From assembly GCF_023656565.1 (NCBI RefSeq), contig NZ_JAMOKG010000001.1, positions 1,060,456-1,124,455 of the forward strand: DNA of 64,000 nt. The letters run 5' to 3'. The translations under genes were made by a program, and so were the position numbers. This document shows positions 1 to 64,000 of the stretch, one piece after another. Within the stretch, counting starts at the first letter, position 1, and each line of letters starts with the position of its first letter. The stretch comes from Flavobacterium tyrosinilyticum (GTDB lineage: Bacteria; Bacteroidota; Bacteroidia; Flavobacteriales; Flavobacteriaceae). The notes below the pieces were generated by a model, which did not search any database, was not told the origin of the DNA, and saw only the letters and a program-made list of their open reading frames with translations.

Positions 1-798
1 TGAATTGTTTTCGTTTGCTGTTGTGAAGTTATCACGGTAATTTGCGACCAAAGAATAAACTCCTAAATCTATTACTTGCTTGAAAGTTGTTTTAGCATTT
101 GTAAAATCTTTTGTAAACAAATAGGCTTTTCCTAAATATCCTAACGCTGCACCTTTAGTTGCACGTCCTTTTTGTCCTCCATCTAATCCTGAAAGGCCAA
201 CATAAGAATTTGGAAGTAATTCTGCTGCCGCTTTAAAGTCTGCAATAACTTGTACCCAGCCTTCGTCTTGTGTTTTTTGAGGATAATAAACTGCTAATTC
301 TGTTGGAAGAGGCACATTCTTAAACATGTTTACTGCATGAAAAAAGTACAATCCTCTTAAGAAATAAGCTTGTCCTATAATTCTGTTTTTTAAAGCTTCG
401 TCTTCAAATTCAATTCCGGGTACATTTGTCAATACTTGATTGGCACGGTAAATACCTTGATAATAGGTTTCGTAAGCCCACCCATAAATAGCTGCATCTG
501 CAACATTTGAATTAAAGTGCCCCACATTATACATTGATGCCCAAGGGCTGTTTGTACGAGAATCATCTGCTTTTGCATCTAATAATAATGGTGTACTTCT
601 CATGTAAGTTCCGTCTGTTAGTAAACTTCCATAAGCAGCATTTACACCTTGCAATGCATCTTCATCTGTTTTCCAAAAATTATCGACTGAATCATTATTT
701 GGATCTAGTTGAGTCAAATCTTCGTTATCCACACAGCTTGTGGTTACCAAGGCTAGTGAAAGGAAAACGGTTATATAGCTAAAAAATTTAGATTTCAT
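1..798 (-). CDS. SusD/RagB-family outer-membrane glycan-binding lipoprotein, 3' part missing
   Basis: Reading the minus strand from the ATG at 798 gives 266 codons open to the window edge, so only the N-terminal half is present. The start has a lipoprotein signal peptide ending TTSC (lipid Cys about residue 22), followed by SusD-type sequence: DLTQLDPN, then a helical TPR-like stretch with YQGIYRANQVL, AYFLRGLYFFHAVNMF and KGAALGYLGKAYLFT. SusD proteins sit on the cell surface over a SusC barrel and capture glycan. The gene starts 28 nt downstream of the susC stop on the same strand, so the two form one pair. Substrate cannot be read from the sequence; neighbouring galactose and fucose genes make a galactose- or fucose-containing glycan a reasonable guess only. 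Confidence 0.93.
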   Translation of the reverse strand, partial: MKSKFFSYITVFLSLALVTTSCVDNEDLTQLDPNNDSVDNFWKTDEDALQGVNAAYGSLLTDGTYMRSTPLLLDAKADDSRTNSPWASMYNVGHFNSNVADAAIYGWAYETYYQGIYRANQVLTNVPGIEFEDEALKNRIIGQAYFLRGLYFFHAVNMFKNVPLPTELAVYYPQKTQDEGWVQVIADFKAAAELLPNSYVGLSGLDGGQKGRATKGAALGYLGKAYLFTKDFTNAKTTFKQVIDLGVYSLVANYRDNFTTANENNS

Positions 799-826
799 TT
801 TAATACGTTTTAATGGTTAGACCTGG

Positions 827-3800
827 TTAGAAGCTCACTTCTACTCCTAAAGAAATTGTTCTTGGATTTGGAAAAGATCCTGCATCATATCCTCTTGAAA
901 GTAATCCGTCACTGTTAAAGTCAGGATCATATCCTTTATATTTAGAGATAATCAACAGATTTTGACCATTTAGGTAAACCTTAGCTTTTTCAATAAATTT
1001 ATCTTTTATCGGAATGTTATACCCGATTTCCATTGTTTGCAGTTTCACATAATCACCGCTTTCAATAAATCTGTTTGAATCTCTGCTGTTTCCATTTGGA
1101 TCTCCAATAACTGGAGCTGGAATATTGGTATTGGTATTAGTTGGTGTCCAATAATTTAACTCATCTGTATGATGGTTTGTATATTGTCCGATCATCAAAT
1201 TGCGGTACATTGCATTAAATACTTTGTTACCTCCCGCTCCTTGCCAAAACATAGAGAAATCGAAGTTAGAATAAGAAGCACTGAAATTGAATCCGAAGCC
1301 ATATTTAGGAATTGTTACTCCTTGGAAAGTTCTATCTGCATCCGTAATTATTCCGTCGCCATTTACATCTCTAAATTTCACGTCTCCAGGAGCCGCGCCA
1401 GTTTGAGTTGGAGAAGCTGCAACTTCAGCTGCATTTTGGAAAATTCCAATTGCTTCCCAAGCAAACATTTCGCCAACAGATCTTCCTACTTCGGTTTTAG
1501 AAACTGCTCCGTAGATCGGATTTCCGTTTACACCGATTTTAGTAACTTCATTTTTCAGTGTTCCAAAGTTTGCAGAAATATCATATCTAAATTTATGATG
1601 ATGATTGCTGTAAGCTGCTGTAAACTCAACCCCAGAGTTTTTCATTGATCCTGCATTTGTGGTAACACTTGCCGGAAATGCCCCTGTAGAAAACGGAAGC
1701 GGAACGCCTAACAATAAATCATCTGATTTTTTTACAAAGTACTCTGCTGTAAACTGTAAATCATTATTTAAGAAACCTAATTCGATACCTACGTTTGAGT
1801 TTGTAGATTTTTCCCATTTTACATTCGGATCCAATGCCGCAACTACAGTTGTTCCTGGAGCAAGCTCATTATTAAAATCATAACCTGCAAAACTGTTTAC
1901 GGTTGAAGCAAAGAAATATTGCGAAATGGTATTATTTCCTAATGTCCCGTAACCTCCTCTAAGTTTAATATTGCTTATCCATTCTGGCAATGTCCAGAAT
2001 TTTTCGTTACTAAGTTTCCATCCTCCTGAAAAAGAGTAAAAGTTTGCCGAATTATTTTTTTCGCTAAAAAGAGATGTTTTATCTTGTCTAAAGTTAGCCT
2101 GCACTAAATATCTGTCATCATAAGAATAATTTAATCTACTGATGTATGATATTCCAGTAATCGTAAATTTATATTCAGATGCATTTCTAGCATCAGCGTA
2201 TTGAAGCATTGGAATGTCGTTTGGAGTAAAACCTACACCTCTCATATTATATCTATGATAATCTCTTTTTTCCTGAATCCAACCTGCAAGAGCGTCAATT
2301 TTATGCTTCCCAAGAGTCACTTCATACGTTAGCAAATTATTCAAAAACGTTCTTAGTTCGTTTCCTGTTTCAACATCTAGAGATGCTTCGTCATTTGTAG
2401 TAATGTAATACCATCCTAAATCACTTGGCGGAATAAATTTTCTATTTTCCCAATCTGTTCTATCATAACTTACATCCAGTTTGTATTTAAGACCTTTTAC
2501 GATTTCGATTTCTCCCCAAACATCTCCAATAAAACGGTTTCTTTTTCCATTATTATCAATCAGATTGTTGTATCCAATAGGGTTCATAGAAATTGCTCTC
2601 TGAGTCAGGTTGTCTGTACCTCCATAACCACCGAGTCTGTTTGCATCATAAACGGGCATAGTCGGAATAGCTCCCAAAATGTCACTTACAACCGTTTGAC
2701 CTGCATTGTATTCATTAAAAATTTCTTTATCAGATTGTGTATAAGCTATTTTTGCACCGTATTTAAATTTTCCTTTTTTACCATTTAAATTCAAATTGGT
2801 TGACAATCTCTCATAGTCCTGAGGTGTTTTAATATAACTTGTATTTTTAAAATAGTCAACATTAAAGCTGTAAGCAATACTTTCTGCGCCTCCAGTAAAT
2901 GTCAAGGCTTGATTTTGCACAACACCAGTCTGAAAAGATTCTTTCTGCCAATCTGTATCTACATTTGATATGTACGATGCACTATTTGGGTCATTTCCTG
3001 GAGCAATGCTTACAGGAACACCTGCTCTAATATCTCTGTTTCTTTCGGCCTCGCTCGTAATTTTCTGATAACCTACTCGATCTGTAACATCCCACTTTTT
3101 AGCAACATTTTGCAGACCTACAATAGACTTGAATTTAATATCCATTTTGCCTTGTTTTCCTTTTTTAGTCGTAATAATTACAACACCATTTGCACCGCGA
3201 ACACCATAAATAGCAGCCGATGATGCATCTTTTAAAACCTGCATAGATTCTATTTCTCCTGGGGCAAAATCATAAGGTGAATCGACCATAATTCCGTCGA
3301 TTACAAAAAGTGGATTATTGTTGCTAAAGGAAGTTATACCTCTAATCTTCACATTAACAAAGCCTCCCGGTTCTCCTGAAGATTGTACAGTAACACCTGG
3401 CACTTGTCCTTGAAGCATTTTAGCAGCATCATACGTAACTACTTTTTTAGCCGATTCTAAGTTAACAACACTTACAGAACCTGTTAAATCTGATTTCTTT
3501 TGAGTTCCGTAACCAATAACAACTACCTCGTTAAGTTTATTAGTGTCTTCACCCAACGCCACATCAATTTTAGACTGGCTTCCTACGACTATCTCTTTGT
3601 TCTGAAATCCTATAAATGAAAAAACTAAAACATCATTTGTCGATGCTTTAATCGAATACTCTCCATCAAATCCAGTTGTAGCAACTGTTTTGGTTCCTTT
3701 TATTATAATGTTTACACCCGGCAAAGGAAGATTGTCTTGCGCCGATGTAACAACCCCTGTTATCGTTTTGCCTTGAGCAGACATCTGATTAACAGAAAAT

Positions 3801-3883
3801 AATAGCATTAATACTGCTAAAATCCAATTTGTTTTTGGCAATAGAAAATTGCAATACAAAAGTAATTTTTGTTTTGTAATCAT
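827..3883 (-). CDS. SusC/RagA-family TonB-dependent outer-membrane transporter
   Basis: The protein has 1018 residues, a usual length for SusC. An N-terminal signal region (to about residue 37, ending MSAQG) is followed by a carboxypeptidase-D-like beta-sandwich (about 40-115, ITGVVTSAQDNLPLPGVN), then the plug domain (about 125-235, with NEVVVIGYGTQKKSDLTGS and DASSAAIYGVRGANGVVII) and a long beta-barrel ending in the aromatic-rich SLGVEVSF. It imports bound oligosaccharide using TonB energy, paired with the SusD-like gene just downstream. It has no extra N-terminal anti-sigma-interacting (STN) domain, so regulation is more likely by a cytoplasmic regulator. The divergent Nudix regulator is the nearest candidate. 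Confidence 0.95.
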   Translation of the reverse strand: MITKQKLLLYCNFLLPKTNWILAVLMLLFSVNQMSAQGKTITGVVTSAQDNLPLPGVNIIIKGTKTVATTGFDGEYSIKASTNDVLVFSFIGFQNKEIVVGSQSKIDVALGEDTNKLNEVVVIGYGTQKKSDLTGSVSVVNLESAKKVVTYDAAKMLQGQVPGVTVQSSGEPGGFVNVKIRGITSFSNNNPLFVIDGIMVDSPYDFAPGEIESMQVLKDASSAAIYGVRGANGVVIITTKKGKQGKMDIKFKSIVGLQNVAKKWDVTDRVGYQKITSEAERNRDIRAGVPVSIAPGNDPNSASYISNVDTDWQKESFQTGVVQNQALTFTGGAESIAYSFNVDYFKNTSYIKTPQDYERLSTNLNLNGKKGKFKYGAKIAYTQSDKEIFNEYNAGQTVVSDILGAIPTMPVYDANRLGGYGGTDNLTQRAISMNPIGYNNLIDNNGKRNRFIGDVWGEIEIVKGLKYKLDVSYDRTDWENRKFIPPSDLGWYYITTNDEASLDVETGNELRTFLNNLLTYEVTLGKHKIDALAGWIQEKRDYHRYNMRGVGFTPNDIPMLQYADARNASEYKFTITGISYISRLNYSYDDRYLVQANFRQDKTSLFSEKNNSANFYSFSGGWKLSNEKFWTLPEWISNIKLRGGYGTLGNNTISQYFFASTVNSFAGYDFNNELAPGTTVVAALDPNVKWEKSTNSNVGIELGFLNNDLQFTAEYFVKKSDDLLLGVPLPFSTGAFPASVTTNAGSMKNSGVEFTAAYSNHHHKFRYDISANFGTLKNEVTKIGVNGNPIYGAVSKTEVGRSVGEMFAWEAIGIFQNAAEVAASPTQTGAAPGDVKFRDVNGDGIITDADRTFQGVTIPKYGFGFNFSASYSNFDFSMFWQGAGGNKVFNAMYRNLMIGQYTNHHTDELNYWTPTNTNTNIPAPVIGDPNGNSRDSNRFIESGDYVKLQTMEIGYNIPIKDKFIEKAKVYLNGQNLLIISKYKGYDPDFNSDGLLSRGYDAGSFPNPRTISLGVEVSF

Positions 3884-4456
3884 AATGGTTTAGTTAAGAT
3901 TGGTTAGTGGTTTAGTTAATAAGTGTTAATCTTACATTTGTAAATTTAACTAAAAAAAAACCATGTAAACAAATTAATATCACAAAAAAAGAGCTCAAAA
4001 AAAACACATATCGCAAATTAAGTGTCAAATTAACATTTAAAAATTCAAGGTTTTTTCAAAAAAACTGCTGTTTTAATGATTTTAATTGTGTAAAAAATAC
4101 ACTTTTACTGAAAAACTCGTTTTTTAATCAAAAAAAGAAGGAAATAAAAAAAAGCATAAATAATCTGTTTTTTAATGTTTTGAATTCAAAAAAAAGATTG
4201 TTTTGTAGGTAAAAGATTGTTTATTTTTATATGTTTTTAAACAAACAGAACTTATTTTTACAAAAAACTATCCTTGACTGTCCTGTTTTTTTCTTAAAAA
4301 AATCTTAAAAAGAAAATTTGTATGTTATTTTTATGTAAAAAGTAACTTTTTTAACTATACATTTGAGTAGTTAATTATGTAAGTGTAAAATCTACATTAA
4401 TAAATTATGATACGTTTTAAGAAGTTCATATATTTACCCATCCAAATTAATAATAT
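3884..4456. other. AT-rich divergent intergenic region between susC and Nudix regulator
   Basis: This 573-nt gap has no convincing ORF. It is very AT-rich with many A-tracts and T-tracts. A 12-bp palindrome, TTACA-tt-TGTAA, lies at 3932-3943 close to the susC start and could be an operator. A -7-like box for the regulator lies at 4358. I could not find a good TAnnTTTG box on the minus strand for susC, so its promoter is unassigned. Confidence 0.5.
4358..4365 (+). promoter_or_regulatory. Putative -7 box (TACATTTG) for Nudix regulator
   Basis: TACATTTG matches the Bacteroidetes -7 consensus TAnnTTTG and lies about 90 nt upstream of the ATG at 4457. No TTG is at the expected -33 distance, so this is a motif match only. 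Confidence 0.4.
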
Positions 4457-5146
4457 ATGCTAAATAGTTATAGCTCTGCTGATAAAGTTTTACTGGCAGT
4501 AGACTGCATCATTTTCGGATTCGACAATGATGGTCTAAAAATCCTTTTGATCCAAAGAGATTTTGAGCCAGAAAAAGGGAAATGGTCCTTAATTGGAGGT
4601 TTTCTAAAACGTGATGAAGTCTTAGATGCTGCCGCAACCAGAATCTTAAATACCTATACAGGTCTTAATGATATTTATATGGAGCAACTTCATGCTTACA
4701 GTGAAATTGATCGTGACCCTGTAGAAAGAACCATCTCGGTTTCTTATTTCGCTTTAATTAATATCGAAAACCACAATGCAGAATTGATCCAGAATTACCA
4801 CGCTGAATGGTTCCCGATTAACGACGCTCCAAACTTAATTTTTGACCATAACGAAATGGTTCAAAATGCTATTAAGAGGCTTCGATATAAAACTTCTGTA
4901 AAACCAATTGGTTTTGAATTGCTTCCAGAAAAATTCACCATGCGTCAGCTTTTAGAATTGTACGAAGCAATTTTGAGTAAAGAATTGGACAAAAGAAATT
5001 TCATCAGTAAAATAAACTCTCTAGAAATTTTAAATAAACTGGAAGAAAAAGACATGCAGTCTTCTCGAAAAGGTTCTTACTTATATACTTTTAATAAGGA
5101 GAAATATGAAGAAAAACTACTAAATAATTTCGTATTGAATTTATAA
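4457..5146 (+). CDS. Nudix-fold sugar-responsive transcriptional regulator (AraR/NrtR type)
   Basis: The protein has 229 residues in two parts. Residues about 8-140 form a Nudix fold (AVDCIIFGFDNDGLKILLIQ, then GKWSLIGGF). Residues about 155-229 form the winged helix typical of NrtR/AraR regulators (FTMRQLLELYEAIL, then KRNFISKI). The Nudix box keeps G48, E54, R62 and G69, but the metal-binding REUxEE core reads RILNTY, so hydrolase activity is very unlikely and the fold is probably an effector sensor. In Bacteroidetes, AraR of this architecture controls arabinose genes. Here the regulator is divergent from a SusC/SusD pair and just before galactose genes, so it probably responds to a sugar or sugar phosphate used by this region. 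The exact ligand is unknown. Confidence 0.85.
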   Translation: MLNSYSSADKVLLAVDCIIFGFDNDGLKILLIQRDFEPEKGKWSLIGGFLKRDEVLDAAATRILNTYTGLNDIYMEQLHAYSEIDRDPVERTISVSYFALINIENHNAELIQNYHAEWFPINDAPNLIFDHNEMVQNAIKRLRYKTSVKPIGFELLPEKFTMRQLLELYEAILSKELDKRNFISKINSLEILNKLEEKDMQSSRKGSYLYTFNKEKYEEKLLNNFVLNL

Positions 5147-5190
5147 CTTTATTTATTCTCCCTATTGGGTGAAATAGAACAAGTTTTAAT

Positions 5191-5327
5191 TTAAACACAT
5201 AGAAATATAGATTTTTATTGCTCTGTTTAAGATTACAGAAAAAGCTCGCTTTAACACATAGCTATGTGCATTGAAATTAGTGAAACGCCTTTTTTGGGTT
5301 CACAAAAGCTATGTTTCTATGTGTTAA
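5191..5327. repeat. Intergenic inverted repeat with arms reading ACACATAGAAA / TTTCTATGTGT
   Basis: Imperfect arms at 5191-5210 and 5309-5327 enclose a perfect 14-bp palindrome CACATAGCTATGTG at 5255-5268. The right-arm word TATGTTTCTATGTGTT occurs again near 13203-13218, next to another CACATAG..CTATGTG pair, so this is one family of interspersed repeat. It lies between the convergent ends of the Nudix and GntR genes and could act as a terminator for both. Confidence 0.7.
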
Positions 5328-5344
5328 AAATTTTACTCAACGAT

Positions 5345-6343
5345 TTATAAAGAATTCCTTACTATAAGAGCAGATCTATTTTCGATCTGCTCTTTTGTTC
5401 CTTTTAAAACCATATCTGCCAGAATTTTTCCCATCAACTCAAAATTGGTTGAAATGGTTGTAATTCCATTTGCGGCAATTTTCTTCAATGGAGTTTCATT
5501 GTATGATATAATTCCGAAATCTTCTCCTAGTTTCAAATTTCGATTTATGGCATTTTCTATTACCAAAAGCAAGTCACGATCGTGCGGAATAATGTACAAA
5601 TCTCCCAAAGCAATAGACTGGTTGCTGAAATCTGAAATAATTTCATAATCAAAACCATAATCTTGGCAGAAAGATTCAAAACCTAATTTCATTCCGGGTG
5701 GTTCTCTAAAACCAGGAAAAATTAAAATCAGTTTCTTGTATTTAGACAATCTCGTTTTGCCTTTCATCAAACCTTCGTAAATATCTTTTTGGTGATTTTG
5801 ATAAATGGCAGGAAACATTTTTAAATCTGAATTGGTCTGATCCAAAATAATTACGTCGCTTACTGGTAGGGTTTTTATAGAATCGACGATATCGTTTAAG
5901 TTCGTCGGCATAATAATATATTTTGTATAATTTCCGTTGCTGTCATTTAGCAGCTTTTTGAAAACTTGAACATTAAAATGGTGAAAAAAAATATCGACTT
6001 GAACATTTTTTCCAATGTTTTTTAAAAACGAATTATAAATATCTTCTTTAAAAATATTCAACTCATCAAAAAGCAAAAAAACCTTCTGAGTTATAGTGAT
6101 TTCAACGCTTTTAACGTAATATCCCTTTCCTGGAATAGCGTAAATAATTCCTCTTTTCTTCAATTCGTCATACGCCAATAAGACCGTATCACGAGATAAA
6201 GAAAAAGCCAAGCAGACTTTATTTACCGACGGAAGCCTATCGCCTTTAATCAAATTTCCTTCTTCAATCGCTTTTTCGATTGAAAGAATAATCTGCTTAT
6301 ATTTTGGCAGACCGATGTTATTTTGAATTGAAATAATGTTCAT
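5345..6343 (-). CDS. GntR-type regulator with LacI-like sugar-sensing domain
   Basis: The protein has 332 residues. Residues about 8-77 form a GntR winged helix (YKQIILSIEKAIEEGNLIKGDRLP, written here in parts: IEKAIEEGNL, KGDRLPSV, SLSRDTVLLAYDELKKRGII). The rest (about 85-325) resembles a periplasmic-binding-protein/LacI sensor (KYIIMPTN, IPHDRDLLLVIENA, LGEDFGIISYNETPLKKI, TTISTNFELMGKILADMVL). This architecture is common in Bacteroidetes sugar regulators. The gene is divergent from galM, with a direct repeat between the two starts, so it likely represses or activates the galactose operon and itself. Ligand not shown by sequence. Confidence 0.88.
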   Translation of the reverse strand: MNIISIQNNIGLPKYKQIILSIEKAIEEGNLIKGDRLPSVNKVCLAFSLSRDTVLLAYDELKKRGIIYAIPGKGYYVKSVEITITQKVFLLFDELNIFKEDIYNSFLKNIGKNVQVDIFFHHFNVQVFKKLLNDSNGNYTKYIIMPTNLNDIVDSIKTLPVSDVIILDQTNSDLKMFPAIYQNHQKDIYEGLMKGKTRLSKYKKLILIFPGFREPPGMKLGFESFCQDYGFDYEIISDFSNQSIALGDLYIIPHDRDLLLVIENAINRNLKLGEDFGIISYNETPLKKIAANGITTISTNFELMGKILADMVLKGTKEQIENRSALIVRNSL

Positions 6344-6375
6344 AATAAAGTCATTTTGACTATAAACAGCAAAAA

Positions 6376-6395
6376 CTGGTAGGTACTGGTATGTA
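6376..6395. promoter_or_regulatory. Candidate operator: tandem 10-bp direct repeat
   Basis: Two abutting units, CTGGTAGGTA (6376-6385) and CTGGTATGTA (6386-6395), differ at one base and are spaced one helical turn apart. They lie between the divergent GntR gene and galM, just upstream of the galM -7 box, which is the expected place for a regulator site covering the -33 region. Confidence 0.55.
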
Positions 6396-6412
6396 AAAAT
6401 AATAAATGTTTC

Positions 6413-6420
6413 TATTTTTG
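6413..6420 (+). promoter_or_regulatory. -7 box (TATTTTTG) of the gal operon
   Basis: TATTTTTG fits TAnnTTTG exactly. Transcription would begin near 6426, 18-20 nt before the ATG at 6445. An earlier in-frame ATG at 6406 lies upstream of this box and would not be on the transcript, which supports the 6445 start. Confidence 0.6.
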
Positions 6421-6444
6421 GATTTCATTTTTGGTAAAATTTTT

Positions 6445-7497
6445 ATGGAAATAAAACACATATCGCATTTAAAAGAGACTCACAATTGCAATTTATTTGG
6501 TTTAATGCCTAATAAGGAAGAAATTTATTCTTTTGATCTGATTAATAAAAACGGAATGAAAGTGCAGATTATCAATTATGGAGCAACTGTAACTTCTATC
6601 CAAATTCCGCTTGACGGAAAACTAGTAGATGTTGTTTTAGGTTTTGATAATCTTGAAGCATATTTAGAATCGTATAATTTACCAAGCGCTCCTTATTTCG
6701 GAACTACAGTTGGCCGTTACGCAGGACGTATTCATAATGCGACTTTTAGTCTTGACGATAAAAAATTTCAGCTAGACGGAAACAATAACGGCAACACGCT
6801 TCACGGAGGAGTAATGGGATTTGGAAGAAAAGCATGGAGTGTTGTTAATGCAACTTCTGGTGAAAATCCTTCTATAACTTTCGCCCTTTTGAGTGCCCAT
6901 CTGGACGAAAATTTTCCTGGAGAAATGACGGTTTATTTGACTTATACTTTGACCGAAGAAAATGAATTGAAGCTAGAATACAAAGCAACCTCAACAGAAG
7001 ATACGATTATCAATTTGACACATCATAGCTATTTTAACCTGGATGGACATGACGGAAATGTTTTAGAACAGCAAATGTTTATCAAATCGGCTAAAATGCT
7101 AGAAACCAATTCTGACAATATTCCAACAGGAAATTTCACCGATTTAACCAATCATGATTTTGATTTTAGAACTTCAAAAAACTGTCCGTTTCCAATTGAC
7201 AATTCTTTTGTAGTGAATTCTAAAACTGAAATCGTAGCGCAGTTAATCAGCATAAAAAATAACCTAAGAATGAATGTTTATACCGATCAGCCAAGTGTAC
7301 ATATATATGTTGGTGGAAATTGTTTCGGAAAACTGAAAGGAAAAGAAAACGTTGATTACAATGCACAAAGCGGAATTTGTTTTGAAACTCAAAATTTCCC
7401 AGATGCGCCAAATCATGCGCATTTTCCAAATGCAGTTTTGAAAAAAGGTGAAGAATACACGCAAAAAACACTTTACAAATTTGAAAGTTTAAACTAA
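6445..7497 (+). CDS. galM: Galactose mutarotase (aldose 1-epimerase)
   Basis: GalM interconverts beta- and alpha-D-galactose so that galactokinase gets its substrate. The product has 350 residues from the ATG at 6445, the family's normal length. Visible motifs are NTLHGG with H120, the THHSYFNLDGH signature with H193/H194, and the C-terminal catalytic glutamate E314 in GICFETQNFPD. I chose 6445 rather than the in-frame ATG at 6406 because the -7 box overlaps the region just after 6406 and the extra 13 residues are not family-like. The gene is first in a galM-galK-galT-symporter set. The order, direction and common pathway indicate shared control by the divergent GntR regulator. Confidence 0.93.
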   Translation: MEIKHISHLKETHNCNLFGLMPNKEEIYSFDLINKNGMKVQIINYGATVTSIQIPLDGKLVDVVLGFDNLEAYLESYNLPSAPYFGTTVGRYAGRIHNATFSLDDKKFQLDGNNNGNTLHGGVMGFGRKAWSVVNATSGENPSITFALLSAHLDENFPGEMTVYLTYTLTEENELKLEYKATSTEDTIINLTHHSYFNLDGHDGNVLEQQMFIKSAKMLETNSDNIPTGNFTDLTNHDFDFRTSKNCPFPIDNSFVVNSKTEIVAQLISIKNNLRMNVYTDQPSVHIYVGGNCFGKLKGKENVDYNAQSGICFETQNFPDAPNHAHFPNAVLKKGEEYTQKTLYKFESLN

Positions 7498-7557
7498 TAT
7501 AATAACTGCTGGATAAGATAAAATAAAAATAATTTCATCCATCAAGTAAAATCTAAT

Positions 7558-7622
7558 TGAATCTGCTGAAATCTTTTAGAATCTGCGTGAAATACTTTTG
7601 CCAAGATTTTTTCACGCAGATT
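7558..7622. repeat. Interspersed repeat with 13-bp perfect hairpin (AATCTGCGTGAAA family)
   Basis: AATCTGCGTGAAA at 7580-7592 pairs perfectly with TTTCACGCAGATT at 7610-7622 over a 17-nt loop. The upstream words AATCTGCTGAAATCTTT and ATCTGCGTGAAA recur together near 33366-33397, and TTTCACGCAGATT recurs near 13232. It sits in the 246-nt galM-galK gap, where it may act in mRNA stability or partial termination. Confidence 0.75.
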
Positions 7623-7743
7623 TACACAAATTAAAGCTGATCTAGACAGATTTTGATTTAAACTATAAGTAGTAGGTAGAATAGAAAAAATAATTTCACT
7701 CAACACATATAAAATTCTAAAACCACAATATACTAACTATATA

Positions 7744-8904
7744 ATGAATGATATTTTAATACAAAATACCGTTGCTTTTTTTGAGAAATCTTTTGGAGCT
7801 TCTCCTCAAAAAACGGTACTTTCTCCAGGCAGAATCAACATCATTGGAGAACATATTGACTACAATGACGGTTATGTTTTGCCTGCTGCAATTGACAAAG
7901 TGATTTGCTTTGCTTTTGAAAAAAACAACACCAAAACTTCTAAAATAATTGCCATCGATTTGAATGAAGAATTTGAAATCGATTTGACTCAGGAAGTAAA
8001 ACTGAGCGATGTGGTTTGGACCAATTACATTCGTGGTGTAATCAAACAATTGCAAGATAACGGATTTTCGTTTGATGGTTTTAACTGTGTTTTCAGCAGT
8101 AATATTCCGGTTGGTTCTGGATTGTCTTCTTCTGCAGCTTTAGAATGCGGAATGATTTTCGGAATCAAATCGCTGTTTGATTTAAAAATTGAGAAAAAAG
8201 ACATTTCATTATTAGGCCAAAAAGCAGAACACTGGGTGGGTATCAACTGCGGAATTATGGACCAATTTTCAAGCGTTCACGGTCTTGAAAATAAAGTGAT
8301 CAAACTAGATTGCAACACTTTAGATTTTGAATATCACAATGCCGACTTCAAAGATTATTCTCTAATTTTATTTGATTCTAATGTAAAACATTCGCTTTTT
8401 ACATCAGAATACAATACCAGAAGAATTGAATGTGAGGAAGGTTTATCTATCATAAAAAATCATTTCCCAGAAGTAAAAAGTTTCAGAGATTCTTCTGTAG
8501 AACAAGTTTTGAGCTTACAAGATAAAATGACTGAAAAAGTTTTTGACCGAGTTCATTTTGTTGTAAAAGAAATCAATCGCGTTATCAAAGCTTGTGAAGC
8601 ACTAGACCAAGGAAACATCGAACTTTTAGGAGAACTGCTTTTTGAAACACATTATGGTTTATCTAAAGAATACGAGGTAAGCTGCGAAGAATTAGACATG
8701 CTTGTTGATACCGCAAAAGAAGATGATGCCATTATTGGTTCCCGACTTATGGGAGGTGGTTTTGGAGGATGCACTATCAATTTAGTTAAAAAAGGAAATG
8801 AAAATGAGGTAAAGCGTAAGTTCTCTAAACTTTATTTAGATACATTTGGAATTGAATTAAAATTCTATGATGTAAAAATCTCTAACGGAACAACGCTACT
8901 TTAA
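7744..8904 (+). CDS. galK: Galactokinase
   Basis: GalK phosphorylates alpha-D-galactose to galactose 1-phosphate with ATP. The product has 386 residues, typical for the family. It shows the galactokinase signature GRINIIGEHIDYNDGYVLP at about 29-47, the GHMP-kinase ATP loop PVGSGLSSSAALE at about 122-134, and the C-terminal GGGFGGC motif near 338. It lies 246 nt after galM, with a repeat between, and 15 nt before galT. Galactose metabolism also needs GalE, which is not in this window. Confidence 0.97.
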   Translation: MNDILIQNTVAFFEKSFGASPQKTVLSPGRINIIGEHIDYNDGYVLPAAIDKVICFAFEKNNTKTSKIIAIDLNEEFEIDLTQEVKLSDVVWTNYIRGVIKQLQDNGFSFDGFNCVFSSNIPVGSGLSSSAALECGMIFGIKSLFDLKIEKKDISLLGQKAEHWVGINCGIMDQFSSVHGLENKVIKLDCNTLDFEYHNADFKDYSLILFDSNVKHSLFTSEYNTRRIECEEGLSIIKNHFPEVKSFRDSSVEQVLSLQDKMTEKVFDRVHFVVKEINRVIKACEALDQGNIELLGELLFETHYGLSKEYEVSCEELDMLVDTAKEDDAIIGSRLMGGGFGGCTINLVKKGNENEVKRKFSKLYLDTFGIELKFYDVKISNGTTLL

Positions 8905-8919
8905 AACCACAACTGTACA

Positions 8920-9978
8920 ATGAAAAATTTTGACATTAACGAAGATCCTCACAGACGCTTCAACCCATTAATTAACGAATGGGTCTTGGTTTCACCTCAC
9001 CGTGCAAAACGCCCTTGGCAAGGACAAAATGAAACTATTTCAACTGAAGAACTCCCTAAGTACGACCCTACTTGTTACTTGTGTCCAGGAAATGTTCGTG
9101 CCAACGGAATGAATAATCCGCAATACGAAAACAGTTTTGTTTTTGAAAATGATTTTGCAGCCATGAAACAGGACGAAATCATTTTTGAAGATGATATTAA
9201 ACATACTTTTTTTAAGGCAAAACCAGAACAAGGAATTTCGAGAGTGGTTTGCTTTTCGCCAAGACACGATCTGACTCTTCCAGAAATGGAAATTGCCGAT
9301 ATTGAAAACATCATTAGAACTTGGCAGAAAGAATATACCGATTTAGGAAACATTAAATTCATCAACCATGTTCAGATTTTTGAAAACAAAGGAAGTGTTA
9401 TGGGCTGCAGCAACCCACATCCGCACGGTCAAATTTGGGCACAATCTTCTCTACCAACTCAGGTCGAAAAAACACAAAATAGCTTAAAATCGTACTACGA
9501 TAAAAATCAGACAACATTGTTAGAAGATTATGTAAAAGCCGAATTGAAAGCTGGCGATCGTATCGTAATCGAAAACGATCATTTTGTGGCATTGGTTCCA
9601 TTTTGGGCAATCTGGCCATACGAAACTATGATTATCAGCAAAAGAGCTGTAAACAAAATCACCAATTTTACTGAAGATGAAAGTAGCGCTTTCGCGAAAA
9701 TCTTAAAGCAACTTACAACGAAGTACGACAATTTATTTAATACTTCATTTCCATATTCGTCAGGAATTCACCAATCGCCAACAGACGGTTTAATCCATCC
9801 AGAATGGCATTTCCACATGCATTTTTATCCACCTTTGCTGAGATCTGCAACGGTAAAGAAATTCATGGTCGGATATGAAATGTTGGGAGAATCGCAGCGT
9901 GATATTACACCTGAAAAAAGTGCTGAAATTTTGAGACAGCTTTCAGATGTACATTACAAAAGCCCAGTAAAAGCTTAA
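8920..9978 (+). CDS. galT: Galactose-1-phosphate uridylyltransferase
   Basis: GalT exchanges UMP between UDP-glucose and galactose 1-phosphate. The product has 352 residues, the usual size. Residues CYLC around position 52-55 would be zinc ligands, and the active-site triad HPH appears in SNPHPHGQIWAQ, with the uridylylated histidine expected at H169. A second His-rich stretch, HPEWHFHMHFYPP, in the C-terminal part completes the HIT-fold metal site. It follows galK by 15 nt and so is almost certainly co-transcribed. Confidence 0.97.
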   Translation: MKNFDINEDPHRRFNPLINEWVLVSPHRAKRPWQGQNETISTEELPKYDPTCYLCPGNVRANGMNNPQYENSFVFENDFAAMKQDEIIFEDDIKHTFFKAKPEQGISRVVCFSPRHDLTLPEMEIADIENIIRTWQKEYTDLGNIKFINHVQIFENKGSVMGCSNPHPHGQIWAQSSLPTQVEKTQNSLKSYYDKNQTTLLEDYVKAELKAGDRIVIENDHFVALVPFWAIWPYETMIISKRAVNKITNFTEDESSAFAKILKQLTTKYDNLFNTSFPYSSGIHQSPTDGLIHPEWHFHMHFYPPLLRSATVKKFMVGYEMLGESQRDITPEKSAEILRQLSDVHYKSPVKA

Positions 9979-10082
9979 TGGTTTAGTGTTGTCCTTAATT
10001 CAAATCTAAAAATTTAACACAATTCTTATTAGATAAATGTAAAAAACACATTTACTAATGGTTAATTTCTAAATTTTTATTT

Positions 10083-10090
10083 TACATTTG
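10083..10090 (+). promoter_or_regulatory. Putative -7 box (TACATTTG) for the sugar symporter
   Basis: An exact TAnnTTTG match lies in the 250-nt galT-symporter gap, about 139 nt upstream of the symporter ATG. No clear TTG is at the -33 position. A separate promoter would let the transporter be made apart from the Leloir enzymes. Confidence 0.4.
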
Positions 10091-10228
10091 GCTTCTGCTT
10101 TATTTTCGCAAAAAAATAACAGAAATAAAACACATCTTGCATTTTTAACAAGATTTGACAACACAAAAACTGATTTAAAACCACATAAACAAACAACCCT
10201 ATAATAATTATTTAAAATACTACTAACA

Positions 10229-11917
10229 ATGAACCAAAACCTCGCTTTCGCAGACTATGCGGTTTTTATTATTTATTTCATCGTAGTCTCGGTCTACGGT
10301 TACACCGTTTACCGCAAACGTAAACAAGACGAACAAGATGCTAAAGCTTACTTTTTGGCTGAAGGAAATTTAACTTGGTGGGCAATTGGAGCTTCTCTTA
10401 TTGCTTCTAATATCTCTGCAGAACAGTTCATCGGAATGAGCGGTGAAGGATTCTTCTTAGGAATCGCTGTTGCTGCTTACGAATGGCTTGCTGCCGTTGC
10501 TCTTATTATTGTCGCGGTGTGGTTTATTCCTGTATATCTTAAAAATAAGATTTACACGATGCCACAATTCTTAAAAACACGTTACAACGAATCTACTGCA
10601 CTTATCATGGCTGTATTCTGGCTGTTTTTATATGTTTTCGTAAACCTTACTTCTATTTTATACTTAGGAGCTGTTGCGATTAACAAACTTGCGGGTGGAG
10701 AATATCTTCACGTAATTATGCTTGGATTGGCTATTTTTGCTTTGTTTATTTCTCTTGGAGGAATGAAGGTTGTGGCTTATACAGACGTTATTCAGGTGGC
10801 TGTATTAATTATCGGAGGTTTAGTAACATCTTATATTGCCTTAACAACAGTTGCAGAAGCTTTTGGTGTTGGACAAAACGCAATTGCCGGTTTCAAAGTT
10901 TTAATGCAGCAGGCTCCAGAACATTTCAAAATGATTATTCCGAAACCAACTGCGACGTCTTCTCAGCTTGAAATCGATAAATACCTTACTTTCCCTGGAT
11001 TGTTATCTTACGCTGCTGGTATCTGGATCATCAACCTAAACTATTGGGGATGTAACCAATACATTACACAAAGAGCACTTGGAGCAGATCTACAAACCGC
11101 TCGTACAGGTATTTTGTTTGCTGGTATGTTAAAATTATTAATGCCACTTATCGTCATGTTACCTGGTATTGCTGCTTACGTTTTATATACAAACGGACAT
11201 TTACCTCAATTGGAGGGAGGAGTAAAAGACGAGGCATATTCTGCTATATTAACATTCCTTCCAACTGGATTAAAAGGTCTTTCTGTTGCTGCTCTTACTG
11301 CTGCAATTGTAGCATCGTTGGCTGGAAAAGTAAACAGTATTTCTACAATCTACACATTAGACGTTCATAAAAAATATATCCAGAAAGATGCGGGTGAAAA
11401 ACAGCAGGTGAACATCGGGCGTCTTGCCGTTTTTGTTGCCATGCTTTTAGCTGTGTTATTTACATGGAATGACGTCTTAGGAATTGGTGGCGTTGGAGGA
11501 TTTACCTACATCCAAAAATACACTGGATTTATTAGCCCTGGAGTTTTTGCTATGTTCTTCTTAGGTATGTTCTGGAAAAGGACTACTGGAACAGCAGCAA
11601 TTGTTGGTGTAATTTTAGGATTCTTATTATCTGTTTTATTCAACGAATACGCTCCGGCTTTATTTGGAAACGATACACTTTTATACACAGCTTACCCTAA
11701 CGGAAAAGGAGGTTTCGAAATTCCGTTCCATATCTGTATGGGATTATCATTCTTATTCACAATGATTGCAATGATTCTGATAAGTTTTGCTGGTCCAAAA
11801 GTAAACCCTAAAGCATTTGAAATTGATTCTGAAATGTTTAAAGTTAAACCGCAGACAACAGTCTTAATCGTAATTACATTATTGATTATTGCTGCGCTTT
11901 ATGTTAAGTTCTGGTAA
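10229..11917 (+). CDS. Sodium/sugar symporter (SSS family, SGLT-like)
   Basis: The product is a 562-residue polytopic inner-membrane protein with about 14 hydrophobic segments. The start (FADYAVFIIYFIVVSVYGY) and the segment LTWWAIGASLIASNISAEQFIGMSG match SGLT-type transporters of the solute:sodium symporter family, as does GLKGLSVAALTAAIVASLAGKVNS (read as GLSVAALTAAIVAS then LAGKVNSIST). It would take up a monosaccharide with Na+. Position after galM-galK-galT suggests galactose, possibly also glucose or the fucose used by the next genes, for which no separate permease is visible. A strong hairpin follows the stop codon. Confidence 0.9.
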   Translation: MNQNLAFADYAVFIIYFIVVSVYGYTVYRKRKQDEQDAKAYFLAEGNLTWWAIGASLIASNISAEQFIGMSGEGFFLGIAVAAYEWLAAVALIIVAVWFIPVYLKNKIYTMPQFLKTRYNESTALIMAVFWLFLYVFVNLTSILYLGAVAINKLAGGEYLHVIMLGLAIFALFISLGGMKVVAYTDVIQVAVLIIGGLVTSYIALTTVAEAFGVGQNAIAGFKVLMQQAPEHFKMIIPKPTATSSQLEIDKYLTFPGLLSYAAGIWIINLNYWGCNQYITQRALGADLQTARTGILFAGMLKLLMPLIVMLPGIAAYVLYTNGHLPQLEGGVKDEAYSAILTFLPTGLKGLSVAALTAAIVASLAGKVNSISTIYTLDVHKKYIQKDAGEKQQVNIGRLAVFVAMLLAVLFTWNDVLGIGGVGGFTYIQKYTGFISPGVFAMFFLGMFWKRTTGTAAIVGVILGFLLSVLFNEYAPALFGNDTLLYTAYPNGKGGFEIPFHICMGLSFLFTMIAMILISFAGPKVNPKAFEIDSEMFKVKPQTTVLIVITLLIIAALYVKFW

Positions 11918-11944
11918 TAAATTATCAGTTCTATTCTCTCTATC

Positions 11945-11986
11945 TTTACAGCTGTTGTTTGTCATGAACAACAGCTGTAAATTTTT
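11945..11986 (+). terminator. Rho-independent terminator after the symporter
   Basis: A 15-bp perfect stem, TTTACAGCTGTTGTT (11945-11959) with AACAACAGCTGTAAA (11967-11981), has a 7-nt loop and is followed by a short T-run. It ends the galactose block. Confidence 0.85.
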
Positions 11987-12040
11987 AAAAAAGTTTTAAA
12001 ATAGAAATAAAAGCTACGGACTAAAATGATTCGCTTTATT

Positions 12041-12109
12041 TTGTCACCCTGAGCGAAGTCGAAGGGCGCTCCGATTGGACGTGGGCTTCGACTTCGCTCA
12101 GCCTGACAA
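12041..12109. repeat. REP-like palindromic repeat, copy 1 (CTGAGCGAAGTCGAAG family)
   Basis: CTGAGCGAAGTCGAAG (12049-12064) pairs perfectly with CTTCGACTTCGCTCAG (12086-12101). The stem is extended by TTGTCA and TGACAA with a CC/CC mismatch. The 21-nt loop is GC-rich compared with its surroundings. Copies are at 13019-13087 (same orientation) and 44272-44340 (inverted loop). A spurious ORF runs through it. Confidence 0.9.
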
Positions 12110-12193
12110 AACTGGATTTTAAAAATCCTTTTAATCTTTATGATCTGTGGCAAAAAATATTAAACAGAATTTAAATTATAATAAATAAATACC

Positions 12194-12973
12194 ATGCAGT
12201 TATCATTAACCCAAAAAATCATTATCGTTACGGGAGGCGCAAAAGGAATCGGTTTAGGAATCGTTAAGGTTCTAGCCGAAGAAAATGCCATTCCGTTTAT
12301 CGTTGGACGTAACGAAAATGACAACATCAAAGCCGTAGAAGAATTAAAAGCCATTGGAAAAGAAGCGCATCAAGTTGCCGCCGATTTGACAAAACCTGAA
12401 GACTGCAAAAAAGCCGTTGAAGCCGTAATCGCAAAATTCGGCAGAATTGACGGATTGGTAAACAATGCCGGCGTTAATGACGGTGTTGGATTAGAAAACG
12501 GAAATTATGAAGATTTCGCTGCTTCTCTTCACAAAAATTTAGTGCATTATTATTTAATGGCACAGCATGCTCTTCCTTATCTTAAAGAATCAAAAGGAGC
12601 CATTGTAAACATTGGTTCTAAAACTGCCGAAACTGGTCAGGGCGGAACTTCAGCGTATGCCGCTTCAAACGGTGGAAGAAATGCTTTAACCAGAGAATGG
12701 GCTGTTGAATTATTAAAATACAGCATTCGTGTAAACGCTGTAATTGTAGCAGAATGTTACACGCCACTTTACGAAACTTGGATCAATACTTTTGAAAATA
12801 AAGAAGAAAAACTGGCTGCAATTACCAAAAATATTCCGCTAGAAAACAGAATGACAACCGCAGAAGAAATTGCGAATATGGTTGTTTTCTTATTGTCTGA
12901 AAAATCAAGTCATACCACTGGACAGATTATTTATGTTGATGGTGGTTATACGCATTTAGATCGTTCTATTTAA
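12194..12973 (+). CDS. L-fucose dehydrogenase (SDR family) with Asn in place of the catalytic Lys
   Basis: The product is a 259-residue short-chain dehydrogenase with the NAD-binding TGGAKGIGLG loop at about 14-23 and the NNAG motif at about 90-93. From memory it closely resembles the Burkholderia L-fucose dehydrogenase: DGLVNNAGVND, TREWA, TFEN.EEKL.AIT..IPL and SSHTTGQ..YVDGGYTHLDR are shared. It would oxidise L-fucose to L-fucono-lactone, the first step of the route completed by the genes at 14340-18150. The catalytic tyrosine is Y155, but the usual YxxxK lysine is N159 (YAASNGG). This is either a real family variation or a loss of activity. No lactonase gene is visible nearby. The gene is separated from the rest of the pathway by a repeat and the AraC gene. 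Confidence 0.83.
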   Translation: MQLSLTQKIIIVTGGAKGIGLGIVKVLAEENAIPFIVGRNENDNIKAVEELKAIGKEAHQVAADLTKPEDCKKAVEAVIAKFGRIDGLVNNAGVNDGVGLENGNYEDFAASLHKNLVHYYLMAQHALPYLKESKGAIVNIGSKTAETGQGGTSAYAASNGGRNALTREWAVELLKYSIRVNAVIVAECYTPLYETWINTFENKEEKLAAITKNIPLENRMTTAEEIANMVVFLLSEKSSHTTGQIIYVDGGYTHLDRSI

Positions 12974-12980
12974 TTTTTTT

Positions 12981-13129
12981 TGCCACAGATTAAAAGGATT
13001 ACAATGATTCGCTTTAGTTTGTCACCCTGAGCGAAGTCGAAGGGCACTCCAATTGGACGTGGGCTTCGACTTCGCTCAGCCTGACAAAACTGGACGTAAA
13101 AATCATTTTAATCCTTTTAATCTGTGGCA
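12981..13129. repeat. Composite nested inverted repeat, REP-like copy 2
   Basis: Perfect 21-bp outer arms (12981-13001, beginning TGCCACAGATTAAAAGG; 13109-13129, ending CCTTTTAATCTGTGGCA) enclose the CTGAGCGAAGTCGAAG hairpin (arms 13027-13042 and 13064-13079). The whole 149-bp unit can fold into one long double hairpin. The outer-arm word is found again near 12121-12153, 13270-13302, 39632-39662 and 44231-44250. Confidence 0.88.
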
Positions 13130-13277
13130 TTTATTTAAATTCACATAGCACTATGTGTTCAAATCTAGATTTGTTTTTTCACTCTTTTATGGATGACAAA
13201 TTCTATGTTTCTATGTGTTTATTTTTTTGTTTCACGCAGATTCGGCAGATCAAGCAGATTTAATTCTGAAATCCTTT
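13130..13277. other. Intergenic stretch with further repeat words before araC-type gene end
   Basis: No gene is seen. It holds a CACATAG..CTATGTG palindrome (about 13143-13157), a TATGTTTCTATGTGTT word shared with 5311-5326, and TTTCACGCAGATT shared with 7610-7622. With the composite repeat it makes the whole 304-nt gap after the fucose dehydrogenase a mosaic of repeat families. Confidence 0.6.
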
Positions 13278-14168
13278 TTAATCTTTATAATCTGTGGCAA
13301 AACTAACCTTCGCATTATTTTTAAAATCGGAAGGCGTAATTCCTTTAACTTTTTTGAAGAGTTTATTAAAGTTTGAAGCTGTTTTATAACCGCATTCATA
13401 CGCAATCTCAGACATACTTTTATCCGTTTCCAACAACAATTTGCAGGCATTCGAAATTCGGATTTCATGTAGATAATCCACAAAATTCTTTTTCGTTTTT
13501 ACCCTGAACATTCTGCAGAAAGACGTTCTTGTCATATTAGCTACAGCGGCAATTTCTTCTAAGGAAATATTCTTTTTGTAATTTTTGTTGACGTATTGAA
13601 AAACCTCCGAAAGACGATCTACTTTCGAATCCTTTTGCATCAAAGAATAAATTTCATCGTTGATATAAATCGTATCCTGACTTTCAGAAAGAATAGACAA
13701 AATCTCAAAAAGCCCAACAATAACTTCGAAGTCTTTTTTAGCAACTAACTTCTCTAGTTTCTTTGCAATTTGTTTATTGGTTTTTCCGATAATCGAAATT
13801 CCTTTTCCTGCCTGAAAAAAGAGTTCGTTTATTTTCTGAGTTTCTTTTAATTCGTAAAAAGTCGGCCCGAAAATATCCTTATGAAAATATACGACTATCG
13901 AATTGGCTCTTAAATCTTCAATTCCATGATAGTATTTTTCATCATTTAACCAAACATGCGGAATATCAGAACCTAAAAAAACCATATCTCCAGGCTCAAA
14001 CGGCATTACCGAATTTCCGATAATCCGCTTACCGTAACTCTCTTTTACATATACCAATTCCAATTCCGGATGCGAATGAAACGGCGCCTGAAAAAAAGGT
14101 TCAATACGATTCAGCACCGAAACTTTAGTATTGAGATAAGATGCTATTTTAGTTTGTTCCAATTTCAT
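13278..14168 (-). CDS. AraC-family regulator with cupin sensor, likely controls L-fucose genes
   Basis: The protein has 296 residues. The N-terminal half holds a cupin-like sensor (FHSHPELELVYV near residues 30-41, then MPFEPGDMVFLGSDIPHVW). The C-terminal half (about 190-290) has two helix-turn-helix motifs (ISLEEIAAVANMTRTSFCRMF and MSEIAYECGYKTASNFNKLF, each shortened here at will) ending in the KGITPSDFK signature. It is divergent from the UxaA-type dehydratase gene with 171 nt between starts, and lies inside the L-fucose set, so it probably activates that set. The sugar or acid it senses is inferred, not shown. Confidence 0.88.
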   Translation of the reverse strand: MKLEQTKIASYLNTKVSVLNRIEPFFQAPFHSHPELELVYVKESYGKRIIGNSVMPFEPGDMVFLGSDIPHVWLNDEKYYHGIEDLRANSIVVYFHKDIFGPTFYELKETQKINELFFQAGKGISIIGKTNKQIAKKLEKLVAKKDFEVIVGLFEILSILSESQDTIYINDEIYSLMQKDSKVDRLSEVFQYVNKNYKKNISLEEIAAVANMTRTSFCRMFRVKTKKNFVDYLHEIRISNACKLLLETDKSMSEIAYECGYKTASNFNKLFKKVKGITPSDFKNNAKVSFATDYKD

Positions 14169-14172
14169 ATTG

Positions 14173-14180
14173 CAAAGATA
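14173..14180 (-). promoter_or_regulatory. -7 box (TATCTTTG) almost touching the araC-type start codon
   Basis: On the minus strand the sequence reads TATCTTTGCAATATG, with the last ATG being the start at 14168. Transcription from this box would begin at or next to the start codon, implying a leaderless mRNA, unless the true start is further in. Confidence 0.4.
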
Positions 14181-14339
14181 ATTAAAGATTAGATACGGAT
14201 AATATTAGACTATTAACCAATGTGTAAAAAAACTAATTTTATTTTTCGTTAACTGCCCGAATTCTATACAAAATCAAAGGATTAAATTGTTATAAAACGA
14301 ACGCAGTGACATCAAAAAAAAGAAAAAACAAACAACACA

Positions 14340-15995
14340 ATGTCTGAGAATAACACAAAAAAACTGGTTGTAAAACTGCATCCAGACGATAATGTATTGG
14401 TTGCCTTAACCGATCTTCAAAAAGGCGAAACCATTCATTTTGAAAACGAAACATACGTTTTACAAGACCTCATCAAAGCCAAACATAAATTCTACATGCA
14501 GGATATGAAGCAAGGAGAAGAAGTAAATATGTACGGTGTTTTGGTAGGAAAAGTGCAAAACGATATTGTGAAAGGAAGTCTAATGACGACCGAAAATCTT
14601 AAACACGCCGCAGATCCTTACGCCTACAGAAACGCTTCTTACGAATGGAATGCACCAGATATTTCTAAATTTGAAAACAGAACTTTTAAAGGTTACAAAA
14701 GAAAAGACGGACGCGTTGGAACGGCAAATTACTGGCTTTTTGTTCCAACTGTTTTTTGTGAAAACAGAAATTTAGATGTTATCAAAGAAGCCTTACACAA
14801 ACAATTGGGTTATGCTGTAACGGACAAATACAACCAATTTACGCACGAATTACTAGAAGGTTATTTGAACGGAAATGACATTAACGATATCAATATTGAA
14901 TTAAATCCGACTCCAAAAAACAAACGTGTTTTTGAAAATGTGGACGGAATTAAATTCTTAAATCATCAAGGAGGCTGCGGCGGAACTCGTCAGGATGCTT
15001 CTACTTTGAGCGCTTTATTGGCTTCTTATGCGAATCATCCAAATGTGGGCGGAATTACACTTTTGAGTTTAGGATGCCAGCATTTACAGGTTCAAGATTT
15101 TGTAAATGATGTAAAAAGACAAAACCCAGAGTTTGACAAACCGTTGTTTATTTTTGAGCAGCAGCAGACCGAAAGCGAAGAAGTTTTGATTACCAATGCC
15201 ATCAAAAAAACATTTGAAGGTTTAATTGAAATCAACAAATATGAAAGAACCGATGCGCCTTTGAGCGATTTATGCATTGGTGTAAAATGTGGCGGAAGCG
15301 ATGGATTCAGTGGTGTTTCTGCAAATCCTGCTGTGGGTTATACTTCAGATTTAGTCGTAGCTTTAGGCGGAAAAATTCTTTTGGCTGAATTTCCAGAATT
15401 GTGCGGTGCCGAGCAGAATTTAATCGACAGATGTATTACGGAAGATAACGCTAAAAAATTCATAGATTTAATGGAATCTTATGATGAGCTAGCGCATAAA
15501 GTGGGTTCAGGTTTTCATATGAATCCGTCTCCGGGAAATATCAAAGACGGATTAATTACAGACGCCATCAAAAGTGCCGGAGCGGCCAAAAAAGGCGGAA
15601 CTTCTCCTGTTGTTGATGTTTTAGATTATACCGAATTGGTTACAAAACCGGGTTTAAGTTTGGTTTGTACGCCAGGAAATGATGTCGAAGCAACAACTGG
15701 AAAAGCGGCTTCGGGAGCAACTTTAATTTTGTTTACAACGGGATTGGGAACTCCTACAGGAAACCCAGTTTGTCCTGTAATCAAAGTGGCGACAAACTCT
15801 GTTCTAGCAACCAGAATGAAAGATATTATCGATATTGACTGCGGACCAATTATCAGTGGTGAAAAATCTATTGAAGAAATGGGCGAGGAAATTTTAGAAT
15901 ATTGCATCAAAGCGGCAAGCGGCGAAATTATTCCGAAAGCGGTTCAATTAAATCAAGATGATTTTATTCCGTGGAAACGCGGCGTATCTTTGTAA
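14340..15995 (+). CDS. UxaA-family (altronate/galactarate type) dehydratase, predicted L-fuconate dehydratase
   Basis: The product has 551 residues: an N-terminal SAF-like domain (about 1-95) and a C-terminal UxaA/GarD domain with HQGGCGGTRQD near 210, SLGCQHLQV near 245 and the family signature KCGGSDGFSGVSANPA near 315. These enzymes remove water from sugar acids and need iron or another metal bound by conserved Cys/His. The neighbours (fucose dehydrogenase, SDR, FAH hydrolase, mutarotase) point to L-fuconate as substrate, giving 2-keto-3-deoxy-L-fuconate. In Xanthomonas this step uses an unrelated enolase-superfamily enzyme, so this would be a non-homologous replacement. Altronate or galactonate remain possible substrates. 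Confidence 0.85.
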   Translation: MSENNTKKLVVKLHPDDNVLVALTDLQKGETIHFENETYVLQDLIKAKHKFYMQDMKQGEEVNMYGVLVGKVQNDIVKGSLMTTENLKHAADPYAYRNASYEWNAPDISKFENRTFKGYKRKDGRVGTANYWLFVPTVFCENRNLDVIKEALHKQLGYAVTDKYNQFTHELLEGYLNGNDINDINIELNPTPKNKRVFENVDGIKFLNHQGGCGGTRQDASTLSALLASYANHPNVGGITLLSLGCQHLQVQDFVNDVKRQNPEFDKPLFIFEQQQTESEEVLITNAIKKTFEGLIEINKYERTDAPLSDLCIGVKCGGSDGFSGVSANPAVGYTSDLVVALGGKILLAEFPELCGAEQNLIDRCITEDNAKKFIDLMESYDELAHKVGSGFHMNPSPGNIKDGLITDAIKSAGAAKKGGTSPVVDVLDYTELVTKPGLSLVCTPGNDVEATTGKAASGATLILFTTGLGTPTGNPVCPVIKVATNSVLATRMKDIIDIDCGPIISGEKSIEEMGEEILEYCIKAASGEIIPKAVQLNQDDFIPWKRGVSL

Positions 15996-16033
15996 AAGAC
16001 TATTAAAAAACAACTCATAAAAATTTATATCAA

Positions 16034-16798
16034 ATGTTTTCATTACAAAATAAAAAAGCAATAATCACGGGCGGCGGAAGCGGAATTGGAAGAGCGATTT
16101 CGGTATTATTTGCAAAACAAGGTGCTGAAGTTCACATTCTAGAATTGACGGAAGAAAGCGCAAAAGAAACTGTTGAAGAAATTAAATCAGCTGGCGGAAC
16201 TGTTTTTGCTCATGCTTGTGACGTTTCGAACCACGAACAAGTAAACTCAACTTTCGAAAAAATCGGAAATATCAATATTCTGGTAAACAACGCTGGAATT
16301 GCTCACGTTGGAAAAGTAGACACCACTTCAGAATCTGATTTTGACAGAATTATGAATGTAAACGTTAAAGGGGTTTACAACTGTCTTCACGCTTCGATTC
16401 CAGCGCTAAGAAATTCTGGCGGAGGTGTAATTTTGAACTTGGCTTCAATCGCTTGCTGGGTTGGAATACCAGATCGTTTTGCTTATTCTACGGCAAAAGG
16501 AGCGGTTATGGCCATGACTTTATCGGTTGCAAAAGATTATTTGAATGATAAAATCAGATGTAATTCTATTTCTCCTGCGAGAGTTCACACACCTTTCGTA
16601 GATGGATTTATTGCTAAAAATTATCCTGGAAAAGAAGAAGAAATTTTCGAAAAACTATCTCAATCACAGCCAATCGGCCGTATGGGAAAACCAGAAGAAA
16701 TCGCAACTTTAGCATTATTTTTATGCAGTGATGAGTCTTCTTTCATCACAGGTTCAGATTACCCAATTGATGGTGGATTTATTAAATTGAATAACTAA
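16034..16798 (+). CDS. SDR oxidoreductase, predicted 2-keto-3-deoxy-L-fuconate dehydrogenase
   Basis: The product has 254 residues with TGGGSGIGRA at about 12-21, NNAGIAHVG at about 89-97, and an intact catalytic YSTAK at Y151/K155. The C-terminal PIDGGF is typical of classical SDRs. It lies 38 nt after the UxaA-type dehydratase. In the known non-phosphorylated L-fucose route, an SDR oxidises 2-keto-3-deoxy-L-fuconate to the 2,4-diketo acid, which is the substrate of the FAH-family hydrolase encoded next. That role is inferred from context. The fold and family are clear. Confidence 0.88.
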   Translation: MFSLQNKKAIITGGGSGIGRAISVLFAKQGAEVHILELTEESAKETVEEIKSAGGTVFAHACDVSNHEQVNSTFEKIGNINILVNNAGIAHVGKVDTTSESDFDRIMNVNVKGVYNCLHASIPALRNSGGGVILNLASIACWVGIPDRFAYSTAKGAVMAMTLSVAKDYLNDKIRCNSISPARVHTPFVDGFIAKNYPGKEEEIFEKLSQSQPIGRMGKPEEIATLALFLCSDESSFITGSDYPIDGGFIKLNN

Positions 16799-16807
16799 AA
16801 AAGGAAA

Positions 16808-16920
16808 TAGCCACGAATTCACGAATTAAAAAGATTAAAAAATTTGTGAAATCTGTGCGAATTAAAATAACCGCGAATTTCACAAATTATGATTTGTAAA
16901 AATTCGTGAATTCGTGGCTA
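16808..16920. repeat. Nested inverted repeat of the GAATTCGTGGCTA family
   Basis: Perfect 20-bp outer arms, TAGCCACGAATTCACGAATT (16808-16827) and its complement (16901-16920), enclose a second perfect 12-bp pair, AATTTGTGAAAT (16841-16852) with ATTTCACAAATT (16877-16888). It lies within an otherwise continuous operon. A relative with an interrupted arm is at 25901-26092. Confidence 0.88.
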
Positions 16921-16952
16921 AAAAAAATACATATTACTAAAAAAATTAAAAT

Positions 16953-17810
16953 ATGAAACTTATTAGATTCGGAGAAGAAGGAAAGGAAAAACCAGGAGTT
17001 TTACTAAATGAAAAAAGATACGATGTTTCGTCTATTGTAACAGATTACAACGAAGCTTTTTTTGAAAATGACGGTTTAGCAAAATTAGAAGAAGCTTTAA
17101 AAAATAACCCATCTTTACCAGAAGTAAGCGATTCAGTACGTTTAGGTTCGCCAGTTGCACGTCCATCAAAAATTATCTGCATCGGATTAAATTATGTAGA
17201 TCACTGTGAAGAAACGGGTGCTACAATTCCAGAAGAACCAATTATTTTCTTCAAATCAACCACTTCTTTATGCGGACCAAATGACAATTTGATCATCCCA
17301 AAAAACAGCGAAAAAACAGACTGGGAAGTAGAACTAGCTTTTGTTGTAGGAAAAAAAGCAAGCTACGTTTCTGAAGAAGATGCACCAAACTACATCGCTG
17401 GATACTGCCTTTTGAATGATTACAGCGAAAGAGCATTCCAAATCGAGCGTGGCGGACAATGGGCAAAAGGAAAAGGTTCTGATACCTTCGCTCCTCTTGG
17501 ACCAATTATGGCAACTCCAGACGAAATTGGAGATGTTAACAACTTAAAAATGTGGCTTACGGTAAATGGAAAAACGTTCCAAAATAGTAATACTTCAAAC
17601 TTGATTTTTAAAATTCCATTTTTAGTACATTACTTAAGCCAGTTTATGACATTGCTCCCTGGTGATGTTATTAGTACTGGAACACCTCCGGGAGTTGGAT
17701 TAGGAATTAAACCAGATCCAATTTACATTAAAGCAGGTGACGTAATCGAATTAGGAATTGAAGGTTTAGGTACAAGCAAACAGACTGCCGTAGCGTATCA
17801 ACAAAACTAA
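16953..17810 (+). CDS. Fumarylacetoacetate-hydrolase family protein, predicted 2,4-diketo-3-deoxy-L-fuconate hydrolase
   Basis: The product has 285 residues. Residues 1-60 match the small N-terminal part of the family (MKLIRFGEEGKEKPGVLL), and the catalytic FAH fold follows (KIICIGLNYVDHCEETG, PIIFFKS, DWEVELAFVVGKKA with acidic metal ligands, and STGTPPGVGLG). Such proteins in L-fucose and L-rhamnose oxidation split the 2,4-diketo acid into pyruvate and L-lactate. Annotation pipelines often call them ureidoglycolate lyase. The next gene begins 4 nt after this stop codon, so translation is probably coupled. Confidence 0.87.
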   Translation: MKLIRFGEEGKEKPGVLLNEKRYDVSSIVTDYNEAFFENDGLAKLEEALKNNPSLPEVSDSVRLGSPVARPSKIICIGLNYVDHCEETGATIPEEPIIFFKSTTSLCGPNDNLIIPKNSEKTDWEVELAFVVGKKASYVSEEDAPNYIAGYCLLNDYSERAFQIERGGQWAKGKGSDTFAPLGPIMATPDEIGDVNNLKMWLTVNGKTFQNSNTSNLIFKIPFLVHYLSQFMTLLPGDVISTGTPPGVGLGIKPDPIYIKAGDVIELGIEGLGTSKQTAVAYQQN

Positions 17811-17814
17811 AATT

Positions 17815-18150
17815 ATGGCAACTCAAAAATTCTATCTGGCACTAGACTTAAAAGACAACGCCAATTTAATTGCAGAATACAAAGAACTACACAAAAATGT
17901 ATGGCCAGAAATCAAGAAAAGCATTCAAGATTCTGGAATTGAAGTTTTAGATATTTATTGCACTGGAAACCGTTTATTCATGATCATCGAAGCAGATGCC
18001 GATTTTACTTTCGAGAAAAAAGACAAAGCAGATGCCGAAAACGAAAAAGTTCAGGAATGGGAAACTTTAATGTGGAAATTCCAACAAGCTTTACCTTGGG
18101 CAAAACCGGGACAAAAATGGATTTTAATGGATAAAATATTTGGATTGTAA
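17815..18150 (+). CDS. RhaM-like sugar mutarotase, predicted L-fucose mutarotase
   Basis: The product has 111 residues and belongs to the L-rhamnose mutarotase (RhaM, DUF718) family: the YKELHKNVWPEIKKSI helix, the YCTGNRLFMIIEAD strand and the C-terminal WAKPGQKWILMDKIFGL are visible. These small dimeric enzymes interconvert sugar anomers. Relatives in fucose-oxidation clusters are taken as L-fucose mutarotases, which matches its position as the last gene of this set. It starts 4 nt after the FAH-family gene. The following gap has several hairpins that may end the transcript. Confidence 0.87.
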   Translation: MATQKFYLALDLKDNANLIAEYKELHKNVWPEIKKSIQDSGIEVLDIYCTGNRLFMIIEADADFTFEKKDKADAENEKVQEWETLMWKFQQALPWAKPGQKWILMDKIFGL

Positions 18151-18180
18151 TATCCGATTCCATATCAATAGCAATATTTA

Positions 18181-18356
18181 ATATTCCGTAGGAATATCTG
18201 ATCGGTAGAAAAAAAATATTATCGTTTTGAATGTGTCCTGTAGGGACACCTCTTTTACGGAAACAAAATATTCATCCATTAATCAAACGTTCCTACGGAA
18301 CGTATATGATCATAATTACAATTTCATTCTACCGACGAGACATTCCTACGGAATGA
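18181..18356. repeat. Cluster of short hairpins with TCC-TAC-GGA cores
   Basis: At least four small palindromes lie in one 176-nt stretch: ATATTCC-GTA-GGAATAT (18181-18197), GTGTCC-TGTAG-GGACAC (about 18233-18249), ACGTTCC-TAC-GGAACGT (about 18287-18303) and CATTCC-TAC-GGAATG (about 18341-18355). A longer pair, CGGTAGAA with TTCTACCG, surrounds three of them. This is the convergent end of the fucose set and the halogenase gene. Confidence 0.75.
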
Positions 18357-18383
18357 ATTTAGAAAATGAATTGTTTTTTTAAT

Positions 18384-18410
18384 AAAAAAGCCCTGATTAT
18401 TCAGGGCTTT
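18384..18410 (-). terminator. Terminator with the halogenase stop codon in its loop
   Basis: AAAGCCCTGA (18387-18396) pairs perfectly with TCAGGGCTTT (18401-18410). The 4-nt loop contains the TAA of the minus-strand gene, and a T-run follows on that strand. The last codons of the gene therefore also encode the terminator. Confidence 0.88.
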
Positions 18411-19647
18411 GTTCTTTTTGCATATTTAATAAATACGCCATATTGGCTATTACGTGATCGTGTTTTTTGACAAAAGGATTTTCTTCGTTCCAAACATATC
18501 CTGCTAATACAGAACATATTTTTTCTTTCACATCTGGATTTTCAGGTTGGTGGAAAAACAGCGTCTGTAAATTTCCTGTGTACCATTCTTGAACGTAAGT
18601 GGTGAAAACAGCGATTCCGCGTTTCATGTATTGCGTGAATTCCACTTCCCAGTCAACAGGAATTCCTTGTGATTCTTTTAAATATAATTTTGCTGCCAAC
18701 ATTCCCGATTCAGTTGCAAACGCAACTCCAGATGAGAAAACTGGATCTAAGAATTCTGAGCTGTTTCCTGTCAAAGCAAAGCCATCGCCGTACATTCTTT
18801 TAACCGCTCTCGAATAGTTTTCTAACTTAACAGGTTCGAATAAAAATTCTGTTCCCGCAAATCTTTTAATATAATAATCCGATTTCTGAATGGCATTTCG
18901 CAAAGCTTCAGCATTGTCTTTATTTTCAGAAAGTGAGTTAATAAAATCTGTCGGTCCCACAACTCCCAAACTAGTATTTCCATTAGAAAACGGAATTACC
19001 CAAAGCCAAACTTCGGTTTCCAAAATGTCAAAAGAAATCTGGATTCCCTCTACTCCTTCTTCTCTATTAATGTCTTTAACATGCGTAAAAATAGAAGAAT
19101 GCGGATCTAGTTTTGAAGGCGTATCCAGATCTAAAAGTCTTGGTAAAACGCGTCCGTAACCACTAGAGTCGATGATAAATTTAGCGTGAATTTCTTTTAG
19201 GTTTCCGTCCTTATCTTTTACAATAGTTTTTGAATTTTTCCCTTCAAAAGAAACCTCCAAAACTTCGGTTTCAAATTCTAAGTCTATTCCTTTTCGTATG
19301 ATTTCTTGAGCCATTGTATTGTCAAAATCAGCTCTAGGAACTTGCCAAGTCCAGTCCCAGCCTTCGCCAAATTTTACACTAAAATCAAAATTGCAGATTT
19401 CTTCTCCTCTAATAAAACGAGCTCCTAATTTCTTTTCGAAGTTCATCGCGTCAAGAGCGTCAAACAATTCTGCTTCAGCAAAATGATCCATTACTCGCGG
19501 AATAAGGCTTTCGCCCACTACAAGTCTTGGGAACTTCGTTTTTTCTACAACTTTAACCTTTACGTTGTTTTTAAAAAGATACGATGCCGAAACACATCCA
19601 GACGGTCCTGCACCAATCACTAAAACATCAACAAACTCCTTTGTCAT
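18397..19647 (-). CDS. Flavin-dependent halogenase-like oxidoreductase of the flexirubin cluster
   Basis: The product has 416 residues with an FAD-binding GAGPSG at 12-17 and the ESLIPR motif at 46-51. WLWVIP at 214-219 matches the WxWxIP signature that marks flavin-dependent halogenases rather than monooxygenases. A lysine pair (K72/K73) lies in the region where halogenases carry the catalytic lysine, but I cannot align it with certainty. Some flexirubin-type pigments carry chlorine on the aromatic ring, so ring chlorination is a sensible role. Hydroxylation is the alternative. It is divergent from TAL and marks the left edge of the pigment cluster. Confidence 0.85.
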   Translation of the reverse strand: MTKEFVDVLVIGAGPSGCVSASYLFKNNVKVKVVEKTKFPRLVVGESLIPRVMDHFAEAELFDALDAMNFEKKLGARFIRGEEICNFDFSVKFGEGWDWTWQVPRADFDNTMAQEIIRKGIDLEFETEVLEVSFEGKNSKTIVKDKDGNLKEIHAKFIIDSSGYGRVLPRLLDLDTPSKLDPHSSIFTHVKDINREEGVEGIQISFDILETEVWLWVIPFSNGNTSLGVVGPTDFINSLSENKDNAEALRNAIQKSDYYIKRFAGTEFLFEPVKLENYSRAVKRMYGDGFALTGNSSEFLDPVFSSGVAFATESGMLAAKLYLKESQGIPVDWEVEFTQYMKRGIAVFTTYVQEWYTGNLQTLFFHQPENPDVKEKICSVLAGYVWNEENPFVKKHDHVIANMAYLLNMQKEQSPE

Positions 19648-19748
19648 ATTAGAATTATTATCATTAATTAACCTACATTTGCCATCATCAAAATAACTAC
19701 ATTTATTTTGATAAATAAAATTAAATTAGCACAACCAAAATCGATTTA

Positions 19749-21269
19749 ATGAATACAATAAATGAATATCTAAGTTTAGCAGAATTTGAAGCCATAATCT
19801 TTGGAAAAAACAAAGTTGCCATAAGCGATGTGGTTCAAAATCGAGTAAACGAAAGTTTTAATTTCTTAAAAGAATTCTCGGGAAATAAAGTAATCTACGG
19901 AGTAAATACTGGCTTTGGTCCGATGGCTCAATATAGAATTAAGGAGTCAGATCAAATTCAATTGCAATATAACTTAATTAGAAGCCACTCTTCTGGAACT
20001 GGAAAACCTTTAAACGCTGAGTGCGCAAAAGCAGCAATTTTAGCACGATTAAATACACTTTCTTTAGGAAATTCAGGAGTTCATTCTTCTGTTATTCATT
20101 TAATGGCAGAATTAATCAATCGAGATATTACGCCTTTAATTTTTGAGCACGGTGGTGTTGGTGCCAGCGGCGATTTAGTACAATTATCACATTTAGCTTT
20201 AGTATTAATTGGCGAAGGAGAAGTTTTTTATAAAGGAGATAGACGCCCAACGGCAGAAGTTTTCGAAATTGAAGGTTTAAAACCAATTCAGGTAGAAATT
20301 AGAGAAGGTCTGGCATTAATCAACGGAACTTCTGTAATGACAGGAATTGGAGTAGTAAATGTTCATTATTCAAAAAAATTATTGGACTGGTCGTTAAAAG
20401 CTTCTTGTGCCATTAACGAATTGGTTCAAGCTTATGATGATCACTTCTCTGAAGAATTAAATCAAACCAAACGCCATAAAGGACAGCAGGAAGTTGCGGA
20501 AAGAATGAGACAAAATCTTTCTGACAGTACTTTAATCCGTAAAAGAGAAGACCATTTATATTCTGGCGAAAACACCGAAGAAATCTTCAAAGAAAAAGTT
20601 CAGGAATATTATTCACTAAGATGTGTTCCTCAAATTTTAGGGCCTGTTTTAGAAACTATAAATAATGTAGCTTCTATTTTGGAAGACGAATTTAACTCGG
20701 CAAACGACAACCCAATTATAGACGTAAAAAACAAACATGTTTACCACGGCGGAAATTTCCACGGAGATTATATTTCGCTAGAAATGGATAAATTGAAAAT
20801 CGTTATTACGAAATTAACGATGCTTGCAGAACGTCAATTGAATTATTTATTGAATTCAAAAATCAACGAAATTTTGCCTCCATTCGTAAATTTAGGAACA
20901 TTAGGATTTAATTTCGGAATGCAGGGTGTTCAATTCGTTGCCACTTCAACAACTGCCGAAAGTCAAATGTTATCTAACCCAATGTATGTGCATAGTATTC
21001 CAAACAACAATGACAATCAAGACATTGTAAGCATGGGAACTAATGCGGCAGTGATTACATCAAAAGTAATTGAAAACTCATTTGAGGTTTTGGCAATCGA
21101 ATTAATCACAATTGTTCAGGCAATCGATTATTTGAAGCAAAAAGATCAAATTTCGTCTACAACTAAAAAATGGTATGACGATATCAGAACTATAATTCCA
21201 GAATTTAAGGAAGATCAGGTAATGTATCCTTTTGTTCAAAAAGTAAAAGATTATTTGATCAACAGTTAA
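19749..21269 (+). CDS. tal: Tyrosine ammonia-lyase (FjTAL ortholog)
   Basis: The product has 506 residues of the aromatic amino acid lyase family. The ASG tripeptide that forms the MIO cofactor is at 139-141 (GGVGASGDLVQLSH). The substrate-selectivity loop reads NLIRSHSSGTG, with His at 80, which is the residue that favours tyrosine over phenylalanine. From memory the sequence is nearly the same as the characterised tyrosine ammonia-lyase of F. johnsoniae. It would make 4-hydroxycinnamate, the aryl starter of flexirubin. Histidine ammonia-lyases are related, but the selectivity loop argues against that. Confidence 0.95.
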   Translation: MNTINEYLSLAEFEAIIFGKNKVAISDVVQNRVNESFNFLKEFSGNKVIYGVNTGFGPMAQYRIKESDQIQLQYNLIRSHSSGTGKPLNAECAKAAILARLNTLSLGNSGVHSSVIHLMAELINRDITPLIFEHGGVGASGDLVQLSHLALVLIGEGEVFYKGDRRPTAEVFEIEGLKPIQVEIREGLALINGTSVMTGIGVVNVHYSKKLLDWSLKASCAINELVQAYDDHFSEELNQTKRHKGQQEVAERMRQNLSDSTLIRKREDHLYSGENTEEIFKEKVQEYYSLRCVPQILGPVLETINNVASILEDEFNSANDNPIIDVKNKHVYHGGNFHGDYISLEMDKLKIVITKLTMLAERQLNYLLNSKINEILPPFVNLGTLGFNFGMQGVQFVATSTTAESQMLSNPMYVHSIPNNNDNQDIVSMGTNAAVITSKVIENSFEVLAIELITIVQAIDYLKQKDQISSTTKKWYDDIRTIIPEFKEDQVMYPFVQKVKDYLINS

Positions 21270-21309
21270 AAATCTTTATTTTACAGTATTAATATTGAAT
21301 CTTAAAATC

Positions 21310-22536
21310 ATGAAAAAGTCACTTGTTTTTTTATTGCTAAGCTGCATTCAATTTGTTAATAGTCAAGAATTGGCATTAGTAAAGAAAAATTCCAAAATTG
21401 GATATCTGTCTAAAGATGGATCTTTTAAAATCGAACCTCAATACAAATCTGCCAGAAGTTTTTCTGAAGGTTTAGCCGCTGTAGAAAATGGCGGAAAATG
21501 GGGATTTATCGATGCAAAAGGAACTTGGGTAATTCCAGCCGATTTTAAAGATGCTAAAGATTTTAACAGCGGAATCGCAGTTGTACAAAAAGAGAAAGAC
21601 TGGGTTTATATTAATACAAAAGGAGAAATCCAAAAAGGACCAACTACTGACAAAGTATTTGATTTTAATGATGGAGTTGCTTTCTTCAGACAAAATAATA
21701 AAGTGGGTTTAATCAACAACAAAATGGCTGTTGTTTTAGAACCAAAATACGATCAGATCAAACCTTTTGAAAATGGTTACGCCAGAGTAGAATTGAACAA
21801 AAACTGGGGAATTATTGATACCAACGGAAAAGAATTGGTTGAGCCTATTTATGCCGAAGTTGGAAATTATTTTAAAGGAACAACTTGGGCTAAAAAAGAT
21901 AAAACTTTCGGTTTGGTAAGCGGTGGAAAATTTATTCCTGTTGATGGAGCAGAAAAAATCTGGGATTTTGAAACTCAAGATTTGACGTTTGCCAAAAAGA
22001 ACGGAAAAATTGGTTATATCGATTTAAAAGGAAATTGGGCCATTCTTCCTATTTATGATAAAGGAAAAGCGTTTTCAAAAAATTTAGCTCCAGTTTTGGT
22101 TGGAAAAAAATGGGGATTCATTAATCCAGAAGGGAAATTTGTGATTGAACCAACTTACAGCGATGCAGAAGTTTTCAGTACAAATGGTCTGGCTCCTGTA
22201 AAAGAAAGCAATTGGGGATTTATAAATGAATCTGGAAAATTGGTTATTCCAACTCAATACGGGATTACTGCAAATGCTATTATTGCAATGTTTGTACAAC
22301 AGGACAAAGGATTTATTGATGGCGTTGCCCGCGTAAAAAACGAAGGAAAATGGGGATTTCTAAAACCAGACGGAACCGTTTTAGCTAATCAATGGTTTGA
22401 AAACGCTGAATTGTTTTCTAAAAGCGCTGAAAAACCTCAGCCAGCTGCAGCTCCTGTTTCTGCCGAAAAACCAAAACAAGAGACTAAGCCTGCGGCGAGA
22501 CCAGCTGCAAAACCAGCACCGAAAAAAAAGAAATAA
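21310..22536 (+). CDS. Secreted WG-repeat protein
   Basis: From the ATG at 21310 the product has 408 residues. A signal peptide (KKSLVFLLLSCIQFVNSQ) is followed by about ten WG-type beta-hairpin repeats of the form KWGFI(D/N)..G.(W/F)VI.P.Y, running to about residue 370, and an Ala/Pro/Lys-rich tail. A TTG start at 21295 is possible but would put five residues before the signal peptide. WG-repeat proteins are usually envelope-associated binding proteins with no defined activity. It lies between TAL and the ketoreductase, so it is probably transcribed with the pigment genes. A role in pigment placement or assembly is only a guess. Confidence 0.8.
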   Translation: MKKSLVFLLLSCIQFVNSQELALVKKNSKIGYLSKDGSFKIEPQYKSARSFSEGLAAVENGGKWGFIDAKGTWVIPADFKDAKDFNSGIAVVQKEKDWVYINTKGEIQKGPTTDKVFDFNDGVAFFRQNNKVGLINNKMAVVLEPKYDQIKPFENGYARVELNKNWGIIDTNGKELVEPIYAEVGNYFKGTTWAKKDKTFGLVSGGKFIPVDGAEKIWDFETQDLTFAKKNGKIGYIDLKGNWAILPIYDKGKAFSKNLAPVLVGKKWGFINPEGKFVIEPTYSDAEVFSTNGLAPVKESNWGFINESGKLVIPTQYGITANAIIAMFVQQDKGFIDGVARVKNEGKWGFLKPDGTVLANQWFENAELFSKSAEKPQPAAAPVSAEKPKQETKPAARPAAKPAPKKKK

Positions 22537-22631
22537 TATTTATCTCCAAATAAATTAGAAATTTGCATAAGTGAAATCGCATTCGATAAAGCGGTTTCAT
22601 TTTATGATGAATAAAAACAAACCCTACATAA

Positions 22632-23363
22632 ATGAAGTGTGTATTAGTAACAGGCGGTTCAAGAGGAATTGGAAGTGCGATTTGTAAAAAACTGGCCGTA
22701 GAATCCGATTATCATATTCTGATTAATTATCATTCGAATAAAACAGCTGCCGAAGAAACATTACAAGAAGTACAAAAATTGGGCGCAACAGGAGAAATCT
22801 TAGGTTTTGATGTTTCTAATTTTGAAAACGTACAAAATGTTTTAACTGCTTGGCAGGAAGCAAATCCTGAAAAATTGGTTGAAGCAATTGTAAACAATGC
22901 CGGAATCACAAAAGATGGTCTTTTTATGTGGATGACACCAGAAGACTGGAACGGCGTTATGAATACAAGTGTAAACGGTTTCTTTAATGTTACGCAGTTT
23001 TTTATTCAAAAAATGTTACGCAACAAATACGGCCGAATCGTAAATATGGTTTCCGTTTCTGGAGTAAAAGGTACTGCGGGACAAACCAATTATTCGGCTG
23101 CAAAAGGTGCCATTGTTGCAGCAACTAAAGCCTTGGCACAAGAAGTTGCAAAAAGAAATATTACTGTAAATGCTGTCGCTCCAGGTTTTATTAGAACCGA
23201 TATGACGAGTGAATTGGATGAAAAAGAATTATTAAAGCTAATTCCCGTAAACCGTTTTGGCGAAGCCGAAGAGGTTGCAGATTTGGTAAGCTTTTTGATT
23301 TCTAAAAAAGCAAGCTATATTACAGGAGAAATTATCAATATTAACGGCGGAATATATTCTTAA
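22632..23363 (+). CDS. 3-oxoacyl-ACP reductase (FabG-like) of the polyene synthase
   Basis: The product has 243 residues with TGGSRGIGSAI at 7-17, NNAGITKDG at about 88-96, and an intact YSAAKGA catalytic site near 151-157. GFIRTDMT and the terminal NINGGIYS match FabG. In the pigment cluster it would reduce the beta-keto group after each chain extension, working with the KS and DH proteins. The nearest upstream gene encodes the WG-repeat protein, and a repeat-containing gap of 167 nt follows before the first ketosynthase. Confidence 0.9.
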   Translation: MKCVLVTGGSRGIGSAICKKLAVESDYHILINYHSNKTAAEETLQEVQKLGATGEILGFDVSNFENVQNVLTAWQEANPEKLVEAIVNNAGITKDGLFMWMTPEDWNGVMNTSVNGFFNVTQFFIQKMLRNKYGRIVNMVSVSGVKGTAGQTNYSAAKGAIVAATKALAQEVAKRNITVNAVAPGFIRTDMTSELDEKELLKLIPVNRFGEAEEVADLVSFLISKKASYITGEIININGGIYS

Positions 23364-23369
23364 AGAATA

Positions 23370-23490
23370 CTATGTTTGCGAGATTATTTTAAGATTTTTA
23401 AACATAGAAAATTGCTCGCAAAGACGCAGAGTCGCAAAGTTTAAGCAAAAAGACTTTAAAAAAACTTAGTGCCTTTGTGGCAAGATTAAA
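23370..23490. repeat. Intergenic repeat with CTATGTTTGCGAG / CTCGCAAAG words
   Basis: CTATGTTTGCGAG (23370-23382) is followed by AACATAG (23401-23407) and GCTCGCAAAG (about 23414-23423), which are complementary in part. GCAAAGACGCAGAGTCGCAAAG-type words follow (read here as GCAAAGACGCAG then AGTCGCAAAG). The gap carries no ORF of note. Confidence 0.5.
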
Positions 23491-23515
23491 AAATTACACT
23501 TTAAGGATAAAAAAT

Positions 23516-23523
23516 TACTTTTG
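23516..23523 (+). promoter_or_regulatory. -7 box (TACTTTTG) just before the first ketosynthase
   Basis: TACTTTTG fits TAnnTTTG exactly and is followed 7 nt later by the ATG at 23531, so the mRNA would have almost no leader. It could give an internal promoter for the KS-ACP-acyltransferase genes. There is no TTG at -33. Confidence 0.4.
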
Positions 23524-23530
23524 AAAGACG

Positions 23531-24766
23531 ATGAATAGACGAGTTGTAATTACTGGAATGGGAATTTATTCTTGTATCGGAACTTCTTTAGACGAAGTAA
23601 AAAATTCGTTATACGAAGGAAGATCTGGTATTCAGTTTGATTCTGAACGTAAAGAATTTGGTTTCCAGTCGGCCTTAACAGGGATGGTTCCGAAAGCCGA
23701 TCTTAAAAATTTATTGACGCGCAGACAACGTATGAGCATCGGTGAAGAAACCGAATATGCTTATATGGCCACTATAGAAGCATTAAAAAATGCCAACATT
23801 GATGATGCTTTTTTTGATGAACACGAAGTAGGTATTATGTACGGAAACGACAGCGTTTCTAAAGCAATCATTGACGCAACAGATATTGTTCGCGAGAAAA
23901 AAGACACCGCTCTTATTGGTTCTGGTGCTATTTTCAAATCGATGAATTCTACTGTAACGATGAATCTTTCTACGATTTTTAAACTTCGCGGCATCAATCT
24001 TACGGTAAGTGCAGCTTGCGCGAGTGGTTCTCACTCTATTGGTTTGGCTTATTTTTTAATTAAAAGCGGTTTTCAAGATATTGTTATAACTGGCGGAGCA
24101 CAGGAAATCAACAAATACGCCATGAGCAGTTTTGACGGTTTAGGTGTTTTTTCTAACCGAGAAGGTGATCCTACAAAAGCTTCAAGACCTTTTGATATTG
24201 GTCGTGATGGATTAATTCCGAGTGGTGGTGGCGCAACTTTAATTTTAGAAAGTTACGAATCTGCCATTGCACGTGGTGCCAATATCATTGCAGAAATTGG
24301 CGGGTACGGATTTTCATCAAACGGCGGACACATCTCAACACCAAACGTTGAAGGACCAGCCACAGCAATGAAACGTGCACTTGATGATGCAAAAATAGAA
24401 GCTTCAGATATTGAATACATAAATGCCCATGCCACCTCAACACCTGTTGGAGATGCTAATGAAGCTAAAGCCATTTTTGAAGTTTTTGGAGAAAAAAATC
24501 CTCCTGTAAGTTCTACAAAATCAATGACTGGCCACGAATGCTGGATGGCAGGAGCCAGCGAAATCATTTATTCTATCCTAATGATGCAGCACGATTTTAT
24601 CGCGCCAAACATTAATTTGGAAACTCCAGATGAAGATGCGTCAAAATTAAATTTAGTTAAAACTACGTTAAACAAAAAATTTGACATATTTTTGTCCAAT
24701 TCTTTCGGTTTCGGAGGAACCAACTCTGCGTTGGTGGTTAAAAAGTTTAAATTGAACAATGAATAA
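23531..24766 (+). CDS. Beta-ketoacyl-ACP synthase (KAS II type)
   Basis: The product has 411 residues with the complete Cys-His-His catalytic set: C163 in SAACASGSHS, H300 in NAHATSTP and H335 in TGHECWMAG. The glycine-rich SFGFGGTNSALV closes the sequence, as in FabF. It can catalyse decarboxylative chain extension. Its stop overlaps the start of the ACP gene by 8 nt, which suggests that KS and ACP are made in fixed proportion. In the flexirubin cluster it is one of three ketosynthases with intact KAS I/II catalytic triads, so each probably serves a different chain (polyene or alkyl). Confidence 0.93.
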   Translation: MNRRVVITGMGIYSCIGTSLDEVKNSLYEGRSGIQFDSERKEFGFQSALTGMVPKADLKNLLTRRQRMSIGEETEYAYMATIEALKNANIDDAFFDEHEVGIMYGNDSVSKAIIDATDIVREKKDTALIGSGAIFKSMNSTVTMNLSTIFKLRGINLTVSAACASGSHSIGLAYFLIKSGFQDIVITGGAQEINKYAMSSFDGLGVFSNREGDPTKASRPFDIGRDGLIPSGGGATLILESYESAIARGANIIAEIGGYGFSSNGGHISTPNVEGPATAMKRALDDAKIEASDIEYINAHATSTPVGDANEAKAIFEVFGEKNPPVSSTKSMTGHECWMAGASEIIYSILMMQHDFIAPNINLETPDEDASKLNLVKTTLNKKFDIFLSNSFGFGGTNSALVVKKFKLNNE

Positions 24767-25013
24767 AGAAGAGATTATAGCAAAGATTAATGGTTTTTTA
24801 GTTGATGAATTTGAAGTTGATAGTGACGACATTGAACCAAATGCTAATTTAAAAGATACACTTGGGTTAGACAGTCTGGATTATGTTGATTTAGTCGTTT
24901 CAATAGAGGCAAACTTTGGTGTAAAACTAGTTGAAGCAGATTTTGTTGGAATTTCTGATTTTCAAAGTTTTTATGACTTAATCGAAACTAAAATAAAAGC
25001 CAAATCAGCTTAA
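24759..25013 (+). CDS. Acyl carrier protein 1
   Basis: The product has 84 residues and is acidic. The phosphopantetheine attachment site is S39 in LGLDSLDYVDL. It holds the growing acyl or aryl chain on its prosthetic arm. The ATG overlaps the 3' end of the ketosynthase gene by 8 nt, and the acyltransferase gene starts directly after its stop codon. Confidence 0.95.
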   Translation: MNKEEIIAKINGFLVDEFEVDSDDIEPNANLKDTLGLDSLDYVDLVVSIEANFGVKLVEADFVGISDFQSFYDLIETKIKAKSA

Positions 25014-25895
25014 ATGAGTCAATGGGATGGTAAATCCAAAGGAACTGTTTTAGGTTATAAAATATTCGTTTTTTTAATTCAAAAAGCGGGTGTCAAAGCG
25101 GCTTATGTCTTACTTTATTTTGTTGCATCTTATTATTTTTTATTTCTAAGAAAAAGCAACAGAGCCATTTTTTATTATTTTAAAGAAAGACTGCAATACT
25201 CGTATTTCAAATCCAAAAAAATGGTTTTCAAAAGTTACTATACTTTTGGACAAACTATTATTGATAAAGTTTCCATTTCGGCAGGAATGCGAAACAAATT
25301 TACTTATGAATTTGACGGAATAGAAACACTAAAAAAATTACTTGCCGAGAAAAAAGGTGGTGTTTTAATTAGTGCCCATGTCGGAAATTTTGAAATTGCC
25401 GAACATTTTTTGGGAGATATTGATCTTAATTTCCAAATCAATTTGGTTACAACAGATTTAGAGCATTCTGCCATTAAGAATTATCTCGAAAGCGTTTCTC
25501 AAAAACCAACTGTAAAATTTATTATCATCAAAGATGATCTTTCTCATATATTTGAGATCAATGCCGCTTTGGCCAATAACGAATTAATCTGCTTTACGGG
25601 CGATCGTTATTTTGAAGGAACAAAATCGCTTTCTGAAACACTTCTGGGCAAAGAAGCCAATTTCCCTGCTGGTCCGTTTTTAATTGCTTCACGATTAAAA
25701 GTTCCTGTAGTTTTTGTTTATGTAATGAAAGAACCCAATCTTCATTATCATTTGTACGCAAGAGAGGCCGAAGTCAAACACCGAGACGAAAAAGCACTTT
25801 TGAAGGAATATGTAAAAAGTGTTGAATGCATTCTGCACACATATCCTTTGCAATGGTTCAATTATTTTGATTTCTGGAACGATATAAAATCGTAA
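25014..25895 (+). CDS. LpxL/HtrB-family acyltransferase
   Basis: The product has 293 residues and resembles lauroyl/lipid A acyltransferases: an N-terminal membrane segment (about 27-45), the catalytic HxxxxE as H122-E127 in SAHVGNFEIAEH, and GDR followed by the basic C-terminal domain ending YPLQWFNYFDFW. Members move an acyl group from ACP to a hydroxyl. In this cluster the likely jobs are joining the aryl-polyene acid to the resorcinol or attaching a chain to a lipid. The gene starts immediately after the ACP stop, so the ACP is its probable donor. A housekeeping lipid A enzyme is less likely given the context. Confidence 0.85.
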   Translation: MSQWDGKSKGTVLGYKIFVFLIQKAGVKAAYVLLYFVASYYFLFLRKSNRAIFYYFKERLQYSYFKSKKMVFKSYYTFGQTIIDKVSISAGMRNKFTYEFDGIETLKKLLAEKKGGVLISAHVGNFEIAEHFLGDIDLNFQINLVTTDLEHSAIKNYLESVSQKPTVKFIIIKDDLSHIFEINAALANNELICFTGDRYFEGTKSLSETLLGKEANFPAGPFLIASRLKVPVVFVYVMKEPNLHYHLYAREAEVKHRDEKALLKEYVKSVECILHTYPLQWFNYFDFWNDIKS

Positions 25896-25900
25896 TTTTT

Positions 25901-26092
25901 TTAGCCACGACCCGAGCGATAGCGAACTGGCGAAGCAATTCACGAATTTTTATTAATTACTGGGGCAGAATCTTTATTTCGAATTACACTAATTTTTATT
26001 AATTCGTTTTTCGTGAAATTATTACTATTTAATAATTTAAGGAAAATCATTAATAACAACAGTATTTGAATAATTCGTGAATTCGTGGCTAA
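25901..26092. repeat. Interrupted inverted repeat of the GAATTCGTGGCTA family
   Basis: The right arm TAATTCGTGAATTCGTGGCTAA is at 26071-26092 (given in two halves: TAATTCGTGA, ATTCGTGGCTAA). The left arm TTAGCCACGA (25901-25910) is cut from ATTCACGAATT (25938-25948) by a 27-nt, GC-richer insert starting CCCGAGCGATAG. In the copy at 16808-16827 the same arm is unbroken. Confidence 0.75.
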
Positions 26093-26140
26093 TAAAAAAC
26101 CATTGGTCGAAATAAGAAAATTCGTTTAAATAAATTTACT

Positions 26141-26148
26141 TATTTTTG
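26141..26148 (+). promoter_or_regulatory. -7 box (TATTTTTG) upstream of darA
   Basis: TATTTTTG is an exact TAnnTTTG match 28 nt before the ATG at 26176. A transcript starting near 26154 would exclude the TTG codon at 26146, so the box also supports the chosen darA start. Confidence 0.5.
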
Positions 26149-26175
26149 CTGACCACCAAAGCCCAAAAACCTAAA

Positions 26176-27078
26176 ATGAAAAATGTTCTCGTAATTTATT
26201 ATACGCAATCTGGACAGCTAGAATCTATTGCAAGAAATATTGCAAAACCATTTCTAGATTCAGAAGAAATAAAGCTCACATTTCATGAAATACAATTAGA
26301 GAAACCGTTTCCTTTTCCTTGGAACAAAGAATCATTTTTTGATGCCTTTCCAGAATCGTTTTTACAGATTCCGACCGCATTAAAACCTGTTCCTGAGGAA
26401 ATTTTAAACACAAAATTTGATTTAGTATTATTTCATTATCAGGTTTGGTATTTATCGCCTTCTATTCCCATTAATTCATTTTTGAAAAGTGACGATGCCA
26501 AGAAAATTTTAAACAATACTCCTGTTATTACCATCAGCGGTTCAAGAAACATGTGGATTATGGCTCAGGAAAAGATTAAAGTTTTGCTGCGAAAAGCCAA
26601 TGCCAATTTGGTTGGAAACGTAGCTTTGGTAGACCGCGTTGGAAATTTAATAAGTGTAATCACCATTGTAGAATGGATGTTCTCTGGAGTTAAGAAAAAA
26701 TATTTAGGTATTTTTCCGCTTCCTGGAGTTTCAGAAAAAGACATACAAGAATCGAGTCAGTTTGGAGAAATCATGCTGGATTCTTTACAGCAAAATAATT
26801 TAGCGCAATTACAGCCCAAATTGGTCGATGCTGGCGCTGTAAAAATAAGTTCGTATTTGGTAACGGTTGACAAAACGGCCAATAAAATTTTTAATAAATG
26901 GTCAAATATCATTTATAAAAATCAAAAAAACCGAAAACAGCTGCTTAAAGTATTTAATGTTTATTTATTCCTTGCGATATGGTTAATCTCACCAATAGTG
27001 TATATATTGCACCTTATTACCTATCCGCTTAAGTTAAAATCTATAAAAAAGGAAACTCAATATTATCAGGGAGTTTAG
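26176..27078 (+). CDS. darA: DarA, dialkylresorcinol-forming enzyme (aromatase)
   Basis: The product has 300 residues from the ATG at 26176. The N-terminal third looks like a flavodoxin-type FMN fold (NVLVIYYTQSGQLESIA), with FHYQVWYLSPSIPINSF and ITISGSRNMW further on, and a hydrophobic C-terminal segment (VYLFLAIWLISPIVYILHL) suggests membrane contact. Databases call the family dialkylresorcinol condensing enzyme. As I recall the later work, DarB makes the cyclohexanedione and DarA oxidises it to the resorcinol, which fits the flavodoxin-like start. It is followed by darB 17 nt later. A longer TTG start at 26146 is rejected because it overlaps the -7 box. Confidence 0.9.
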   Translation: MKNVLVIYYTQSGQLESIARNIAKPFLDSEEIKLTFHEIQLEKPFPFPWNKESFFDAFPESFLQIPTALKPVPEEILNTKFDLVLFHYQVWYLSPSIPINSFLKSDDAKKILNNTPVITISGSRNMWIMAQEKIKVLLRKANANLVGNVALVDRVGNLISVITIVEWMFSGVKKKYLGIFPLPGVSEKDIQESSQFGEIMLDSLQQNNLAQLQPKLVDAGAVKISSYLVTVDKTANKIFNKWSNIIYKNQKNRKQLLKVFNVYLFLAIWLISPIVYILHLITYPLKLKSIKKETQYYQGV

Positions 27079-27095
27079 AAGACGAAATTTAAATT

Positions 27096-28229
27096 ATGTT
27101 TGAAGTATATATTACAAAAGCTGCAAAATATTTGCCAAACGAAGCTGTTTCTAATGATGAAATGGAAGCCTACTTGGGCCTTATCAATGATACTGCTTCC
27201 AAGGCTAGACGTATTATTTTGCGCAACAATAAAATTACAAGCCGATATTACGCTGTTGACAAAGAAGGAAAAAGCACACATAGCAATGCCGAATTAACCA
27301 AAAATGCCATTTTACCGTTATTCGACGAAAATTTTACGCCTCAAGATTTAGAGGTACTTTCTTGCGGGACCTCAACTCCAGACATTTTTCTGCCTTCACA
27401 CGCAGCGATGGTTCATGGTCTGCTAAAAAATAAATCGGTAGAATTAAACTCTTCAACGGGAGTTTGCTGTGCCGGAATGAACTCTCTTAAATTTGGTTTT
27501 CTTTCTATAAAATCTGGAAATTCAAAAAACGCAATCTGCACAGGATCAGAAAAAGTTTCTACTTGGCTGAATGCCCAAAAATACAATCACGAGGCCGATA
27601 ATTTAAAAAGCCTTGAAGAACAGCCAATTATTGCATTCAAAAAAGATTTTCTTCGTTGGATGCTGTCAGATGGTGCTGGAGCTTTTCTTTTGGAAAACAA
27701 ACCAAGAGGACCAATTTCATTAAAAATCGAATGGATGGAAGCTTTTTCGTATGCCTATGAATTAGAAACCTGTATGTATGCCGGAGGTGATAAATTGGAA
27801 AATGGTGAAATTAAAGGCTGGAGCGATTATTCTCCAGAACAATGGCTGAACGAATCTGTTTTTTCAATAAAACAGGACGTTAAATTATTAGACGAATTTA
27901 TCCTGTCAAAAGGTGCTCAAAGCATGAAAGACGCCATGGATAAAAACAATATTAAATCGGAAGATATTACTTATTTTATTCCTCATGTTTCTTCTAACTT
28001 TTTTGTGGAAGGATTGAAAAAAGGATTAAACGAAAAAGGTATCGGAATGAGCGATGACAAATGGTTCATGAATCTTTCTAGAGTAGGAAATGTTGGCTCT
28101 GCCTCTATTTACTTGGCTCTTGAAGAATTGATGAGTTCAGGGAATTTGAAAAAAGGAGATAAAATTTTATTATCTGTTCCAGAAAGCGGAAGATTCTCTT
28201 TTGCGTATGCCTATTTAACGGTTTGTTAA
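27096..28229 (+). CDS. darB: DarB, KAS III-type ketosynthase for dialkylresorcinol
   Basis: The product has 377 residues of the FabH/KAS III fold. The catalytic cysteine is in STGVCCAGMNS (C124 or C125), the histidine in FIPHVSSNFF, and the asparagine in GNVGSASIY. DarB joins two beta-keto acyl units into a 2,5-dialkyl-cyclohexane-1,3-dione, the precursor of the resorcinol half of flexirubin. The TAA stop overlaps the next ATG by one base (TAATG), so translation is coupled to the downstream dehydratase-like gene. Confidence 0.93.
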   Translation: MFEVYITKAAKYLPNEAVSNDEMEAYLGLINDTASKARRIILRNNKITSRYYAVDKEGKSTHSNAELTKNAILPLFDENFTPQDLEVLSCGTSTPDIFLPSHAAMVHGLLKNKSVELNSSTGVCCAGMNSLKFGFLSIKSGNSKNAICTGSEKVSTWLNAQKYNHEADNLKSLEEQPIIAFKKDFLRWMLSDGAGAFLLENKPRGPISLKIEWMEAFSYAYELETCMYAGGDKLENGEIKGWSDYSPEQWLNESVFSIKQDVKLLDEFILSKGAQSMKDAMDKNNIKSEDITYFIPHVSSNFFVEGLKKGLNEKGIGMSDDKWFMNLSRVGNVGSASIYLALEELMSSGNLKKGDKILLSVPESGRFSFAYAYLTVC

Positions 28230-28657
28230 TGGAAACAATGCTTTTAGAAAAAGAAATGGTCGAAAATTTACTGCCTCAAAAGTTTCCTTTTGTGATGGTA
28301 GATGCTATGCATTCTTATTCTGAAACTTCGTTGGTTTCGGGTTTAGAAATTCAGCGCGAAAATATTTTTGTATCAAACGATATTTTTCTTGAAGCTGGAT
28401 TAATAGAACATATGGCACAATCTGTGGCATTGCATACGGGATATCAATATTTCTTGAAAAACGAAATTGCTCCAACGGGCTATATCGGTTCTATTAAAGA
28501 AATTGAAATTAAGAAACTTCCAAAACTTAACGATACTATTCAATCTGAAGTTACGATTCTGCAGGAATTTGCAGGAATTACTTTGGTGAATATTGTTACG
28601 ACTTTAAATAATGAAGAGATTGCCAGAGGACAAATGAAAACCGTTTTGGCAAAATAA
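28229..28657 (+). CDS. FabZ-like hotdog protein with Glu but no His (dehydratase subunit)
   Basis: From the ATG at 28229 the product has 142 residues. KEMVENLLPQKFPFVMVDA aligns with the FabZ N-terminus, and LIEHMAQSVAL aligns with FabZ LILEAMAQATG, so the catalytic glutamate is kept. The loop that in FabZ carries the catalytic His (HFPG.P..PGV) is absent: RENIFVSNDIFLEAG is found instead. Alone it is unlikely to be a full dehydratase. A partner with the His would be needed, and one is encoded at 42171. The TAATG overlap with darB couples translation. An upstream TTG start at 28223 is possible but would add only two residues. Confidence 0.85.
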   Translation: METMLLEKEMVENLLPQKFPFVMVDAMHSYSETSLVSGLEIQRENIFVSNDIFLEAGLIEHMAQSVALHTGYQYFLKNEIAPTGYIGSIKEIEIKKLPKLNDTIQSEVTILQEFAGITLVNIVTTLNNEEIARGQMKTVLAK

Positions 28658-28666
28658 AAATAACCG

Positions 28667-29134
28667 ATGAAAACTACTTCTGCTGTTGACATACAAAACT
28701 ATTTACCGCACCGAGCTCCAATGCTTATGGTGGATTTGATTTTGGATATAGATGCCAACTTTGTAGAAACCATATTTTTGATAAAAGAAGACAATATTTT
28801 TATTCAGAATACTGTTTTTATAGAAGCAGGATTAATCGAAAATACAGCGCAGACTTGTTCTGCAATTGTTGGAAAAAAATACTTTTTTGACGATAACGGA
28901 ATCGAAAATGAAAACGTAAATGTAATTGGATTTATCAGCGCTTTAAAAAGTGTAAAAGTTCATGCATTGCCAAAAGTTGGCGATACGATCATAACAAAAG
29001 CCAATCTGGTTTCTAAATTTGTGGGCGACGATTATACTTTATGCACAATGAGCTGCAAAAGCTTATTGGAAGACCAGATTCTCTTAGAATGTGAAATTAA
29101 TTTGTTTATTCAGAAAACAATCTCGGTTGGATAA
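28667..29134 (+). CDS. Second FabZ-like hotdog protein with Glu but no His
   Basis: The product has 155 residues. IQNYLPHRAPMLMVDLILD is the FabZ-like start, and FIEAGLIENTAQTCSAIVG carries the glutamate in the usual place. The HFPG loop is missing, as in the upstream paralog, with KEDNIFIQNT in its place. The two genes are 9 nt apart and probably arose by duplication. It likely forms a homo- or heterodimer in polyene or alkyl-chain dehydration. A catalytic role alone is doubtful. Confidence 0.83.
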   Translation: MKTTSAVDIQNYLPHRAPMLMVDLILDIDANFVETIFLIKEDNIFIQNTVFIEAGLIENTAQTCSAIVGKKYFFDDNGIENENVNVIGFISALKSVKVHALPKVGDTIITKANLVSKFVGDDYTLCTMSCKSLLEDQILLECEINLFIQKTISVG

Positions 29135-29447
29135 TCCAAAAAATATCATTTTACATCTAGGGACTCGAATCGTTGTTTTGGCTCTTTTACTTGGTTTAGT
29201 TTTCTTAATTTGGTATTTTGGCCCTTCTCACTTTTCTGTAGAAAAAGGAGATAAACATAACGCTGGTGCTTTAGCAATGGTAATGATAATATCTGTTATA
29301 GTACTTATTTTTAATATAGTATTATTTATAGAAATGGTTGATTTATTTTTAAGGAAAAACAAAATTTTAGCTTTTACAAATCTTGGATTTTTAATAATTA
29401 GCCTATACATAATTTCAGTCTATATGTTTCCTAATATATTAAATTAA
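29127..29447 (+). CDS. Small membrane protein of the flexirubin cluster
   Basis: This is a hydrophobic protein with three predicted membrane segments (TRIVVLALLLGLVFLIWYF; MVMIISVIVLIFNIVLFIEM; LGFLIISLYIISVYMF). The frame is open from 29091, but an ATG there would overlap 44 nt of the previous gene. A TTG at 29127 starts just before the hydrophilic LDNPKN that precedes the first segment and overlaps the stop of the upstream gene by 8 nt, so I prefer it, with low certainty. I do not recognise the family. Position inside the biosynthetic operon suggests a membrane role in pigment assembly. Confidence 0.6.
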   Translation: MDNPKNIILHLGTRIVVLALLLGLVFLIWYFGPSHFSVEKGDKHNAGALAMVMIISVIVLIFNIVLFIEMVDLFLRKNKILAFTNLGFLIISLYIISVYMFPNILN

Positions 29448-29451
29448 CAAT

Positions 29452-29856
29452 ATGGAAAAAGAAAATGTACCACAAGACCAAAGCAACTTAACGAAAAATA
29501 ACGTTAAAGAGCTTTTGTACGCAACTGATGAAAATGGTAATTATACCACAACATTAAGTACGGGCTGGGAACCGAAAACAATTGCCCTTTCAAATTCTAT
29601 TGATGAAATAAACGAACGAATTGCCGATGCCAGACAACAGGTTTTAAATGGTGAAGCAAGTCCGATTGTGTATTTTATGGAAGTCAATAAAATGGATCTT
29701 AACATATTATCCAGCTATGTTGGGTTTTGGAAATGGCGCGTAAAAAGACATTTTAAACCAAGTGTTTTTGCCAAACTAAACGATAAAATCCTGAAAAAAT
29801 ATGCTGATACTTTTGGAGTATCAATCGAAGAATTAAAAAACAGCATTACCAAATAA
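29452..29856 (+). CDS. Conserved-looking hypothetical protein preceding the BtrH-like gene
   Basis: This 134-residue soluble protein is not recognised. It has an acidic, flexible N-terminus, a central helix (IDEINERIADARQQVLNG) and a basic segment (VGFWKWRVKRHFKPSVF), followed by a short helix-turn-like end (KYADTFGVSIEELKNSI). It has no signal peptide or membrane segment. Its stop is directly followed by the ATG of the BtrH-like gene, so the two proteins are likely made together and may interact. DNA binding is possible from the C-terminal pattern but unproven. Confidence 0.75.
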   Translation: MEKENVPQDQSNLTKNNVKELLYATDENGNYTTTLSTGWEPKTIALSNSIDEINERIADARQQVLNGEASPIVYFMEVNKMDLNILSSYVGFWKWRVKRHFKPSVFAKLNDKILKKYADTFGVSIEELKNSITK

Positions 29857-30855
29857 ATGGAATTAACTTTCACACATCATCAGTCTGCTCATTGCGAGAA
29901 TGGAGTAGCGTCAAATCTGCTAAAAAATAGCGGACTAAACATTAGCGAACCGATGGTTTTTGGTATTGGCTCTGGATTATTTTTTGTATATCTGCCTTTT
30001 ATAAAAGTGAATCATGCACCAGCAATCAGTTATAGAACTTTGCCTGGACAGATTTTCAATAAAGTTGCCACTCGTTTAAATTTAAAAATCAAAAGACAAA
30101 AATTTTCCTCTATTTCAAGTGCCAATAAAGCTTTAGACGAAAATTTAAAAAATAATATTCCAACCGGATTACAAGTTGGCGTATACAATTTAAGTTATTT
30201 TCCTGACGAATATCGTTTTCATTTCAACGCGCACAATTTAGTCGTTTACGGAAAAACCGAAACCGAATATTTAGTGAGCGATCCAGTAATGGAAACCGTT
30301 ACGACTTTAACTTACGAAGACATGAATAAAGTGCGTTTTGCCAAAGGAGCTTTTGCGCCTCGCGGACAAATGTACTATCCAATTCAGATTCCGAAAGAAG
30401 TCGATTTAAAAAGCGCCATCATTAAAGGAATCAAAAATACGTGCCGAGATATGCTTGCGCCAATGCCAATTGTTGGTATTCGCGGTATTAAAATGGTTTC
30501 TCGTCAGATTCGTAAATGGCCTAAAAAACATGGCGTTAGAAAAGCCAATCATTACTTGGCACAAATGGTTCGTATGCAGGAAGAAATTGGAACTGGTGGC
30601 GGTGGTTTCCGTTTTATTTATGCAGCTTTTTTACAAGAAGCTTCAGTTATTTTAGCTAACGAAGAACTGAAAGAACTTTCTAAAGAAATGACTCAAATTG
30701 GAGATTCATGGCGTGATTTTGCTGTTGAAGCTTCAAGAATTTATAAAAACAGAAGTGCCAAAGAAGATGCTTACAACACTATTGCCGATGAACTTTTGGA
30801 CATTGCCAATAGAGAAGAAATCTTTTTCAAAAAACTAAAAAAAGCGATCAGCTAA
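29857..30855 (+). CDS. BtrH-like papain-fold acyltransferase or thioesterase
   Basis: The product has 332 residues. The N-terminal half matches the BtrH N-terminal domain, with a plausible Cys-His-Asp triad: C13 in HHQSAHCENG, H126 in NAHNLVVYG and D142 in LVSDPV. The C-terminal half is helical (DUF4872-like, QEEIGTGGGGFRFIYAAFLQEAS). BtrH of butirosin synthesis moves an acyl chain from an ACP to an amine. Here the same chemistry with a hydroxyl could join the polyene acyl-ACP to the resorcinol. It is thus one of several candidates in the cluster for the ester-forming enzyme. The gene begins immediately after the previous stop. Confidence 0.82.
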   Translation: MELTFTHHQSAHCENGVASNLLKNSGLNISEPMVFGIGSGLFFVYLPFIKVNHAPAISYRTLPGQIFNKVATRLNLKIKRQKFSSISSANKALDENLKNNIPTGLQVGVYNLSYFPDEYRFHFNAHNLVVYGKTETEYLVSDPVMETVTTLTYEDMNKVRFAKGAFAPRGQMYYPIQIPKEVDLKSAIIKGIKNTCRDMLAPMPIVGIRGIKMVSRQIRKWPKKHGVRKANHYLAQMVRMQEEIGTGGGGFRFIYAAFLQEASVILANEELKELSKEMTQIGDSWRDFAVEASRIYKNRSAKEDAYNTIADELLDIANREEIFFKKLKKAIS

Positions 30856-30864
30856 AATCATATT

Positions 30865-31617
30865 TTGCAATCTATCATTCAAATAGAATCCCTTTCGAAA
30901 AAGTACAAAAATGCAGAAATGTATTCTTTGAACAATGTTTCGCTAAATATAAATGAAGGTCAGATTTTTGGTTTGCTCGGTCCAAATGGTGCTGGAAAAA
31001 CAACCTTGATCTCGATGCTCTGCGGATTGGTAAAACCAACTTCGGGACATTTTACAATCGATGGTTTAGACTATCAGCATCATGCTTCGAAAATTAAAAA
31101 AATCATAGGCGTTGTTCCACAAGAATATGCTTTGTATCCGACTTTGACTGCTAGAGAAAATCTGCTTTATTTTGGAAGTATGTACGGTTTAAAAGGTTCT
31201 GATTTAAAAGATAAAGTAATCGAGACTCTGGATCTTTTAGGTTTATTGAAATTTGCCGACAAACAAGTTCAGACTTTCTCGGGCGGAATGAAACGACGTG
31301 TCAATCTGATTGCCGGAATTCTCCATAATCCGAAAGTTTTGTTTTTGGATGAACCAACAGTTGGTGTGGACGTGCATTCTAAAACTGCCATTATCGATTA
31401 TCTGAAAGTTTTGAACCAAAACGGAACAACCATTATTTATACTTCGCATCATTTGGCTGAAGCCGAAGATTTCTGTTCGCAAATTGCGATTTTAGATCAA
31501 GGACAGATTTACGCACAAGCAACTCCGTTGGCATTGATTGAATCTACAAAAGACGCTCGAAATCTCGAAGATGTTTTTATTTCATTAACTGGTAAAGCGC
31601 TGAGAGATGATATATAA
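30865..31617 (+). CDS. ABC transporter ATP-binding protein (exporter type)
   Basis: The product has 250 residues with a Walker A GPNGAGKTT, the signature SGGMKRRVNL, and a Walker B VLFLDEPTVGVD. It belongs to the CcmA/drug-exporter ATPase group, which pairs with ABC-2 permeases. The reading frame needs a TTG start at 30865, since the first in-frame ATG would remove the beginning of the fold. It overlaps the permease gene by 11 nt. With that permease it could move pigment, an intermediate or lipid across the inner membrane. Confidence 0.92.
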   Translation: MQSIIQIESLSKKYKNAEMYSLNNVSLNINEGQIFGLLGPNGAGKTTLISMLCGLVKPTSGHFTIDGLDYQHHASKIKKIIGVVPQEYALYPTLTARENLLYFGSMYGLKGSDLKDKVIETLDLLGLLKFADKQVQTFSGGMKRRVNLIAGILHNPKVLFLDEPTVGVDVHSKTAIIDYLKVLNQNGTTIIYTSHHLAEAEDFCSQIAILDQGQIYAQATPLALIESTKDARNLEDVFISLTGKALRDDI

Positions 31618-32890
31618 AATTTGGATGTCGGTAGTAAAAGAATTCCTTTTGCTAAAAAGAGATTTAGGCGGATTGATTATTTTATTTATAATGCCTTTGG
31701 TTTTGGTAATTGCTGTAACCTTAATTCAGGACAGCACTTTTAAAGCCGTAACCGATTCTAAACTTCAGATTCTTTTGGTCGATAAAGACAAAGGATCTGT
31801 ATCAAAAACCGTTTTTGAAAATTTAGAAAAAAGCAAATATTTTACCGTTGTAACCCAAATTGACAATAAACCGATTACCGAAGAAATTGCCAAAGAAAAT
31901 GTGTACAAAGGAAAATTTCAACTGGCAATTGTAATTCCAGAAAACCTAAGTTCCGATTTACAGGAAAAAGTAAATCAGAATGTAGAGAAAATTGTCAGCA
32001 ATTTAGGTTTGACCGATAGCACTTCTGCTACCGAACCTCAGCGCATTATTAAAGAAAAAGAAGTAAAACTGTATTTTGACCCAGCGGTACAAATGAGTTT
32101 CAAAAATGCCGTAATGAGTTCGATTGACAAAATGATTTCTCAAATTGAAACCAAATCAATTTACAGCACTTTTCAAAAACAGTTAGGAGAAGAAACCATC
32201 GATTTTGAGCAAAAAAACTTTATTACTTTCAAAGAAATAATTCCGAGAATCAACAACAAAGAAGTTCGTCCAAATTCAGTTCAGCACAATGTTCCAGCGT
32301 GGACACTTTTTGCGATCTTTTTTATTGTAATTCCGTTATCTATCAATATTGTTAAAGAAAAATCACAAGGAACTTTTGTTCGATTAAGAACCAATCCGGT
32401 TTCTAATTTAGTGGTCATTATTGGAAAAACTATCACCTACTCGATCATCTGTATGATTCAGTTTTATATGATGGTTGCCGTTGCTGTATTCTTATTCCCA
32501 TCAATCGGATTGCCTTCACTAAACATCGAAGGTCATTTCTTGCTGACAAGTGTTGTCGCATTATTTTCAGGTTTTGCCGCCATCGGATTCGGAATCTTAT
32601 TAGGAACTGTAGCCAGCACACAAGAACAATCTGCTCCATTTGGCGCTACAAGTGTGATCATTTTAGCCGCAATTGGCGGTGTTTGGGTTCCTGTTTTTGC
32701 TATGCCGAAAATCATGCAGTATATCGCAAAATCATCTCCAATGAACTGGGGATTAGAAGCTTTTTACGATGTATTACTTAGAAACGTTTCTTTCGTTGAA
32801 ATCATACCAAGAATAAGTTTATTATTTTTGTTTTTCATTATTACCACTTCCATCGCATTATTTTATGATAAAAAGAAAAGAGCAGTTTAA
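31607..32890 (+). CDS. ABC-2 type transporter permease
   Basis: The product has 427 residues: one N-terminal membrane segment (GGLIILFIMPLVLVIAVTLI), a large periplasmic domain (about 45-225), then five or six segments (WTLFAIFFIVIPLSINIV onward). This is the ABC-2/YhaP-type exporter layout. It overlaps the ATPase gene by 11 nt and the thioesterase gene by 26 nt. The last of these is a long overlap. The substrate is not shown, but pigment or a lipid precursor is likely from context. Confidence 0.9.
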   Translation: MIYKIWMSVVKEFLLLKRDLGGLIILFIMPLVLVIAVTLIQDSTFKAVTDSKLQILLVDKDKGSVSKTVFENLEKSKYFTVVTQIDNKPITEEIAKENVYKGKFQLAIVIPENLSSDLQEKVNQNVEKIVSNLGLTDSTSATEPQRIIKEKEVKLYFDPAVQMSFKNAVMSSIDKMISQIETKSIYSTFQKQLGEETIDFEQKNFITFKEIIPRINNKEVRPNSVQHNVPAWTLFAIFFIVIPLSINIVKEKSQGTFVRLRTNPVSNLVVIIGKTITYSIICMIQFYMMVAVAVFLFPSIGLPSLNIEGHFLLTSVVALFSGFAAIGFGILLGTVASTQEQSAPFGATSVIILAAIGGVWVPVFAMPKIMQYIAKSSPMNWGLEAFYDVLLRNVSFVEIIPRISLLFLFFIITTSIALFYDKKKRAV

Positions 32891-33314
32891 AGAAGCTACA
32901 GATCTAACCGTTTCACACGAAATTAGGATTCGTTTTAACGAAACAGATCCGCTTGGAATTGTTTGGCACGGCAATTACATTACGTATTTCGAAGATGGAC
33001 GTGAAGCGTTTGGGCGCCAGCATGGACTTACATATCTGGATATTGCCAAAACGGGTTATACCACGCCAATTGTAAAATCGACTTGCGAACATAAATTATC
33101 TTTGCGTTATGGTGATGTGGTGACAATAGAAACAACAGTTGTTGATACTCCCGCAGCCAAAATGATTTACCGTTTTAAAATTATTGATGATAAAGGAGAA
33201 GTAGCATGTACAGGAGAAACCACTCAGGTTTTCTTAGATGCAGCAGGAAATTTAATGCTGACCAATCCTCCTTTTTATGAGGAATGGAAACGAAAAGTTG
33301 GGTTATTGAAATAA
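32865..33314 (+). CDS. 4-hydroxybenzoyl-CoA-type hotdog thioesterase
   Basis: The product has 149 residues of the hotdog fold. IRFNETDPLGIVWHGNYITYFEDG carries the D-x-x-G-x-x-x-x-x-N pattern (D28) of 4HBT/YbgC thioesterases (written here as DPLGIVWHGNY). It would release an acyl chain from ACP or CoA, for example the polyene acid or an alkyl chain. The gene overlaps the permease gene by 26 nt in another frame. A GC-poor repeat gap follows before the next ketosynthase. Confidence 0.9.
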   Translation: MIKRKEQFKEATDLTVSHEIRIRFNETDPLGIVWHGNYITYFEDGREAFGRQHGLTYLDIAKTGYTTPIVKSTCEHKLSLRYGDVVTIETTVVDTPAAKMIYRFKIIDDKGEVACTGETTQVFLDAAGNLMLTNPPFYEEWKRKVGLLK

Positions 33315-33316
33315 AA

Positions 33317-33400
33317 CACGGATTACACGAATTTTCACGAATTAAAAAATAAAAATCTTTTTTAAATCTGCTGAAATCTTTATAAATCTGCGTGAAAATT
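33317..33400. repeat. Composite repeat sharing the CACGAATT and AATCTGCGTGAAA families
   Basis: ACACGAATTTTCACGAATTA at 33325-33345 resembles part of the 16808 element, and AATCTGCTGAAATCTTT followed by AATCTGCGTGAAAAT (about 33364-33398) is nearly the same as 7558-7592. There is no coding signal in the 107-nt gap. Confidence 0.7.
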
Positions 33401-33421
33401 TAAAAAATTGAGATTCATAAA

Positions 33422-34561
33422 ATGTTAAGAGAAATATACATTACAGAAACGAATTGTATCACGCCTTTGGGTTTTGATGTTGAATCTAATATCGGTGCCA
33501 TTCTTCGTGGAGATTCTGGAATTCAGCTTCATAACGATGTTTCTTTGATGCCGAATCCGTTTTATGCTTCGATTATTTCTGATGAAAAAATAAACAGTGC
33601 TTTTTCAAAAATTAGTCCTGACACCAAATATTCCCGTTTAGAGAAAATGATGATTTTGGCTTTAGAGCCGATTATCAAAAATTCAAACGTAGAATTAAAT
33701 TCAAAAACTGCTTTTATACTTTCTACCACAAAAGGAAATGTTACCGCTTTGGCAAATGATTCTGAGGAAAGTTTCAACAACGCACATTTAGATGTTTTAG
33801 CAAAAAACGTTGCCGATTGGTTCGGATTCCAAACACAACCCATAGTAGTTTCAAATGCTTGCGTTTCTGGAATTTTAGCCGTTTCTGTTGCCAAAAGAAT
33901 GATTCAGTCTGAACTTTACGACAACATTTTTGCAGTGGCTGGCGATGAAGTTTCAGAATTTGTTTTATCTGGTTTTAATGCTTTCCAAGCCATGAGCGAA
34001 CTGCCTTGTAAACCCTATTCTAAAAACAGAACGGGAGTAAGTTTAGGCGAAGCGACAGCAGCAGTTTTAGTTACGGCGGAAGCCAAAAACGCTAAAATAA
34101 AAGTAATTGGCGACAGTTCGATAAACGATGCGAATCATATTTCTGGACCTTCAAGAACAGGTGAAGGTTTGTTCAGAAGCATTCAGAATGCCTTGAAAGA
34201 AGCGCAAATTGAGGCAAACAAATTAGATTATATTTCAGCCCACGGAACCGCAACGCCTTACAATGACGAAATGGAAGCGATTGCTCTAACTCGTTTAGAT
34301 TTACAAAATGTTCCAGTAAATAGTTTAAAAGGATTTTACGGTCATACACTTGGCGCTTCGGGATTATTGGAAACCGTAATTGCCATAGAATCTGCCAATC
34401 AAAATAAACTTTTTGAATCGAAAGGTTTTGATGAAATTGGTGTAAGCGAATCTATTAATGTAATTGAGAAAAATGAAGAAAAAAATATTGAATATTTTCT
34501 AAAAACGGCTTCTGGTTTTGGAGGTTGTAATACGGCTGTGGTTTTTGAGAAAGTAAAATAA
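33422..34561 (+). CDS. Beta-ketoacyl-ACP synthase (APE/flexirubin type)
   Basis: The product has 379 residues with a complete triad: C147 in SNACVSGILA, H274 in SAHGTATP and H308 in YGHTLGASG. The sequence is shorter than the KAS II at 23531 and closer to KS proteins of aryl polyene clusters. It may extend or prime a chain of its own. After it comes a 271-nt gap that holds a reverse-strand ORF and then a lipoprotein gene, which breaks the tight gene packing seen elsewhere. Confidence 0.92.
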   Translation: MLREIYITETNCITPLGFDVESNIGAILRGDSGIQLHNDVSLMPNPFYASIISDEKINSAFSKISPDTKYSRLEKMMILALEPIIKNSNVELNSKTAFILSTTKGNVTALANDSEESFNNAHLDVLAKNVADWFGFQTQPIVVSNACVSGILAVSVAKRMIQSELYDNIFAVAGDEVSEFVLSGFNAFQAMSELPCKPYSKNRTGVSLGEATAAVLVTAEAKNAKIKVIGDSSINDANHISGPSRTGEGLFRSIQNALKEAQIEANKLDYISAHGTATPYNDEMEAIALTRLDLQNVPVNSLKGFYGHTLGASGLLETVIAIESANQNKLFESKGFDEIGVSESINVIEKNEEKNIEYFLKTASGFGGCNTAVVFEKVK

Positions 34562-34573
34562 ATAATAACAGAA

Positions 34574-34759
34574 CTATTTATTAAAGAATGCTGAACCATT
34601 TAATTCTCTTTCTTTTAAAATAGTATCAACAATTTTAATGATTTTAATTTTTGAAACATTTTGATTCTCTAAATTCATGGTAGAATATACAGTATCAACA
34701 AGCACTTTTGATAAAAAGCCTTTTTGTTTTAATACTGGATATTTTTCGTAGAATTTCAT
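34574..34759 (-). CDS. Possible small basic protein, antisense to the cluster
   Basis: This 61-codon ORF starts KFYEKYPVLKQKGFLSKVL and has a normal-looking, lysine-rich composition. It is the only reading frame in this gap and is preceded on its own strand by a TAGATTTG box. No family is recognised. It runs opposite to the pigment genes and ends 12 nt after the KS stop. It could be a real small protein gained with the lipoprotein next to it, or a chance ORF. Confidence 0.4.
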   Translation of the reverse strand: MKFYEKYPVLKQKGFLSKVLVDTVYSTMNLENQNVSKIKIIKIVDTILKERELNGSAFFNK

Positions 34760-34766
34760 GAGATAT

Positions 34767-34813
34767 CAAATCTATAAAATTTAATTCCAACTTGTAAATA
34801 AATCTTACAAGTT
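34767..34813. promoter_or_regulatory. Divergent control region: minus-strand -7 box and 9-bp inverted repeat
   Basis: TAGATTTG lies on the minus strand (34767-34774), 7 nt from the ATG of the small ORF. AACTTGTAA (34789-34797) pairs perfectly with TTACAAGTT (34805-34813) across 7 nt. The palindrome sits between the small ORF and the lipoprotein gene and is a candidate operator. Confidence 0.45.
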
Positions 34814-34832
34814 CAACATAGTTAATTAAAAA

Positions 34833-35516
34833 ATGAAGCTATCAAAATTCATATTTATAACACTCACCATTCTTTCATCTTTTGGATGTAAGAAGAAAGA
34901 AGTGCCTAAATCTGAATTTGAAAAAGAGGTTTTAAATAGTGTTTTTGTCGAAATTGTAGATTCTATTTATATGGATCGAAGAATGATGCTTGGACCACCA
35001 CCTCCATTATTTAGTTCTAAAACAAATAAAATAGATACCACAGGACATGCTGCAGAATTAAAGAAATATTTACAGTATAAAGACAGCATAAAAAACATTA
35101 AAAAAAGAATCTTATTAGGTGTCTATGACCAAGTTGGAAAAATTAGTTCTTTTGAAACAGAAATGATTTCTAAAGAAGTTGTTCTTTCAAACTTTGCGTA
35201 TGACACTTTAAAAGAAGGCGAAGAATTTAAATTTGATTTAAAACCTTTTAAGAATAATAAAAAGTTTCGTTTTGAAAATACTTCCAAATATCTTCATGAA
35301 AAAGAATGGAACTTAAATGATAAAAGTAATTCTTTGATACCTGTTGGAACTATTTTTATATCTAGAATTCAATTTGACAAAACAAAAAAATCAGGAATTT
35401 TATCAGCTGGTGCTTCATGTGGTGGTGGAAAATGCGGAAGAGGTTTTCTTGTTTTAGTTGAAAACAAGGCAGGGAAATGGAAAGTAAATAAAATTATTCA
35501 TCTTTGGGATTCATAA
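34833..35516 (+). CDS. Hypothetical lipoprotein
   Basis: The product has 227 residues with a lipoprotein signal ending SSFGC (Cys 19), followed by a lysine-rich stretch and a segment GPPPPLF near 55. A CGGGKCGRG motif near residue 200 could bind metal or form disulfides. I do not recognise the family. It is in the same direction as the pigment genes but has wider spacing and looks unlike a biosynthetic enzyme, so it may be an insertion in the cluster together with the reverse ORF upstream. Confidence 0.72.
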   Translation: MKLSKFIFITLTILSSFGCKKKEVPKSEFEKEVLNSVFVEIVDSIYMDRRMMLGPPPPLFSSKTNKIDTTGHAAELKKYLQYKDSIKNIKKRILLGVYDQVGKISSFETEMISKEVVLSNFAYDTLKEGEEFKFDLKPFKNNKKFRFENTSKYLHEKEWNLNDKSNSLIPVGTIFISRIQFDKTKKSGILSAGASCGGGKCGRGFLVLVENKAGKWKVNKIIHLWDS

Positions 35517-35536
35517 CTTGAATCCGTTATTAAAAA

Positions 35537-36154
35537 ATGACTCAAAACAAAACCTACATACAATCCTACATCACCATCCAAAACAACGAAATTGTTTTGA
35601 ACGGAAATTCTGTATTCAAAATTGAACCAACAGATTTTGCTGATTTCTCGAAACAAGCGTATCGAAATTTTGAAATGCAATATCCAAAGTTTTTCAAAAT
35701 GGATGCTTTGAGCAAACTCGCTTTTTTAGGATCAGAATTGCTTTTGAGTCCGATAACCTCAACGGAACAAGAAAATAATATTGCTTTAGTTTTGGCTAAT
35801 AAATCGTCGAGTTTGGATACCGATGTAAAATATCAGGAATCTATTTCAGACAAAGAAAACTATTATCCGAGTCCGGCGGTCTTTGTTTATACGCTGCCAA
35901 ATATTTGTTTGGGCGAAATAAGTATCCGTCATCAGCTGAAAAGTGAAAATTCTTTCTTTATATTTGATGCCTTTAACACCGAATTTATGTCTAATTATTC
36001 AAATATTCTTCTGAATACGAATAAAGCAGATGTGGTTTTGTGCGGTTGGGTAGAATATTTTAACGACAATTATAAAGCTTTTTTATGTACAATTAGTACA
36101 GAAGAAAATGCAAAATATACAAACGAGACTATCAATACATTATACAATAAATAA
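35537..36154 (+). CDS. Short ketosynthase-like protein without catalytic Cys (chain-length-factor-like)
   Basis: The product has 205 residues, about half a ketosynthase. It resembles the short beta-ketoacyl synthase family (Ketoacyl-synt_2) found in aryl polyene clusters: FADFSKQAYRNFEMQ, ALVLANKSSSLDTD and PSPAVFVYTLPNICLGEIS are visible. The position of the nucleophile elbow reads IFDAFNTEF with no cysteine, so it cannot condense on its own. A structural or chain-length role with a full KS is likely. It ends 2 nt before the second ACP gene. Confidence 0.78.
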   Translation: MTQNKTYIQSYITIQNNEIVLNGNSVFKIEPTDFADFSKQAYRNFEMQYPKFFKMDALSKLAFLGSELLLSPITSTEQENNIALVLANKSSSLDTDVKYQESISDKENYYPSPAVFVYTLPNICLGEISIRHQLKSENSFFIFDAFNTEFMSNYSNILLNTNKADVVLCGWVEYFNDNYKAFLCTISTEENAKYTNETINTLYNK

Positions 36155-36156
36155 TC

Positions 36157-36414
36157 ATGGAAGCATTAAAAGAAGAATTAAAAAATAAAATCATAACAAC
36201 TTTAAACCTTGAAGATATTGCAGTAGAAGATATTGCTGATAACGATCCTTTGTTTGGAGACGGTTTAGGTTTAGACTCGATTGATGCACTTGAATTGATC
36301 GTGATTTTAGATAAAGATTACGGAATTAAATTAGTAGATCCGAAAGAAGGAAAATCTATTTTCCAGTCTATCGAAACTATGGCGGCGTATATCAGCGCTA
36401 ACAGAACGAAGTAA
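36157..36414 (+). CDS. Acyl carrier protein 2
   Basis: The product has 85 acidic residues with the phosphopantetheine serine at S41 in GLGLDSIDALEL. It clearly differs from the ACP at 24759, so each probably serves a different chain. It lies 2 nt after the KS-like gene and is followed by a repeat gap before the KS/CLF pair. Confidence 0.95.
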   Translation: MEALKEELKNKIITTLNLEDIAVEDIADNDPLFGDGLGLDSIDALELIVILDKDYGIKLVDPKEGKSIFQSIETMAAYISANRTK

Positions 36415-36546
36415 GACTTCTTAGACTGACTTAGATTTTTAGACTTCTTAGACAATGCTTTTCAAAAATCTAAAAAGTCTAAAAATCTAAGCCAGTCTAA
36501 AAAAATCTAAGAAGTCTAAAATTCTAACAATCTAAGAAGTCTAAAA
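36415..36546. repeat. Repeat-rich gap with many AGTCTAA / TTAGACT words
   Basis: A 26-nt arm (36421-36446, starting TTAGACTGACTTAG) pairs with 36475-36500 with one mismatch. Further AATCTAAGAAGTCTAA words at about 36507-36545 can pair with the same arm. The whole gap between ACP and KS is thus one inverted and partly tandem repeat, able to form alternative hairpins in the mRNA. Confidence 0.8.
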
Positions 36547-37743
36547 ATGAAAGGTGTTGCAATAACGGGAATGGGAATTATCTCTGCGATTGGTAATTCG
36601 GTTGAGGAAAATTATATTTCGCTGACCGAAAACAAAATCGGCATTTCTCGTATTCAAAATATTTCGACTGTTCACGCAGATGTTATCAAAGTTGGTGAGA
36701 TCAAAAAAACCAATGAAGATCTTGTTGATGAACTGAAATTAAAGGAGAATAATAATTTCTCTAGAACCGCTATGATTGGCACTTTGGCAGCAAAACAAGC
36801 TGTTGAAAATGCTGGCATTACCGATATAAATGAATTTAGAACGGGACTTATTTCGGCTACCAGCGTTGGCGGAATGGACATGACGGAAAGACATTATTAC
36901 GATTATTTCGAAAAACCAGAATTGATCAAGTACATTACTTGCCACGATGGTGGCGATGTCGCCGAAAAAATTGCTGAAGAATTAGGTTTAAAAGGAATGG
37001 TGACAACTATTTCTACGGCTTGTTCATCTGCCGCCAATTCGATTATGTTGGGCGCAAGATTAATCAAAACGGGAAAACTGGATCGCGTAATTGTAGGCGG
37101 AGCCGATGCTTTGGCAAAATTCACCATAAACGGATTTAAGACTCTTATGATTTTATCTGACGATTACAACAAACCTTTTGACAACACCAGAAAAGGATTG
37201 AATCTGGGAGAAGCTGCCGCTTTTTTAGTTTTAGAATCAGATGAAATTGTAGAAAAGCAAAACAAAAAAGTGCTGGCAAGAGTTTCGGGTTACGGAAATG
37301 CCAACGACGCCTTTCACCAAACTGCTTCTTCAGAAAATGGAGACGGCGCTTATTTGGCCATGAAGAAAGCGTTTGACGTTTCGGGTTTAAAACCTTCTGA
37401 AATTGATTACATCAATGTGCACGGAACTGCAACTCCAAACAACGATTTATCTGAAGGAAGAGCTTTGCTCCGAATTTATGAAAACGAAAAAGTTCCAGAT
37501 TTCAGTTCTACAAAACCTTTTACAGGACATACTTTAGCGGCCGCGGCTGCGATTGAAGCCGTTTACAGTGTTTTGGCAATTCAGAATAATGTGGTTTACC
37601 CCAATTTGAATTTTGAAGTTCCGATGGAAGAATTTGATTTGAAACCGCAGACAACTTTAAAAAATAAAAACATAGAGCACGTTTTATCTAACTCTTTTGG
37701 TTTTGGAGGAAATTGTTCAACCCTTATATTTTCAAAAAGCTAA
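36547..37743 (+). CDS. Beta-ketoacyl-ACP synthase, catalytic KS of a KS/CLF pair
   Basis: The product has 398 residues and a full triad: C159 in STACSSAAN, H292 in NVHGTATP and H328 in FTGHTLAAA. The C-terminal SNSFGFGGNCSTLIF is typical of FabF-like enzymes. The gene's TAA overlaps the ATG of the next gene by one base (TAATG), and that partner lacks the cysteine. This is the arrangement of type II PKS KS/CLF pairs such as ApeO/ApeC of aryl polyenes, so it is the best candidate for building the conjugated polyene. Confidence 0.94.
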   Translation: MKGVAITGMGIISAIGNSVEENYISLTENKIGISRIQNISTVHADVIKVGEIKKTNEDLVDELKLKENNNFSRTAMIGTLAAKQAVENAGITDINEFRTGLISATSVGGMDMTERHYYDYFEKPELIKYITCHDGGDVAEKIAEELGLKGMVTTISTACSSAANSIMLGARLIKTGKLDRVIVGGADALAKFTINGFKTLMILSDDYNKPFDNTRKGLNLGEAAAFLVLESDEIVEKQNKKVLARVSGYGNANDAFHQTASSENGDGAYLAMKKAFDVSGLKPSEIDYINVHGTATPNNDLSEGRALLRIYENEKVPDFSSTKPFTGHTLAAAAAIEAVYSVLAIQNNVVYPNLNFEVPMEEFDLKPQTTLKNKNIEHVLSNSFGFGGNCSTLIFSKS

Positions 37744-38804
37744 TGACGAAGACATATATAAATGGAGTAGGTTGTATTTCGACTCAAAAAACATTTGATA
37801 CTGTTTTTTTGGAAGAAGCTGTTGTAAATCATGAAGAAAATGTACTGGCAATTATTCCGCCAGCATACAAAGAATATATTTCGCCAGCTGCCAGCCGACG
37901 CATGGCAAAAGGCGTAAAAAACGGAATCGTAGCTTCAGCTTTGGCTATGAAAGATGCTAATATTGAAAATGTCGATGCCATTATCACAGGAACTGGTTTA
38001 GGTTGTATCGAAGATTCTGAAAAATTCCTGAAAAGTATTTTAGATAATAACGAAGAGTTTTTAACTCCGACTTCTTTCATTCAGTCTACTCACAATACAG
38101 TTGGAGCGCAGATTGCACTTTTACAGCAATGTAAAGGTTATAATTTTACCTATGTTAATGGCGCTGTTTCTTTTGAATCGGCTCTTATTGATGCTAAAAT
38201 GCAAATTGAAGAAGCTGAAGCTAACTCGATTTTAGTAGGCGGTGTTGATGAAAATGGAGATTATACGACTTCGCTTTTTAAACTAAACGGTCGCATTAAA
38301 GCAGACAATTCTGCTCCGTACGATGTTTTAAATTCTACAACGAGCGGTGCTGTATATGGTGAAGGCGCCAATTTTTTTGTTTTAGAACACGAAAGAAAAG
38401 AAAACACTTATGCCGAACTTCTAGATGTTTCTATTGTAAATACGCTGGAAGAAAATGAAGTTGAAGCAGCAATTATTTCTTTCTTAAAATCAAATCATTT
38501 AGAAATCTCAGATGTTGACGCGCTTGTTTTAGGTTTTGACGGAAATGTCGATTTTGAGAATTATTATAGAAATCTTGCCGAAAATTCGTTTGCGCAAACT
38601 CCTGTTTTATATTACAAACATTTGAGTGGAGAATACGATACGGCTTCGGCTTTTGCTTTTTGGATGGCTGCTAAAATTTTGAAAACTCAAGAAATTCCTG
38701 AAATCGTAAAAGTAAATGCTGTTGAAAAATCAGAATACAAAACGATTTTATTATACAATCAATTAAACGGAAAAAACCATAGTTTTACGCTGCTGTCAAA
38801 ATGA
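37743..38804 (+). CDS. Chain-length-factor-like ketosynthase homolog
   Basis: From the ATG at 37743 the product has 353 residues. It keeps the thiolase fold (DAIITGTGLGCIEDSEKF, STHNTVGAQIALLQ, AVYGEGANFFVLEH) but lacks the nucleophile: aligned with the upstream KS, C159 corresponds to G140 in YVNGAVSFES, and the first histidine motif is also lost (VLGFDGNVDF). This is as expected of a chain length factor. TAATG coupling to the KS supports a heterodimer. It overlaps the deacetylase-like gene by 4 nt. Confidence 0.87.
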   Translation: MTKTYINGVGCISTQKTFDTVFLEEAVVNHEENVLAIIPPAYKEYISPAASRRMAKGVKNGIVASALAMKDANIENVDAIITGTGLGCIEDSEKFLKSILDNNEEFLTPTSFIQSTHNTVGAQIALLQQCKGYNFTYVNGAVSFESALIDAKMQIEEAEANSILVGGVDENGDYTTSLFKLNGRIKADNSAPYDVLNSTTSGAVYGEGANFFVLEHERKENTYAELLDVSIVNTLEENEVEAAIISFLKSNHLEISDVDALVLGFDGNVDFENYYRNLAENSFAQTPVLYYKHLSGEYDTASAFAFWMAAKILKTQEIPEIVKVNAVEKSEYKTILLYNQLNGKNHSFTLLSK

Positions 38805-39586
38805 TAACGCACAAAAACATATCGCTGTTTTTTATCTTTTTATTGCTTTTATTGTTTCTTCTGAATCTGTATAACGCAATTCATTTTCTGTGGTTTATTG
38901 TTATAATTCTCATTTGGATCGGAATAAATGCTTTTGGATCAGCCCGAATTTCTTCCAATTATCATGTAAAAGCTTATTGCAGTAATCCGTTAGAAACCGA
39001 AAAAAAAATTGCACTCACTTTTGATGATGGTCCAAGTATTTACACTTTGGAAGTTTTGGAACTTTTGAAAAAATACAATGCTAAAGCCACTTTTTTCTGC
39101 ATTGGAAAAAACATCGAAACGCATCCTGAAATTCTCCAGAAAGTAATTGACGATGGTCATTTAGTTGGAAATCATTCTTATTCACATTCTAAGTTTTTTG
39201 ATTTTTATAATGCTAAAAAAATAACCGAAGAACTTCAGAAAACAGACGCGCTTCTGGAAAAATTCACTTCTAGAAAAATCAACTTTTTTCGTCCGCCCTA
39301 TGGAATTACGACACCTTCGATTAGAAGAGCTTTAAAAGTAACCGGACATAAAACAATTGGCTGGAATATTCGTTCGCTTGACGGAGGAACCCAAAATCAG
39401 GAATTAATTTTCAATCGGTTAATTAAGCATATATCTCCCGGCGGAATTGTACTTTTGCATGATACAGCAGAACATTCGGTTTTGGTACTGGAACAGTTTT
39501 TGCAATTTTTACAGCAAAATAATTATCAAGTGATTTCTGTTGAAGAATTACTGAAGCTTAATGCTTATGAAATTGAACGCGGATAA
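38801..39586 (+). CDS. Membrane-anchored polysaccharide-deacetylase (NodB-fold) protein
   Basis: The product has 261 residues. Two hydrophobic N-terminal segments (ISLFFIFLLLLLFLLNLY; FLWFIVIILIWIGINAF) are followed by a NodB domain from about residue 60: LTFDDGPS (catalytic Asp pair), NHSYSHS (metal His pair), and RPPYG. Such enzymes remove acetyl groups from carbohydrates, but homologs occur in aryl polyene-type clusters where the substrate is unknown. ATGA overlap with the CLF gene indicates co-translation. A hydrolytic step on a lipid-linked or acylated intermediate is a guess. Confidence 0.88.
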   Translation: MITHKNISLFFIFLLLLLFLLNLYNAIHFLWFIVIILIWIGINAFGSARISSNYHVKAYCSNPLETEKKIALTFDDGPSIYTLEVLELLKKYNAKATFFCIGKNIETHPEILQKVIDDGHLVGNHSYSHSKFFDFYNAKKITEELQKTDALLEKFTSRKINFFRPPYGITTPSIRRALKVTGHKTIGWNIRSLDGGTQNQELIFNRLIKHISPGGIVLLHDTAEHSVLVLEQFLQFLQQNNYQVISVEELLKLNAYEIERG

Positions 39587-39591
39587 AACAG

Positions 39592-39665
39592 ATTCGCTTG
39601 CGCGAAGACGCAGATAAAACGAATTTTTCTAATCCTTTTAATCTGTGAAATCTGTGGCAAAAAAA
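39592..39665. repeat. Short repeat-derived gap (AATCCTTTTAATCTGTG word)
   Basis: AATCCTTTTAATCTGTG near 39632-39648, followed by CTGTGGCAAAAA, is the same word as the outer arm of the composite repeat at 12981-13129. The remainder carries GCGAAGACGCAGATAAAACG. No gene is seen. Confidence 0.6.
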
Positions 39666-39688
39666 TTAAAGCACATTTTTGAAAAAAT

Positions 39689-40315
39689 ATGAAAACTAAA
39701 ATAGCACTACTCATTCTATTTATTTCAGGCAATTTGTTCGCACAGGAACAAAAAATGACCGATGCCGAAATTGCTTCTTTTAAACAAGATGTAAATGTGG
39801 TGGCCAAAAAAATCAAGACGTTGACGACTGATTTTGTTCAGTATAAACATTTAGATTTTTTATCAAAAGACATTGAAACTTCAGGAAAAATGGTTTTTAA
39901 AGAACCTGCTTTACTTCAATGGCAATATAAAAAACCATACAACTATAGCATCACTTTCAAAAACGGAAAAATCCTGATTAACGATGAAGGAAAGAAAAGT
40001 GCGGTTGATATTGGAAACAGTAAAATCTTTGCCCGAATTAATAAATTGATCGTGGGAAGTGTGAGCGGCAATATGTTTGACGATAAAGAATTTACGATTT
40101 CGTATTTTAAATTGAAAGGTCAGAATCTGGCGAAATTTATTCCGAAAGATGCGACGCTTAAAAAATACATCAAACAAATTGAACTGACTTTTGACAAAGA
40201 GGAAGCGACTGTTGTTCAGGTAAAATTGTTAGAATCATCTGAAGATTATACCCGAATTGTACTTAAAAATAAAGTGATCAATGCAAAAATCGACGATTCA
40301 GTTTTTACTAATTAA
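39689..40315 (+). CDS. LolA-like periplasmic lipoprotein or pigment carrier
   Basis: The product has 208 residues: a signal peptide (KTKIALLILFISGNLFAQ) and a LolA-type half-barrel (about 22-205), with the strand FVQYKHLDFLSKDIETSGKM and MVFKEPALLQWQYKKP as characteristic parts. LolA homologs occur in aryl polyene clusters, where they are thought to carry the hydrophobic pigment across the periplasm, not lipoproteins. Its 3' end overlaps the next gene by 35 nt. Confidence 0.88.
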   Translation: MKTKIALLILFISGNLFAQEQKMTDAEIASFKQDVNVVAKKIKTLTTDFVQYKHLDFLSKDIETSGKMVFKEPALLQWQYKKPYNYSITFKNGKILINDEGKKSAVDIGNSKIFARINKLIVGSVSGNMFDDKEFTISYFKLKGQNLAKFIPKDATLKKYIKQIELTFDKEEATVVQVKLLESSEDYTRIVLKNKVINAKIDDSVFTN

Positions 40316-40916
40316 TTGCTTTCTGGCAATTGTTTTAATTTCTTGTGGCTCGGTCACAAAAAATTATACGTCCAAAAAATTAGACAAAACGTCTTATACA
40401 GTTCCGTATTTTTCAGACTCAAAAACCGATTATGTTTATAAAACCAACATTAGTGTTTACGGAAATGAATTGTCTGGAATTTTTATTGCCAAGAAAATAA
40501 ATGACACCACACACCGAATTGTTTTTACAACCGAATTCGGAAACAAATTAATGGATTTCGAAATTTCAGAAACCGATTTTAAAGTCAATTCGATTGTGTC
40601 TGAATTGGATCGAAAAATATTGATCAATACTTTAAAAGAAGATTTCCGATTGCTTTTAAAGAAAGAATATTCGATTCAGGAACAATTCGAAAACGAATCG
40701 GATGACATTTACAAATCGGCAGATGGCAAACGCGACAATTACATTTTTATCTCCAAAAAAGATCAGAAATTAGAAAAGATCGTCCATGCTTCTCAAACAA
40801 AAGAAAAATTTACACTGCTTTTCAGTTCAGAAAACAATATTTTTGCCGAAAGGATTCAGATAATCCATCAGAATATTAAATTGAAAATTGAACTGAATTA
40901 TTTCAAATCAGAATAA
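40281..40916 (+). CDS. Lipoprotein of the pigment envelope module
   Basis: The product has 211 residues with a lipoprotein signal, LINCFLAIVLISCGS (Cys about 22). The mature part is beta-rich (TNISVYGNELSGIFIAKK, HRIVFTTEFGNKLMDFEI), similar in layout to the DUF3261-type lipoproteins of aryl polyene clusters, although I cannot assign the family firmly. The long 35-nt overlap with the LolA-like gene and the following beta-barrels suggest it is the outer-membrane acceptor that works with LolA. Confidence 0.78.
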   Translation: MQKSTIQFLLINCFLAIVLISCGSVTKNYTSKKLDKTSYTVPYFSDSKTDYVYKTNISVYGNELSGIFIAKKINDTTHRIVFTTEFGNKLMDFEISETDFKVNSIVSELDRKILINTLKEDFRLLLKKEYSIQEQFENESDDIYKSADGKRDNYIFISKKDQKLEKIVHASQTKEKFTLLFSSENNIFAERIQIIHQNIKLKIELNYFKSE

Positions 40917-40953
40917 AAACTTAAACTAATCCTAAACTTAAACCAAACCCAAA

Positions 40954-41550
40954 ATGAGAAAATTTGTTTTAATTGCATTTGTTTTATTAATCGGAATCCA
41001 AGCAGAAGCTCAAATAAAAGTTAGTCCAGGACTAAGAGGTGGTTTGAATGTATCAACATTAACGAATATTGATGATAATAGCTCTAAAACTGATTTCTAT
41101 GTTGGTGGATTGGTAAATATTAAATTCAATAAATTTTTCTCGGTTCAACCAGAGATAAATTATTCCAGACAAGGTGATGAAGGAAGATATTTTGAAAACG
41201 GCCGTTATTATTCTGAAAAGTATGAGTTGAATTATATAACACTGGGAGCGGTTGCAAAATTTAACTTTGGAGGTGGAGGTTTTCATTTATTAGCAGGCCC
41301 TTCTTTAGATTTAAAAGTTAGTGATAATTATATAAATACTAACCCCGAAGATTTTGATCTTGCATTTGTTGGAGGTCTTGGTTATACTTTACCAAATGGT
41401 TTAACTTTTGAAGCTCGACTTAAACAAGGATTAATTGATATTTATGGTTATAACGGATATGATTATGACAATAATGGATATTACTATAATGATGTAATCT
41501 TAAATCAAGTTTTCCAAATCGGAATTAGTTATACGTTTAAAACAAAATAA
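40954..41550 (+). CDS. Outer-membrane beta-barrel protein, copy 1
   Basis: The product has 198 residues with a signal peptide (RKFVLIAFVLLIGIQAEAQ) and a small porin-like eight-stranded barrel: VSPGLRGGLNVSTL, KFFSVQPEINYSRQG, FHLLAGPSLDLKVSD, TFEARLKQGLIDIYG, and a terminal FQIGISYTFKTK. A paralog follows after 2 nt. It is an outer-membrane protein of the OmpA-barrel/PorT-like type. A role in pigment insertion is inferred from position. Confidence 0.88.
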   Translation: MRKFVLIAFVLLIGIQAEAQIKVSPGLRGGLNVSTLTNIDDNSSKTDFYVGGLVNIKFNKFFSVQPEINYSRQGDEGRYFENGRYYSEKYELNYITLGAVAKFNFGGGGFHLLAGPSLDLKVSDNYINTNPEDFDLAFVGGLGYTLPNGLTFEARLKQGLIDIYGYNGYDYDNNGYYYNDVILNQVFQIGISYTFKTK

Positions 41551-41552
41551 AA

Positions 41553-42164
41553 ATGAATAAAAGAATATTCTTCTTTATTGCTGTTTTTTTCTCGCTTTTA
41601 AATATACAAGCGCAAGTATCAGTTAAACCAGGTTTAAGAGCTGGTTTTAGTTTTTCGACTATTTCTGAAATGCACGCCGATTATAAAACTGATTTTTATG
41701 CTGGTGGTTTTACAGAAATTAAGATAACAAGAATTTATTCCCTTCAGCCTGAAATTAATTACAGCAGACAAGGTTCTAATAATGTTGCGCGAAATTATTT
41801 TGATGAAAATACACAGACCAATAAAGTAGAACATTTAGATCTGGACATCAACTATTTGTCTCTTTCTATGATAAATAAGTTTACGTTGCCACAAGGAATT
41901 CAGTTTCAAGCAGGGCCAACATTAGATATTTTATTGAATGATAATCTTGCGGTTAGAAAAGCACAAAATGATCTTGGTTTGGTTTTAGGAGTCGCTTATG
42001 CCCTACCTTCAGGTTTGACATTTGAAGCTCGATTTAAAAAAGGACTGCTTGATGTTTTAAGCAGCGATTATTATCAAAATGACTCCAATAACCATTATTT
42101 ATTTGGAGATTATAACACAAATATTAATTTTCAGTTAGGGGTTTCCTATTCATTTGGAAAATAA
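41553..42164 (+). CDS. Outer-membrane beta-barrel protein, copy 2
   Basis: The product has 203 residues with the signal peptide FFFIAVFFSLLNIQAQ and a barrel like that of the preceding gene: VSVKPGLRAGFSFSTI, SLQPEINYSRQGS, GIQFQAGPTLDILLND, TFEARFKKGLLDVL, and terminal FQLGVSYSFGK. Shared motifs show a tandem duplication, with the extracellular-loop segments having diverged most. It lies 2 nt after copy 1 and 6 nt before the dehydratase-like gene. Confidence 0.88.
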   Translation: MNKRIFFFIAVFFSLLNIQAQVSVKPGLRAGFSFSTISEMHADYKTDFYAGGFTEIKITRIYSLQPEINYSRQGSNNVARNYFDENTQTNKVEHLDLDINYLSLSMINKFTLPQGIQFQAGPTLDILLNDNLAVRKAQNDLGLVLGVAYALPSGLTFEARFKKGLLDVLSSDYYQNDSNNHYLFGDYNTNINFQLGVSYSFGK

Positions 42165-42170
42165 AAAAAT

Positions 42171-42542
42171 ATGATTTTACAAGATTTTTATAAAATACTA
42201 TCAGATGAAAAAGTATCTGATTCAAAATATACTGTTACTATTTTAGTCAACGAAAAACACGAGGTTTTTAAAGGACATTTCCCTGGAAATCCAATCATGC
42301 CTGGTGTTTGTATGATTCAGATTATCAAAGAACTTACAGAATCTATTACCAAAAGTTCGCTGATGATCCAATCTTTGGCAAATGTAAAATTCATGGCACT
42401 GATTAATCCTGAGGCTACTCCAGAATTACGATTGGAATTGGACATTACAACTACCGAAGACGGTTTAGTAAAAGTGAAAAACACGACTTACTTTAACGAC
42501 ACAACTGCTCTTAAATTGAGTAATGTGTACAAAAAAATATAA
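42171..42542 (+). CDS. FabZ-like hotdog protein with His but no Glu (dehydratase subunit)
   Basis: The product has 123 residues. KGHFPGNPIMPGV is the full FabZ catalytic loop with its histidine. In FabZ the next helix carries the catalytic Glu (PGVLILEAMAQ), but here it reads PGVCMIQIIKEL, with Gln at that position. This is the reverse of the two hotdog proteins at 28229 and 28667, which keep Glu and lack His. FabZ active sites are formed by His of one subunit and Glu of the other, so a heterodimer would restore a full site. It ends 2 nt before the next gene. Confidence 0.87.
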   Translation: MILQDFYKILSDEKVSDSKYTVTILVNEKHEVFKGHFPGNPIMPGVCMIQIIKELTESITKSSLMIQSLANVKFMALINPEATPELRLELDITTTEDGLVKVKNTTYFNDTTALKLSNVYKKI

Positions 42543-42544
42543 TT

Positions 42545-43030
42545 ATGAAACTATTACTGACCTTATTTTTATGGATAGGTTTTGCTGGAACGCCAGATTT
42601 GGCTTCGATACGCAAAATGTATTCTGATGTGGCAAAATCAGAAACCAACGCCAAAGAGTTTGTAGACAAACTTGCGGGTGTTTCAAGCAATGATGATAAA
42701 ATTTTAGTGGCTTATAAAGCGGCTTCTATTTTATTGGATTCTAAATTTGAAAAAAAATTAAGCCAGAAAATGGAACGTTTTAAAGAAGGTGCAAAATTGC
42801 TTGAAGCAACAATAAAAAGTGATCCAAGCAATATCGAAATGCGAATGATTCGATTGAGTATTCAGGAAAATGTTCCTGGTATTACAGGCTACAAGAAAAA
42901 CATTAAAGAAGATAAAAAATTCATAACCACATATTATGCATCACAAGGTGCGGCTTTGAAAGATTATCTTAAAGACTTTGTTTTACAATCTAAAAGTTTC
43001 TCCGAAAAAGAGAAGCAATTTGTAAAGTAA
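42545..43030 (+). CDS. Small secreted helical protein of unknown function
   Basis: The product has 161 residues: a short signal peptide (KLLLTLFLWIGFAGTPDLA) and an all-helical mature part (AYKAASILLDSKFEKKLSQK, MERFKEGAKLLEATIKSDPS) with a TPR-like pattern. I do not recognise a family. It is translated 2 nt after the dehydratase-like gene and 16 nt before the glycosyltransferase, so it belongs to the same transcript and probably acts in the periplasm. Confidence 0.78.
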   Translation: MKLLLTLFLWIGFAGTPDLASIRKMYSDVAKSETNAKEFVDKLAGVSSNDDKILVAYKAASILLDSKFEKKLSQKMERFKEGAKLLEATIKSDPSNIEMRMIRLSIQENVPGITGYKKNIKEDKKFITTYYASQGAALKDYLKDFVLQSKSFSEKEKQFVK

Positions 43031-43046
43031 GCTCAAAAAACTCTCC

Positions 43047-44222
43047 ATGAAATCACAGCAAGAATTACTTAGTTCGACTAACTTTTGCGTTATTGTGCCT
43101 ACGTACAATAATCAAAAAACGCTGAAAAAAGTATTGGATTCTATTTTAGATTTCACCACAAATGTCATTATTGTCAATGACGGTTCTACCGATTCAACTG
43201 CCGAAATTCTAAAATCATATTCGCAACTGACTCAAATTCATCATCCTAAAAATTTAGGAAAAGGAAGAGCACTAAGAAACGGATTTAGAAAAGCATTGGA
43301 ATTGAATTTTGAATATGCCATCACAATCGATTCTGACGGACAGCATTTTGCAGCAGATATTCCTGTTTTCTTGGAAGCAATTCAAGATGAGCCAAACGCT
43401 CTCTTGATTGGAAGCCGCAATATGACTCAGGAAAATGTTCCGAAGAAAAGCAGTTTTGGTAACAAGTTTTCTAATTTTTGGTTCAAGTTTGAAACTGGAA
43501 TTAAACTAGACGACACACAATCTGGATTTAGACTATATCCGCTTCGATTACTACCAAAACGTTTTTACACCAATAAATTCGAATTTGAAATTGAAGTTAT
43601 TGTTCGCGCAGCTTGGAAAGGAATTACAGTAAAAAATATTCCGATTCAGGTTTTATACGATCCTGCAGAAAGAGTTTCACATTTTCGTCCGTTTCAAGAT
43701 TTTACCCGAATTAGTATTTTAAATACCGTTTTGGTTACTAATGCTTTGCTGTACATAAAGCCGAGAGATTTTTTTAGAAGAGCAAAAAAAAAAGGTTTTA
43801 AAAAATTCTTTCTAGAAGATATTTTAGAAAGCAACGATTCTAATTTTAAAAAGTCGGCCGCCATTGCTCTAGGTATTTTTATCGGACTTTCACCTTTTTG
43901 GGGATTTCAAACTATTCTGCTTTTTACTTTTGCTGCTTTGTTCAGGCTCAATAAAGTCATTGCTTACCTTACTTCAAATGTAAGTTTTCCTCCTTTTATT
44001 CCGTTTATTATTTTTGCTTCGCTCCAAGTTGGAAGTGTTTTCGTGACGAGCGATACACCGCTGGTTTTAGATAGTTCGATTACGCTCGACGATATTCAAA
44101 AAAATGCTACGCAATATATCGTAGGAAGTCTTATTTTAGCAACCGTTTCAGCGCTATCAGTTGGTCTTATAAGTTATTTGCTTTTAACGGCTTTTAGTTC
44201 TAAAAACAAACCGAATATTTAA
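43047..44222 (+). CDS. GT2 glycosyltransferase fused to DUF2062 membrane domain
   Basis: The product has 391 residues. Residues about 10-235 form a GT-A fold: FCVIVPTYNNQKTLKKVL, NVIIVNDGSTDSTAEIL and the metal-binding TIDSDGQH, as in dolichol-phosphate mannosyltransferase-like enzymes. Residues about 265-385 are a DUF2062 domain with three or four membrane segments (AIALGIFIGLSPFWGFQTIL). This fusion is common in aryl polyene and flexirubin clusters. It may glycosylate a lipid or the pigment. The acceptor is unknown. Confidence 0.88.
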   Translation: MKSQQELLSSTNFCVIVPTYNNQKTLKKVLDSILDFTTNVIIVNDGSTDSTAEILKSYSQLTQIHHPKNLGKGRALRNGFRKALELNFEYAITIDSDGQHFAADIPVFLEAIQDEPNALLIGSRNMTQENVPKKSSFGNKFSNFWFKFETGIKLDDTQSGFRLYPLRLLPKRFYTNKFEFEIEVIVRAAWKGITVKNIPIQVLYDPAERVSHFRPFQDFTRISILNTVLVTNALLYIKPRDFFRRAKKKGFKKFFLEDILESNDSNFKKSAAIALGIFIGLSPFWGFQTILLFTFAALFRLNKVIAYLTSNVSFPPFIPFIIFASLQVGSVFVTSDTPLVLDSSITLDDIQKNATQYIVGSLILATVSALSVGLISYLLLTAFSSKNKPNI

Positions 44223-44230
44223 GTTAAGTT

Positions 44231-44340
44231 TGCCACAGATTACAAGGATTAAAATGATTATTACATCTAGTTTGTCAGGCTGAGCGAAGTCGAAGCCCAC
44301 GTCCAATTGGAGCGCCCTTCGACTTCGCTCAGGGTGACAA
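44231..44340. repeat. REP-like palindromic repeat, copy 3, loop inverted
   Basis: CTGAGCGAAGTCGAAG (44280-44295) pairs with CTTCGACTTCGCTCAG (44317-44332), with TTGTCA/TGACAA outside. The loop is the reverse complement of the loop at 13043-13063 apart from one base. It is preceded by TGCCACAGATTACAAGG (44231-44247), one base from the outer arm at 12981. It lies in the pigment operon between the glycosyltransferase and the MMPL fusion gene. Confidence 0.9.
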
Positions 44341-44383
44341 ACTAAAGCTAATCTTTTTATCAGTGTCAAAAAATAAAATTACC

Positions 44384-47300
44384 ATGCATCAATACTTCTA
44401 CGCCATTCATTTATTTGTAAACCGAAGAAAGTCTCTTTCGGTTCTATTGGCTGTTATGATGCTTTTGGTTTTTGGATTTTTTGCTTCAAGACTAAAGTTT
44501 GAAGAAGATATAACCAAACTTATCCCAACCAACGACAAAACCGATGTTACTGCCAAAGTCTTAAAACAATTAAATTTTGCAGATAAAACAACCGTAATTT
44601 TTAGCTTGGATAAAAATGGTTCTGCTGAGGATTTGAAAGAAATGGCAACTGTATTTTCAGACAGCGTTTCTAAATCCTGCAAACCATACATAACCGGAAT
44701 TCAAGGAAAAATTGACGAAGAAAACATTCAGGAAACTATAAATTTTGTTTACAATAATTTGCCTCTTTTTCTTGATGATAAAGATTATGCAGCTATTGAA
44801 AAGAAACTCCAAAAAGATAGTATTGCGGCAACCGTTCAAGGAAATTACAAATCGATTATTTCTCCGTCTGGATTTATAACCAAAGATTTTATTCTGCAAG
44901 ATCCGTTTGGGATTTCTTTTATCGCTTTAAAAAAGTTACAGCAATTAAATATTGGCGACGATTTTACGCTCGAAAATGGCTTTGTAATGACAAAAGATAA
45001 AAAGAAATTACTGCTTTTTATCACATCCAATATTCCGTCAAGCGAAACAGAAAAGAATACCATTTTTGCTGAAAAACTGAAATCAATTCAGGAAAATCTA
45101 AATACACAATTTAAAGGAAAAACCTCTATCAGTTATTTTGGTTCTGCTTTAATAGCAGTTGCCAATGCCAATCAGATTAAAGGAGATATTATTTTGACAA
45201 CATCAATCGCGATGTTTACCTTAATGCTAATTCTGATTTTATTTTATAGAAAAGTATTAATTCCGCTGATTATTTTTCTGCCAACCGTTTTTGGCGGTCT
45301 ATTTGCTGTGGCATTTTTATACTTTGTGAGAGAACAGATTTCTGCAATTTCTTTGGGAATTGGTTCTATTTTATTGGGAATTACGATTGATTATTCTATT
45401 CATATTCTTACGCATTACAAACATAATAGCGATGTAAAAACATTGTACAAAGACATTACAATGCCTGTTATTATGAGCAGTTCTACAACTGCGGTTGCGT
45501 TTTTATGTCTGCTTTTTGTAAAATCGGATGCCTTAAACGATCTCGGAATTTTTGCTGCTGTTATCGTTATGGCTTCGGCTATTTTCTCTCTGTTGATTAT
45601 TCCTCATTTATATAAACCAAAAGAAAATCCTGCAGATCATAAAAAGAATGTGATCGATAAAATGGCTCATTTTTCTTTTCACAACAATAAAATCTTAATT
45701 GGACTTTGTGTTATCATTACCATTATTTGCTGTTTTACTTATAATGATGTGGGTTTCAATAACGATTTATCACAGCTGAATTTTATTCCGAAAGAAATTA
45801 AAGCAGCCGAAAAACAGTTGGAGGAAAGCACGAGTTTAACTTCCAAAACGATTTATGTCGCTTCGTACGGAAAAACAATGGAAGAAGCTTTACAGCATAA
45901 TAGCCAACTTTTTGATAATTTATTTGTAACAAAAAATCAGGATAAAATTTTAAATTTCAGCTCTGTTGGTGGAATTGTACTTTCGCAACAAGCTCAAATC
46001 GAAAAAATTGAAAAATGGAATTCGTTTTGGACTTCGCAGAAAAAACAATTTATAAAATCTGAATTAATTTCAGAAAGCGCTAAACTTGGTTTTAAACCTT
46101 CAACTTATAATTTATTTTTTGACCATTTAGATTTTGATTTCAAACCGATTTCTGCCAATGATTATCTTCAAATTAAAGCACTTCAACTACAAGAATTTAT
46201 AACTGAAAAAAATGGTTTTTATACCATTTCAACTTTAGTAAAAGTATCGCCAGAACAACGCGATACGTTTGTAAAATCGGCTTCAGCAAAAGAAAACGTA
46301 ATTGCAATCGATCGCCAGCAGATGAACGAAACGTTTTTCAGCACCTTAAAAACCGATTTTAATTCGCTTGTAAATTATTCTTTTGTAGCCGTAATTTTAA
46401 TTTTGTTTTTCTTTTTCCGAAGAATCGAATTGGTGATCATCAGCTGTATTCCAATTGCTTTGACGGGAATTGTAACCGCAGGAATTATGGGCATTTTTGG
46501 CATTCAAATGAATATTTTCAGTATGATTGTCTGCACTTTGATTTTTGGTCACGGAGTCGATTTTAGTATTTTCATGACCAGCGCATTGCAAAAAGAATAC
46601 ACTAATGGTGTCAACGAAATTGCAATTTACAGAACCTCAATTATTCTGGCAGTTATCACAACAATTTTAGGAATTGGTGCAATGATTTTTGCCAAACATC
46701 CAGCACTTACTTCAATTTCATTGGTTTCGCTAATTGGAGTTTTTGCCGCGTTGATCATTACTTTCATTTTCTATCCGATTTTATTCAAACTGTTTTTATC
46801 AAATCGTCCTAAAAAAGGAAATCCGCCTTTTCAATTGCGAACTTTTGTTCATGGTGTAATTTCGTTTGCTTATTATGGTTTGGGCGGTATCGTAATGTCG
46901 ATTTTCAGTTTTACTATCATGCCGATTTTGCCTTTCAGCAAAAAAACAAAAATGAAAGCTTTCCGATATGTGATTTCAAAATTCATGAAATCGGTATTGT
47001 ATTCCAATCCATTTATACGCAAAAAAGTCATTAATAATTTTAATGAAACTTTTGAAAAACCCGCAGTAATTATTGCCAATCATTCTTCATTTATAGACAT
47101 TCTAACAATCGGAATGCTGAGTCCAAAAATCATTTTCTTGGTAAGCGACTGGGTTTACAATTCTCCTATTTTTGGCGGTGTTGTGAGAAAAGCTGGTTTT
47201 TACCCAGTTTCTGAAGGTTTGGAAGGTGGAGTTGAACATTTACGCAAAAAAGTAGAACAAGGTTATTCTTTAATGGTTTTTCCAGAAGGAACGCGTTCAG

Positions 47301-48061
47301 AAAGCAATGTGGTGAAACGATTCCACAAAGGTGCTTTTTTCCTTGCTGAGGAATTTAAAATTGATATTATTCCGGTGGTTATTCATGGTGCTTCGGAGTT
47401 AATTCCAAAAGGCGATTTTGTCATTCACCACGGAAAATTGACCGTTACTATTTTAGAAAGAATTGCTCCAGATGATCTTTCTTTTGGAACTAATTATACC
47501 GAAAGAACCAAACAAATAAGTACTTTCTTTAAAGCAGAATATCGCAAAATAAGACAAGAACTTGAAGGTCCGGATTATTTCAAAACAATGCTAATCAACA
47601 GTTACGACTATAAAGAAATCGAGGTTGGAAATAGCGTAAAAAAAGATTTGAAACAGAATCTGGAAGTTTATTATAATTTAAACAAACACATTACACCAAA
47701 AGCAAAAATCCTTCATTTAGGAAATGATTACGGTCAGTTGGATATTTTGCTCGCTTTGCAGGAACCACAGCGAAAAATAGTTTCTTTTATAAATGATGAA
47801 GAAAAATTGCTGGTTGCCAAAACGAATTATATCGTTACAAAGAGAAAAATAGTTTATCTCGACAAATTAGAATCCGCACTTGAAGGTCATTTTGATGTAC
47901 TCTTAATTTCTGATGAAAGTTATAACGTAGAAATCGAAAAAGTAATTTCTAATGTTTCTATTATAATTTTAGTCAATTGTTCTCGTTTGAAAAATCAGTT
48001 TGAGAATTTTGAAATTGCTTCTGAAGAAAATGCTTTGCTAGTTTTAAAGAAAAAAGAATGA
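44384..48061 (+). CDS. MMPL/RND exporter fused to PlsC-type acyltransferase and a methyltransferase-like domain
   Basis: From the ATG at 44384 the product has 1225 residues. Residues about 1-830 form an MMPL/RND exporter with two repeats, each with membrane segment clusters (TSIAMFTLMLILILFYRKVLI region and FVAVILILFFFFRRIELVII region, shortened). Residues about 870-1085 form a PlsC acyltransferase with the HxxxxD site at H900-D905 in NHSSFID and FPEGTRS near 966-972. The C-terminal 140 residues look like a methyltransferase Rossmann fold (KAKILHLGNDYGQLDILLA) with a degenerate SAM loop. Export and acylation by one protein fits a pigment that is esterified at the membrane. A GTG at 44363 is an alternative start. 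The stop overlaps the next gene by 4 nt. Confidence 0.88.
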   Translation: MHQYFYAIHLFVNRRKSLSVLLAVMMLLVFGFFASRLKFEEDITKLIPTNDKTDVTAKVLKQLNFADKTTVIFSLDKNGSAEDLKEMATVFSDSVSKSCKPYITGIQGKIDEENIQETINFVYNNLPLFLDDKDYAAIEKKLQKDSIAATVQGNYKSIISPSGFITKDFILQDPFGISFIALKKLQQLNIGDDFTLENGFVMTKDKKKLLLFITSNIPSSETEKNTIFAEKLKSIQENLNTQFKGKTSISYFGSALIAVANANQIKGDIILTTSIAMFTLMLILILFYRKVLIPLIIFLPTVFGGLFAVAFLYFVREQISAISLGIGSILLGITIDYSIHILTHYKHNSDVKTLYKDITMPVIMSSSTTAVAFLCLLFVKSDALNDLGIFAAVIVMASAIFSLLIIPHLYKPKENPADHKKNVIDKMAHFSFHNNKILIGLCVIITIICCFTYNDVGFNNDLSQLNFIPKEIKAAEKQLEESTSLTSKTIYVASYGKTMEEALQHNSQLFDNLFVTKNQDKILNFSSVGGIVLSQQAQIEKIEKWNSFWTSQKKQFIKSELISESAKLGFKPSTYNLFFDHLDFDFKPISANDYLQIKALQLQEFITEKNGFYTISTLVKVSPEQRDTFVKSASAKENVIAIDRQQMNETFFSTLKTDFNSLVNYSFVAVILILFFFFRRIELVIISCIPIALTGIVTAGIMGIFGIQMNIFSMIVCTLIFGHGVDFSIFMTSALQKEYTNGVNEIAIYRTSIILAVITTILGIGAMIFAKHPALTSISLVSLIGVFAALIITFIFYPILFKLFLSNRPKKGNPPFQLRTFVHGVISFAYYGLGGIVMSIFSFTIMPILPFSKKTKMKAFRYVISKFMKSVLYSNPFIRKKVINNFNETFEKPAVIIANHSSFIDILTIGMLSPKIIFLVSDWVYNSPIFGGVVRKAGFYPVSEGLEGGVEHLRKKVEQGYSLMVFPEGTRSESNVVKRFHKGAFFLAEEFKIDIIPVVIHGASELIPKGDFVIHHGKLTVTILERIAPDDLSFGTNYTERTKQISTFFKAEYRKIRQELEGPDYFKTMLINSYDYKEIEVGNSVKKDLKQNLEVYYNLNKHITPKAKILHLGNDYGQLDILLALQEPQRKIVSFINDEEKLLVAKTNYIVTKRKIVYLDKLESALEGHFDVLLISDESYNVEIEKVISNVSIIILVNCSRLKNQFENFEIASEENALLVLKKKE

Positions 48062-49575
48062 AAAAACAGTACGATGTAGTCATAATTGGCAGCGGTTTAG
48101 GCGGATTGGTTTCTGCGGTAATTCTGGCGAAAGAAGGCTACAGCGTTTGTGTACTCGAAAAAAACAATCAATATGGTGGAAATCTTCAGACTTTCGTAAG
48201 AGATAAAACCATTTTTGATACGGGAATTCATTATATCGGAGGTTTAGGCGAAGGCCAGAATCTTCATCAATATTTCAAATATATTGGAATAATGGATCAT
48301 TTGAATCTAAAAAAACTGGACGAAAATGGTTTTGATATTATTTCTTTTGATGACGATCAAACTGAATATCCGCATGCTCAGGGTTTCGAAAATTTCATTC
48401 AGCAACTGACAAAATACTTTCCTGAAGAAAAAGAAAATCTCGAACAATATTGCCAGAAAATAAAAACGGTCTGCAAAGCATTTCCGCTTTACAATCTAGA
48501 ATCGGAAGGAAAATATGATGATGAAATTTTAGCGCTTAACGCAAAAGAAACGATTGATTCTTTTACTCAAAATGAAAAGCTGAAAGCTGTTTTGGCTGGA
48601 TCTAATTTTCTCTACGCCGGAATTCCTGATAAATCGCCTTTTTACGTTCATGCGCTTGTAGTCAATTCGTATATCGAAAGTTCGTGGCGATGTGTAAATG
48701 GCGGAAGTCAGATTACCAAACAATTGCTGAAACAATTAAAAAAATATGGTGGTGAGTTTTTCAAACACAAAGAAGTCACAAAAATCGAAGTCGAAAACCA
48801 AAAGGTAAATTCGGTACAAATGAAAGACGGAACCGAAGTTTCTGGATCGTATTTTATTTCGAACATCGAACCTAAAACGACTTTGAAAATGGCTGGTCAG
48901 GAAAACTTTAGAAAACCGTTTTTCAATAGAATTCAAAATCTGGAAAGCGTACTTTCTGCTTTCAGTTTATACATTGTTTTTAAACCTAAAACTTTTAAAT
49001 ACATCAATCATAATTATTACCATTTTAAAAGTGCTAATGATGTCTGGACCGCTTATGATTATGATGAAAATTCGTGGCCAAAAACTTTTATGGCTTCTAT
49101 GAATCCGTCGAAAAAAGACGAAGAATGGGCAGATGGAATGACGTTTTTGACTTATATGAAATATGATGATGTCAAAGCTTGGGAAAACACTTTCAATACT
49201 ACTTTTGAAGAAAACGACCGAGGAGAAAGTTATGAGGAATTCAAAACCAAAAAAGCTGCAAAGTTTTTAGAAGAAATCGGGAAAAAATTTCCTGGAATAA
49301 AAGAATGCATTAAATCGGTTCATACTTCTACTCCACTTTCCTATCGCGATTATATTGGCGGAGACGGCGGAAATATGTACGGATATGTTAAAGATTCAAA
49401 TAATCCGATGAAAACTATGATTCCAACTAAAACTAAGGTAGAAAATCTTTATCTTACAGGCCAAAGTATTAACATGCACGGTGTCTTGGGAGTTACGGTT
49501 GGAGCGGTCATAACCTGCTCTGAAATTGTAGGAAAAGAATATCTGCTGGAAAAAATTAAAAAAGCATCTGAATAA
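48058..49575 (+). CDS. FAD-dependent oxidoreductase of the phytoene desaturase/retinol saturase group
   Basis: The product has 505 residues with the N-terminal dinucleotide motif VIIGSGLGGLVSAVILAKEG and LEKNNQYGGNLQTF, as in CrtI-like proteins, and a C-terminal NLYLTGQSINMHGVLGVTVGA. Such enzymes add or remove double bonds or isomerise polyenes. In the pigment pathway it could desaturate or isomerise the conjugated chain, or oxidise the methyl-bearing ring. The reaction is not shown. It overlaps the MMPL fusion gene by 4 nt (ATGA). Confidence 0.88.
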   Translation: MKKQYDVVIIGSGLGGLVSAVILAKEGYSVCVLEKNNQYGGNLQTFVRDKTIFDTGIHYIGGLGEGQNLHQYFKYIGIMDHLNLKKLDENGFDIISFDDDQTEYPHAQGFENFIQQLTKYFPEEKENLEQYCQKIKTVCKAFPLYNLESEGKYDDEILALNAKETIDSFTQNEKLKAVLAGSNFLYAGIPDKSPFYVHALVVNSYIESSWRCVNGGSQITKQLLKQLKKYGGEFFKHKEVTKIEVENQKVNSVQMKDGTEVSGSYFISNIEPKTTLKMAGQENFRKPFFNRIQNLESVLSAFSLYIVFKPKTFKYINHNYYHFKSANDVWTAYDYDENSWPKTFMASMNPSKKDEEWADGMTFLTYMKYDDVKAWENTFNTTFEENDRGESYEEFKTKKAAKFLEEIGKKFPGIKECIKSVHTSTPLSYRDYIGGDGGNMYGYVKDSNNPMKTMIPTKTKVENLYLTGQSINMHGVLGVTVGAVITCSEIVGKEYLLEKIKKASE

Positions 49576-49582
49576 TTGCATC

Positions 49583-51247
49583 ATGAAAAGCCGAATTTTT
49601 TATTTCTTTCTTATCGGTTTTTTAAGCTTGATGACTTCCTGCGGTACTTCAAAATCAAAAAAACATATACCAGATATCACTGCTTTTAATTCGACAAAAC
49701 CTATTGTCGAAAAAATATCAGACAGTATTTTTCTCTCTGGAAAAAATTCACTTTTAAAAAACAAACAAGGTCTTTGGGAATTATACGTAGAAGGTGATCC
49801 GCTCGAAATTGGACTTTCGACTGGCGCATTGACTGATTCTCTTTTGCACAAACAACAGCGCATTTTTTTCTCAAAAATAACCGATTTAATTCCGTCAAAA
49901 TTCCAGCAGAAAATGCTCCGTCAGTTTTTAAAATGGTACAATCGTAAATTGTATCTAAATGTTCCTGACGAATATCAAACCGAAATTTATGGCGTTTCGC
50001 AATATACATCAAACGAGTTTGACAATATTGCACCGCAATATCAGCGCGGTTTGTACTTACATGCCGCTCATGATATTGGACACGCGTTACAAGATTTGGC
50101 ATTAGTGGGCTGTTCTTCTTTTGCGGCTTGGAACGAAAAATCGGAAGATGGAAATTTAATTCTGGCTCGAAATTTTGATTTTTATGTGAATGATGCTTTC
50201 GCGGAAAATAAAATCGCGGCCTTTATAAAACCAAAAGAAGGATATCCGTTTATGATGGTAACATGGCCCGGAATGATTGGCGCTGTTTCTGGAATGAATT
50301 ATGAAGGATTGACTGTAACGATAAATGCTTCTAAATCTAAAATTCCGCTTAGCGCGAAAACTCCGATTTCGATCTTGACCCGAGAAATTTTGCAACATGC
50401 GAAAAATCTGGACGAAGCCATTGCCATTGCAAAAAAAAGAAAAGTCTTTGTTTCTGAATCCATTATGGTTGGAAGCGCTAGTGATAACAAATCCATTTTA
50501 ATTGAAGTTTCTCCAAATAAAATGGACATTTATGATGTTCCAAACAGCGATCAATTAATTTGTTCGAATCATTTTCAAGGTGAAGCTTTTGCAGCAGATA
50601 AACGAAATCTGGAACAAATTGCCAACAGCCATTCTGAATACCGTTATGAAAAAATGCAGGAATTGCTGTCTGAAAATCCGAAAGTAAATCCTGAAATTGC
50701 TTCAAAAATTCTTCGAGACAAAGATGGCTTAAAAAATATTTCTTTGGGATATGGAAATGAAAAAGCCTTGAATCAACTTTTGGCACATCACGGAATTATC
50801 TTTAAACCAAAAGAAAAATTAGTTTGGGTTTCGGCAAATCCGTTTCAATTGGGTGAATTTGTCTGTTATGATTTAAATCTGATTTTTGGTGAAAACCATA
50901 ATGCAGCAAAATCTTTTCAAAAAGAAAATCTCAATATTGCCAAAGATCCTTTCTTAGAAACGACCGCTTTTCAGAACTTTAAAAAATTTAAAATTGAAGA
51001 TCATAAAATAGATTCGATTTTAGAAAAGAAAAAAAACGTTTCTCCAGAGTTTCTTCAGAATTATCAAGCATTAAACCCTGATTATTGGGTTGTATATTAT
51101 AAGGTAGGATTGTACTTTTACCAAAAAAAGGAATTTCTTCAGGCCAAGCTTAATTTTGAAAAGGCTTTAAGTCATGAAATCACTACAGTTCCCCAAAAAG
51201 AAGAGATTGAAAAATATTTAAAAAAAGTCAAAAGAAAATTACAATGA
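49583..51247 (+). CDS. C45-type autoproteolytic acyltransferase lipoprotein
   Basis: The product has 554 residues. A lipoprotein signal (FLIGFLSLMTSCGTS) directs it to the envelope. The catalytic fold is that of acyl-CoA:6-aminopenicillanate acyltransferase (peptidase C45): ALVGCSSFAAW puts the nucleophile at C177 after the Gly-Cys self-cleavage site, and NLILARNFDF and SGMNYEGLTVTINASKS are further family motifs. The C-terminal about 110 residues are TPR-like helices. Such enzymes hydrolyse or form amide or ester bonds. Being lipid-anchored, it could join or cleave the acyl bond of the pigment outside the cytoplasm. Stop and next start overlap by 4 nt. Confidence 0.87.
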   Translation: MKSRIFYFFLIGFLSLMTSCGTSKSKKHIPDITAFNSTKPIVEKISDSIFLSGKNSLLKNKQGLWELYVEGDPLEIGLSTGALTDSLLHKQQRIFFSKITDLIPSKFQQKMLRQFLKWYNRKLYLNVPDEYQTEIYGVSQYTSNEFDNIAPQYQRGLYLHAAHDIGHALQDLALVGCSSFAAWNEKSEDGNLILARNFDFYVNDAFAENKIAAFIKPKEGYPFMMVTWPGMIGAVSGMNYEGLTVTINASKSKIPLSAKTPISILTREILQHAKNLDEAIAIAKKRKVFVSESIMVGSASDNKSILIEVSPNKMDIYDVPNSDQLICSNHFQGEAFAADKRNLEQIANSHSEYRYEKMQELLSENPKVNPEIASKILRDKDGLKNISLGYGNEKALNQLLAHHGIIFKPKEKLVWVSANPFQLGEFVCYDLNLIFGENHNAAKSFQKENLNIAKDPFLETTAFQNFKKFKIEDHKIDSILEKKKNVSPEFLQNYQALNPDYWVVYYKVGLYFYQKKEFLQAKLNFEKALSHEITTVPQKEEIEKYLKKVKRKLQ

Positions 51248-52533
51248 TTCCAGCAATAGAAAAAGATTCTTTAGAAGAGATTAAAATTTTTCAAGAAAAA
51301 AAATTAGCCGAACTTTTAGCTTATATCAGCGAGAATTCTCCTTTTTATAAAAGACTTTTTGCAGGACAGAATATTGATATTTCGAAAGTAAAAACACTGG
51401 AAGATTTACAACATTTACCTGTTACAACCAAAGAAGATTTACAGCAATATAATGATGATTTTTTGTGCGTTCCGCAACATAAAATTATAGATTACGCTTC
51501 GACCTCAGGAACTTTAGGCGATCCCGTTACTTTCGGTCTAACCGATTCTGACTTAGATCGTTTGGCTTATAATGAAGCGATTTCGTTTGCTTGTGCCGGA
51601 ATTGCAGAAGGCGATGTGGTACAGTTAATGACCACAATTGATAGAAAATTTATGGCTGGTTTGGCTTATTTTCTTGGTCTTCGAAAACTGAAAGTTGGCG
51701 TAATTCGTGTTGGCGCTGGAATTCCAGAAATGCAGTGGGATTCTATTTTAAAATACAATCCGTCTTATTTGATTACGGTTCCTTCTTTCCTTTTAAAATT
51801 AATCGAATATGCTGAAATGCACGGAATCGATTATAACAATTCGAGCATAAAAGGTGCCATCTGTATTGGGGAATCTTTGAGAGAGCAGGATTTTTCAATG
51901 AATATTCTATCGAAAAAAATCACAGATAAATGGGATATTAAATTGTTTTCGACTTATGCTTCTACCGAAATGAGCACCGCTTTTACAGAATGTGAACACG
52001 GAAAAGGCGGACATCATCACCCAGAATTGATCATTGTTGAAGTTTTAGACGAAAATAATCAGCCAGTAAAAAACGGGGAAACGGGCGAACTAACCTTCAC
52101 TACTTTAGGAATTGAAGCGATGCCTTTACTGCGTTTTAAAACGGGAGACATGGTTCAGTTTCACGACGAACCTTGCGCTTGCGGAAGAAATACTTTACGT
52201 GTTGGTCCAGTTGTTGGCCGTAAAAAGCAGATGATCAAGTATAAAGGAACAACGCTTTATCCGCCAGCGATGAACGATGTTTTGAGCAGTTTTGATAATA
52301 TCGAAAATCATTTGATTGAAATCTCTACAAACGATTTAGGTACTGATGAAATCCTGATTAAAATCGCGGTAAAAAATCAAACCCCAGAATTTTTACAAGA
52401 AATAAAAGATCACTTTAGAGCCAAATTGAGAGTGACTCCAAAAATAGAATTTGCTTCAAAAGAAGTTTTGAATCCGCTGGTTTTTAATCCAATGAGCCGA
52501 AAACCAATTCGATTTTTTGACTATAGGTCTTAA
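51244..52533 (+). CDS. Phenylacetate-CoA ligase-like AMP ligase, probable 4-coumarate activator
   Basis: The product has 429 residues of the adenylate-forming superfamily, PaaK group: STSGTLGDPVTFGLTD (AMP loop), FSTYASTEMSTAF, GHHHPELIIVEVLD and ACGRNTLRVGPVVGRKK are visible. It would activate an aryl acid as acyl-AMP and load it to CoA or ACP. With TAL in the same cluster, 4-hydroxycinnamate is the natural substrate and the product would prime the polyene synthase. It overlaps the C45 gene by 4 nt and is the last gene of the pigment cluster. Confidence 0.9.
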   Translation: MIPAIEKDSLEEIKIFQEKKLAELLAYISENSPFYKRLFAGQNIDISKVKTLEDLQHLPVTTKEDLQQYNDDFLCVPQHKIIDYASTSGTLGDPVTFGLTDSDLDRLAYNEAISFACAGIAEGDVVQLMTTIDRKFMAGLAYFLGLRKLKVGVIRVGAGIPEMQWDSILKYNPSYLITVPSFLLKLIEYAEMHGIDYNNSSIKGAICIGESLREQDFSMNILSKKITDKWDIKLFSTYASTEMSTAFTECEHGKGGHHHPELIIVEVLDENNQPVKNGETGELTFTTLGIEAMPLLRFKTGDMVQFHDEPCACGRNTLRVGPVVGRKKQMIKYKGTTLYPPAMNDVLSSFDNIENHLIEISTNDLGTDEILIKIAVKNQTPEFLQEIKDHFRAKLRVTPKIEFASKEVLNPLVFNPMSRKPIRFFDYRS

Positions 52534-52539
52534 TATAGG

Positions 52540-52621
52540 AGCAAAGTAACAAAGCAACAAAGGTTCAAAGGCTGTTAATCAGTACTATAAAAAACCTTTG
52601 TCACTTTGTTACTTTGAGCCT
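52540..52621. repeat. Inverted repeat ending the pigment cluster (AAAGTAACAAAG family)
   Basis: GAGCAAAGTAACAAAGCAAC begins at 52540, and a related complement (AACCTTTGTCACTTTGTTAC then TTTGAGCC) runs from 52593 to 52620. About 26 bp can pair with a few mismatches. It may end the long transcript. It is followed directly by the dusB promoter. Confidence 0.7.
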
Positions 52622-52633
52622 TTGTCTCTCGAA

Positions 52634-52666
52634 TTGTGCCAATTCGACTAAAATGTTGTAATTTTG
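52634..52666 (+). promoter_or_regulatory. dusB promoter: TTG and TAATTTTG with 22-nt spacing
   Basis: TTG at 52634-52636 and TAATTTTG at 52659-52666 fit the Bacteroidetes -33/-7 pattern, and the spacing of 22 nt is in the accepted range. The ATG at 52682 lies 15 nt after the box. This is the best complete promoter match in the window. Confidence 0.65.
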
Positions 52667-52681
52667 CAAAAAATTACGAAG

Positions 52682-53674
52682 ATGGTCAAGATTGGCAACA
52701 TAGAATTACCTGAATTTCCTTTATTACTAGCTCCGATGGAAGATGTTAGTGATCCGCCGTTTCGCAGGTTATGCAAAACGCATGGAGCGGACATGATGTA
52801 CTCTGAATTTATTTCGTCGGAAGGATTAATTCGTGACGCTATAAAAAGCCGCATGAAGCTGGATATTTTTGATTACGAACGTCCTGTTGGAATACAGATT
52901 TTTGGTGGTGATGAAGAAGCGATGGAAATGTCGTCTAAAATTGTTTCTACTGTAAAACCAGATTTAGTGGATATCAATTTTGGATGTCCGGTAAAGAAAG
53001 TCGTTTGTCGTGGTGCTGGGGCAGGAGTTTTAAAAGATGTTGATTTGATGGTGCGTCTAACGAAAGCAGTTATCAAAGGAACTGATTTGCCTGTTACGGT
53101 AAAAACGCGTTTAGGCTGGGATGAAAGCTCAATCAATATTGATGAAGTTGCAGAAAGGCTTCAGGATATTGGTGTTCAGGCTTTAACAATCCACGCAAGA
53201 ACTCGTGCTCAAATGTATAAAGGTCATTCTGACTGGTCGCATATTGCGCGTGTTAAAAACAATCCAAGAATTACAATGCCTATTTTTGGAAATGGCGATA
53301 TCGACAGCCCTGAAAAAGCATTAAAATATAAAAATGAATACGGAATTGACGGAATCATGATTGGCCGTGCTGCAATTGGTTATCCGTGGATTTTTAACGA
53401 AATCAAACACTATTTCAAAACTGGCGAGCACTTGCCTGCTCCAACGGTTATTGATCGTGTTGAAGCTGCAAGAAACCACTTAAAATGGTCTATGGAGTGG
53501 AAAGGCGAGCGTTTAGGAATTGTAGAAATGCGTCGTCATTACACCAACTATTTCAAAGGAATTCATTCCTTCAAAGAATTCAAACAAAAGTTAGTAACAA
53601 CTGATGCTCCTGAAGATTTATTCGCTATTATGAAAGAGATTGAAGAGGTTTATGCTGGATATGAGTTTGTTTAA
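52682..53674 (+). CDS. dusB: tRNA-dihydrouridine synthase
   Basis: The product has 330 residues. It begins VKIGNIELPEFPLLLAPMEDVSDPPFR, the usual DusB start (first half is the FMN TIM barrel). DINFGCPVKKVVCRGAGAG holds the catalytic cysteine, and FGNGDIDSPEKAL and GIMIGRAAIGYPWIF are phosphate-binding segments. It reduces uridine in tRNA to dihydrouridine using FMN and NADPH. I chose the ATG at 52682; a TTG at 52664 overlaps the -7 box. A strong hairpin follows the stop. Confidence 0.95.
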   Translation: MVKIGNIELPEFPLLLAPMEDVSDPPFRRLCKTHGADMMYSEFISSEGLIRDAIKSRMKLDIFDYERPVGIQIFGGDEEAMEMSSKIVSTVKPDLVDINFGCPVKKVVCRGAGAGVLKDVDLMVRLTKAVIKGTDLPVTVKTRLGWDESSINIDEVAERLQDIGVQALTIHARTRAQMYKGHSDWSHIARVKNNPRITMPIFGNGDIDSPEKALKYKNEYGIDGIMIGRAAIGYPWIFNEIKHYFKTGEHLPAPTVIDRVEAARNHLKWSMEWKGERLGIVEMRRHYTNYFKGIHSFKEFKQKLVTTDAPEDLFAIMKEIEEVYAGYEFV

Positions 53675-53697
53675 AATAATCTTTGATAAAGAACTAT

Positions 53698-53737
53698 AAA
53701 AAGAAAGACCTTCAAAAATTTGAAGGTCTTTCTTTTT
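53698..53737. terminator. Bidirectional terminator between dusB and the toxin gene
   Basis: AAAGAAAGACCTTCAAA (53700-53716) and TTTGAAGGTCTTTCTTT (53719-53735) are fully complementary, flanked by A and T runs, so it can work in both directions. The toxin stop codon (53736-53738) touches the right arm. Confidence 0.9.
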
Positions 53738-54011
53738 AATCATCATAATGGAATCGACATTGTAAAATCACACATTTTTGATCAACACTTTTCGTTCCTG
53801 AAACTTTGTAAACCAGCCGATGCTCTCCTGTAATTCGGCGAGACCAAAAACTTTTTAAATCATGTCTTAAAGGCTCGGGTTTTCCAATTCCTTTAAAAGG
53901 ATTCTCCCGAATAGATTTTATTAATTCTTTTATTTTTATCGCGGTATCTGTATCGTTTTCTAACCAATATTCAAACTCTTCCCAACCATTTTTAGTAAAA
54001 CAAATATCCAT
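53736..54011 (-). CDS. yoeB: YoeB/Txe-family mRNA interferase toxin
   Basis: The product has 91 residues. NPFKGIGKPEPLRHDLKSFW, SRRITGEHRLVYKV and ILQCRFHYDD are family hallmarks. Catalytic positions known from E. coli YoeB are visible: E46, R65, and the terminal His-Tyr pair (H88-Y89, shifted by a five-residue insertion). YoeB cleaves mRNA on the ribosome when its antitoxin is degraded. The gene follows the antitoxin gene by 5 nt on the minus strand. All key residues are intact, so it is probably active. Confidence 0.95.
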   Translation of the reverse strand: MDICFTKNGWEEFEYWLENDTDTAIKIKELIKSIRENPFKGIGKPEPLRHDLKSFWSRRITGEHRLVYKVSGTKSVDQKCVILQCRFHYDD

Positions 54012-54016
54012 ACAAT

Positions 54017-54274
54017 CTAAATTTCATCTGGGTTAAAGTCCACAAGTTTTCCTTTTTCCATTTGTTCTATAGATTCTGAAAGTCTTTTTCTATTTGCTTT
54101 AGTTGATAACAAATGTTGTGTTTCTAATATTGAATTGTATTCCTTCATAGAAATTATTACAACCGCATCTTCTTCCGAATTTCTCGGAACAACAATTATT
54201 TCTGATGATTCTGAAACTTCATCAAAATAATTTTTAATATTCTTTCTTAATGTTGATATCGTAATTGCCTTCAT
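54017..54274 (-). CDS. yefM: YefM/Phd-family antitoxin
   Basis: The product has 85 residues. [20 protein letters not shown] is the Phd/YefM DNA-binding fold, and [19 protein letters not shown] follows, with a flexible, charged C-terminus that would wrap the toxin. It neutralises the YoeB-like toxin and represses its own promoter. The stop lies 5 nt before the toxin ATG. The three GTAC boxes upstream match the operator layout known for this family. Confidence 0.94.
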
Positions 54275-54280
54275 AAATTG

Positions 54281-54309
54281 GTACTTTAAAACGTACGTTC
54301 AAATGTACA
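54281..54309 (-). promoter_or_regulatory. yefM-yoeB operator/promoter: three GTAC cores 12 bp apart with a -7 box
   Basis: GTAC lies at 54281-54284, 54293-54296 (in the perfect 10-bp palindrome AACGTACGTT, 54290-54299) and 54305-54308 (in TGTACA). The centre spacing is exactly 12 bp, as reported for E. coli YefM operators with TGTACA cores. The minus-strand -7 box TACATTTG (54300-54307) overlaps the TGTACA core, so binding would block transcription. Confidence 0.75.
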
Positions 54310-54394
54310 ATATTTTACATTTATAAACTGGCTATGTAGAATATTTAACTTTTAATTGAAAAAAGGCCTTCAATTATGAAAGACGTTTTCTTTA

Positions 54395-55822
54395 TTATAC
54401 TTGAACTCTCTTCCACCTTCCTCTTTTATAGAAAAATATTCCCGCTAAAGTGATTGCGGTTTCTGCAACTGGAATCGCAATAAAAACACCAGTTGGTCCC
54501 ATATTGAAATGTTTGGCTAAAACAAAAGCAAGTGGAATTTGAAACAACCAAAAACCAAAGAAGTTAATTCCGGTTGGTGTCCAAGTATCTCCTGCTCCGT
54601 TGAAAGTATTGATTAAAACCATTCCGATTCCGTAGAAAATAAAACCGATACTCATAATCTGTAAAGCTTCAACTGCAATAGTTTTTACTGCTTCATCATT
54701 TGTAAAAAATGATATTATATATTTTCCAAAAACCAAAGTAATAATCATAATCGAAGCCATGAAAAGTACATTATATCTGGCTGTTGTATAAACCGATTTT
54801 TCTGCGCGCTCAATTTGTTTGGCTCCTAAATTCTGTCCTACCAAAGTCGCAGCGGCATTACTCAATCCCCAAGCTGGAAGTATGAAAAACATCATAATTC
54901 TTAAAGCCGTCTGATAACCTGCAGAACCGTGATCACCGCCCGTCGTCGCGACTAATTGTGCTAAGAAAATCCAGCTGCAAGATGCTATTACAAATTGCAA
55001 AATTCCAGGTGCTGCAATTTTTACTAAAGCCCGTATCTGTTTAAAATCGGGAGCAAAATAAGGAATCTTAATTTTTAAAATGCCGTTCCCAAAAAACAAA
55101 TGATAAACCTGATATAAAACCCCAATACTTCTTCCGATAGTGGTTGCCAAAGCTGCACCAACTAGTCCGAAAGCGGGAATTGGCCCTAAACCATTAATTA
55201 AAATCGGACATAAAATAATATTACAAATGTTCGCAATCCAAAGACTTTTCATGGCAATGGCAGCATTTCCAGCTCCGCGAAAGATTCCGTTTATTAAGAA
55301 CAAAAGCATAATGCACAAACTAGAGCCAATCATAATCTGAGTAAATTGGAAACCATGTTCAGCAGATTCTACAGAAGATCCCATTAAAATCAAAATCTCT
55401 TTGGCATATATAATTCCTAAAATGCTCATTATACTATTGATTGCAAATGCAATTATAATGGCTTGCATTCCGGCTTTTGCTGCAGCGACAGGATCTTTTT
55501 CTCCGATTCTTCGTGCAACAACTGCTGTTGCTGCCATACTCATTCCGATGGCGAGAGAATAAATTACTGTCAATACAGATTCGGTCAAACCAACAGTCTG
55601 GATGGCAAAACTGCTATGCTCTAAATGTCCGACGAAATATAAATCGACTAGGGCAAAAACCGATTCCATCATCATTTCTAAAACCATCGGAATGGCTAGT
55701 AGAATTACGGCTTTTTTGATACTCCCAGAAGTATAATCAAAAGATTCGTCGCCTTTTAAGGCTTGTTTTAGTGTGGTAAAAATTTTGGAAATCAAACTTT
55801 CCTTTATAGATGTTTCTGTCAT
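54395..55822 (-). CDS. MATE-family efflux transporter
   Basis: The product has 475 residues with about 12 membrane segments arranged as two six-segment halves. AIPMVLEMMMESVFALVDLYFVG begins the first half as in MATE/NorM exporters, and AAPGILQFVIASCSWIFLAQLV begins the second (both shortened in use). It would export drugs or other cationic solutes in exchange for Na+ or H+. It stands alone on the minus strand with wide gaps on both sides. Confidence 0.93.
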   Translation of the reverse strand: MTETSIKESLISKIFTTLKQALKGDESFDYTSGSIKKAVILLAIPMVLEMMMESVFALVDLYFVGHLEHSSFAIQTVGLTESVLTVIYSLAIGMSMAATAVVARRIGEKDPVAAAKAGMQAIIIAFAINSIMSILGIIYAKEILILMGSSVESAEHGFQFTQIMIGSSLCIMLLFLINGIFRGAGNAAIAMKSLWIANICNIILCPILINGLGPIPAFGLVGAALATTIGRSIGVLYQVYHLFFGNGILKIKIPYFAPDFKQIRALVKIAAPGILQFVIASCSWIFLAQLVATTGGDHGSAGYQTALRIMMFFILPAWGLSNAAATLVGQNLGAKQIERAEKSVYTTARYNVLFMASIMIITLVFGKYIISFFTNDEAVKTIAVEALQIMSIGFIFYGIGMVLINTFNGAGDTWTPTGINFFGFWLFQIPLAFVLAKHFNMGPTGVFIAIPVAETAITLAGIFFYKRGRWKRVQV

Positions 55823-55993
55823 GATATTTTAGGATAAATGATAAAATTGGTTCAGATGTAGTTGCAATCTGAACTGGAAAAGTAAACGTAAGTATCCTAA
55901 TTATTCTAAAAAATAAAATAGGATTAGGCAGAAACAATCATATGCTGTAGATTTTCAAGGCAGTAAATATAAGTAATATTTCTAAAGAAGAAA

Positions 55994-57193
55994 TTAATCC
56001 AGTAATTTTTTACTTACTCGGCTGCTTGCAATTAATGAAGCAACAAACCCTAATGAAATAATGGTCGTCATTACTATTAGAACATTTTCTATTGTAAAAA
56101 CAACAGGGTAAGCCAAAGTTGGCGTGATCATGATAAGTTCAAACTTCTGCTGTAATAGGACAAGGACTATACCTAAAGCAAGTCCGATTAAACCACCAAA
56201 AACACTCAATAAAGTACCTTGAAGCAAAAATATTTTTCGAAGTCCCGTAATGTCTGTTCCTAAGTTGAACAGCGTTTTAAGATTTCCTTTCTTTTCTAAA
56301 ATCATCATAATCAATGCGCCAATCAAATTAAAAAGAGCCACAATAATTACTAAGGTAAAAATCAGATAAACTGCAATATTTTCGGTATTTAGCATTCTAT
56401 ACAAAGACTCGTTTAGCTGTGCTCTATTTTTTAAAGTGATTTTATTTTTAAAAATAGATTTGAGCTGAGTCTTTACTGCTCCTTCATCTGCATTTTCTTT
56501 TAATTTAAATTCAATTCCAGAAATCTGATTTGGTTTGTACATGAGTAATTCCTGTGCCAATCCTAAATCTGCAAATACATATTTTGAATCTAAATCTTCA
56601 CTGATCGAATAAATTCCAACAGGCAAAACATCGGTTTTAGTGAACGCTTCTTCTGGATTTTCGATTGCGCCTTTTCCTGGTTTAGGAGCAAAAACCTGAA
56701 GTGGGTTTTCAAAATCAAGAATTCCCATGGAGAAATTTTGAGCTAATCCGTAACCAATTACAACCTGATAACTGTCTGGTTTTAGCCACTGTCCATTAAA
56801 GAGTTTTTTCTTAATATCGTTAACAACTGGATAAACACTATCAACTCCTTTTAGATAAGTAACTTGTTGTTTGTCTTTAAATAAAAACAAAACACGCTCT
56901 TCTATAATTTTGGTATAAGAAGCAACACCATTGATTTTCTTAATTTCGTTTTCCTGATCGGGAGTAAGTAAAAAAGACTTTCCATAGGTATTTGTCAATT
57001 TTAAGTCCGGATCAATTTCGTTTGTAAACGAAAGACTAAAAACTTTAAGTCCGCTAAAAACAGATAAAACCACAAACAAAGCCATAGTACCAACAATGAT
57101 TCCCATGCTGGCAATACGGTTAATAATATTGATAGCATTGTTTTTACTGCTGCTAAAAATATATCGTTTGGCTATGTATAAGGGGAAATTCAA
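55994..57193 (-). CDS. LolC/LolE-like ABC transporter permease
   Basis: The product has 399 residues with an N-terminal membrane segment (IASMGIIVGTMALFVVLSVFSG), a periplasmic domain (about 50-265) and three C-terminal segments, the FtsX/MacB layout. The start NFPLYIAKRYIFSSSKNNAINIIN is close to LolC/LolE of the lipoprotein-release complex. It would help extract lipoproteins from the inner membrane, with an ATPase encoded elsewhere. It follows rbfA after one nucleotide, so the two are co-transcribed. Confidence 0.9.
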   Translation of the reverse strand: MNFPLYIAKRYIFSSSKNNAINIINRIASMGIIVGTMALFVVLSVFSGLKVFSLSFTNEIDPDLKLTNTYGKSFLLTPDQENEIKKINGVASYTKIIEERVLFLFKDKQQVTYLKGVDSVYPVVNDIKKKLFNGQWLKPDSYQVVIGYGLAQNFSMGILDFENPLQVFAPKPGKGAIENPEEAFTKTDVLPVGIYSISEDLDSKYVFADLGLAQELLMYKPNQISGIEFKLKENADEGAVKTQLKSIFKNKITLKNRAQLNESLYRMLNTENIAVYLIFTLVIIVALFNLIGALIMMILEKKGNLKTLFNLGTDITGLRKIFLLQGTLLSVFGGLIGLALGIVLVLLQQKFELIMITPTLAYPVVFTIENVLIVMTTIISLGFVASLIASSRVSKKLLD

Positions 57194-57194
57194 A

Positions 57195-57587
57195 TTAGGA
57201 CTTTCTTCTTTTTTCTAAAAGATCTCTGTTTTCTATTGGGTTTTCTTTTCCTGCAAGTGCATTGTCGATTTTCTCGATGTAATCTAATGAATCGTCTATG
57301 AAGAATACTAAATTTGGAACACGGCGCAATTGTAAACGTACACGTTGTGATAAATCATGTTTGATTAAAGTGGTATTGGTTTTAATTGCCTCTAAAGTTT
57401 CTTTGGCTTTTTCTTGTGGAAAAATACTTAAATATACTGTCGCCACAGACAAATCTGTAGTTACACTCACTTTGGATACAGAAATTACCAAATTTGTAAT
57501 TCCGTTTTTTCTCACTTCACCTTGCAAAATGTCAACCAGATCTTTCTGAATAACACCGCCTATTTTTTTCTGTCTATTTGTTTCCAT
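57195..57587 (-). CDS. rbfA: Ribosome-binding factor A
   Basis: The product has 130 residues. RQKKIGGVIQKDLVDIL is the conserved RbfA start, VSVTTDLSVATVYLSIFP the central KH-like part, and LRRVPNLVFFIDDSLDYIEKI the signature near the C-terminus. It helps 30S maturation and cold adaptation. The start is fixed by the family N-terminus, and a TATTTTTG box lies 4 nt before it. The LolC/E-like permease gene follows on the same transcript, an arrangement I believe common in Flavobacteria. Confidence 0.94.
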   Translation of the reverse strand: METNRQKKIGGVIQKDLVDILQGEVRKNGITNLVISVSKVSVTTDLSVATVYLSIFPQEKAKETLEAIKTNTTLIKHDLSQRVRLQLRRVPNLVFFIDDSLDYIEKIDNALAGKENPIENRDLLEKRRKS

Positions 57588-57591
57588 ACTG

Positions 57592-57599
57592 CAAAAATA
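57592..57599 (-). promoter_or_regulatory. rbfA -7 box (TATTTTTG) 4 nt from the start codon
   Basis: The minus strand reads TATTTTTGCAGTATG, with the last ATG being the rbfA start. The start is fixed by family homology, so transcription from this box would give a leaderless mRNA. Confidence 0.5.
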
Positions 57600-57711
57600 C
57601 TAAAATTTAGTCGTATTACATGCTCTTTTAATTGTTTTAAAAGCTGATAAAGGTCATAGCTTTTGAGGGAATTATTCTACATATTTGATATAAATATAAA
57701 ACTAATCTATC

Positions 57712-58131
57712 ATGAAAAAAAGAGAACCAATTAGTCATATTATGACTAAAACTGTAGTGACTGCAAACGAAAAAGATGATCTTAAAAAAGTGGTCGAAAA
57801 ATTAAAAGCACATGCAATACGTCACATTCCGATTGTAAAAGGTAAAGAAGTTGTTGGAATTATTAGCCGAACGGATATAAATCGATTAACTTTTGGAGCT
57901 TTATTTGAAGGTCAGGAAAATGCCGATGAAGCGATATTAGAAATGTTAACTATTTCTCAGGTTATGACTTCGAAACCGAAAACAGTATCATCTGATACCA
58001 TAATAAGAGATTTGGCTGAGATTTTTGTAAAAGAAGATTTTCATGCTCTTCCAGTTGTTGACAATGGAGAATTGAAAGGAATTATTACTACAACCGATGT
58101 CATGAAATATCTCTTAGAACAGTACGATTAA
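57712..58131 (+). CDS. Two-CBS-domain protein
   Basis: The product has 139 residues and consists of two CBS domains only: residues about 7-65 (ISHIMTKTVVTANEKDDL, RHIPIVKGKEVVGIISRTDI) and about 80-139 (VMTSKPKTVSSDTIIRDLAE, HALPVVDNGELKGIITTTDV). Such stand-alone proteins bind adenine nucleotides and act as energy sensors or regulators. The partner is unknown. It is divergent from rbfA with 124 nt between and has its own terminator. Confidence 0.92.
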   Translation: MKKREPISHIMTKTVVTANEKDDLKKVVEKLKAHAIRHIPIVKGKEVVGIISRTDINRLTFGALFEGQENADEAILEMLTISQVMTSKPKTVSSDTIIRDLAEIFVKEDFHALPVVDNGELKGIITTTDVMKYLLEQYD

Positions 58132-58161
58132 CAAATATCAATCTCACATACATTTAATCTT

Positions 58162-58199
58162 AAAAGTGGCAGAGCATTCTTCTGCCACTTTTGTTTTTT
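58162..58199 (+). terminator. Terminator after the CBS gene
   Basis: AAAAGTGGCAGA (58162-58173) pairs with TCTGCCACTTTT (58181-58192) over a 7-nt loop, followed by GTTTTTT. It lies 30 nt after the CBS stop codon. Confidence 0.9.
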
Positions 58200-58496
58200 A
58201 TACAACACATATTTCAATAAATTATATAATTTCTTAAACATCATAACAAAAAATCAACCCATATTTGATTATTAAATAATTTTATTATTGTTAAAATTTT
58301 ACATTTTTTTTGATAAAAATAAAATTAGTAATACTAAACTTAAAAAGCAGTAAATCAGCGTTTCAAAGAAAAAAAGACTCAAGGATTCTTGTAAAAAAGA
58401 ACTTATTCAATTCAAAACTAACAGGATAGAACAGGATACTAAGGGTTTCTGTTATAAATAAGTTTAAACAACTTTAACTAACCGAAATCTATTCTT
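58200..58496. other. AT-rich leader region upstream of the second SusC gene
   Basis: About 300 nt with no ORF. It contains near-matches to TAnnTTTG only (for example CATATTTG near 58262), so no promoter is called. A direct repeat, AACAGGATA..AACAGGATA, lies near 58421-58438 and could be a regulator site or part of the mRNA leader. Confidence 0.5.
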
Positions 58497-61487
58497 ATGA
58501 AAAACAAAATTAGCCATTTGTTAATTTTGATCTTTTCCATTTTTGTGCATCTAACCACACTGGCACAAAACAAAATGGTAACTGGATCAATCACGGATTC
58601 CAACGGAATTCCAATTCCCGGCGCGAATATTGTCGTAAAGGGCTCACAAATCAACACCATTTCCGACTTTGATGGAAAATATTCCATAAACGCCAATACA
58701 GGAAGCGTTTTAATTTTTAGTTCTACTGGTTCTAAAACAATCGAAAAAACGGTTGAACAATCTTCCATTATCGATATCACATTAAGCGATGAAGTTGCCG
58801 AGCTTAAAGAAGTAGTTGTTGTGGGTTATGGAACTATGAAAAAAAGTGATTTAACGGGTTCGATCGCACAAATTAAAGGTGATGTTCTTAATACCGTTAC
58901 CAGTTCTAATCCATTAGAAGCTGTTCAAGGACGAGCTGCTGGTGTAGCTGTTTTAAACAACGATTCTTCTCCAGGTTCTTCTCCGAAAATAAGAATTCGC
59001 GGAAACGGATCTGTCAGTGCAGGTAACGATCCTTTAATTGTTGTTGATGGTTTTCCGCTTGTAAATAGTAACTTAAACGACATTAGTTCTAACGACATTG
59101 AGTCTATGGAGATTCTTAAAGATGCTTCTTCAGCAGCAATTTACGGATCCAGAGGAGCAAACGGTGTTATCTTGATTACTACAAAAAGAGGTAAAAAAGG
59201 GCAAAATAATTTAGAGATCGTTGGTACTCAAGGAATCTCAACTCCTACCCGACTTCCTAAAACATTAAGCAGAGATAGTTTTGTCAATTTTATAAATGAT
59301 GCCTACACGTATTCTACAGGAAAACCTGTTTACTCTGCTACCAATCCTGCCCCAAATATTAACACCGACTGGCAAGACGAAATTATCCAGAATATGGCGC
59401 TTATGCAAAACTATTCTTTGTCTTTTAGCGGAGGAAAAGACAATACAACTTATCTGCTTTCTGGAAATATTTTTTCGCAAGATGGAATCGTAGAAGCATC
59501 TGGTTTTAAGAAACTAACTCTTAGAACCAATTTAAATCACGAATACAAGCCTTGGCTTACCGTTGGAACGCATTTACAAGTTGGCCGTTCGCAAAGAGAC
59601 ATTCGAAACAATCCGACTGGAGATATCTTCAGATATGGGTGGCCAACAATACCTGTAAAAAATCCTGATGGCAGCTGGTATTATGCCACAGAAGATCCTG
59701 CAGTAAGCTCTTATTTTGAAGGAACTTGGAATCCTGTTTCGGAGGCATCAGAAATGACAAACGAAATTTCTACAGATCGTATTCTTGGCGATGTGTATGC
59801 CCATTTTAAAGTTGCAAAAAACTTGACTTTCAAAACCAATTATGGCGTAGATATTTCTAATGAAAAACAATATGAATACTACACTTCAAAATCTACAGCT
59901 GGAATTGGATCTGGAAACACAGGAACTGGAGGACAATATTACAGAAGACAAAGTTCTCAGCTAACCGACAATATTTTAAGTTATGCTAATACTTGGAAAG
60001 ATAAACACAGTCTTACCGCAACAGCCGTTTATTCATGGCAAGAATATGTTTATGAAGATTTGGGAGTTAAGGGCTCTGGTTTTCAAAATGATGCAACGGG
60101 AGCAAATGATATTACATATGCAGATCGAGCAAGTATTACCAATTCTTCAAACAAATATTCTAGCAAATTAATTTCCTGGACAGCCAGAACTTCTTATGCT
60201 TACAACGAAAAATATCTTATAACCTTAACTGGGCGTTATGATGGATCTTCTCGTTTTGGAAGCAACAACAAATGGGGATTTTTCCCTTCTTTGGGACTCG
60301 GCTGGAATGTTGACAAAGAAAACTTTCTTAAAGATAGTAACGTAATTTCTGCTTTAAAACTTAGAGCTAGTTATGGTGTTACGGGTAATCAGGAAATTGG
60401 TAATTATCAATCTTTGTCTAAACTTGTTAAGGCAAATTATGTGTACGATAACAATCCGATTTTTGGATTTGTGGAGACAATTGGAAATCCTGATCTGAAA
60501 TGGGAACGCAACATTCAGTACAATGCTGGAGTCGATTTAAGCTTATGGAAAAGATTTGATTTGAACTTAGATTTTTATCAGAGACAAACTTCAGATCTTT
60601 TATACAACGTTCCTATTCCTACCACTTCTGGTTATTCTAGTATGCTTCAGAATATTGGCGAAGTCAAAAATATTGGCTTTGAAGTTACGGCAAGAGTAAA
60701 AGTAATAGACTCTAATTTTAAATGGGATATAAGCGGTAATTTCTCTAAAAACAAAAACGAAATTGTGAGCCTTTACGGAGACGTAAGCCGTATAAATGTT
60801 GGAAGTTCTTCTGCTGGAATTGCTAAATATCTAGTTGTTGGCCAGCCTGTAAATAGTGTTTGGGCTAGAGAATCTGCTGGTATTATTAAAACTCAAGAAC
60901 AACTGACGGCTTATCAGCAAATACGTCCAACAGCACAGCTTGGAGAAGAAATGTATGTGGACAAAAACAACGATAAAATCATTAATAATGACGATTACGT
61001 AAATATCGGAACAACTTCTCCTGATTTCTTTTACGGAATATCAACTAATCTAAGTTATAAGAATTTAACGTTAGACATTTACGGACAAGGGGCAACTGGT
61101 CTAGCTTCTGATGAAGATAGCAATTATATGATTTTTGGTGAAAACCAGATTCAGAACAGAAATTATATTCCGACTCAATATGCTTATGATAGAATGTGGA
61201 GTCCGACAAATCCGTCTGGAAATTTCCCAAGAGCAGGTGCTAAAGATGTATACCTGTCTGATCGTACAAACGGAGATTGGAATTATTTTGTAGTTAAAAA
61301 CATTAAACTAGCTTACAATTTATCTAACGTAATCAAAAGTGTTGATTGGGTAAAACAATTAAACGTGTATGTGAATGCACAGAACTTTATCAATATTGCA
61401 AACCACAGAGGATATAATCCAGAAAGCGGAAATGTAACTTCTCCTTATGTAAAAACAATGCTGATTGGTTTTACTGCGAAATTTTAA
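58497..61487 (+). CDS. SusC/RagA-family TonB-dependent outer-membrane transporter (second)
   Basis: The product has 996 residues. A signal peptide (LLILIFSIFVHLTTLAQ) is followed by a carboxypeptidase-D-like domain (about 28-100, VTGSITDSNGIPIPGANIVV), a plug (about 110-225, with VVVGYGTMKKSDLTGSIAQ and DASSAAIYGSRGANGVILIT) and a barrel ending MLIGFTAKF. It differs clearly from the SusC at 827. It is paired with the SusD-like gene 17 nt downstream. There is no glycoside hydrolase in the remaining window, so the substrate is unknown. Confidence 0.95.
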   Translation: MKNKISHLLILIFSIFVHLTTLAQNKMVTGSITDSNGIPIPGANIVVKGSQINTISDFDGKYSINANTGSVLIFSSTGSKTIEKTVEQSSIIDITLSDEVAELKEVVVVGYGTMKKSDLTGSIAQIKGDVLNTVTSSNPLEAVQGRAAGVAVLNNDSSPGSSPKIRIRGNGSVSAGNDPLIVVDGFPLVNSNLNDISSNDIESMEILKDASSAAIYGSRGANGVILITTKRGKKGQNNLEIVGTQGISTPTRLPKTLSRDSFVNFINDAYTYSTGKPVYSATNPAPNINTDWQDEIIQNMALMQNYSLSFSGGKDNTTYLLSGNIFSQDGIVEASGFKKLTLRTNLNHEYKPWLTVGTHLQVGRSQRDIRNNPTGDIFRYGWPTIPVKNPDGSWYYATEDPAVSSYFEGTWNPVSEASEMTNEISTDRILGDVYAHFKVAKNLTFKTNYGVDISNEKQYEYYTSKSTAGIGSGNTGTGGQYYRRQSSQLTDNILSYANTWKDKHSLTATAVYSWQEYVYEDLGVKGSGFQNDATGANDITYADRASITNSSNKYSSKLISWTARTSYAYNEKYLITLTGRYDGSSRFGSNNKWGFFPSLGLGWNVDKENFLKDSNVISALKLRASYGVTGNQEIGNYQSLSKLVKANYVYDNNPIFGFVETIGNPDLKWERNIQYNAGVDLSLWKRFDLNLDFYQRQTSDLLYNVPIPTTSGYSSMLQNIGEVKNIGFEVTARVKVIDSNFKWDISGNFSKNKNEIVSLYGDVSRINVGSSSAGIAKYLVVGQPVNSVWARESAGIIKTQEQLTAYQQIRPTAQLGEEMYVDKNNDKIINNDDYVNIGTTSPDFFYGISTNLSYKNLTLDIYGQGATGLASDEDSNYMIFGENQIQNRNYIPTQYAYDRMWSPTNPSGNFPRAGAKDVYLSDRTNGDWNYFVVKNIKLAYNLSNVIKSVDWVKQLNVYVNAQNFINIANHRGYNPESGNVTSPYVKTMLIGFTAKF

Positions 61488-61504
61488 TTTAAAAATCTAC
61501 ACAA

Positions 61505-63085
61505 ATGAAAATTCTAAAATATATCTTTTCGGGTTGTGCATTATTGCTTTTTTCACAGTGCACCGATTTGGCTGAAGAACCTTTTACTTTCCTATCGCCT
61601 AGTAATTACTATAAAAATGCAGATGAATTAAATACTGCTTTGGTAAGCGTTTACGATGGCTATCAAAATGGCTTTAATGGAAATTACAAATATATTATGT
61701 ACTTGGAAGTGTTAACCGAATTTGGTTCGCCTGCTTACGCAAAAGACGATGCCCAACTTTGGAACGTTTGGTCAGACATGAATAATGCTGATAAAATGGT
61801 GATTACCAATTGGGATGATGCCTACAACATTATCAACCGAGCAAATTTAGTTATTGGCAGAGGGGAAGATGTTGAAATGGACGAAACGCTTAAAAAGAGA
61901 TATTTTGCCGAAGCACGATTTCTGAGAGCGGCAACGTATTACAATTTAGTGCGCATGTACGGCGGTGTTCCAATTCCGGAAACTTTTACAGAAGGTTTAA
62001 AAAACTTGGCAATACCAAGAAAAACAACAGAAGAAACCTATGCTTACATTATTGCTGATCTTGAATATGCTGAGGAAAATTTACCTCAAAAATCTAATTA
62101 TCAAAGCGACAACATTTGGAGAGCTTCAAAAGGAGCTGCGCAAGCCCTGCTTGGAGATTTGTACCTTACAAGAGGAAGCATGACGGGCGACAAAACCTTT
62201 TTTCAAAAGTCTAAAGAGTACACCACAAAAGTTATTCAGTCTGGTCAATACGATTTACAAGCCAACTTTAAAGATTTATGGTATTGGTGGAATATCAACA
62301 ATAAAAACGGAATAGAATCTGTTTTTGAAATGCAGTATGGTGGTGTCGAAAATGAATACAACAATAACCATGTTATGTTTGGTGTAAATATAACTGAGAC
62401 GACATTGGGCTGTTATATGTATCACAGATTCGGTCCTTCAATTCAGCATTATCTTTCTTATAACAATGACGATACAAGAAAAGAAGGAAGTTTTTTAACA
62501 AAAGTAAATGTCACTGAAAAAGGAAATTCAAGTCATATTTTGCAAACCATCGAATTTGTTCCAGCTGATAAAGGTTTCTTTCCCGGATCGAAAGGATGGA
62601 AAACGGCCTCTCCAGGAAATCTGAAATTTTATGATAGAACCGAAAGTTCTGCTTCGCTAAAAAAACCTCAGGCAAATTCTTATGTCATTCGTTATGCCGA
62701 TGTGTTGCTAGATTATGCCGAAGCAGAAAATGAAATCAACGGTCCTGCTGCCGCTTACGCGTATGTAAACAAAGTACGAAACAGAGCAAAACTGCCAGAT
62801 TTAACTCCAGGCTTAAGCAAAGAGCAATTTGCAGATGTCATTTATAAAGAAAGAGGATGGGAATTTGTTGGAGAGGGATTATTATTTTTTGATGAATTGA
62901 GAACCAATCGAATTGGGAAAAATGTTTCCGAACATGTAAAATATGGAAATGACAACGGAATCAACATGTACGTAAACAATCCTTTACAGTTTGTTCCTTC
63001 TAAAAATTTCTTATTTAAAATTCCAAGATATGATTTAGATTCTAATCCTGCACTGATTCAAAATCCTGATAACGTAAGCAATTAA
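61505..63085 (+). CDS. SusD/RagB-family outer-membrane lipoprotein (second)
   Basis: The product has 526 residues, a full-length SusD. It has a lipoprotein signal (FSGCALLLFSQC, Cys 19), then LSPSNYYKNADELNTALVSVY, AEARFLRAATYYNLVRMYGG (RFLRA..Y..LVR..GG is a family hallmark) and the C-terminal VRNRAKLPDLTPG and ERGWEFVGEG. It binds glycan on the cell surface over the SusC barrel. A terminator follows the stop. Confidence 0.95.
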   Translation: MKILKYIFSGCALLLFSQCTDLAEEPFTFLSPSNYYKNADELNTALVSVYDGYQNGFNGNYKYIMYLEVLTEFGSPAYAKDDAQLWNVWSDMNNADKMVITNWDDAYNIINRANLVIGRGEDVEMDETLKKRYFAEARFLRAATYYNLVRMYGGVPIPETFTEGLKNLAIPRKTTEETYAYIIADLEYAEENLPQKSNYQSDNIWRASKGAAQALLGDLYLTRGSMTGDKTFFQKSKEYTTKVIQSGQYDLQANFKDLWYWWNINNKNGIESVFEMQYGGVENEYNNNHVMFGVNITETTLGCYMYHRFGPSIQHYLSYNNDDTRKEGSFLTKVNVTEKGNSSHILQTIEFVPADKGFFPGSKGWKTASPGNLKFYDRTESSASLKKPQANSYVIRYADVLLDYAEAENEINGPAAAYAYVNKVRNRAKLPDLTPGLSKEQFADVIYKERGWEFVGEGLLFFDELRTNRIGKNVSEHVKYGNDNGINMYVNNPLQFVPSKNFLFKIPRYDLDSNPALIQNPDNVSN

Positions 63086-63095
63086 AACAGAAAAA

Positions 63096-63127
63096 CCTTT
63101 CCATCAGTTTGATGGAAAGGATTTTTT
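63096..63127. terminator. Bidirectional terminator between susD and the EnvC-like gene
   Basis: CCTTTCCATCA (63096-63106) pairs with TGATGGAAAGG (63110-63120), with an A-run before and a T-run after, so it can end transcripts from both sides. The two flanking genes are convergent. Confidence 0.88.
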
Positions 63128-63151
63128 ATAGGATAATCTTTTGGAAGAACT

Positions 63152-64000
63152 TTATCTACTTTGCAGCCATCCTTCTGGATTATTATTCGATGTGTTTTGA
63201 AGAATCAAGAATTTAATAATAGTTTTTCCTGTATCACCACTTGTTCTCACTTTTCCAATGTTTTGCTTAATAGTCACTTTATCTCCCTGACTAACAGAAA
63301 CTGAACTTAAGTTCTGATACACGGTAAAAAAGTCTCCATGCTGAATCACGACTGCTTTATTCACAGGTGATAAAACGATTACTTTAGAAACTTCTCCAGC
63401 AAATACTGCTCTAGCGCTTGCCCCGTCTTCTGTTGTAATCTCAACTCCAGAATTGTGAACTGTAATTGAAGGATGCAATGGGTGTGGCTGATCTCCATAT
63501 CCAAGAGAAATAAATCCTTTTTCAACTGGCCATGGTAATCTTCCTCTATTTGCTTTAAAATCTGCAGCTAAAATTTTATCTTCTGGTGTCAATGCAATTT
63601 TAGAAGAAGACACTGGTGCTTTTGCTTCACTAGATCCTGGATTCGCTTTTGCTCTTTCTGCAGCTGCTTTTCTATTGGCTTCAGCAATGGCTTCACGGAT
63701 TAAACGATCAATTTGTTTATCAATTCTTTTCGCTTCACTTTGTTTTGATCTGATATCTGCAGCAATTTTATTCTTATCCTTTTTAAGGGCATTAACTAAT
63801 TTCTGCTGTTCTTTTTTTTCTACTTCCAGCGTAACTTTCTCTTTCTGGTTTTCAGCAATTACCTTCTTTTTTATTTGTCTTTGTCCATCCAATTTAGCAT
63901 TAAAATCTACTAATTGAGCCGTTTTGGACTGAATTTCAAGACCTTGATTTTTTCTAAAAGCAGTATATTGTTTTAGATATTGTGCCCTTTTATAGGCTTG
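63152..64000 (-). CDS. EnvC-like murein hydrolase activator with M23 (LytM) domain, 5' part missing
   Basis: The frame is open from the stop at 63152 to the window edge (283 codons), so the true start lies beyond 64000. The visible N-terminal part is a coiled coil (QRQIKKKVIAENQKEKVTLE, then IRSKQSEAKRIDKQIDRLIR), and the last about 125 residues form a LytM/M23 domain (GRLPWPVEKGFISLGYGDQPHP). The usual zinc ligands are lost: the HxxxD motif reads HNSGVE and no HxH is seen near the end (IIKFLILQNT). This is typical of EnvC/NlpD-type activators, which switch on cell-separation amidases and do not cut peptidoglycan themselves. A TTG at 63892 is not a real start. Confidence 0.9.
   Translation of the reverse strand, partial: QAYKRAQYLKQYTAFRKNQGLEIQSKTAQLVDFNAKLDGQRQIKKKVIAENQKEKVTLEVEKKEQQKLVNALKKDKNKIAADIRSKQSEAKRIDKQIDRLIREAIAEANRKAAAERAKANPGSSEAKAPVSSSKIALTPEDKILAADFKANRGRLPWPVEKGFISLGYGDQPHPLHPSITVHNSGVEITTEDGASARAVFAGEVSKVIVLSPVNKAVVIQHGDFFTVYQNLSSVSVSQGDKVTIKQNIGKVRTSGDTGKTIIKFLILQNTSNNNPEGWLQSR

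Follow-up and report, generated by a model that had tools for sequence, protein, structure and literature searches.

How is a 3-hydroxyacyl chain dehydrated in a gene cluster whose three FabZ-like hotdog proteins each carry only one of the two catalytic residues that FabZ holds in a single chain? The question is raised by a stretch of 64,000 nucleotides of the Flavobacterium tyrosinilyticum genome (the whole stretch analyzed, hereafter the window), which carries the flexirubin (aryl-polyene + dialkylresorcinol) cluster of Flavobacterium, with the following genes:

19749..21269, + strand: FlxA tyrosine ammonia-lyase (NF053541 above cut-off)
22632..23363, + strand: FlxB ketoreductase (NF053542 above cut-off)
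26146..27078, + strand: DarA-like gene upstream of darB (in Pfam, only a flavodoxin match below cut-off)
27096..28229, + strand: DarB, dialkylresorcinol ketosynthase (NF053539 above cut-off)
28229..28657, + strand: P1, putative Glu-type hotdog half-dehydratase (Glu60, without the catalytic His loop, adjoins darB)
28667..29134, + strand: P2, divergent second Glu-type hotdog protein (LIENTAQ, without the His loop)
29452..29856, + strand: DarG (NF053545 above cut-off)
32865..33314, + strand: 4HBT-type thioesterase, distinct from the Glu-type proteins
36547..37743, + strand: ketosynthase, presumably of the polyene PKS
37713..38804, + strand: ketosynthase-like protein, chain-length-factor candidate (active-site Cys absent by eye)
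42171..42542, + strand: P3, putative His-type hotdog half-dehydratase (His36 present, the acid position taken by Gln)
51244..52533, + strand: FlxY acyl-CoA ligase (NF053551 above cut-off)

The name DarA-like is presumptive, given the position of the gene; the ORF listing gives P1 an alternative TTG start at 28223; P3 is, judging by gene order, probably the FlxS counterpart; and the 205-aa ORF at 35537 had no meaningful match to E. coli ApeC in a pairwise comparison. The genome also encodes an ordinary LpxC-FabZ fusion, which could serve fatty acids.

A preliminary description of this DNA had claimed that the catalytic residues are divided among the three proteins, and the ORFs do read that way: the Glu is present and HFPG absent in both P1 (motif NIFVSNDIFLEAGLIEHMAQ) and P2 (motif NIFIQNTVFIEAGLIENTAQ), and in P3 (motif GHFPGNPIMPGVCMIQIIKE) the His is present and the Glu replaced by Gln. 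The same description had named the alignment that would undo the claim, namely one with a Glu in the 42171 protein or a shifted His in the others, and neither was found: the acid column of P3 holds no Glu, and no loop column is conserved as His in an alignment of 57 Glu-type rows. Histidines are scattered among the latter, with some His within the 30 columns before the Glu in 25/57, and no more than 11 rows sharing it in any one of these columns (that column being Asn in 41); the His directly after the Glu in P1 (IEHMAQ) was not taken as a shifted catalytic one because its column is mostly Asn (40/57, with His in 15/57). The loops of P1 and P2 align as 4-5 residues shorter than that of the same genome's LpxC-FabZ, and the spacing from the His to the acid column is 14 residues in P3, in that LpxC-FabZ and in 50/50 His-types. 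Judging by these residues, neither predicted half seems equipped to be a canonical enzyme by itself, and labor would be divided between the two.

Across the window's class, the Glu is kept in 56/56 Glu-type genes covering the site (the Glu-type of G050 is a fragment without it), HFP occurs in 0/57 Glu-type ORFs, and the His is present in 50/50 His-type ORFs, of which 46 are without an acid (acid column: Q40 E4 R3 K2 H1; the residue table leaves out the His-type of G181, cut at a contig end and counted as present in the co-occurrence below). As the losses are conserved across both Glu-type and His-type ORFs, they are not chance. The four His-types that retain Glu (G107, G131, G139 and G162) could, by their residues, act alone. 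Nearer to the window, the P1/P2 pair reads IEHMAQ / IENTAQ in 80/80 named Flavobacterium-group loci, with HFP in 0/160 proteins (loci fetched by similarity to P2; 80 kept of 124, all of the Flavobacterium group). The survey of the order read Glu-type residues at 25 fetched loci (23 with the pair) and in 8 further regions (4 with the pair, 3 with one, 1 without; the pairs of G326, G402 and G382 overlap the 25), and so covered part of the 34 two-copy order genomes. A scan of viral contigs with P3 returned nine stretches fitting a pattern, none of which encodes a relative.

The variable acid column of the His-types (Q, R, K, E, H) might be read as P3 homodimers dehydrating by His alone, P1 and P2 merely shaping the pocket, for which HadAB, having the dyad on one subunit and substrate binding by the other (according to PMC4491049), would be the precedent; the partner Glu is, however, invariant, and a pocket subunit would not obviously need a Glu, which makes this reading very improbable in our opinion.

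The two types also travel together: both are found in 48/247 class genomes, only the Glu-type in 3, only the His-type in 3 and neither in 193, counting strong matches alone (Glu-type, E no higher than 8.2e-21; His-type, no higher than 1.9e-17) in related genomes that share history and do not amount to 247 independent trials. The order sample (n = 196 genomes) contains both types in 37, neither in 158, and the His-type only in 1, a genome in which the cluster runs off the contig end. The two half-genes are often encoded at distant loci; they are adjacent in G107 and G139, overlapping by ~10 bases in the latter when translation is taken to begin at the first start codon.

This almost strict co-occurrence argues against the possibility that the Glu-types are not dehydratase halves, but act alone (e.g., as a hotdog thioesterase, some of which use a helix Glu) or, on the dialkylresorcinol side, in partnership with the housekeeping FabZ, a reading favored by the Glu-type adjoining darB in 26 single-copy genomes and being present in 44/44 genomes with a stand-alone DarB. 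Stand-alone DarB is, nevertheless, absent from 7/51 Glu-type genomes (among the seven, one genome is 78% complete, and in another the only DarB-like protein is a fused one), and the Glu-type is therefore not tied to dialkylresorcinol; moreover, the cluster already has its own 4HBT thioesterase, and the best fold matches of the Glu-type are FabZ and ApeP. Also in favor of independent action is G054 (98% complete), in which an intact Glu-type adjoins darB while a His-type and a FlxA scoring above cut-off are both absent; this genome suggests that the Glu-type may serve some purpose in the absence of a His-type. Its gene is an intact 148-codon ORF (a supposed in-frame TGA was rejected, that stop mapping upstream of the gene's start) with no sign of relaxed selection, although most dS values were saturated or could not be computed; of the 9 genomes sampled from its genus, G054 is the only one without a His-type, and another, G435 (70% complete), is without a Glu-type. 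We consider it improbable that the Glu-types act alone or with the housekeeping FabZ instead of as dehydratase halves.

The monomer models (mean pLDDT 94.5 for P1 and 94.4 for P3) gave ApeI (6qsr_A; Z 16.3, rmsd 1.9, 112 aligned) as the top VIA-align match for P3, tied within 1 Z with 3esi_A (15.7) and FabZ 8ayd (15.6), and ranking 31st by Foldseek E-value; P1 matched ApeP (6qsr_B; Z 20.0, rmsd 1.7, 136 aligned) in a tie with FabZ up to 20.6, its modeled fold appearing no nearer to ApeP than to ordinary FabZ. At the profile level, P3 scores 19.9 bits against the ApeI-like PF22818 (gathering cut-off 28.5), which matches 29/41 His-type family members at E up to 0.01, and at that E 0/25 Glu-type members matched any Pfam model, including the ApeP-like PF22817, against which E. 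coli ApeP scores 141.2 bits; P1 fits no Pfam family. P1, P2 and P3 all remain below the cut-offs of the FabZ model TIGR01750 (25.2, 30.9 and 37.7 bits; cut-off 155.15) and of NF000582 (32.5, 33.7 and 37 bits; cut-off 113).

The putative composite His/Glu site that had been put forward for this locus is supported by the reciprocal conserved loss, the co-occurrence, and the P3-ApeI and P1-ApeP matches (tied with FabZ), and we infer the physical complex, its chemistry and its substrate as follows. P3 likely pairs with a Glu-type protein, which would be P1 and probably P2 as well, to give a heterodimeric hotdog 3-hydroxyacyl-ACP dehydratase whose single working site is composite: His36 of P3 and the partner Glu (Glu60 in P1) would meet there from opposite sides of the dimer interface. 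The mirror site would be dead because the Gln of P3 and the partner's shortened, His-less loop would sit there. The most likely substrate would be the beta-hydroxyacyl-ACP from each elongation cycle of the flexirubin aryl polyene.

Where does this leave the second Glu-type? The presence of two Glu-types for one His-type, pointed out for the window beforehand, is conserved in its order (34/37 Glu-positive genomes), and a single Glu-type gene is found in 45/51 Glu-positive genomes of the class sample. We think that P2 is a second, specialized Glu-partner of the same P3, kept since before the split of f1 and f2, the two families of the order that have it. The single-copy genomes, together with the long branch (2.0) that sets P2 apart from other Glu-types in the tree, might instead speak for P2 being non-catalytic or regulatory, or forming a P1:P2 pair, with P1 the sole working partner of P3; yet the Glu is kept in the EN.AQ motif of the second copies read, and P2, like P1 and P3, is under purifying selection (dN/dS low for all three and about 0.11 for P2), and we regard such a role as rather unlikely. 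Decay of P2 is spoken against by the same dN/dS and by the conservation in 80/80 loci. As to its origin, the free tree groups P2 with some genes of polyene/other context with weak support (80/81), P1 + P2 as a single clade is not rejected (p-AU 0.548), and both tandem duplication and older paralogy are compatible with the trees.

If P2 is a specialized partner, a single His-subunit (P3) might be common to the Glu-subunits P1 and P2 in Flavobacteriales, half-site exchange switching substrates or the polyene/dialkylresorcinol machineries, which we offer tentatively, as something that may well prove wrong. A swap of partners depending on whether a polyene or an alkyl chain is being built, as originally suggested, is conceivable and receives no direct support: most Glu-positive class genomes have a single Glu-type, some have no stand-alone DarB, LpxC-FabZ is available, and G054 retains its intact Glu-type with no His-type.

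Should the composite site prove true, the polyene and resorcinol clusters would be functionally linked, given that the two halves are often located in separate gene clusters, and the seemingly redundant dehydratases of such clusters would be explained. The ApeI:ApeP precedent would be extended to the orange flexirubin pigments, which are used as chemotaxonomic markers, and the two-Glu/one-His set of Flavobacteriales, consisting of three small proteins, would be a natural system for learning whether a half-site swap alters the choice of substrate.

Among the known systems, the flexirubin cluster of Chitinophaga pinensis has FlxF and FlxS named as dehydratases (PMC3992019), which, by gene order, would be the Glu-type and the His-type, respectively; that account, in its available part, treats the dehydratase as undivided and mentions no second Glu-type, and a search of the open-access literature found no split dehydratase of flexirubin clusters beyond this naming. 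FabZ and LpxC-FabZ share the fold and the motif columns with P1, P2 and P3, but have His and Glu in one chain, where each of the three has one residue. The mycobacterial FAS-II proteins HadA, HadB and HadC likewise form heterodimeric hotdog dehydratases with one site, HadB pairing with either HadA or HadC in a manner linked to the specificity of the elongation complexes (PMC3245277 and PMC4491049); half-site exchange on P3 would be a residue-swapping version of this switch. HadB, however, is described there as holding both His and Asp, and P1, P2 and P3 differ from HadAB/HadBC in having the pair of residues split between subunits.

The closest likeness is ApeI:ApeP (PDB 6QSR, Xenorhabdus doucetiae), likewise a pair of hotdog proteins belonging to a type II PKS for aryl polyenes. 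The preliminary description was correct in stating that a hetero-complex of two dehydratases is used by aryl polyene clusters: ApeI and ApeP are reported to make up a heterodimeric dehydratase that has just one active site (PMC8041823 and the PDB 6QSR title). The division of residues is the same, E. coli CFT073 ApeI carrying the His and ApeP the Glu without the His, just as P3 has the catalytic His in its GHF loop and P1 and P2 keep the Glu without the loop His. The differences are that the acid column is Asp in E. coli ApeI and Gln in P3, that the ApeP loop aligns near FabZ length whereas those of P1 and P2 are shorter, that the ApeP-like Pfam model is unmatched by P1 and P2 and the ApeI-like one below cut-off for P3, and that the E. 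coli cluster has one ApeP per ApeI. The composite-site principle is already known from ApeI:ApeP, and what is new here is the cleaner reciprocal loss, the halves often being at distant loci, and the two Glu-types per His-type in the order.

FlxA, FlxB, DarB, DarG and FlxY each scored above the cut-offs of curated models in the window, which makes it a cluster for both flexirubin and dialkylresorcinol (DAR) within a genome of 5.29 Mb, and the three small hotdog-type genes lie, as ORFs of the window, exactly where the preliminary description had placed them:

28229-28657, + strand: P1, Glu-type hotdog protein, FabZ-like, next to darB
28667-29134, + strand: P2, Glu-type hotdog protein, FabZ-like, 98% identical to the P2 of Flavobacterium sp. 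LHD-85
42171-42542, + strand: P3, His-type hotdog protein, candidate partner of the Glu-type

Elsewhere in the window, a 118-aa membrane-protein-like ORF (29091-29447) separates P2, whose 3' end it overlaps, from darG and, among the gene-context strings compiled, was seen only here and in the near relative G101; a 205-aa ORF (35537-36154), which adjoins KS2 and ACP2 in many flexirubin loci, gave nothing above cut-off in Pfam and no similarity to E. coli ApeC by BLAST, a short chain-length factor being our guess; and a DUF2062 domain is fused to a family 2 glycosyltransferase at 43047-44222.

In FabZ, the His and the acidic residue of one active site are supplied by two subunits. Aligned with FabZ, both P1 and P2 keep the central-helix Glu and have a His-loop shortened by four to five residues and devoid of His, and P3 keeps GHFPGNPIMPGV at FabZ spacing with Gln at the position of FabZ's Glu; the division of catalytic residues initially read from these genes was right, and it survived this check for a Glu in P3 or a loop His in P1 and P2. 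P1 has a His directly after its Glu, in a column that is Asn in 40/57 and His in 15/57 relatives. Both residues are present in the genome's own LpxC-FabZ fusion, and such an ordinary FabZ domain could serve fatty-acid and alkyl precursors.

The division is conserved among relatives gathered from 247 genomes of the window's class (Bacteroidia in GTDB). The Glu-type is represented by 57 ORFs from 51 genomes, with Glu in all 56 that cover the site and HFP in none of the 57, and His is present in 50/50 His-type ORFs, whose acid column reads Q in 40, R in three, K in two, H in one and E in four. These last four (G107, G131, G139, G162) weigh against a composite site. Within stretches lacking dar genes, the Glu-type gene directly adjoins a Glu-retaining His-type in G107 (L070:3969-4772) and G139 (L071:15179-15972), overlapping it by ~10 bases in the latter if the first start codon is assumed. 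In 80 Flavobacterium-group loci found by name, fetched via P2 similarity and thus uninformative on genomes without P2, both Glu-type genes were present in 80/80; the first always reads IEHMAQ, the second IENTAQ, and HFP occurs in 0/160.

Counting strong matches only (E-values up to 8.2e-21 for the Glu-type and 1.9e-17 for the His-type, the next ones being the LpxC-FabZ fusion at 3.4e-14 and, at 1.5e-14, another piece of the G181 His-type), 48 of the 247 genomes carried both types, three Glu only (G054, G196, G216), three His only (G151, G209, G223) and 193 neither; the Fisher's test value (p ~1e-43) is a description and not a fair probability, because the genomes share ancestry. Among 196 genomes of the window's order, taken as Flavobacteriales from the P2 match to Flavobacterium sp. 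LHD-85, 37 carried both types and one His only, its cluster ending with its contig. Five of the six class exceptions are 60-78% complete and G054 is 98% complete.

In G054, the Glu-type is intact, constrained and beside darB, and the genome has no His-type and no FlxA above cut-off, so that a His-independent role of the Glu-type in the DAR branch is possible, as is G054 being a DAR-only producer (its locus L140, G054:C58:11500-31000, keeps darA, darB, the Glu-type and an ACP). Of the nine genomes covered from its genus, one at 70% completeness, G435, is without a Glu-type and only G054 is without a His-type; G054 also gave one CLF match vs two each in the relatives G009 and G212 searched alongside, the missing CLF being the one of the His-type contig; the absence may reflect a recent loss or an assembly gap.

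For the paired proteins, a polyene role is likelier, since the pair also occurs without DarB: the Glu-type is present in 44/44 genomes with a stand-alone DarB, and seven further Glu-type genomes have none, so it is the polyene, not DAR, that the pair tracks with. Five genomes (G011, G024, G031, G192, G240) have DarB-like ketosynthases whose reading frames span 616-635 codons; these proteins seem to exceed the usual DarB in length or to be fused to additional sequence. Around single Glu-type genes covering the site (n=44), darB lies within 2.6 kb in 26, polyene-cluster acyltransferase or thioesterase genes take its place in 12, and six have other neighbours. No more than 22 kb separates the two halves in 22/48 genomes; in two genomes they share a contig at distances of 478 and 668 kb, and in 24 they are on different contigs. 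A contig break is likely in some of the 24 (in G008, one contig ends past the thioesterase gene and the other starts with KS2); in others, G133, G076 and G064 among them, both genes sit tens of kilobases inside long contigs, and the two-locus arrangement is therefore real. Azoarcus sp. BH72 looks similar by description, as arcI and arcS of its arcuflavin genes are each described as a dehydratase and are distant from one another by locus numbers (PMC3949708).

The presence of two Glu-types for one His-type, also noted at the outset, is conserved through the order (34/37 Glu-positive genomes, one His-type each), the single-copy genomes G334, G355 and G422 having theirs in a polyene context with no darB within the 19.5 kb read; in the class sample, two copies occur in 6/51 Glu-positive genomes, five of them in this order. 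In a 107-sequence tree, the order's 29 P1 rows form one clade (100/100) and its 29 P2 rows a separate one (100/100, branch length 2.0), with both copies of G024, from another order, outside the two; P2 may have arisen by tandem duplication or be a paralogue of older origin. Against two relatives, for the second of which dS is above 1, dN/dS was 0.06 and 0.11 for P1, 0.11 and 0.11 for P2, and 0.03 and 0.04 for P3. The conserved two-to-one arrangement makes the proposed partner exchange between polyene and alkyl chains more interesting, and this exchange is a fair hypothesis; its nearest precedent is mycobacterial HadB pairing with HadA or HadC, which differs in having the catalytic dyad on one subunit.

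The AlphaFold2 monomers were confident (mean pLDDT 94.5 for P1, 94.4 for P3). P1 matched FabZ (Z up to 20.6) and chain B, ApeP, of 6QSR, titled as the dehydratase heterocomplex ApeI:P (Z 20.0, rmsd 1.7, 136 aligned), equally well; 6QSR chain A was the first VIA-align match of P3 (Z 16.3, rmsd 1.9, 112 aligned); 3esi_A and a FabZ tied with it, and by Foldseek E-value it came only 31st. ApeI and ApeP are described as dehydratase heterodimers that have one active site (PMC8041823). E. coli ApeP, like the Glu-type, keeps Glu (LELMAQ) and lacks His, and ApeI keeps His, its acid column holding Asp where P3 has Gln; profile comparison scored the Glu-type against ApeP at 95.1% and the His-type against ApeI at 97.1%. 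Given this precedent and the two-subunit site of FabZ, P3 and a Glu-type partner would hold one composite dehydratase site, a proposal well supported by the residue division, conservation, co-occurrence and fold shown here, with the complex, its chemistry and its substrate inferred; such a site would follow a principle already known from ApeI/ApeP.
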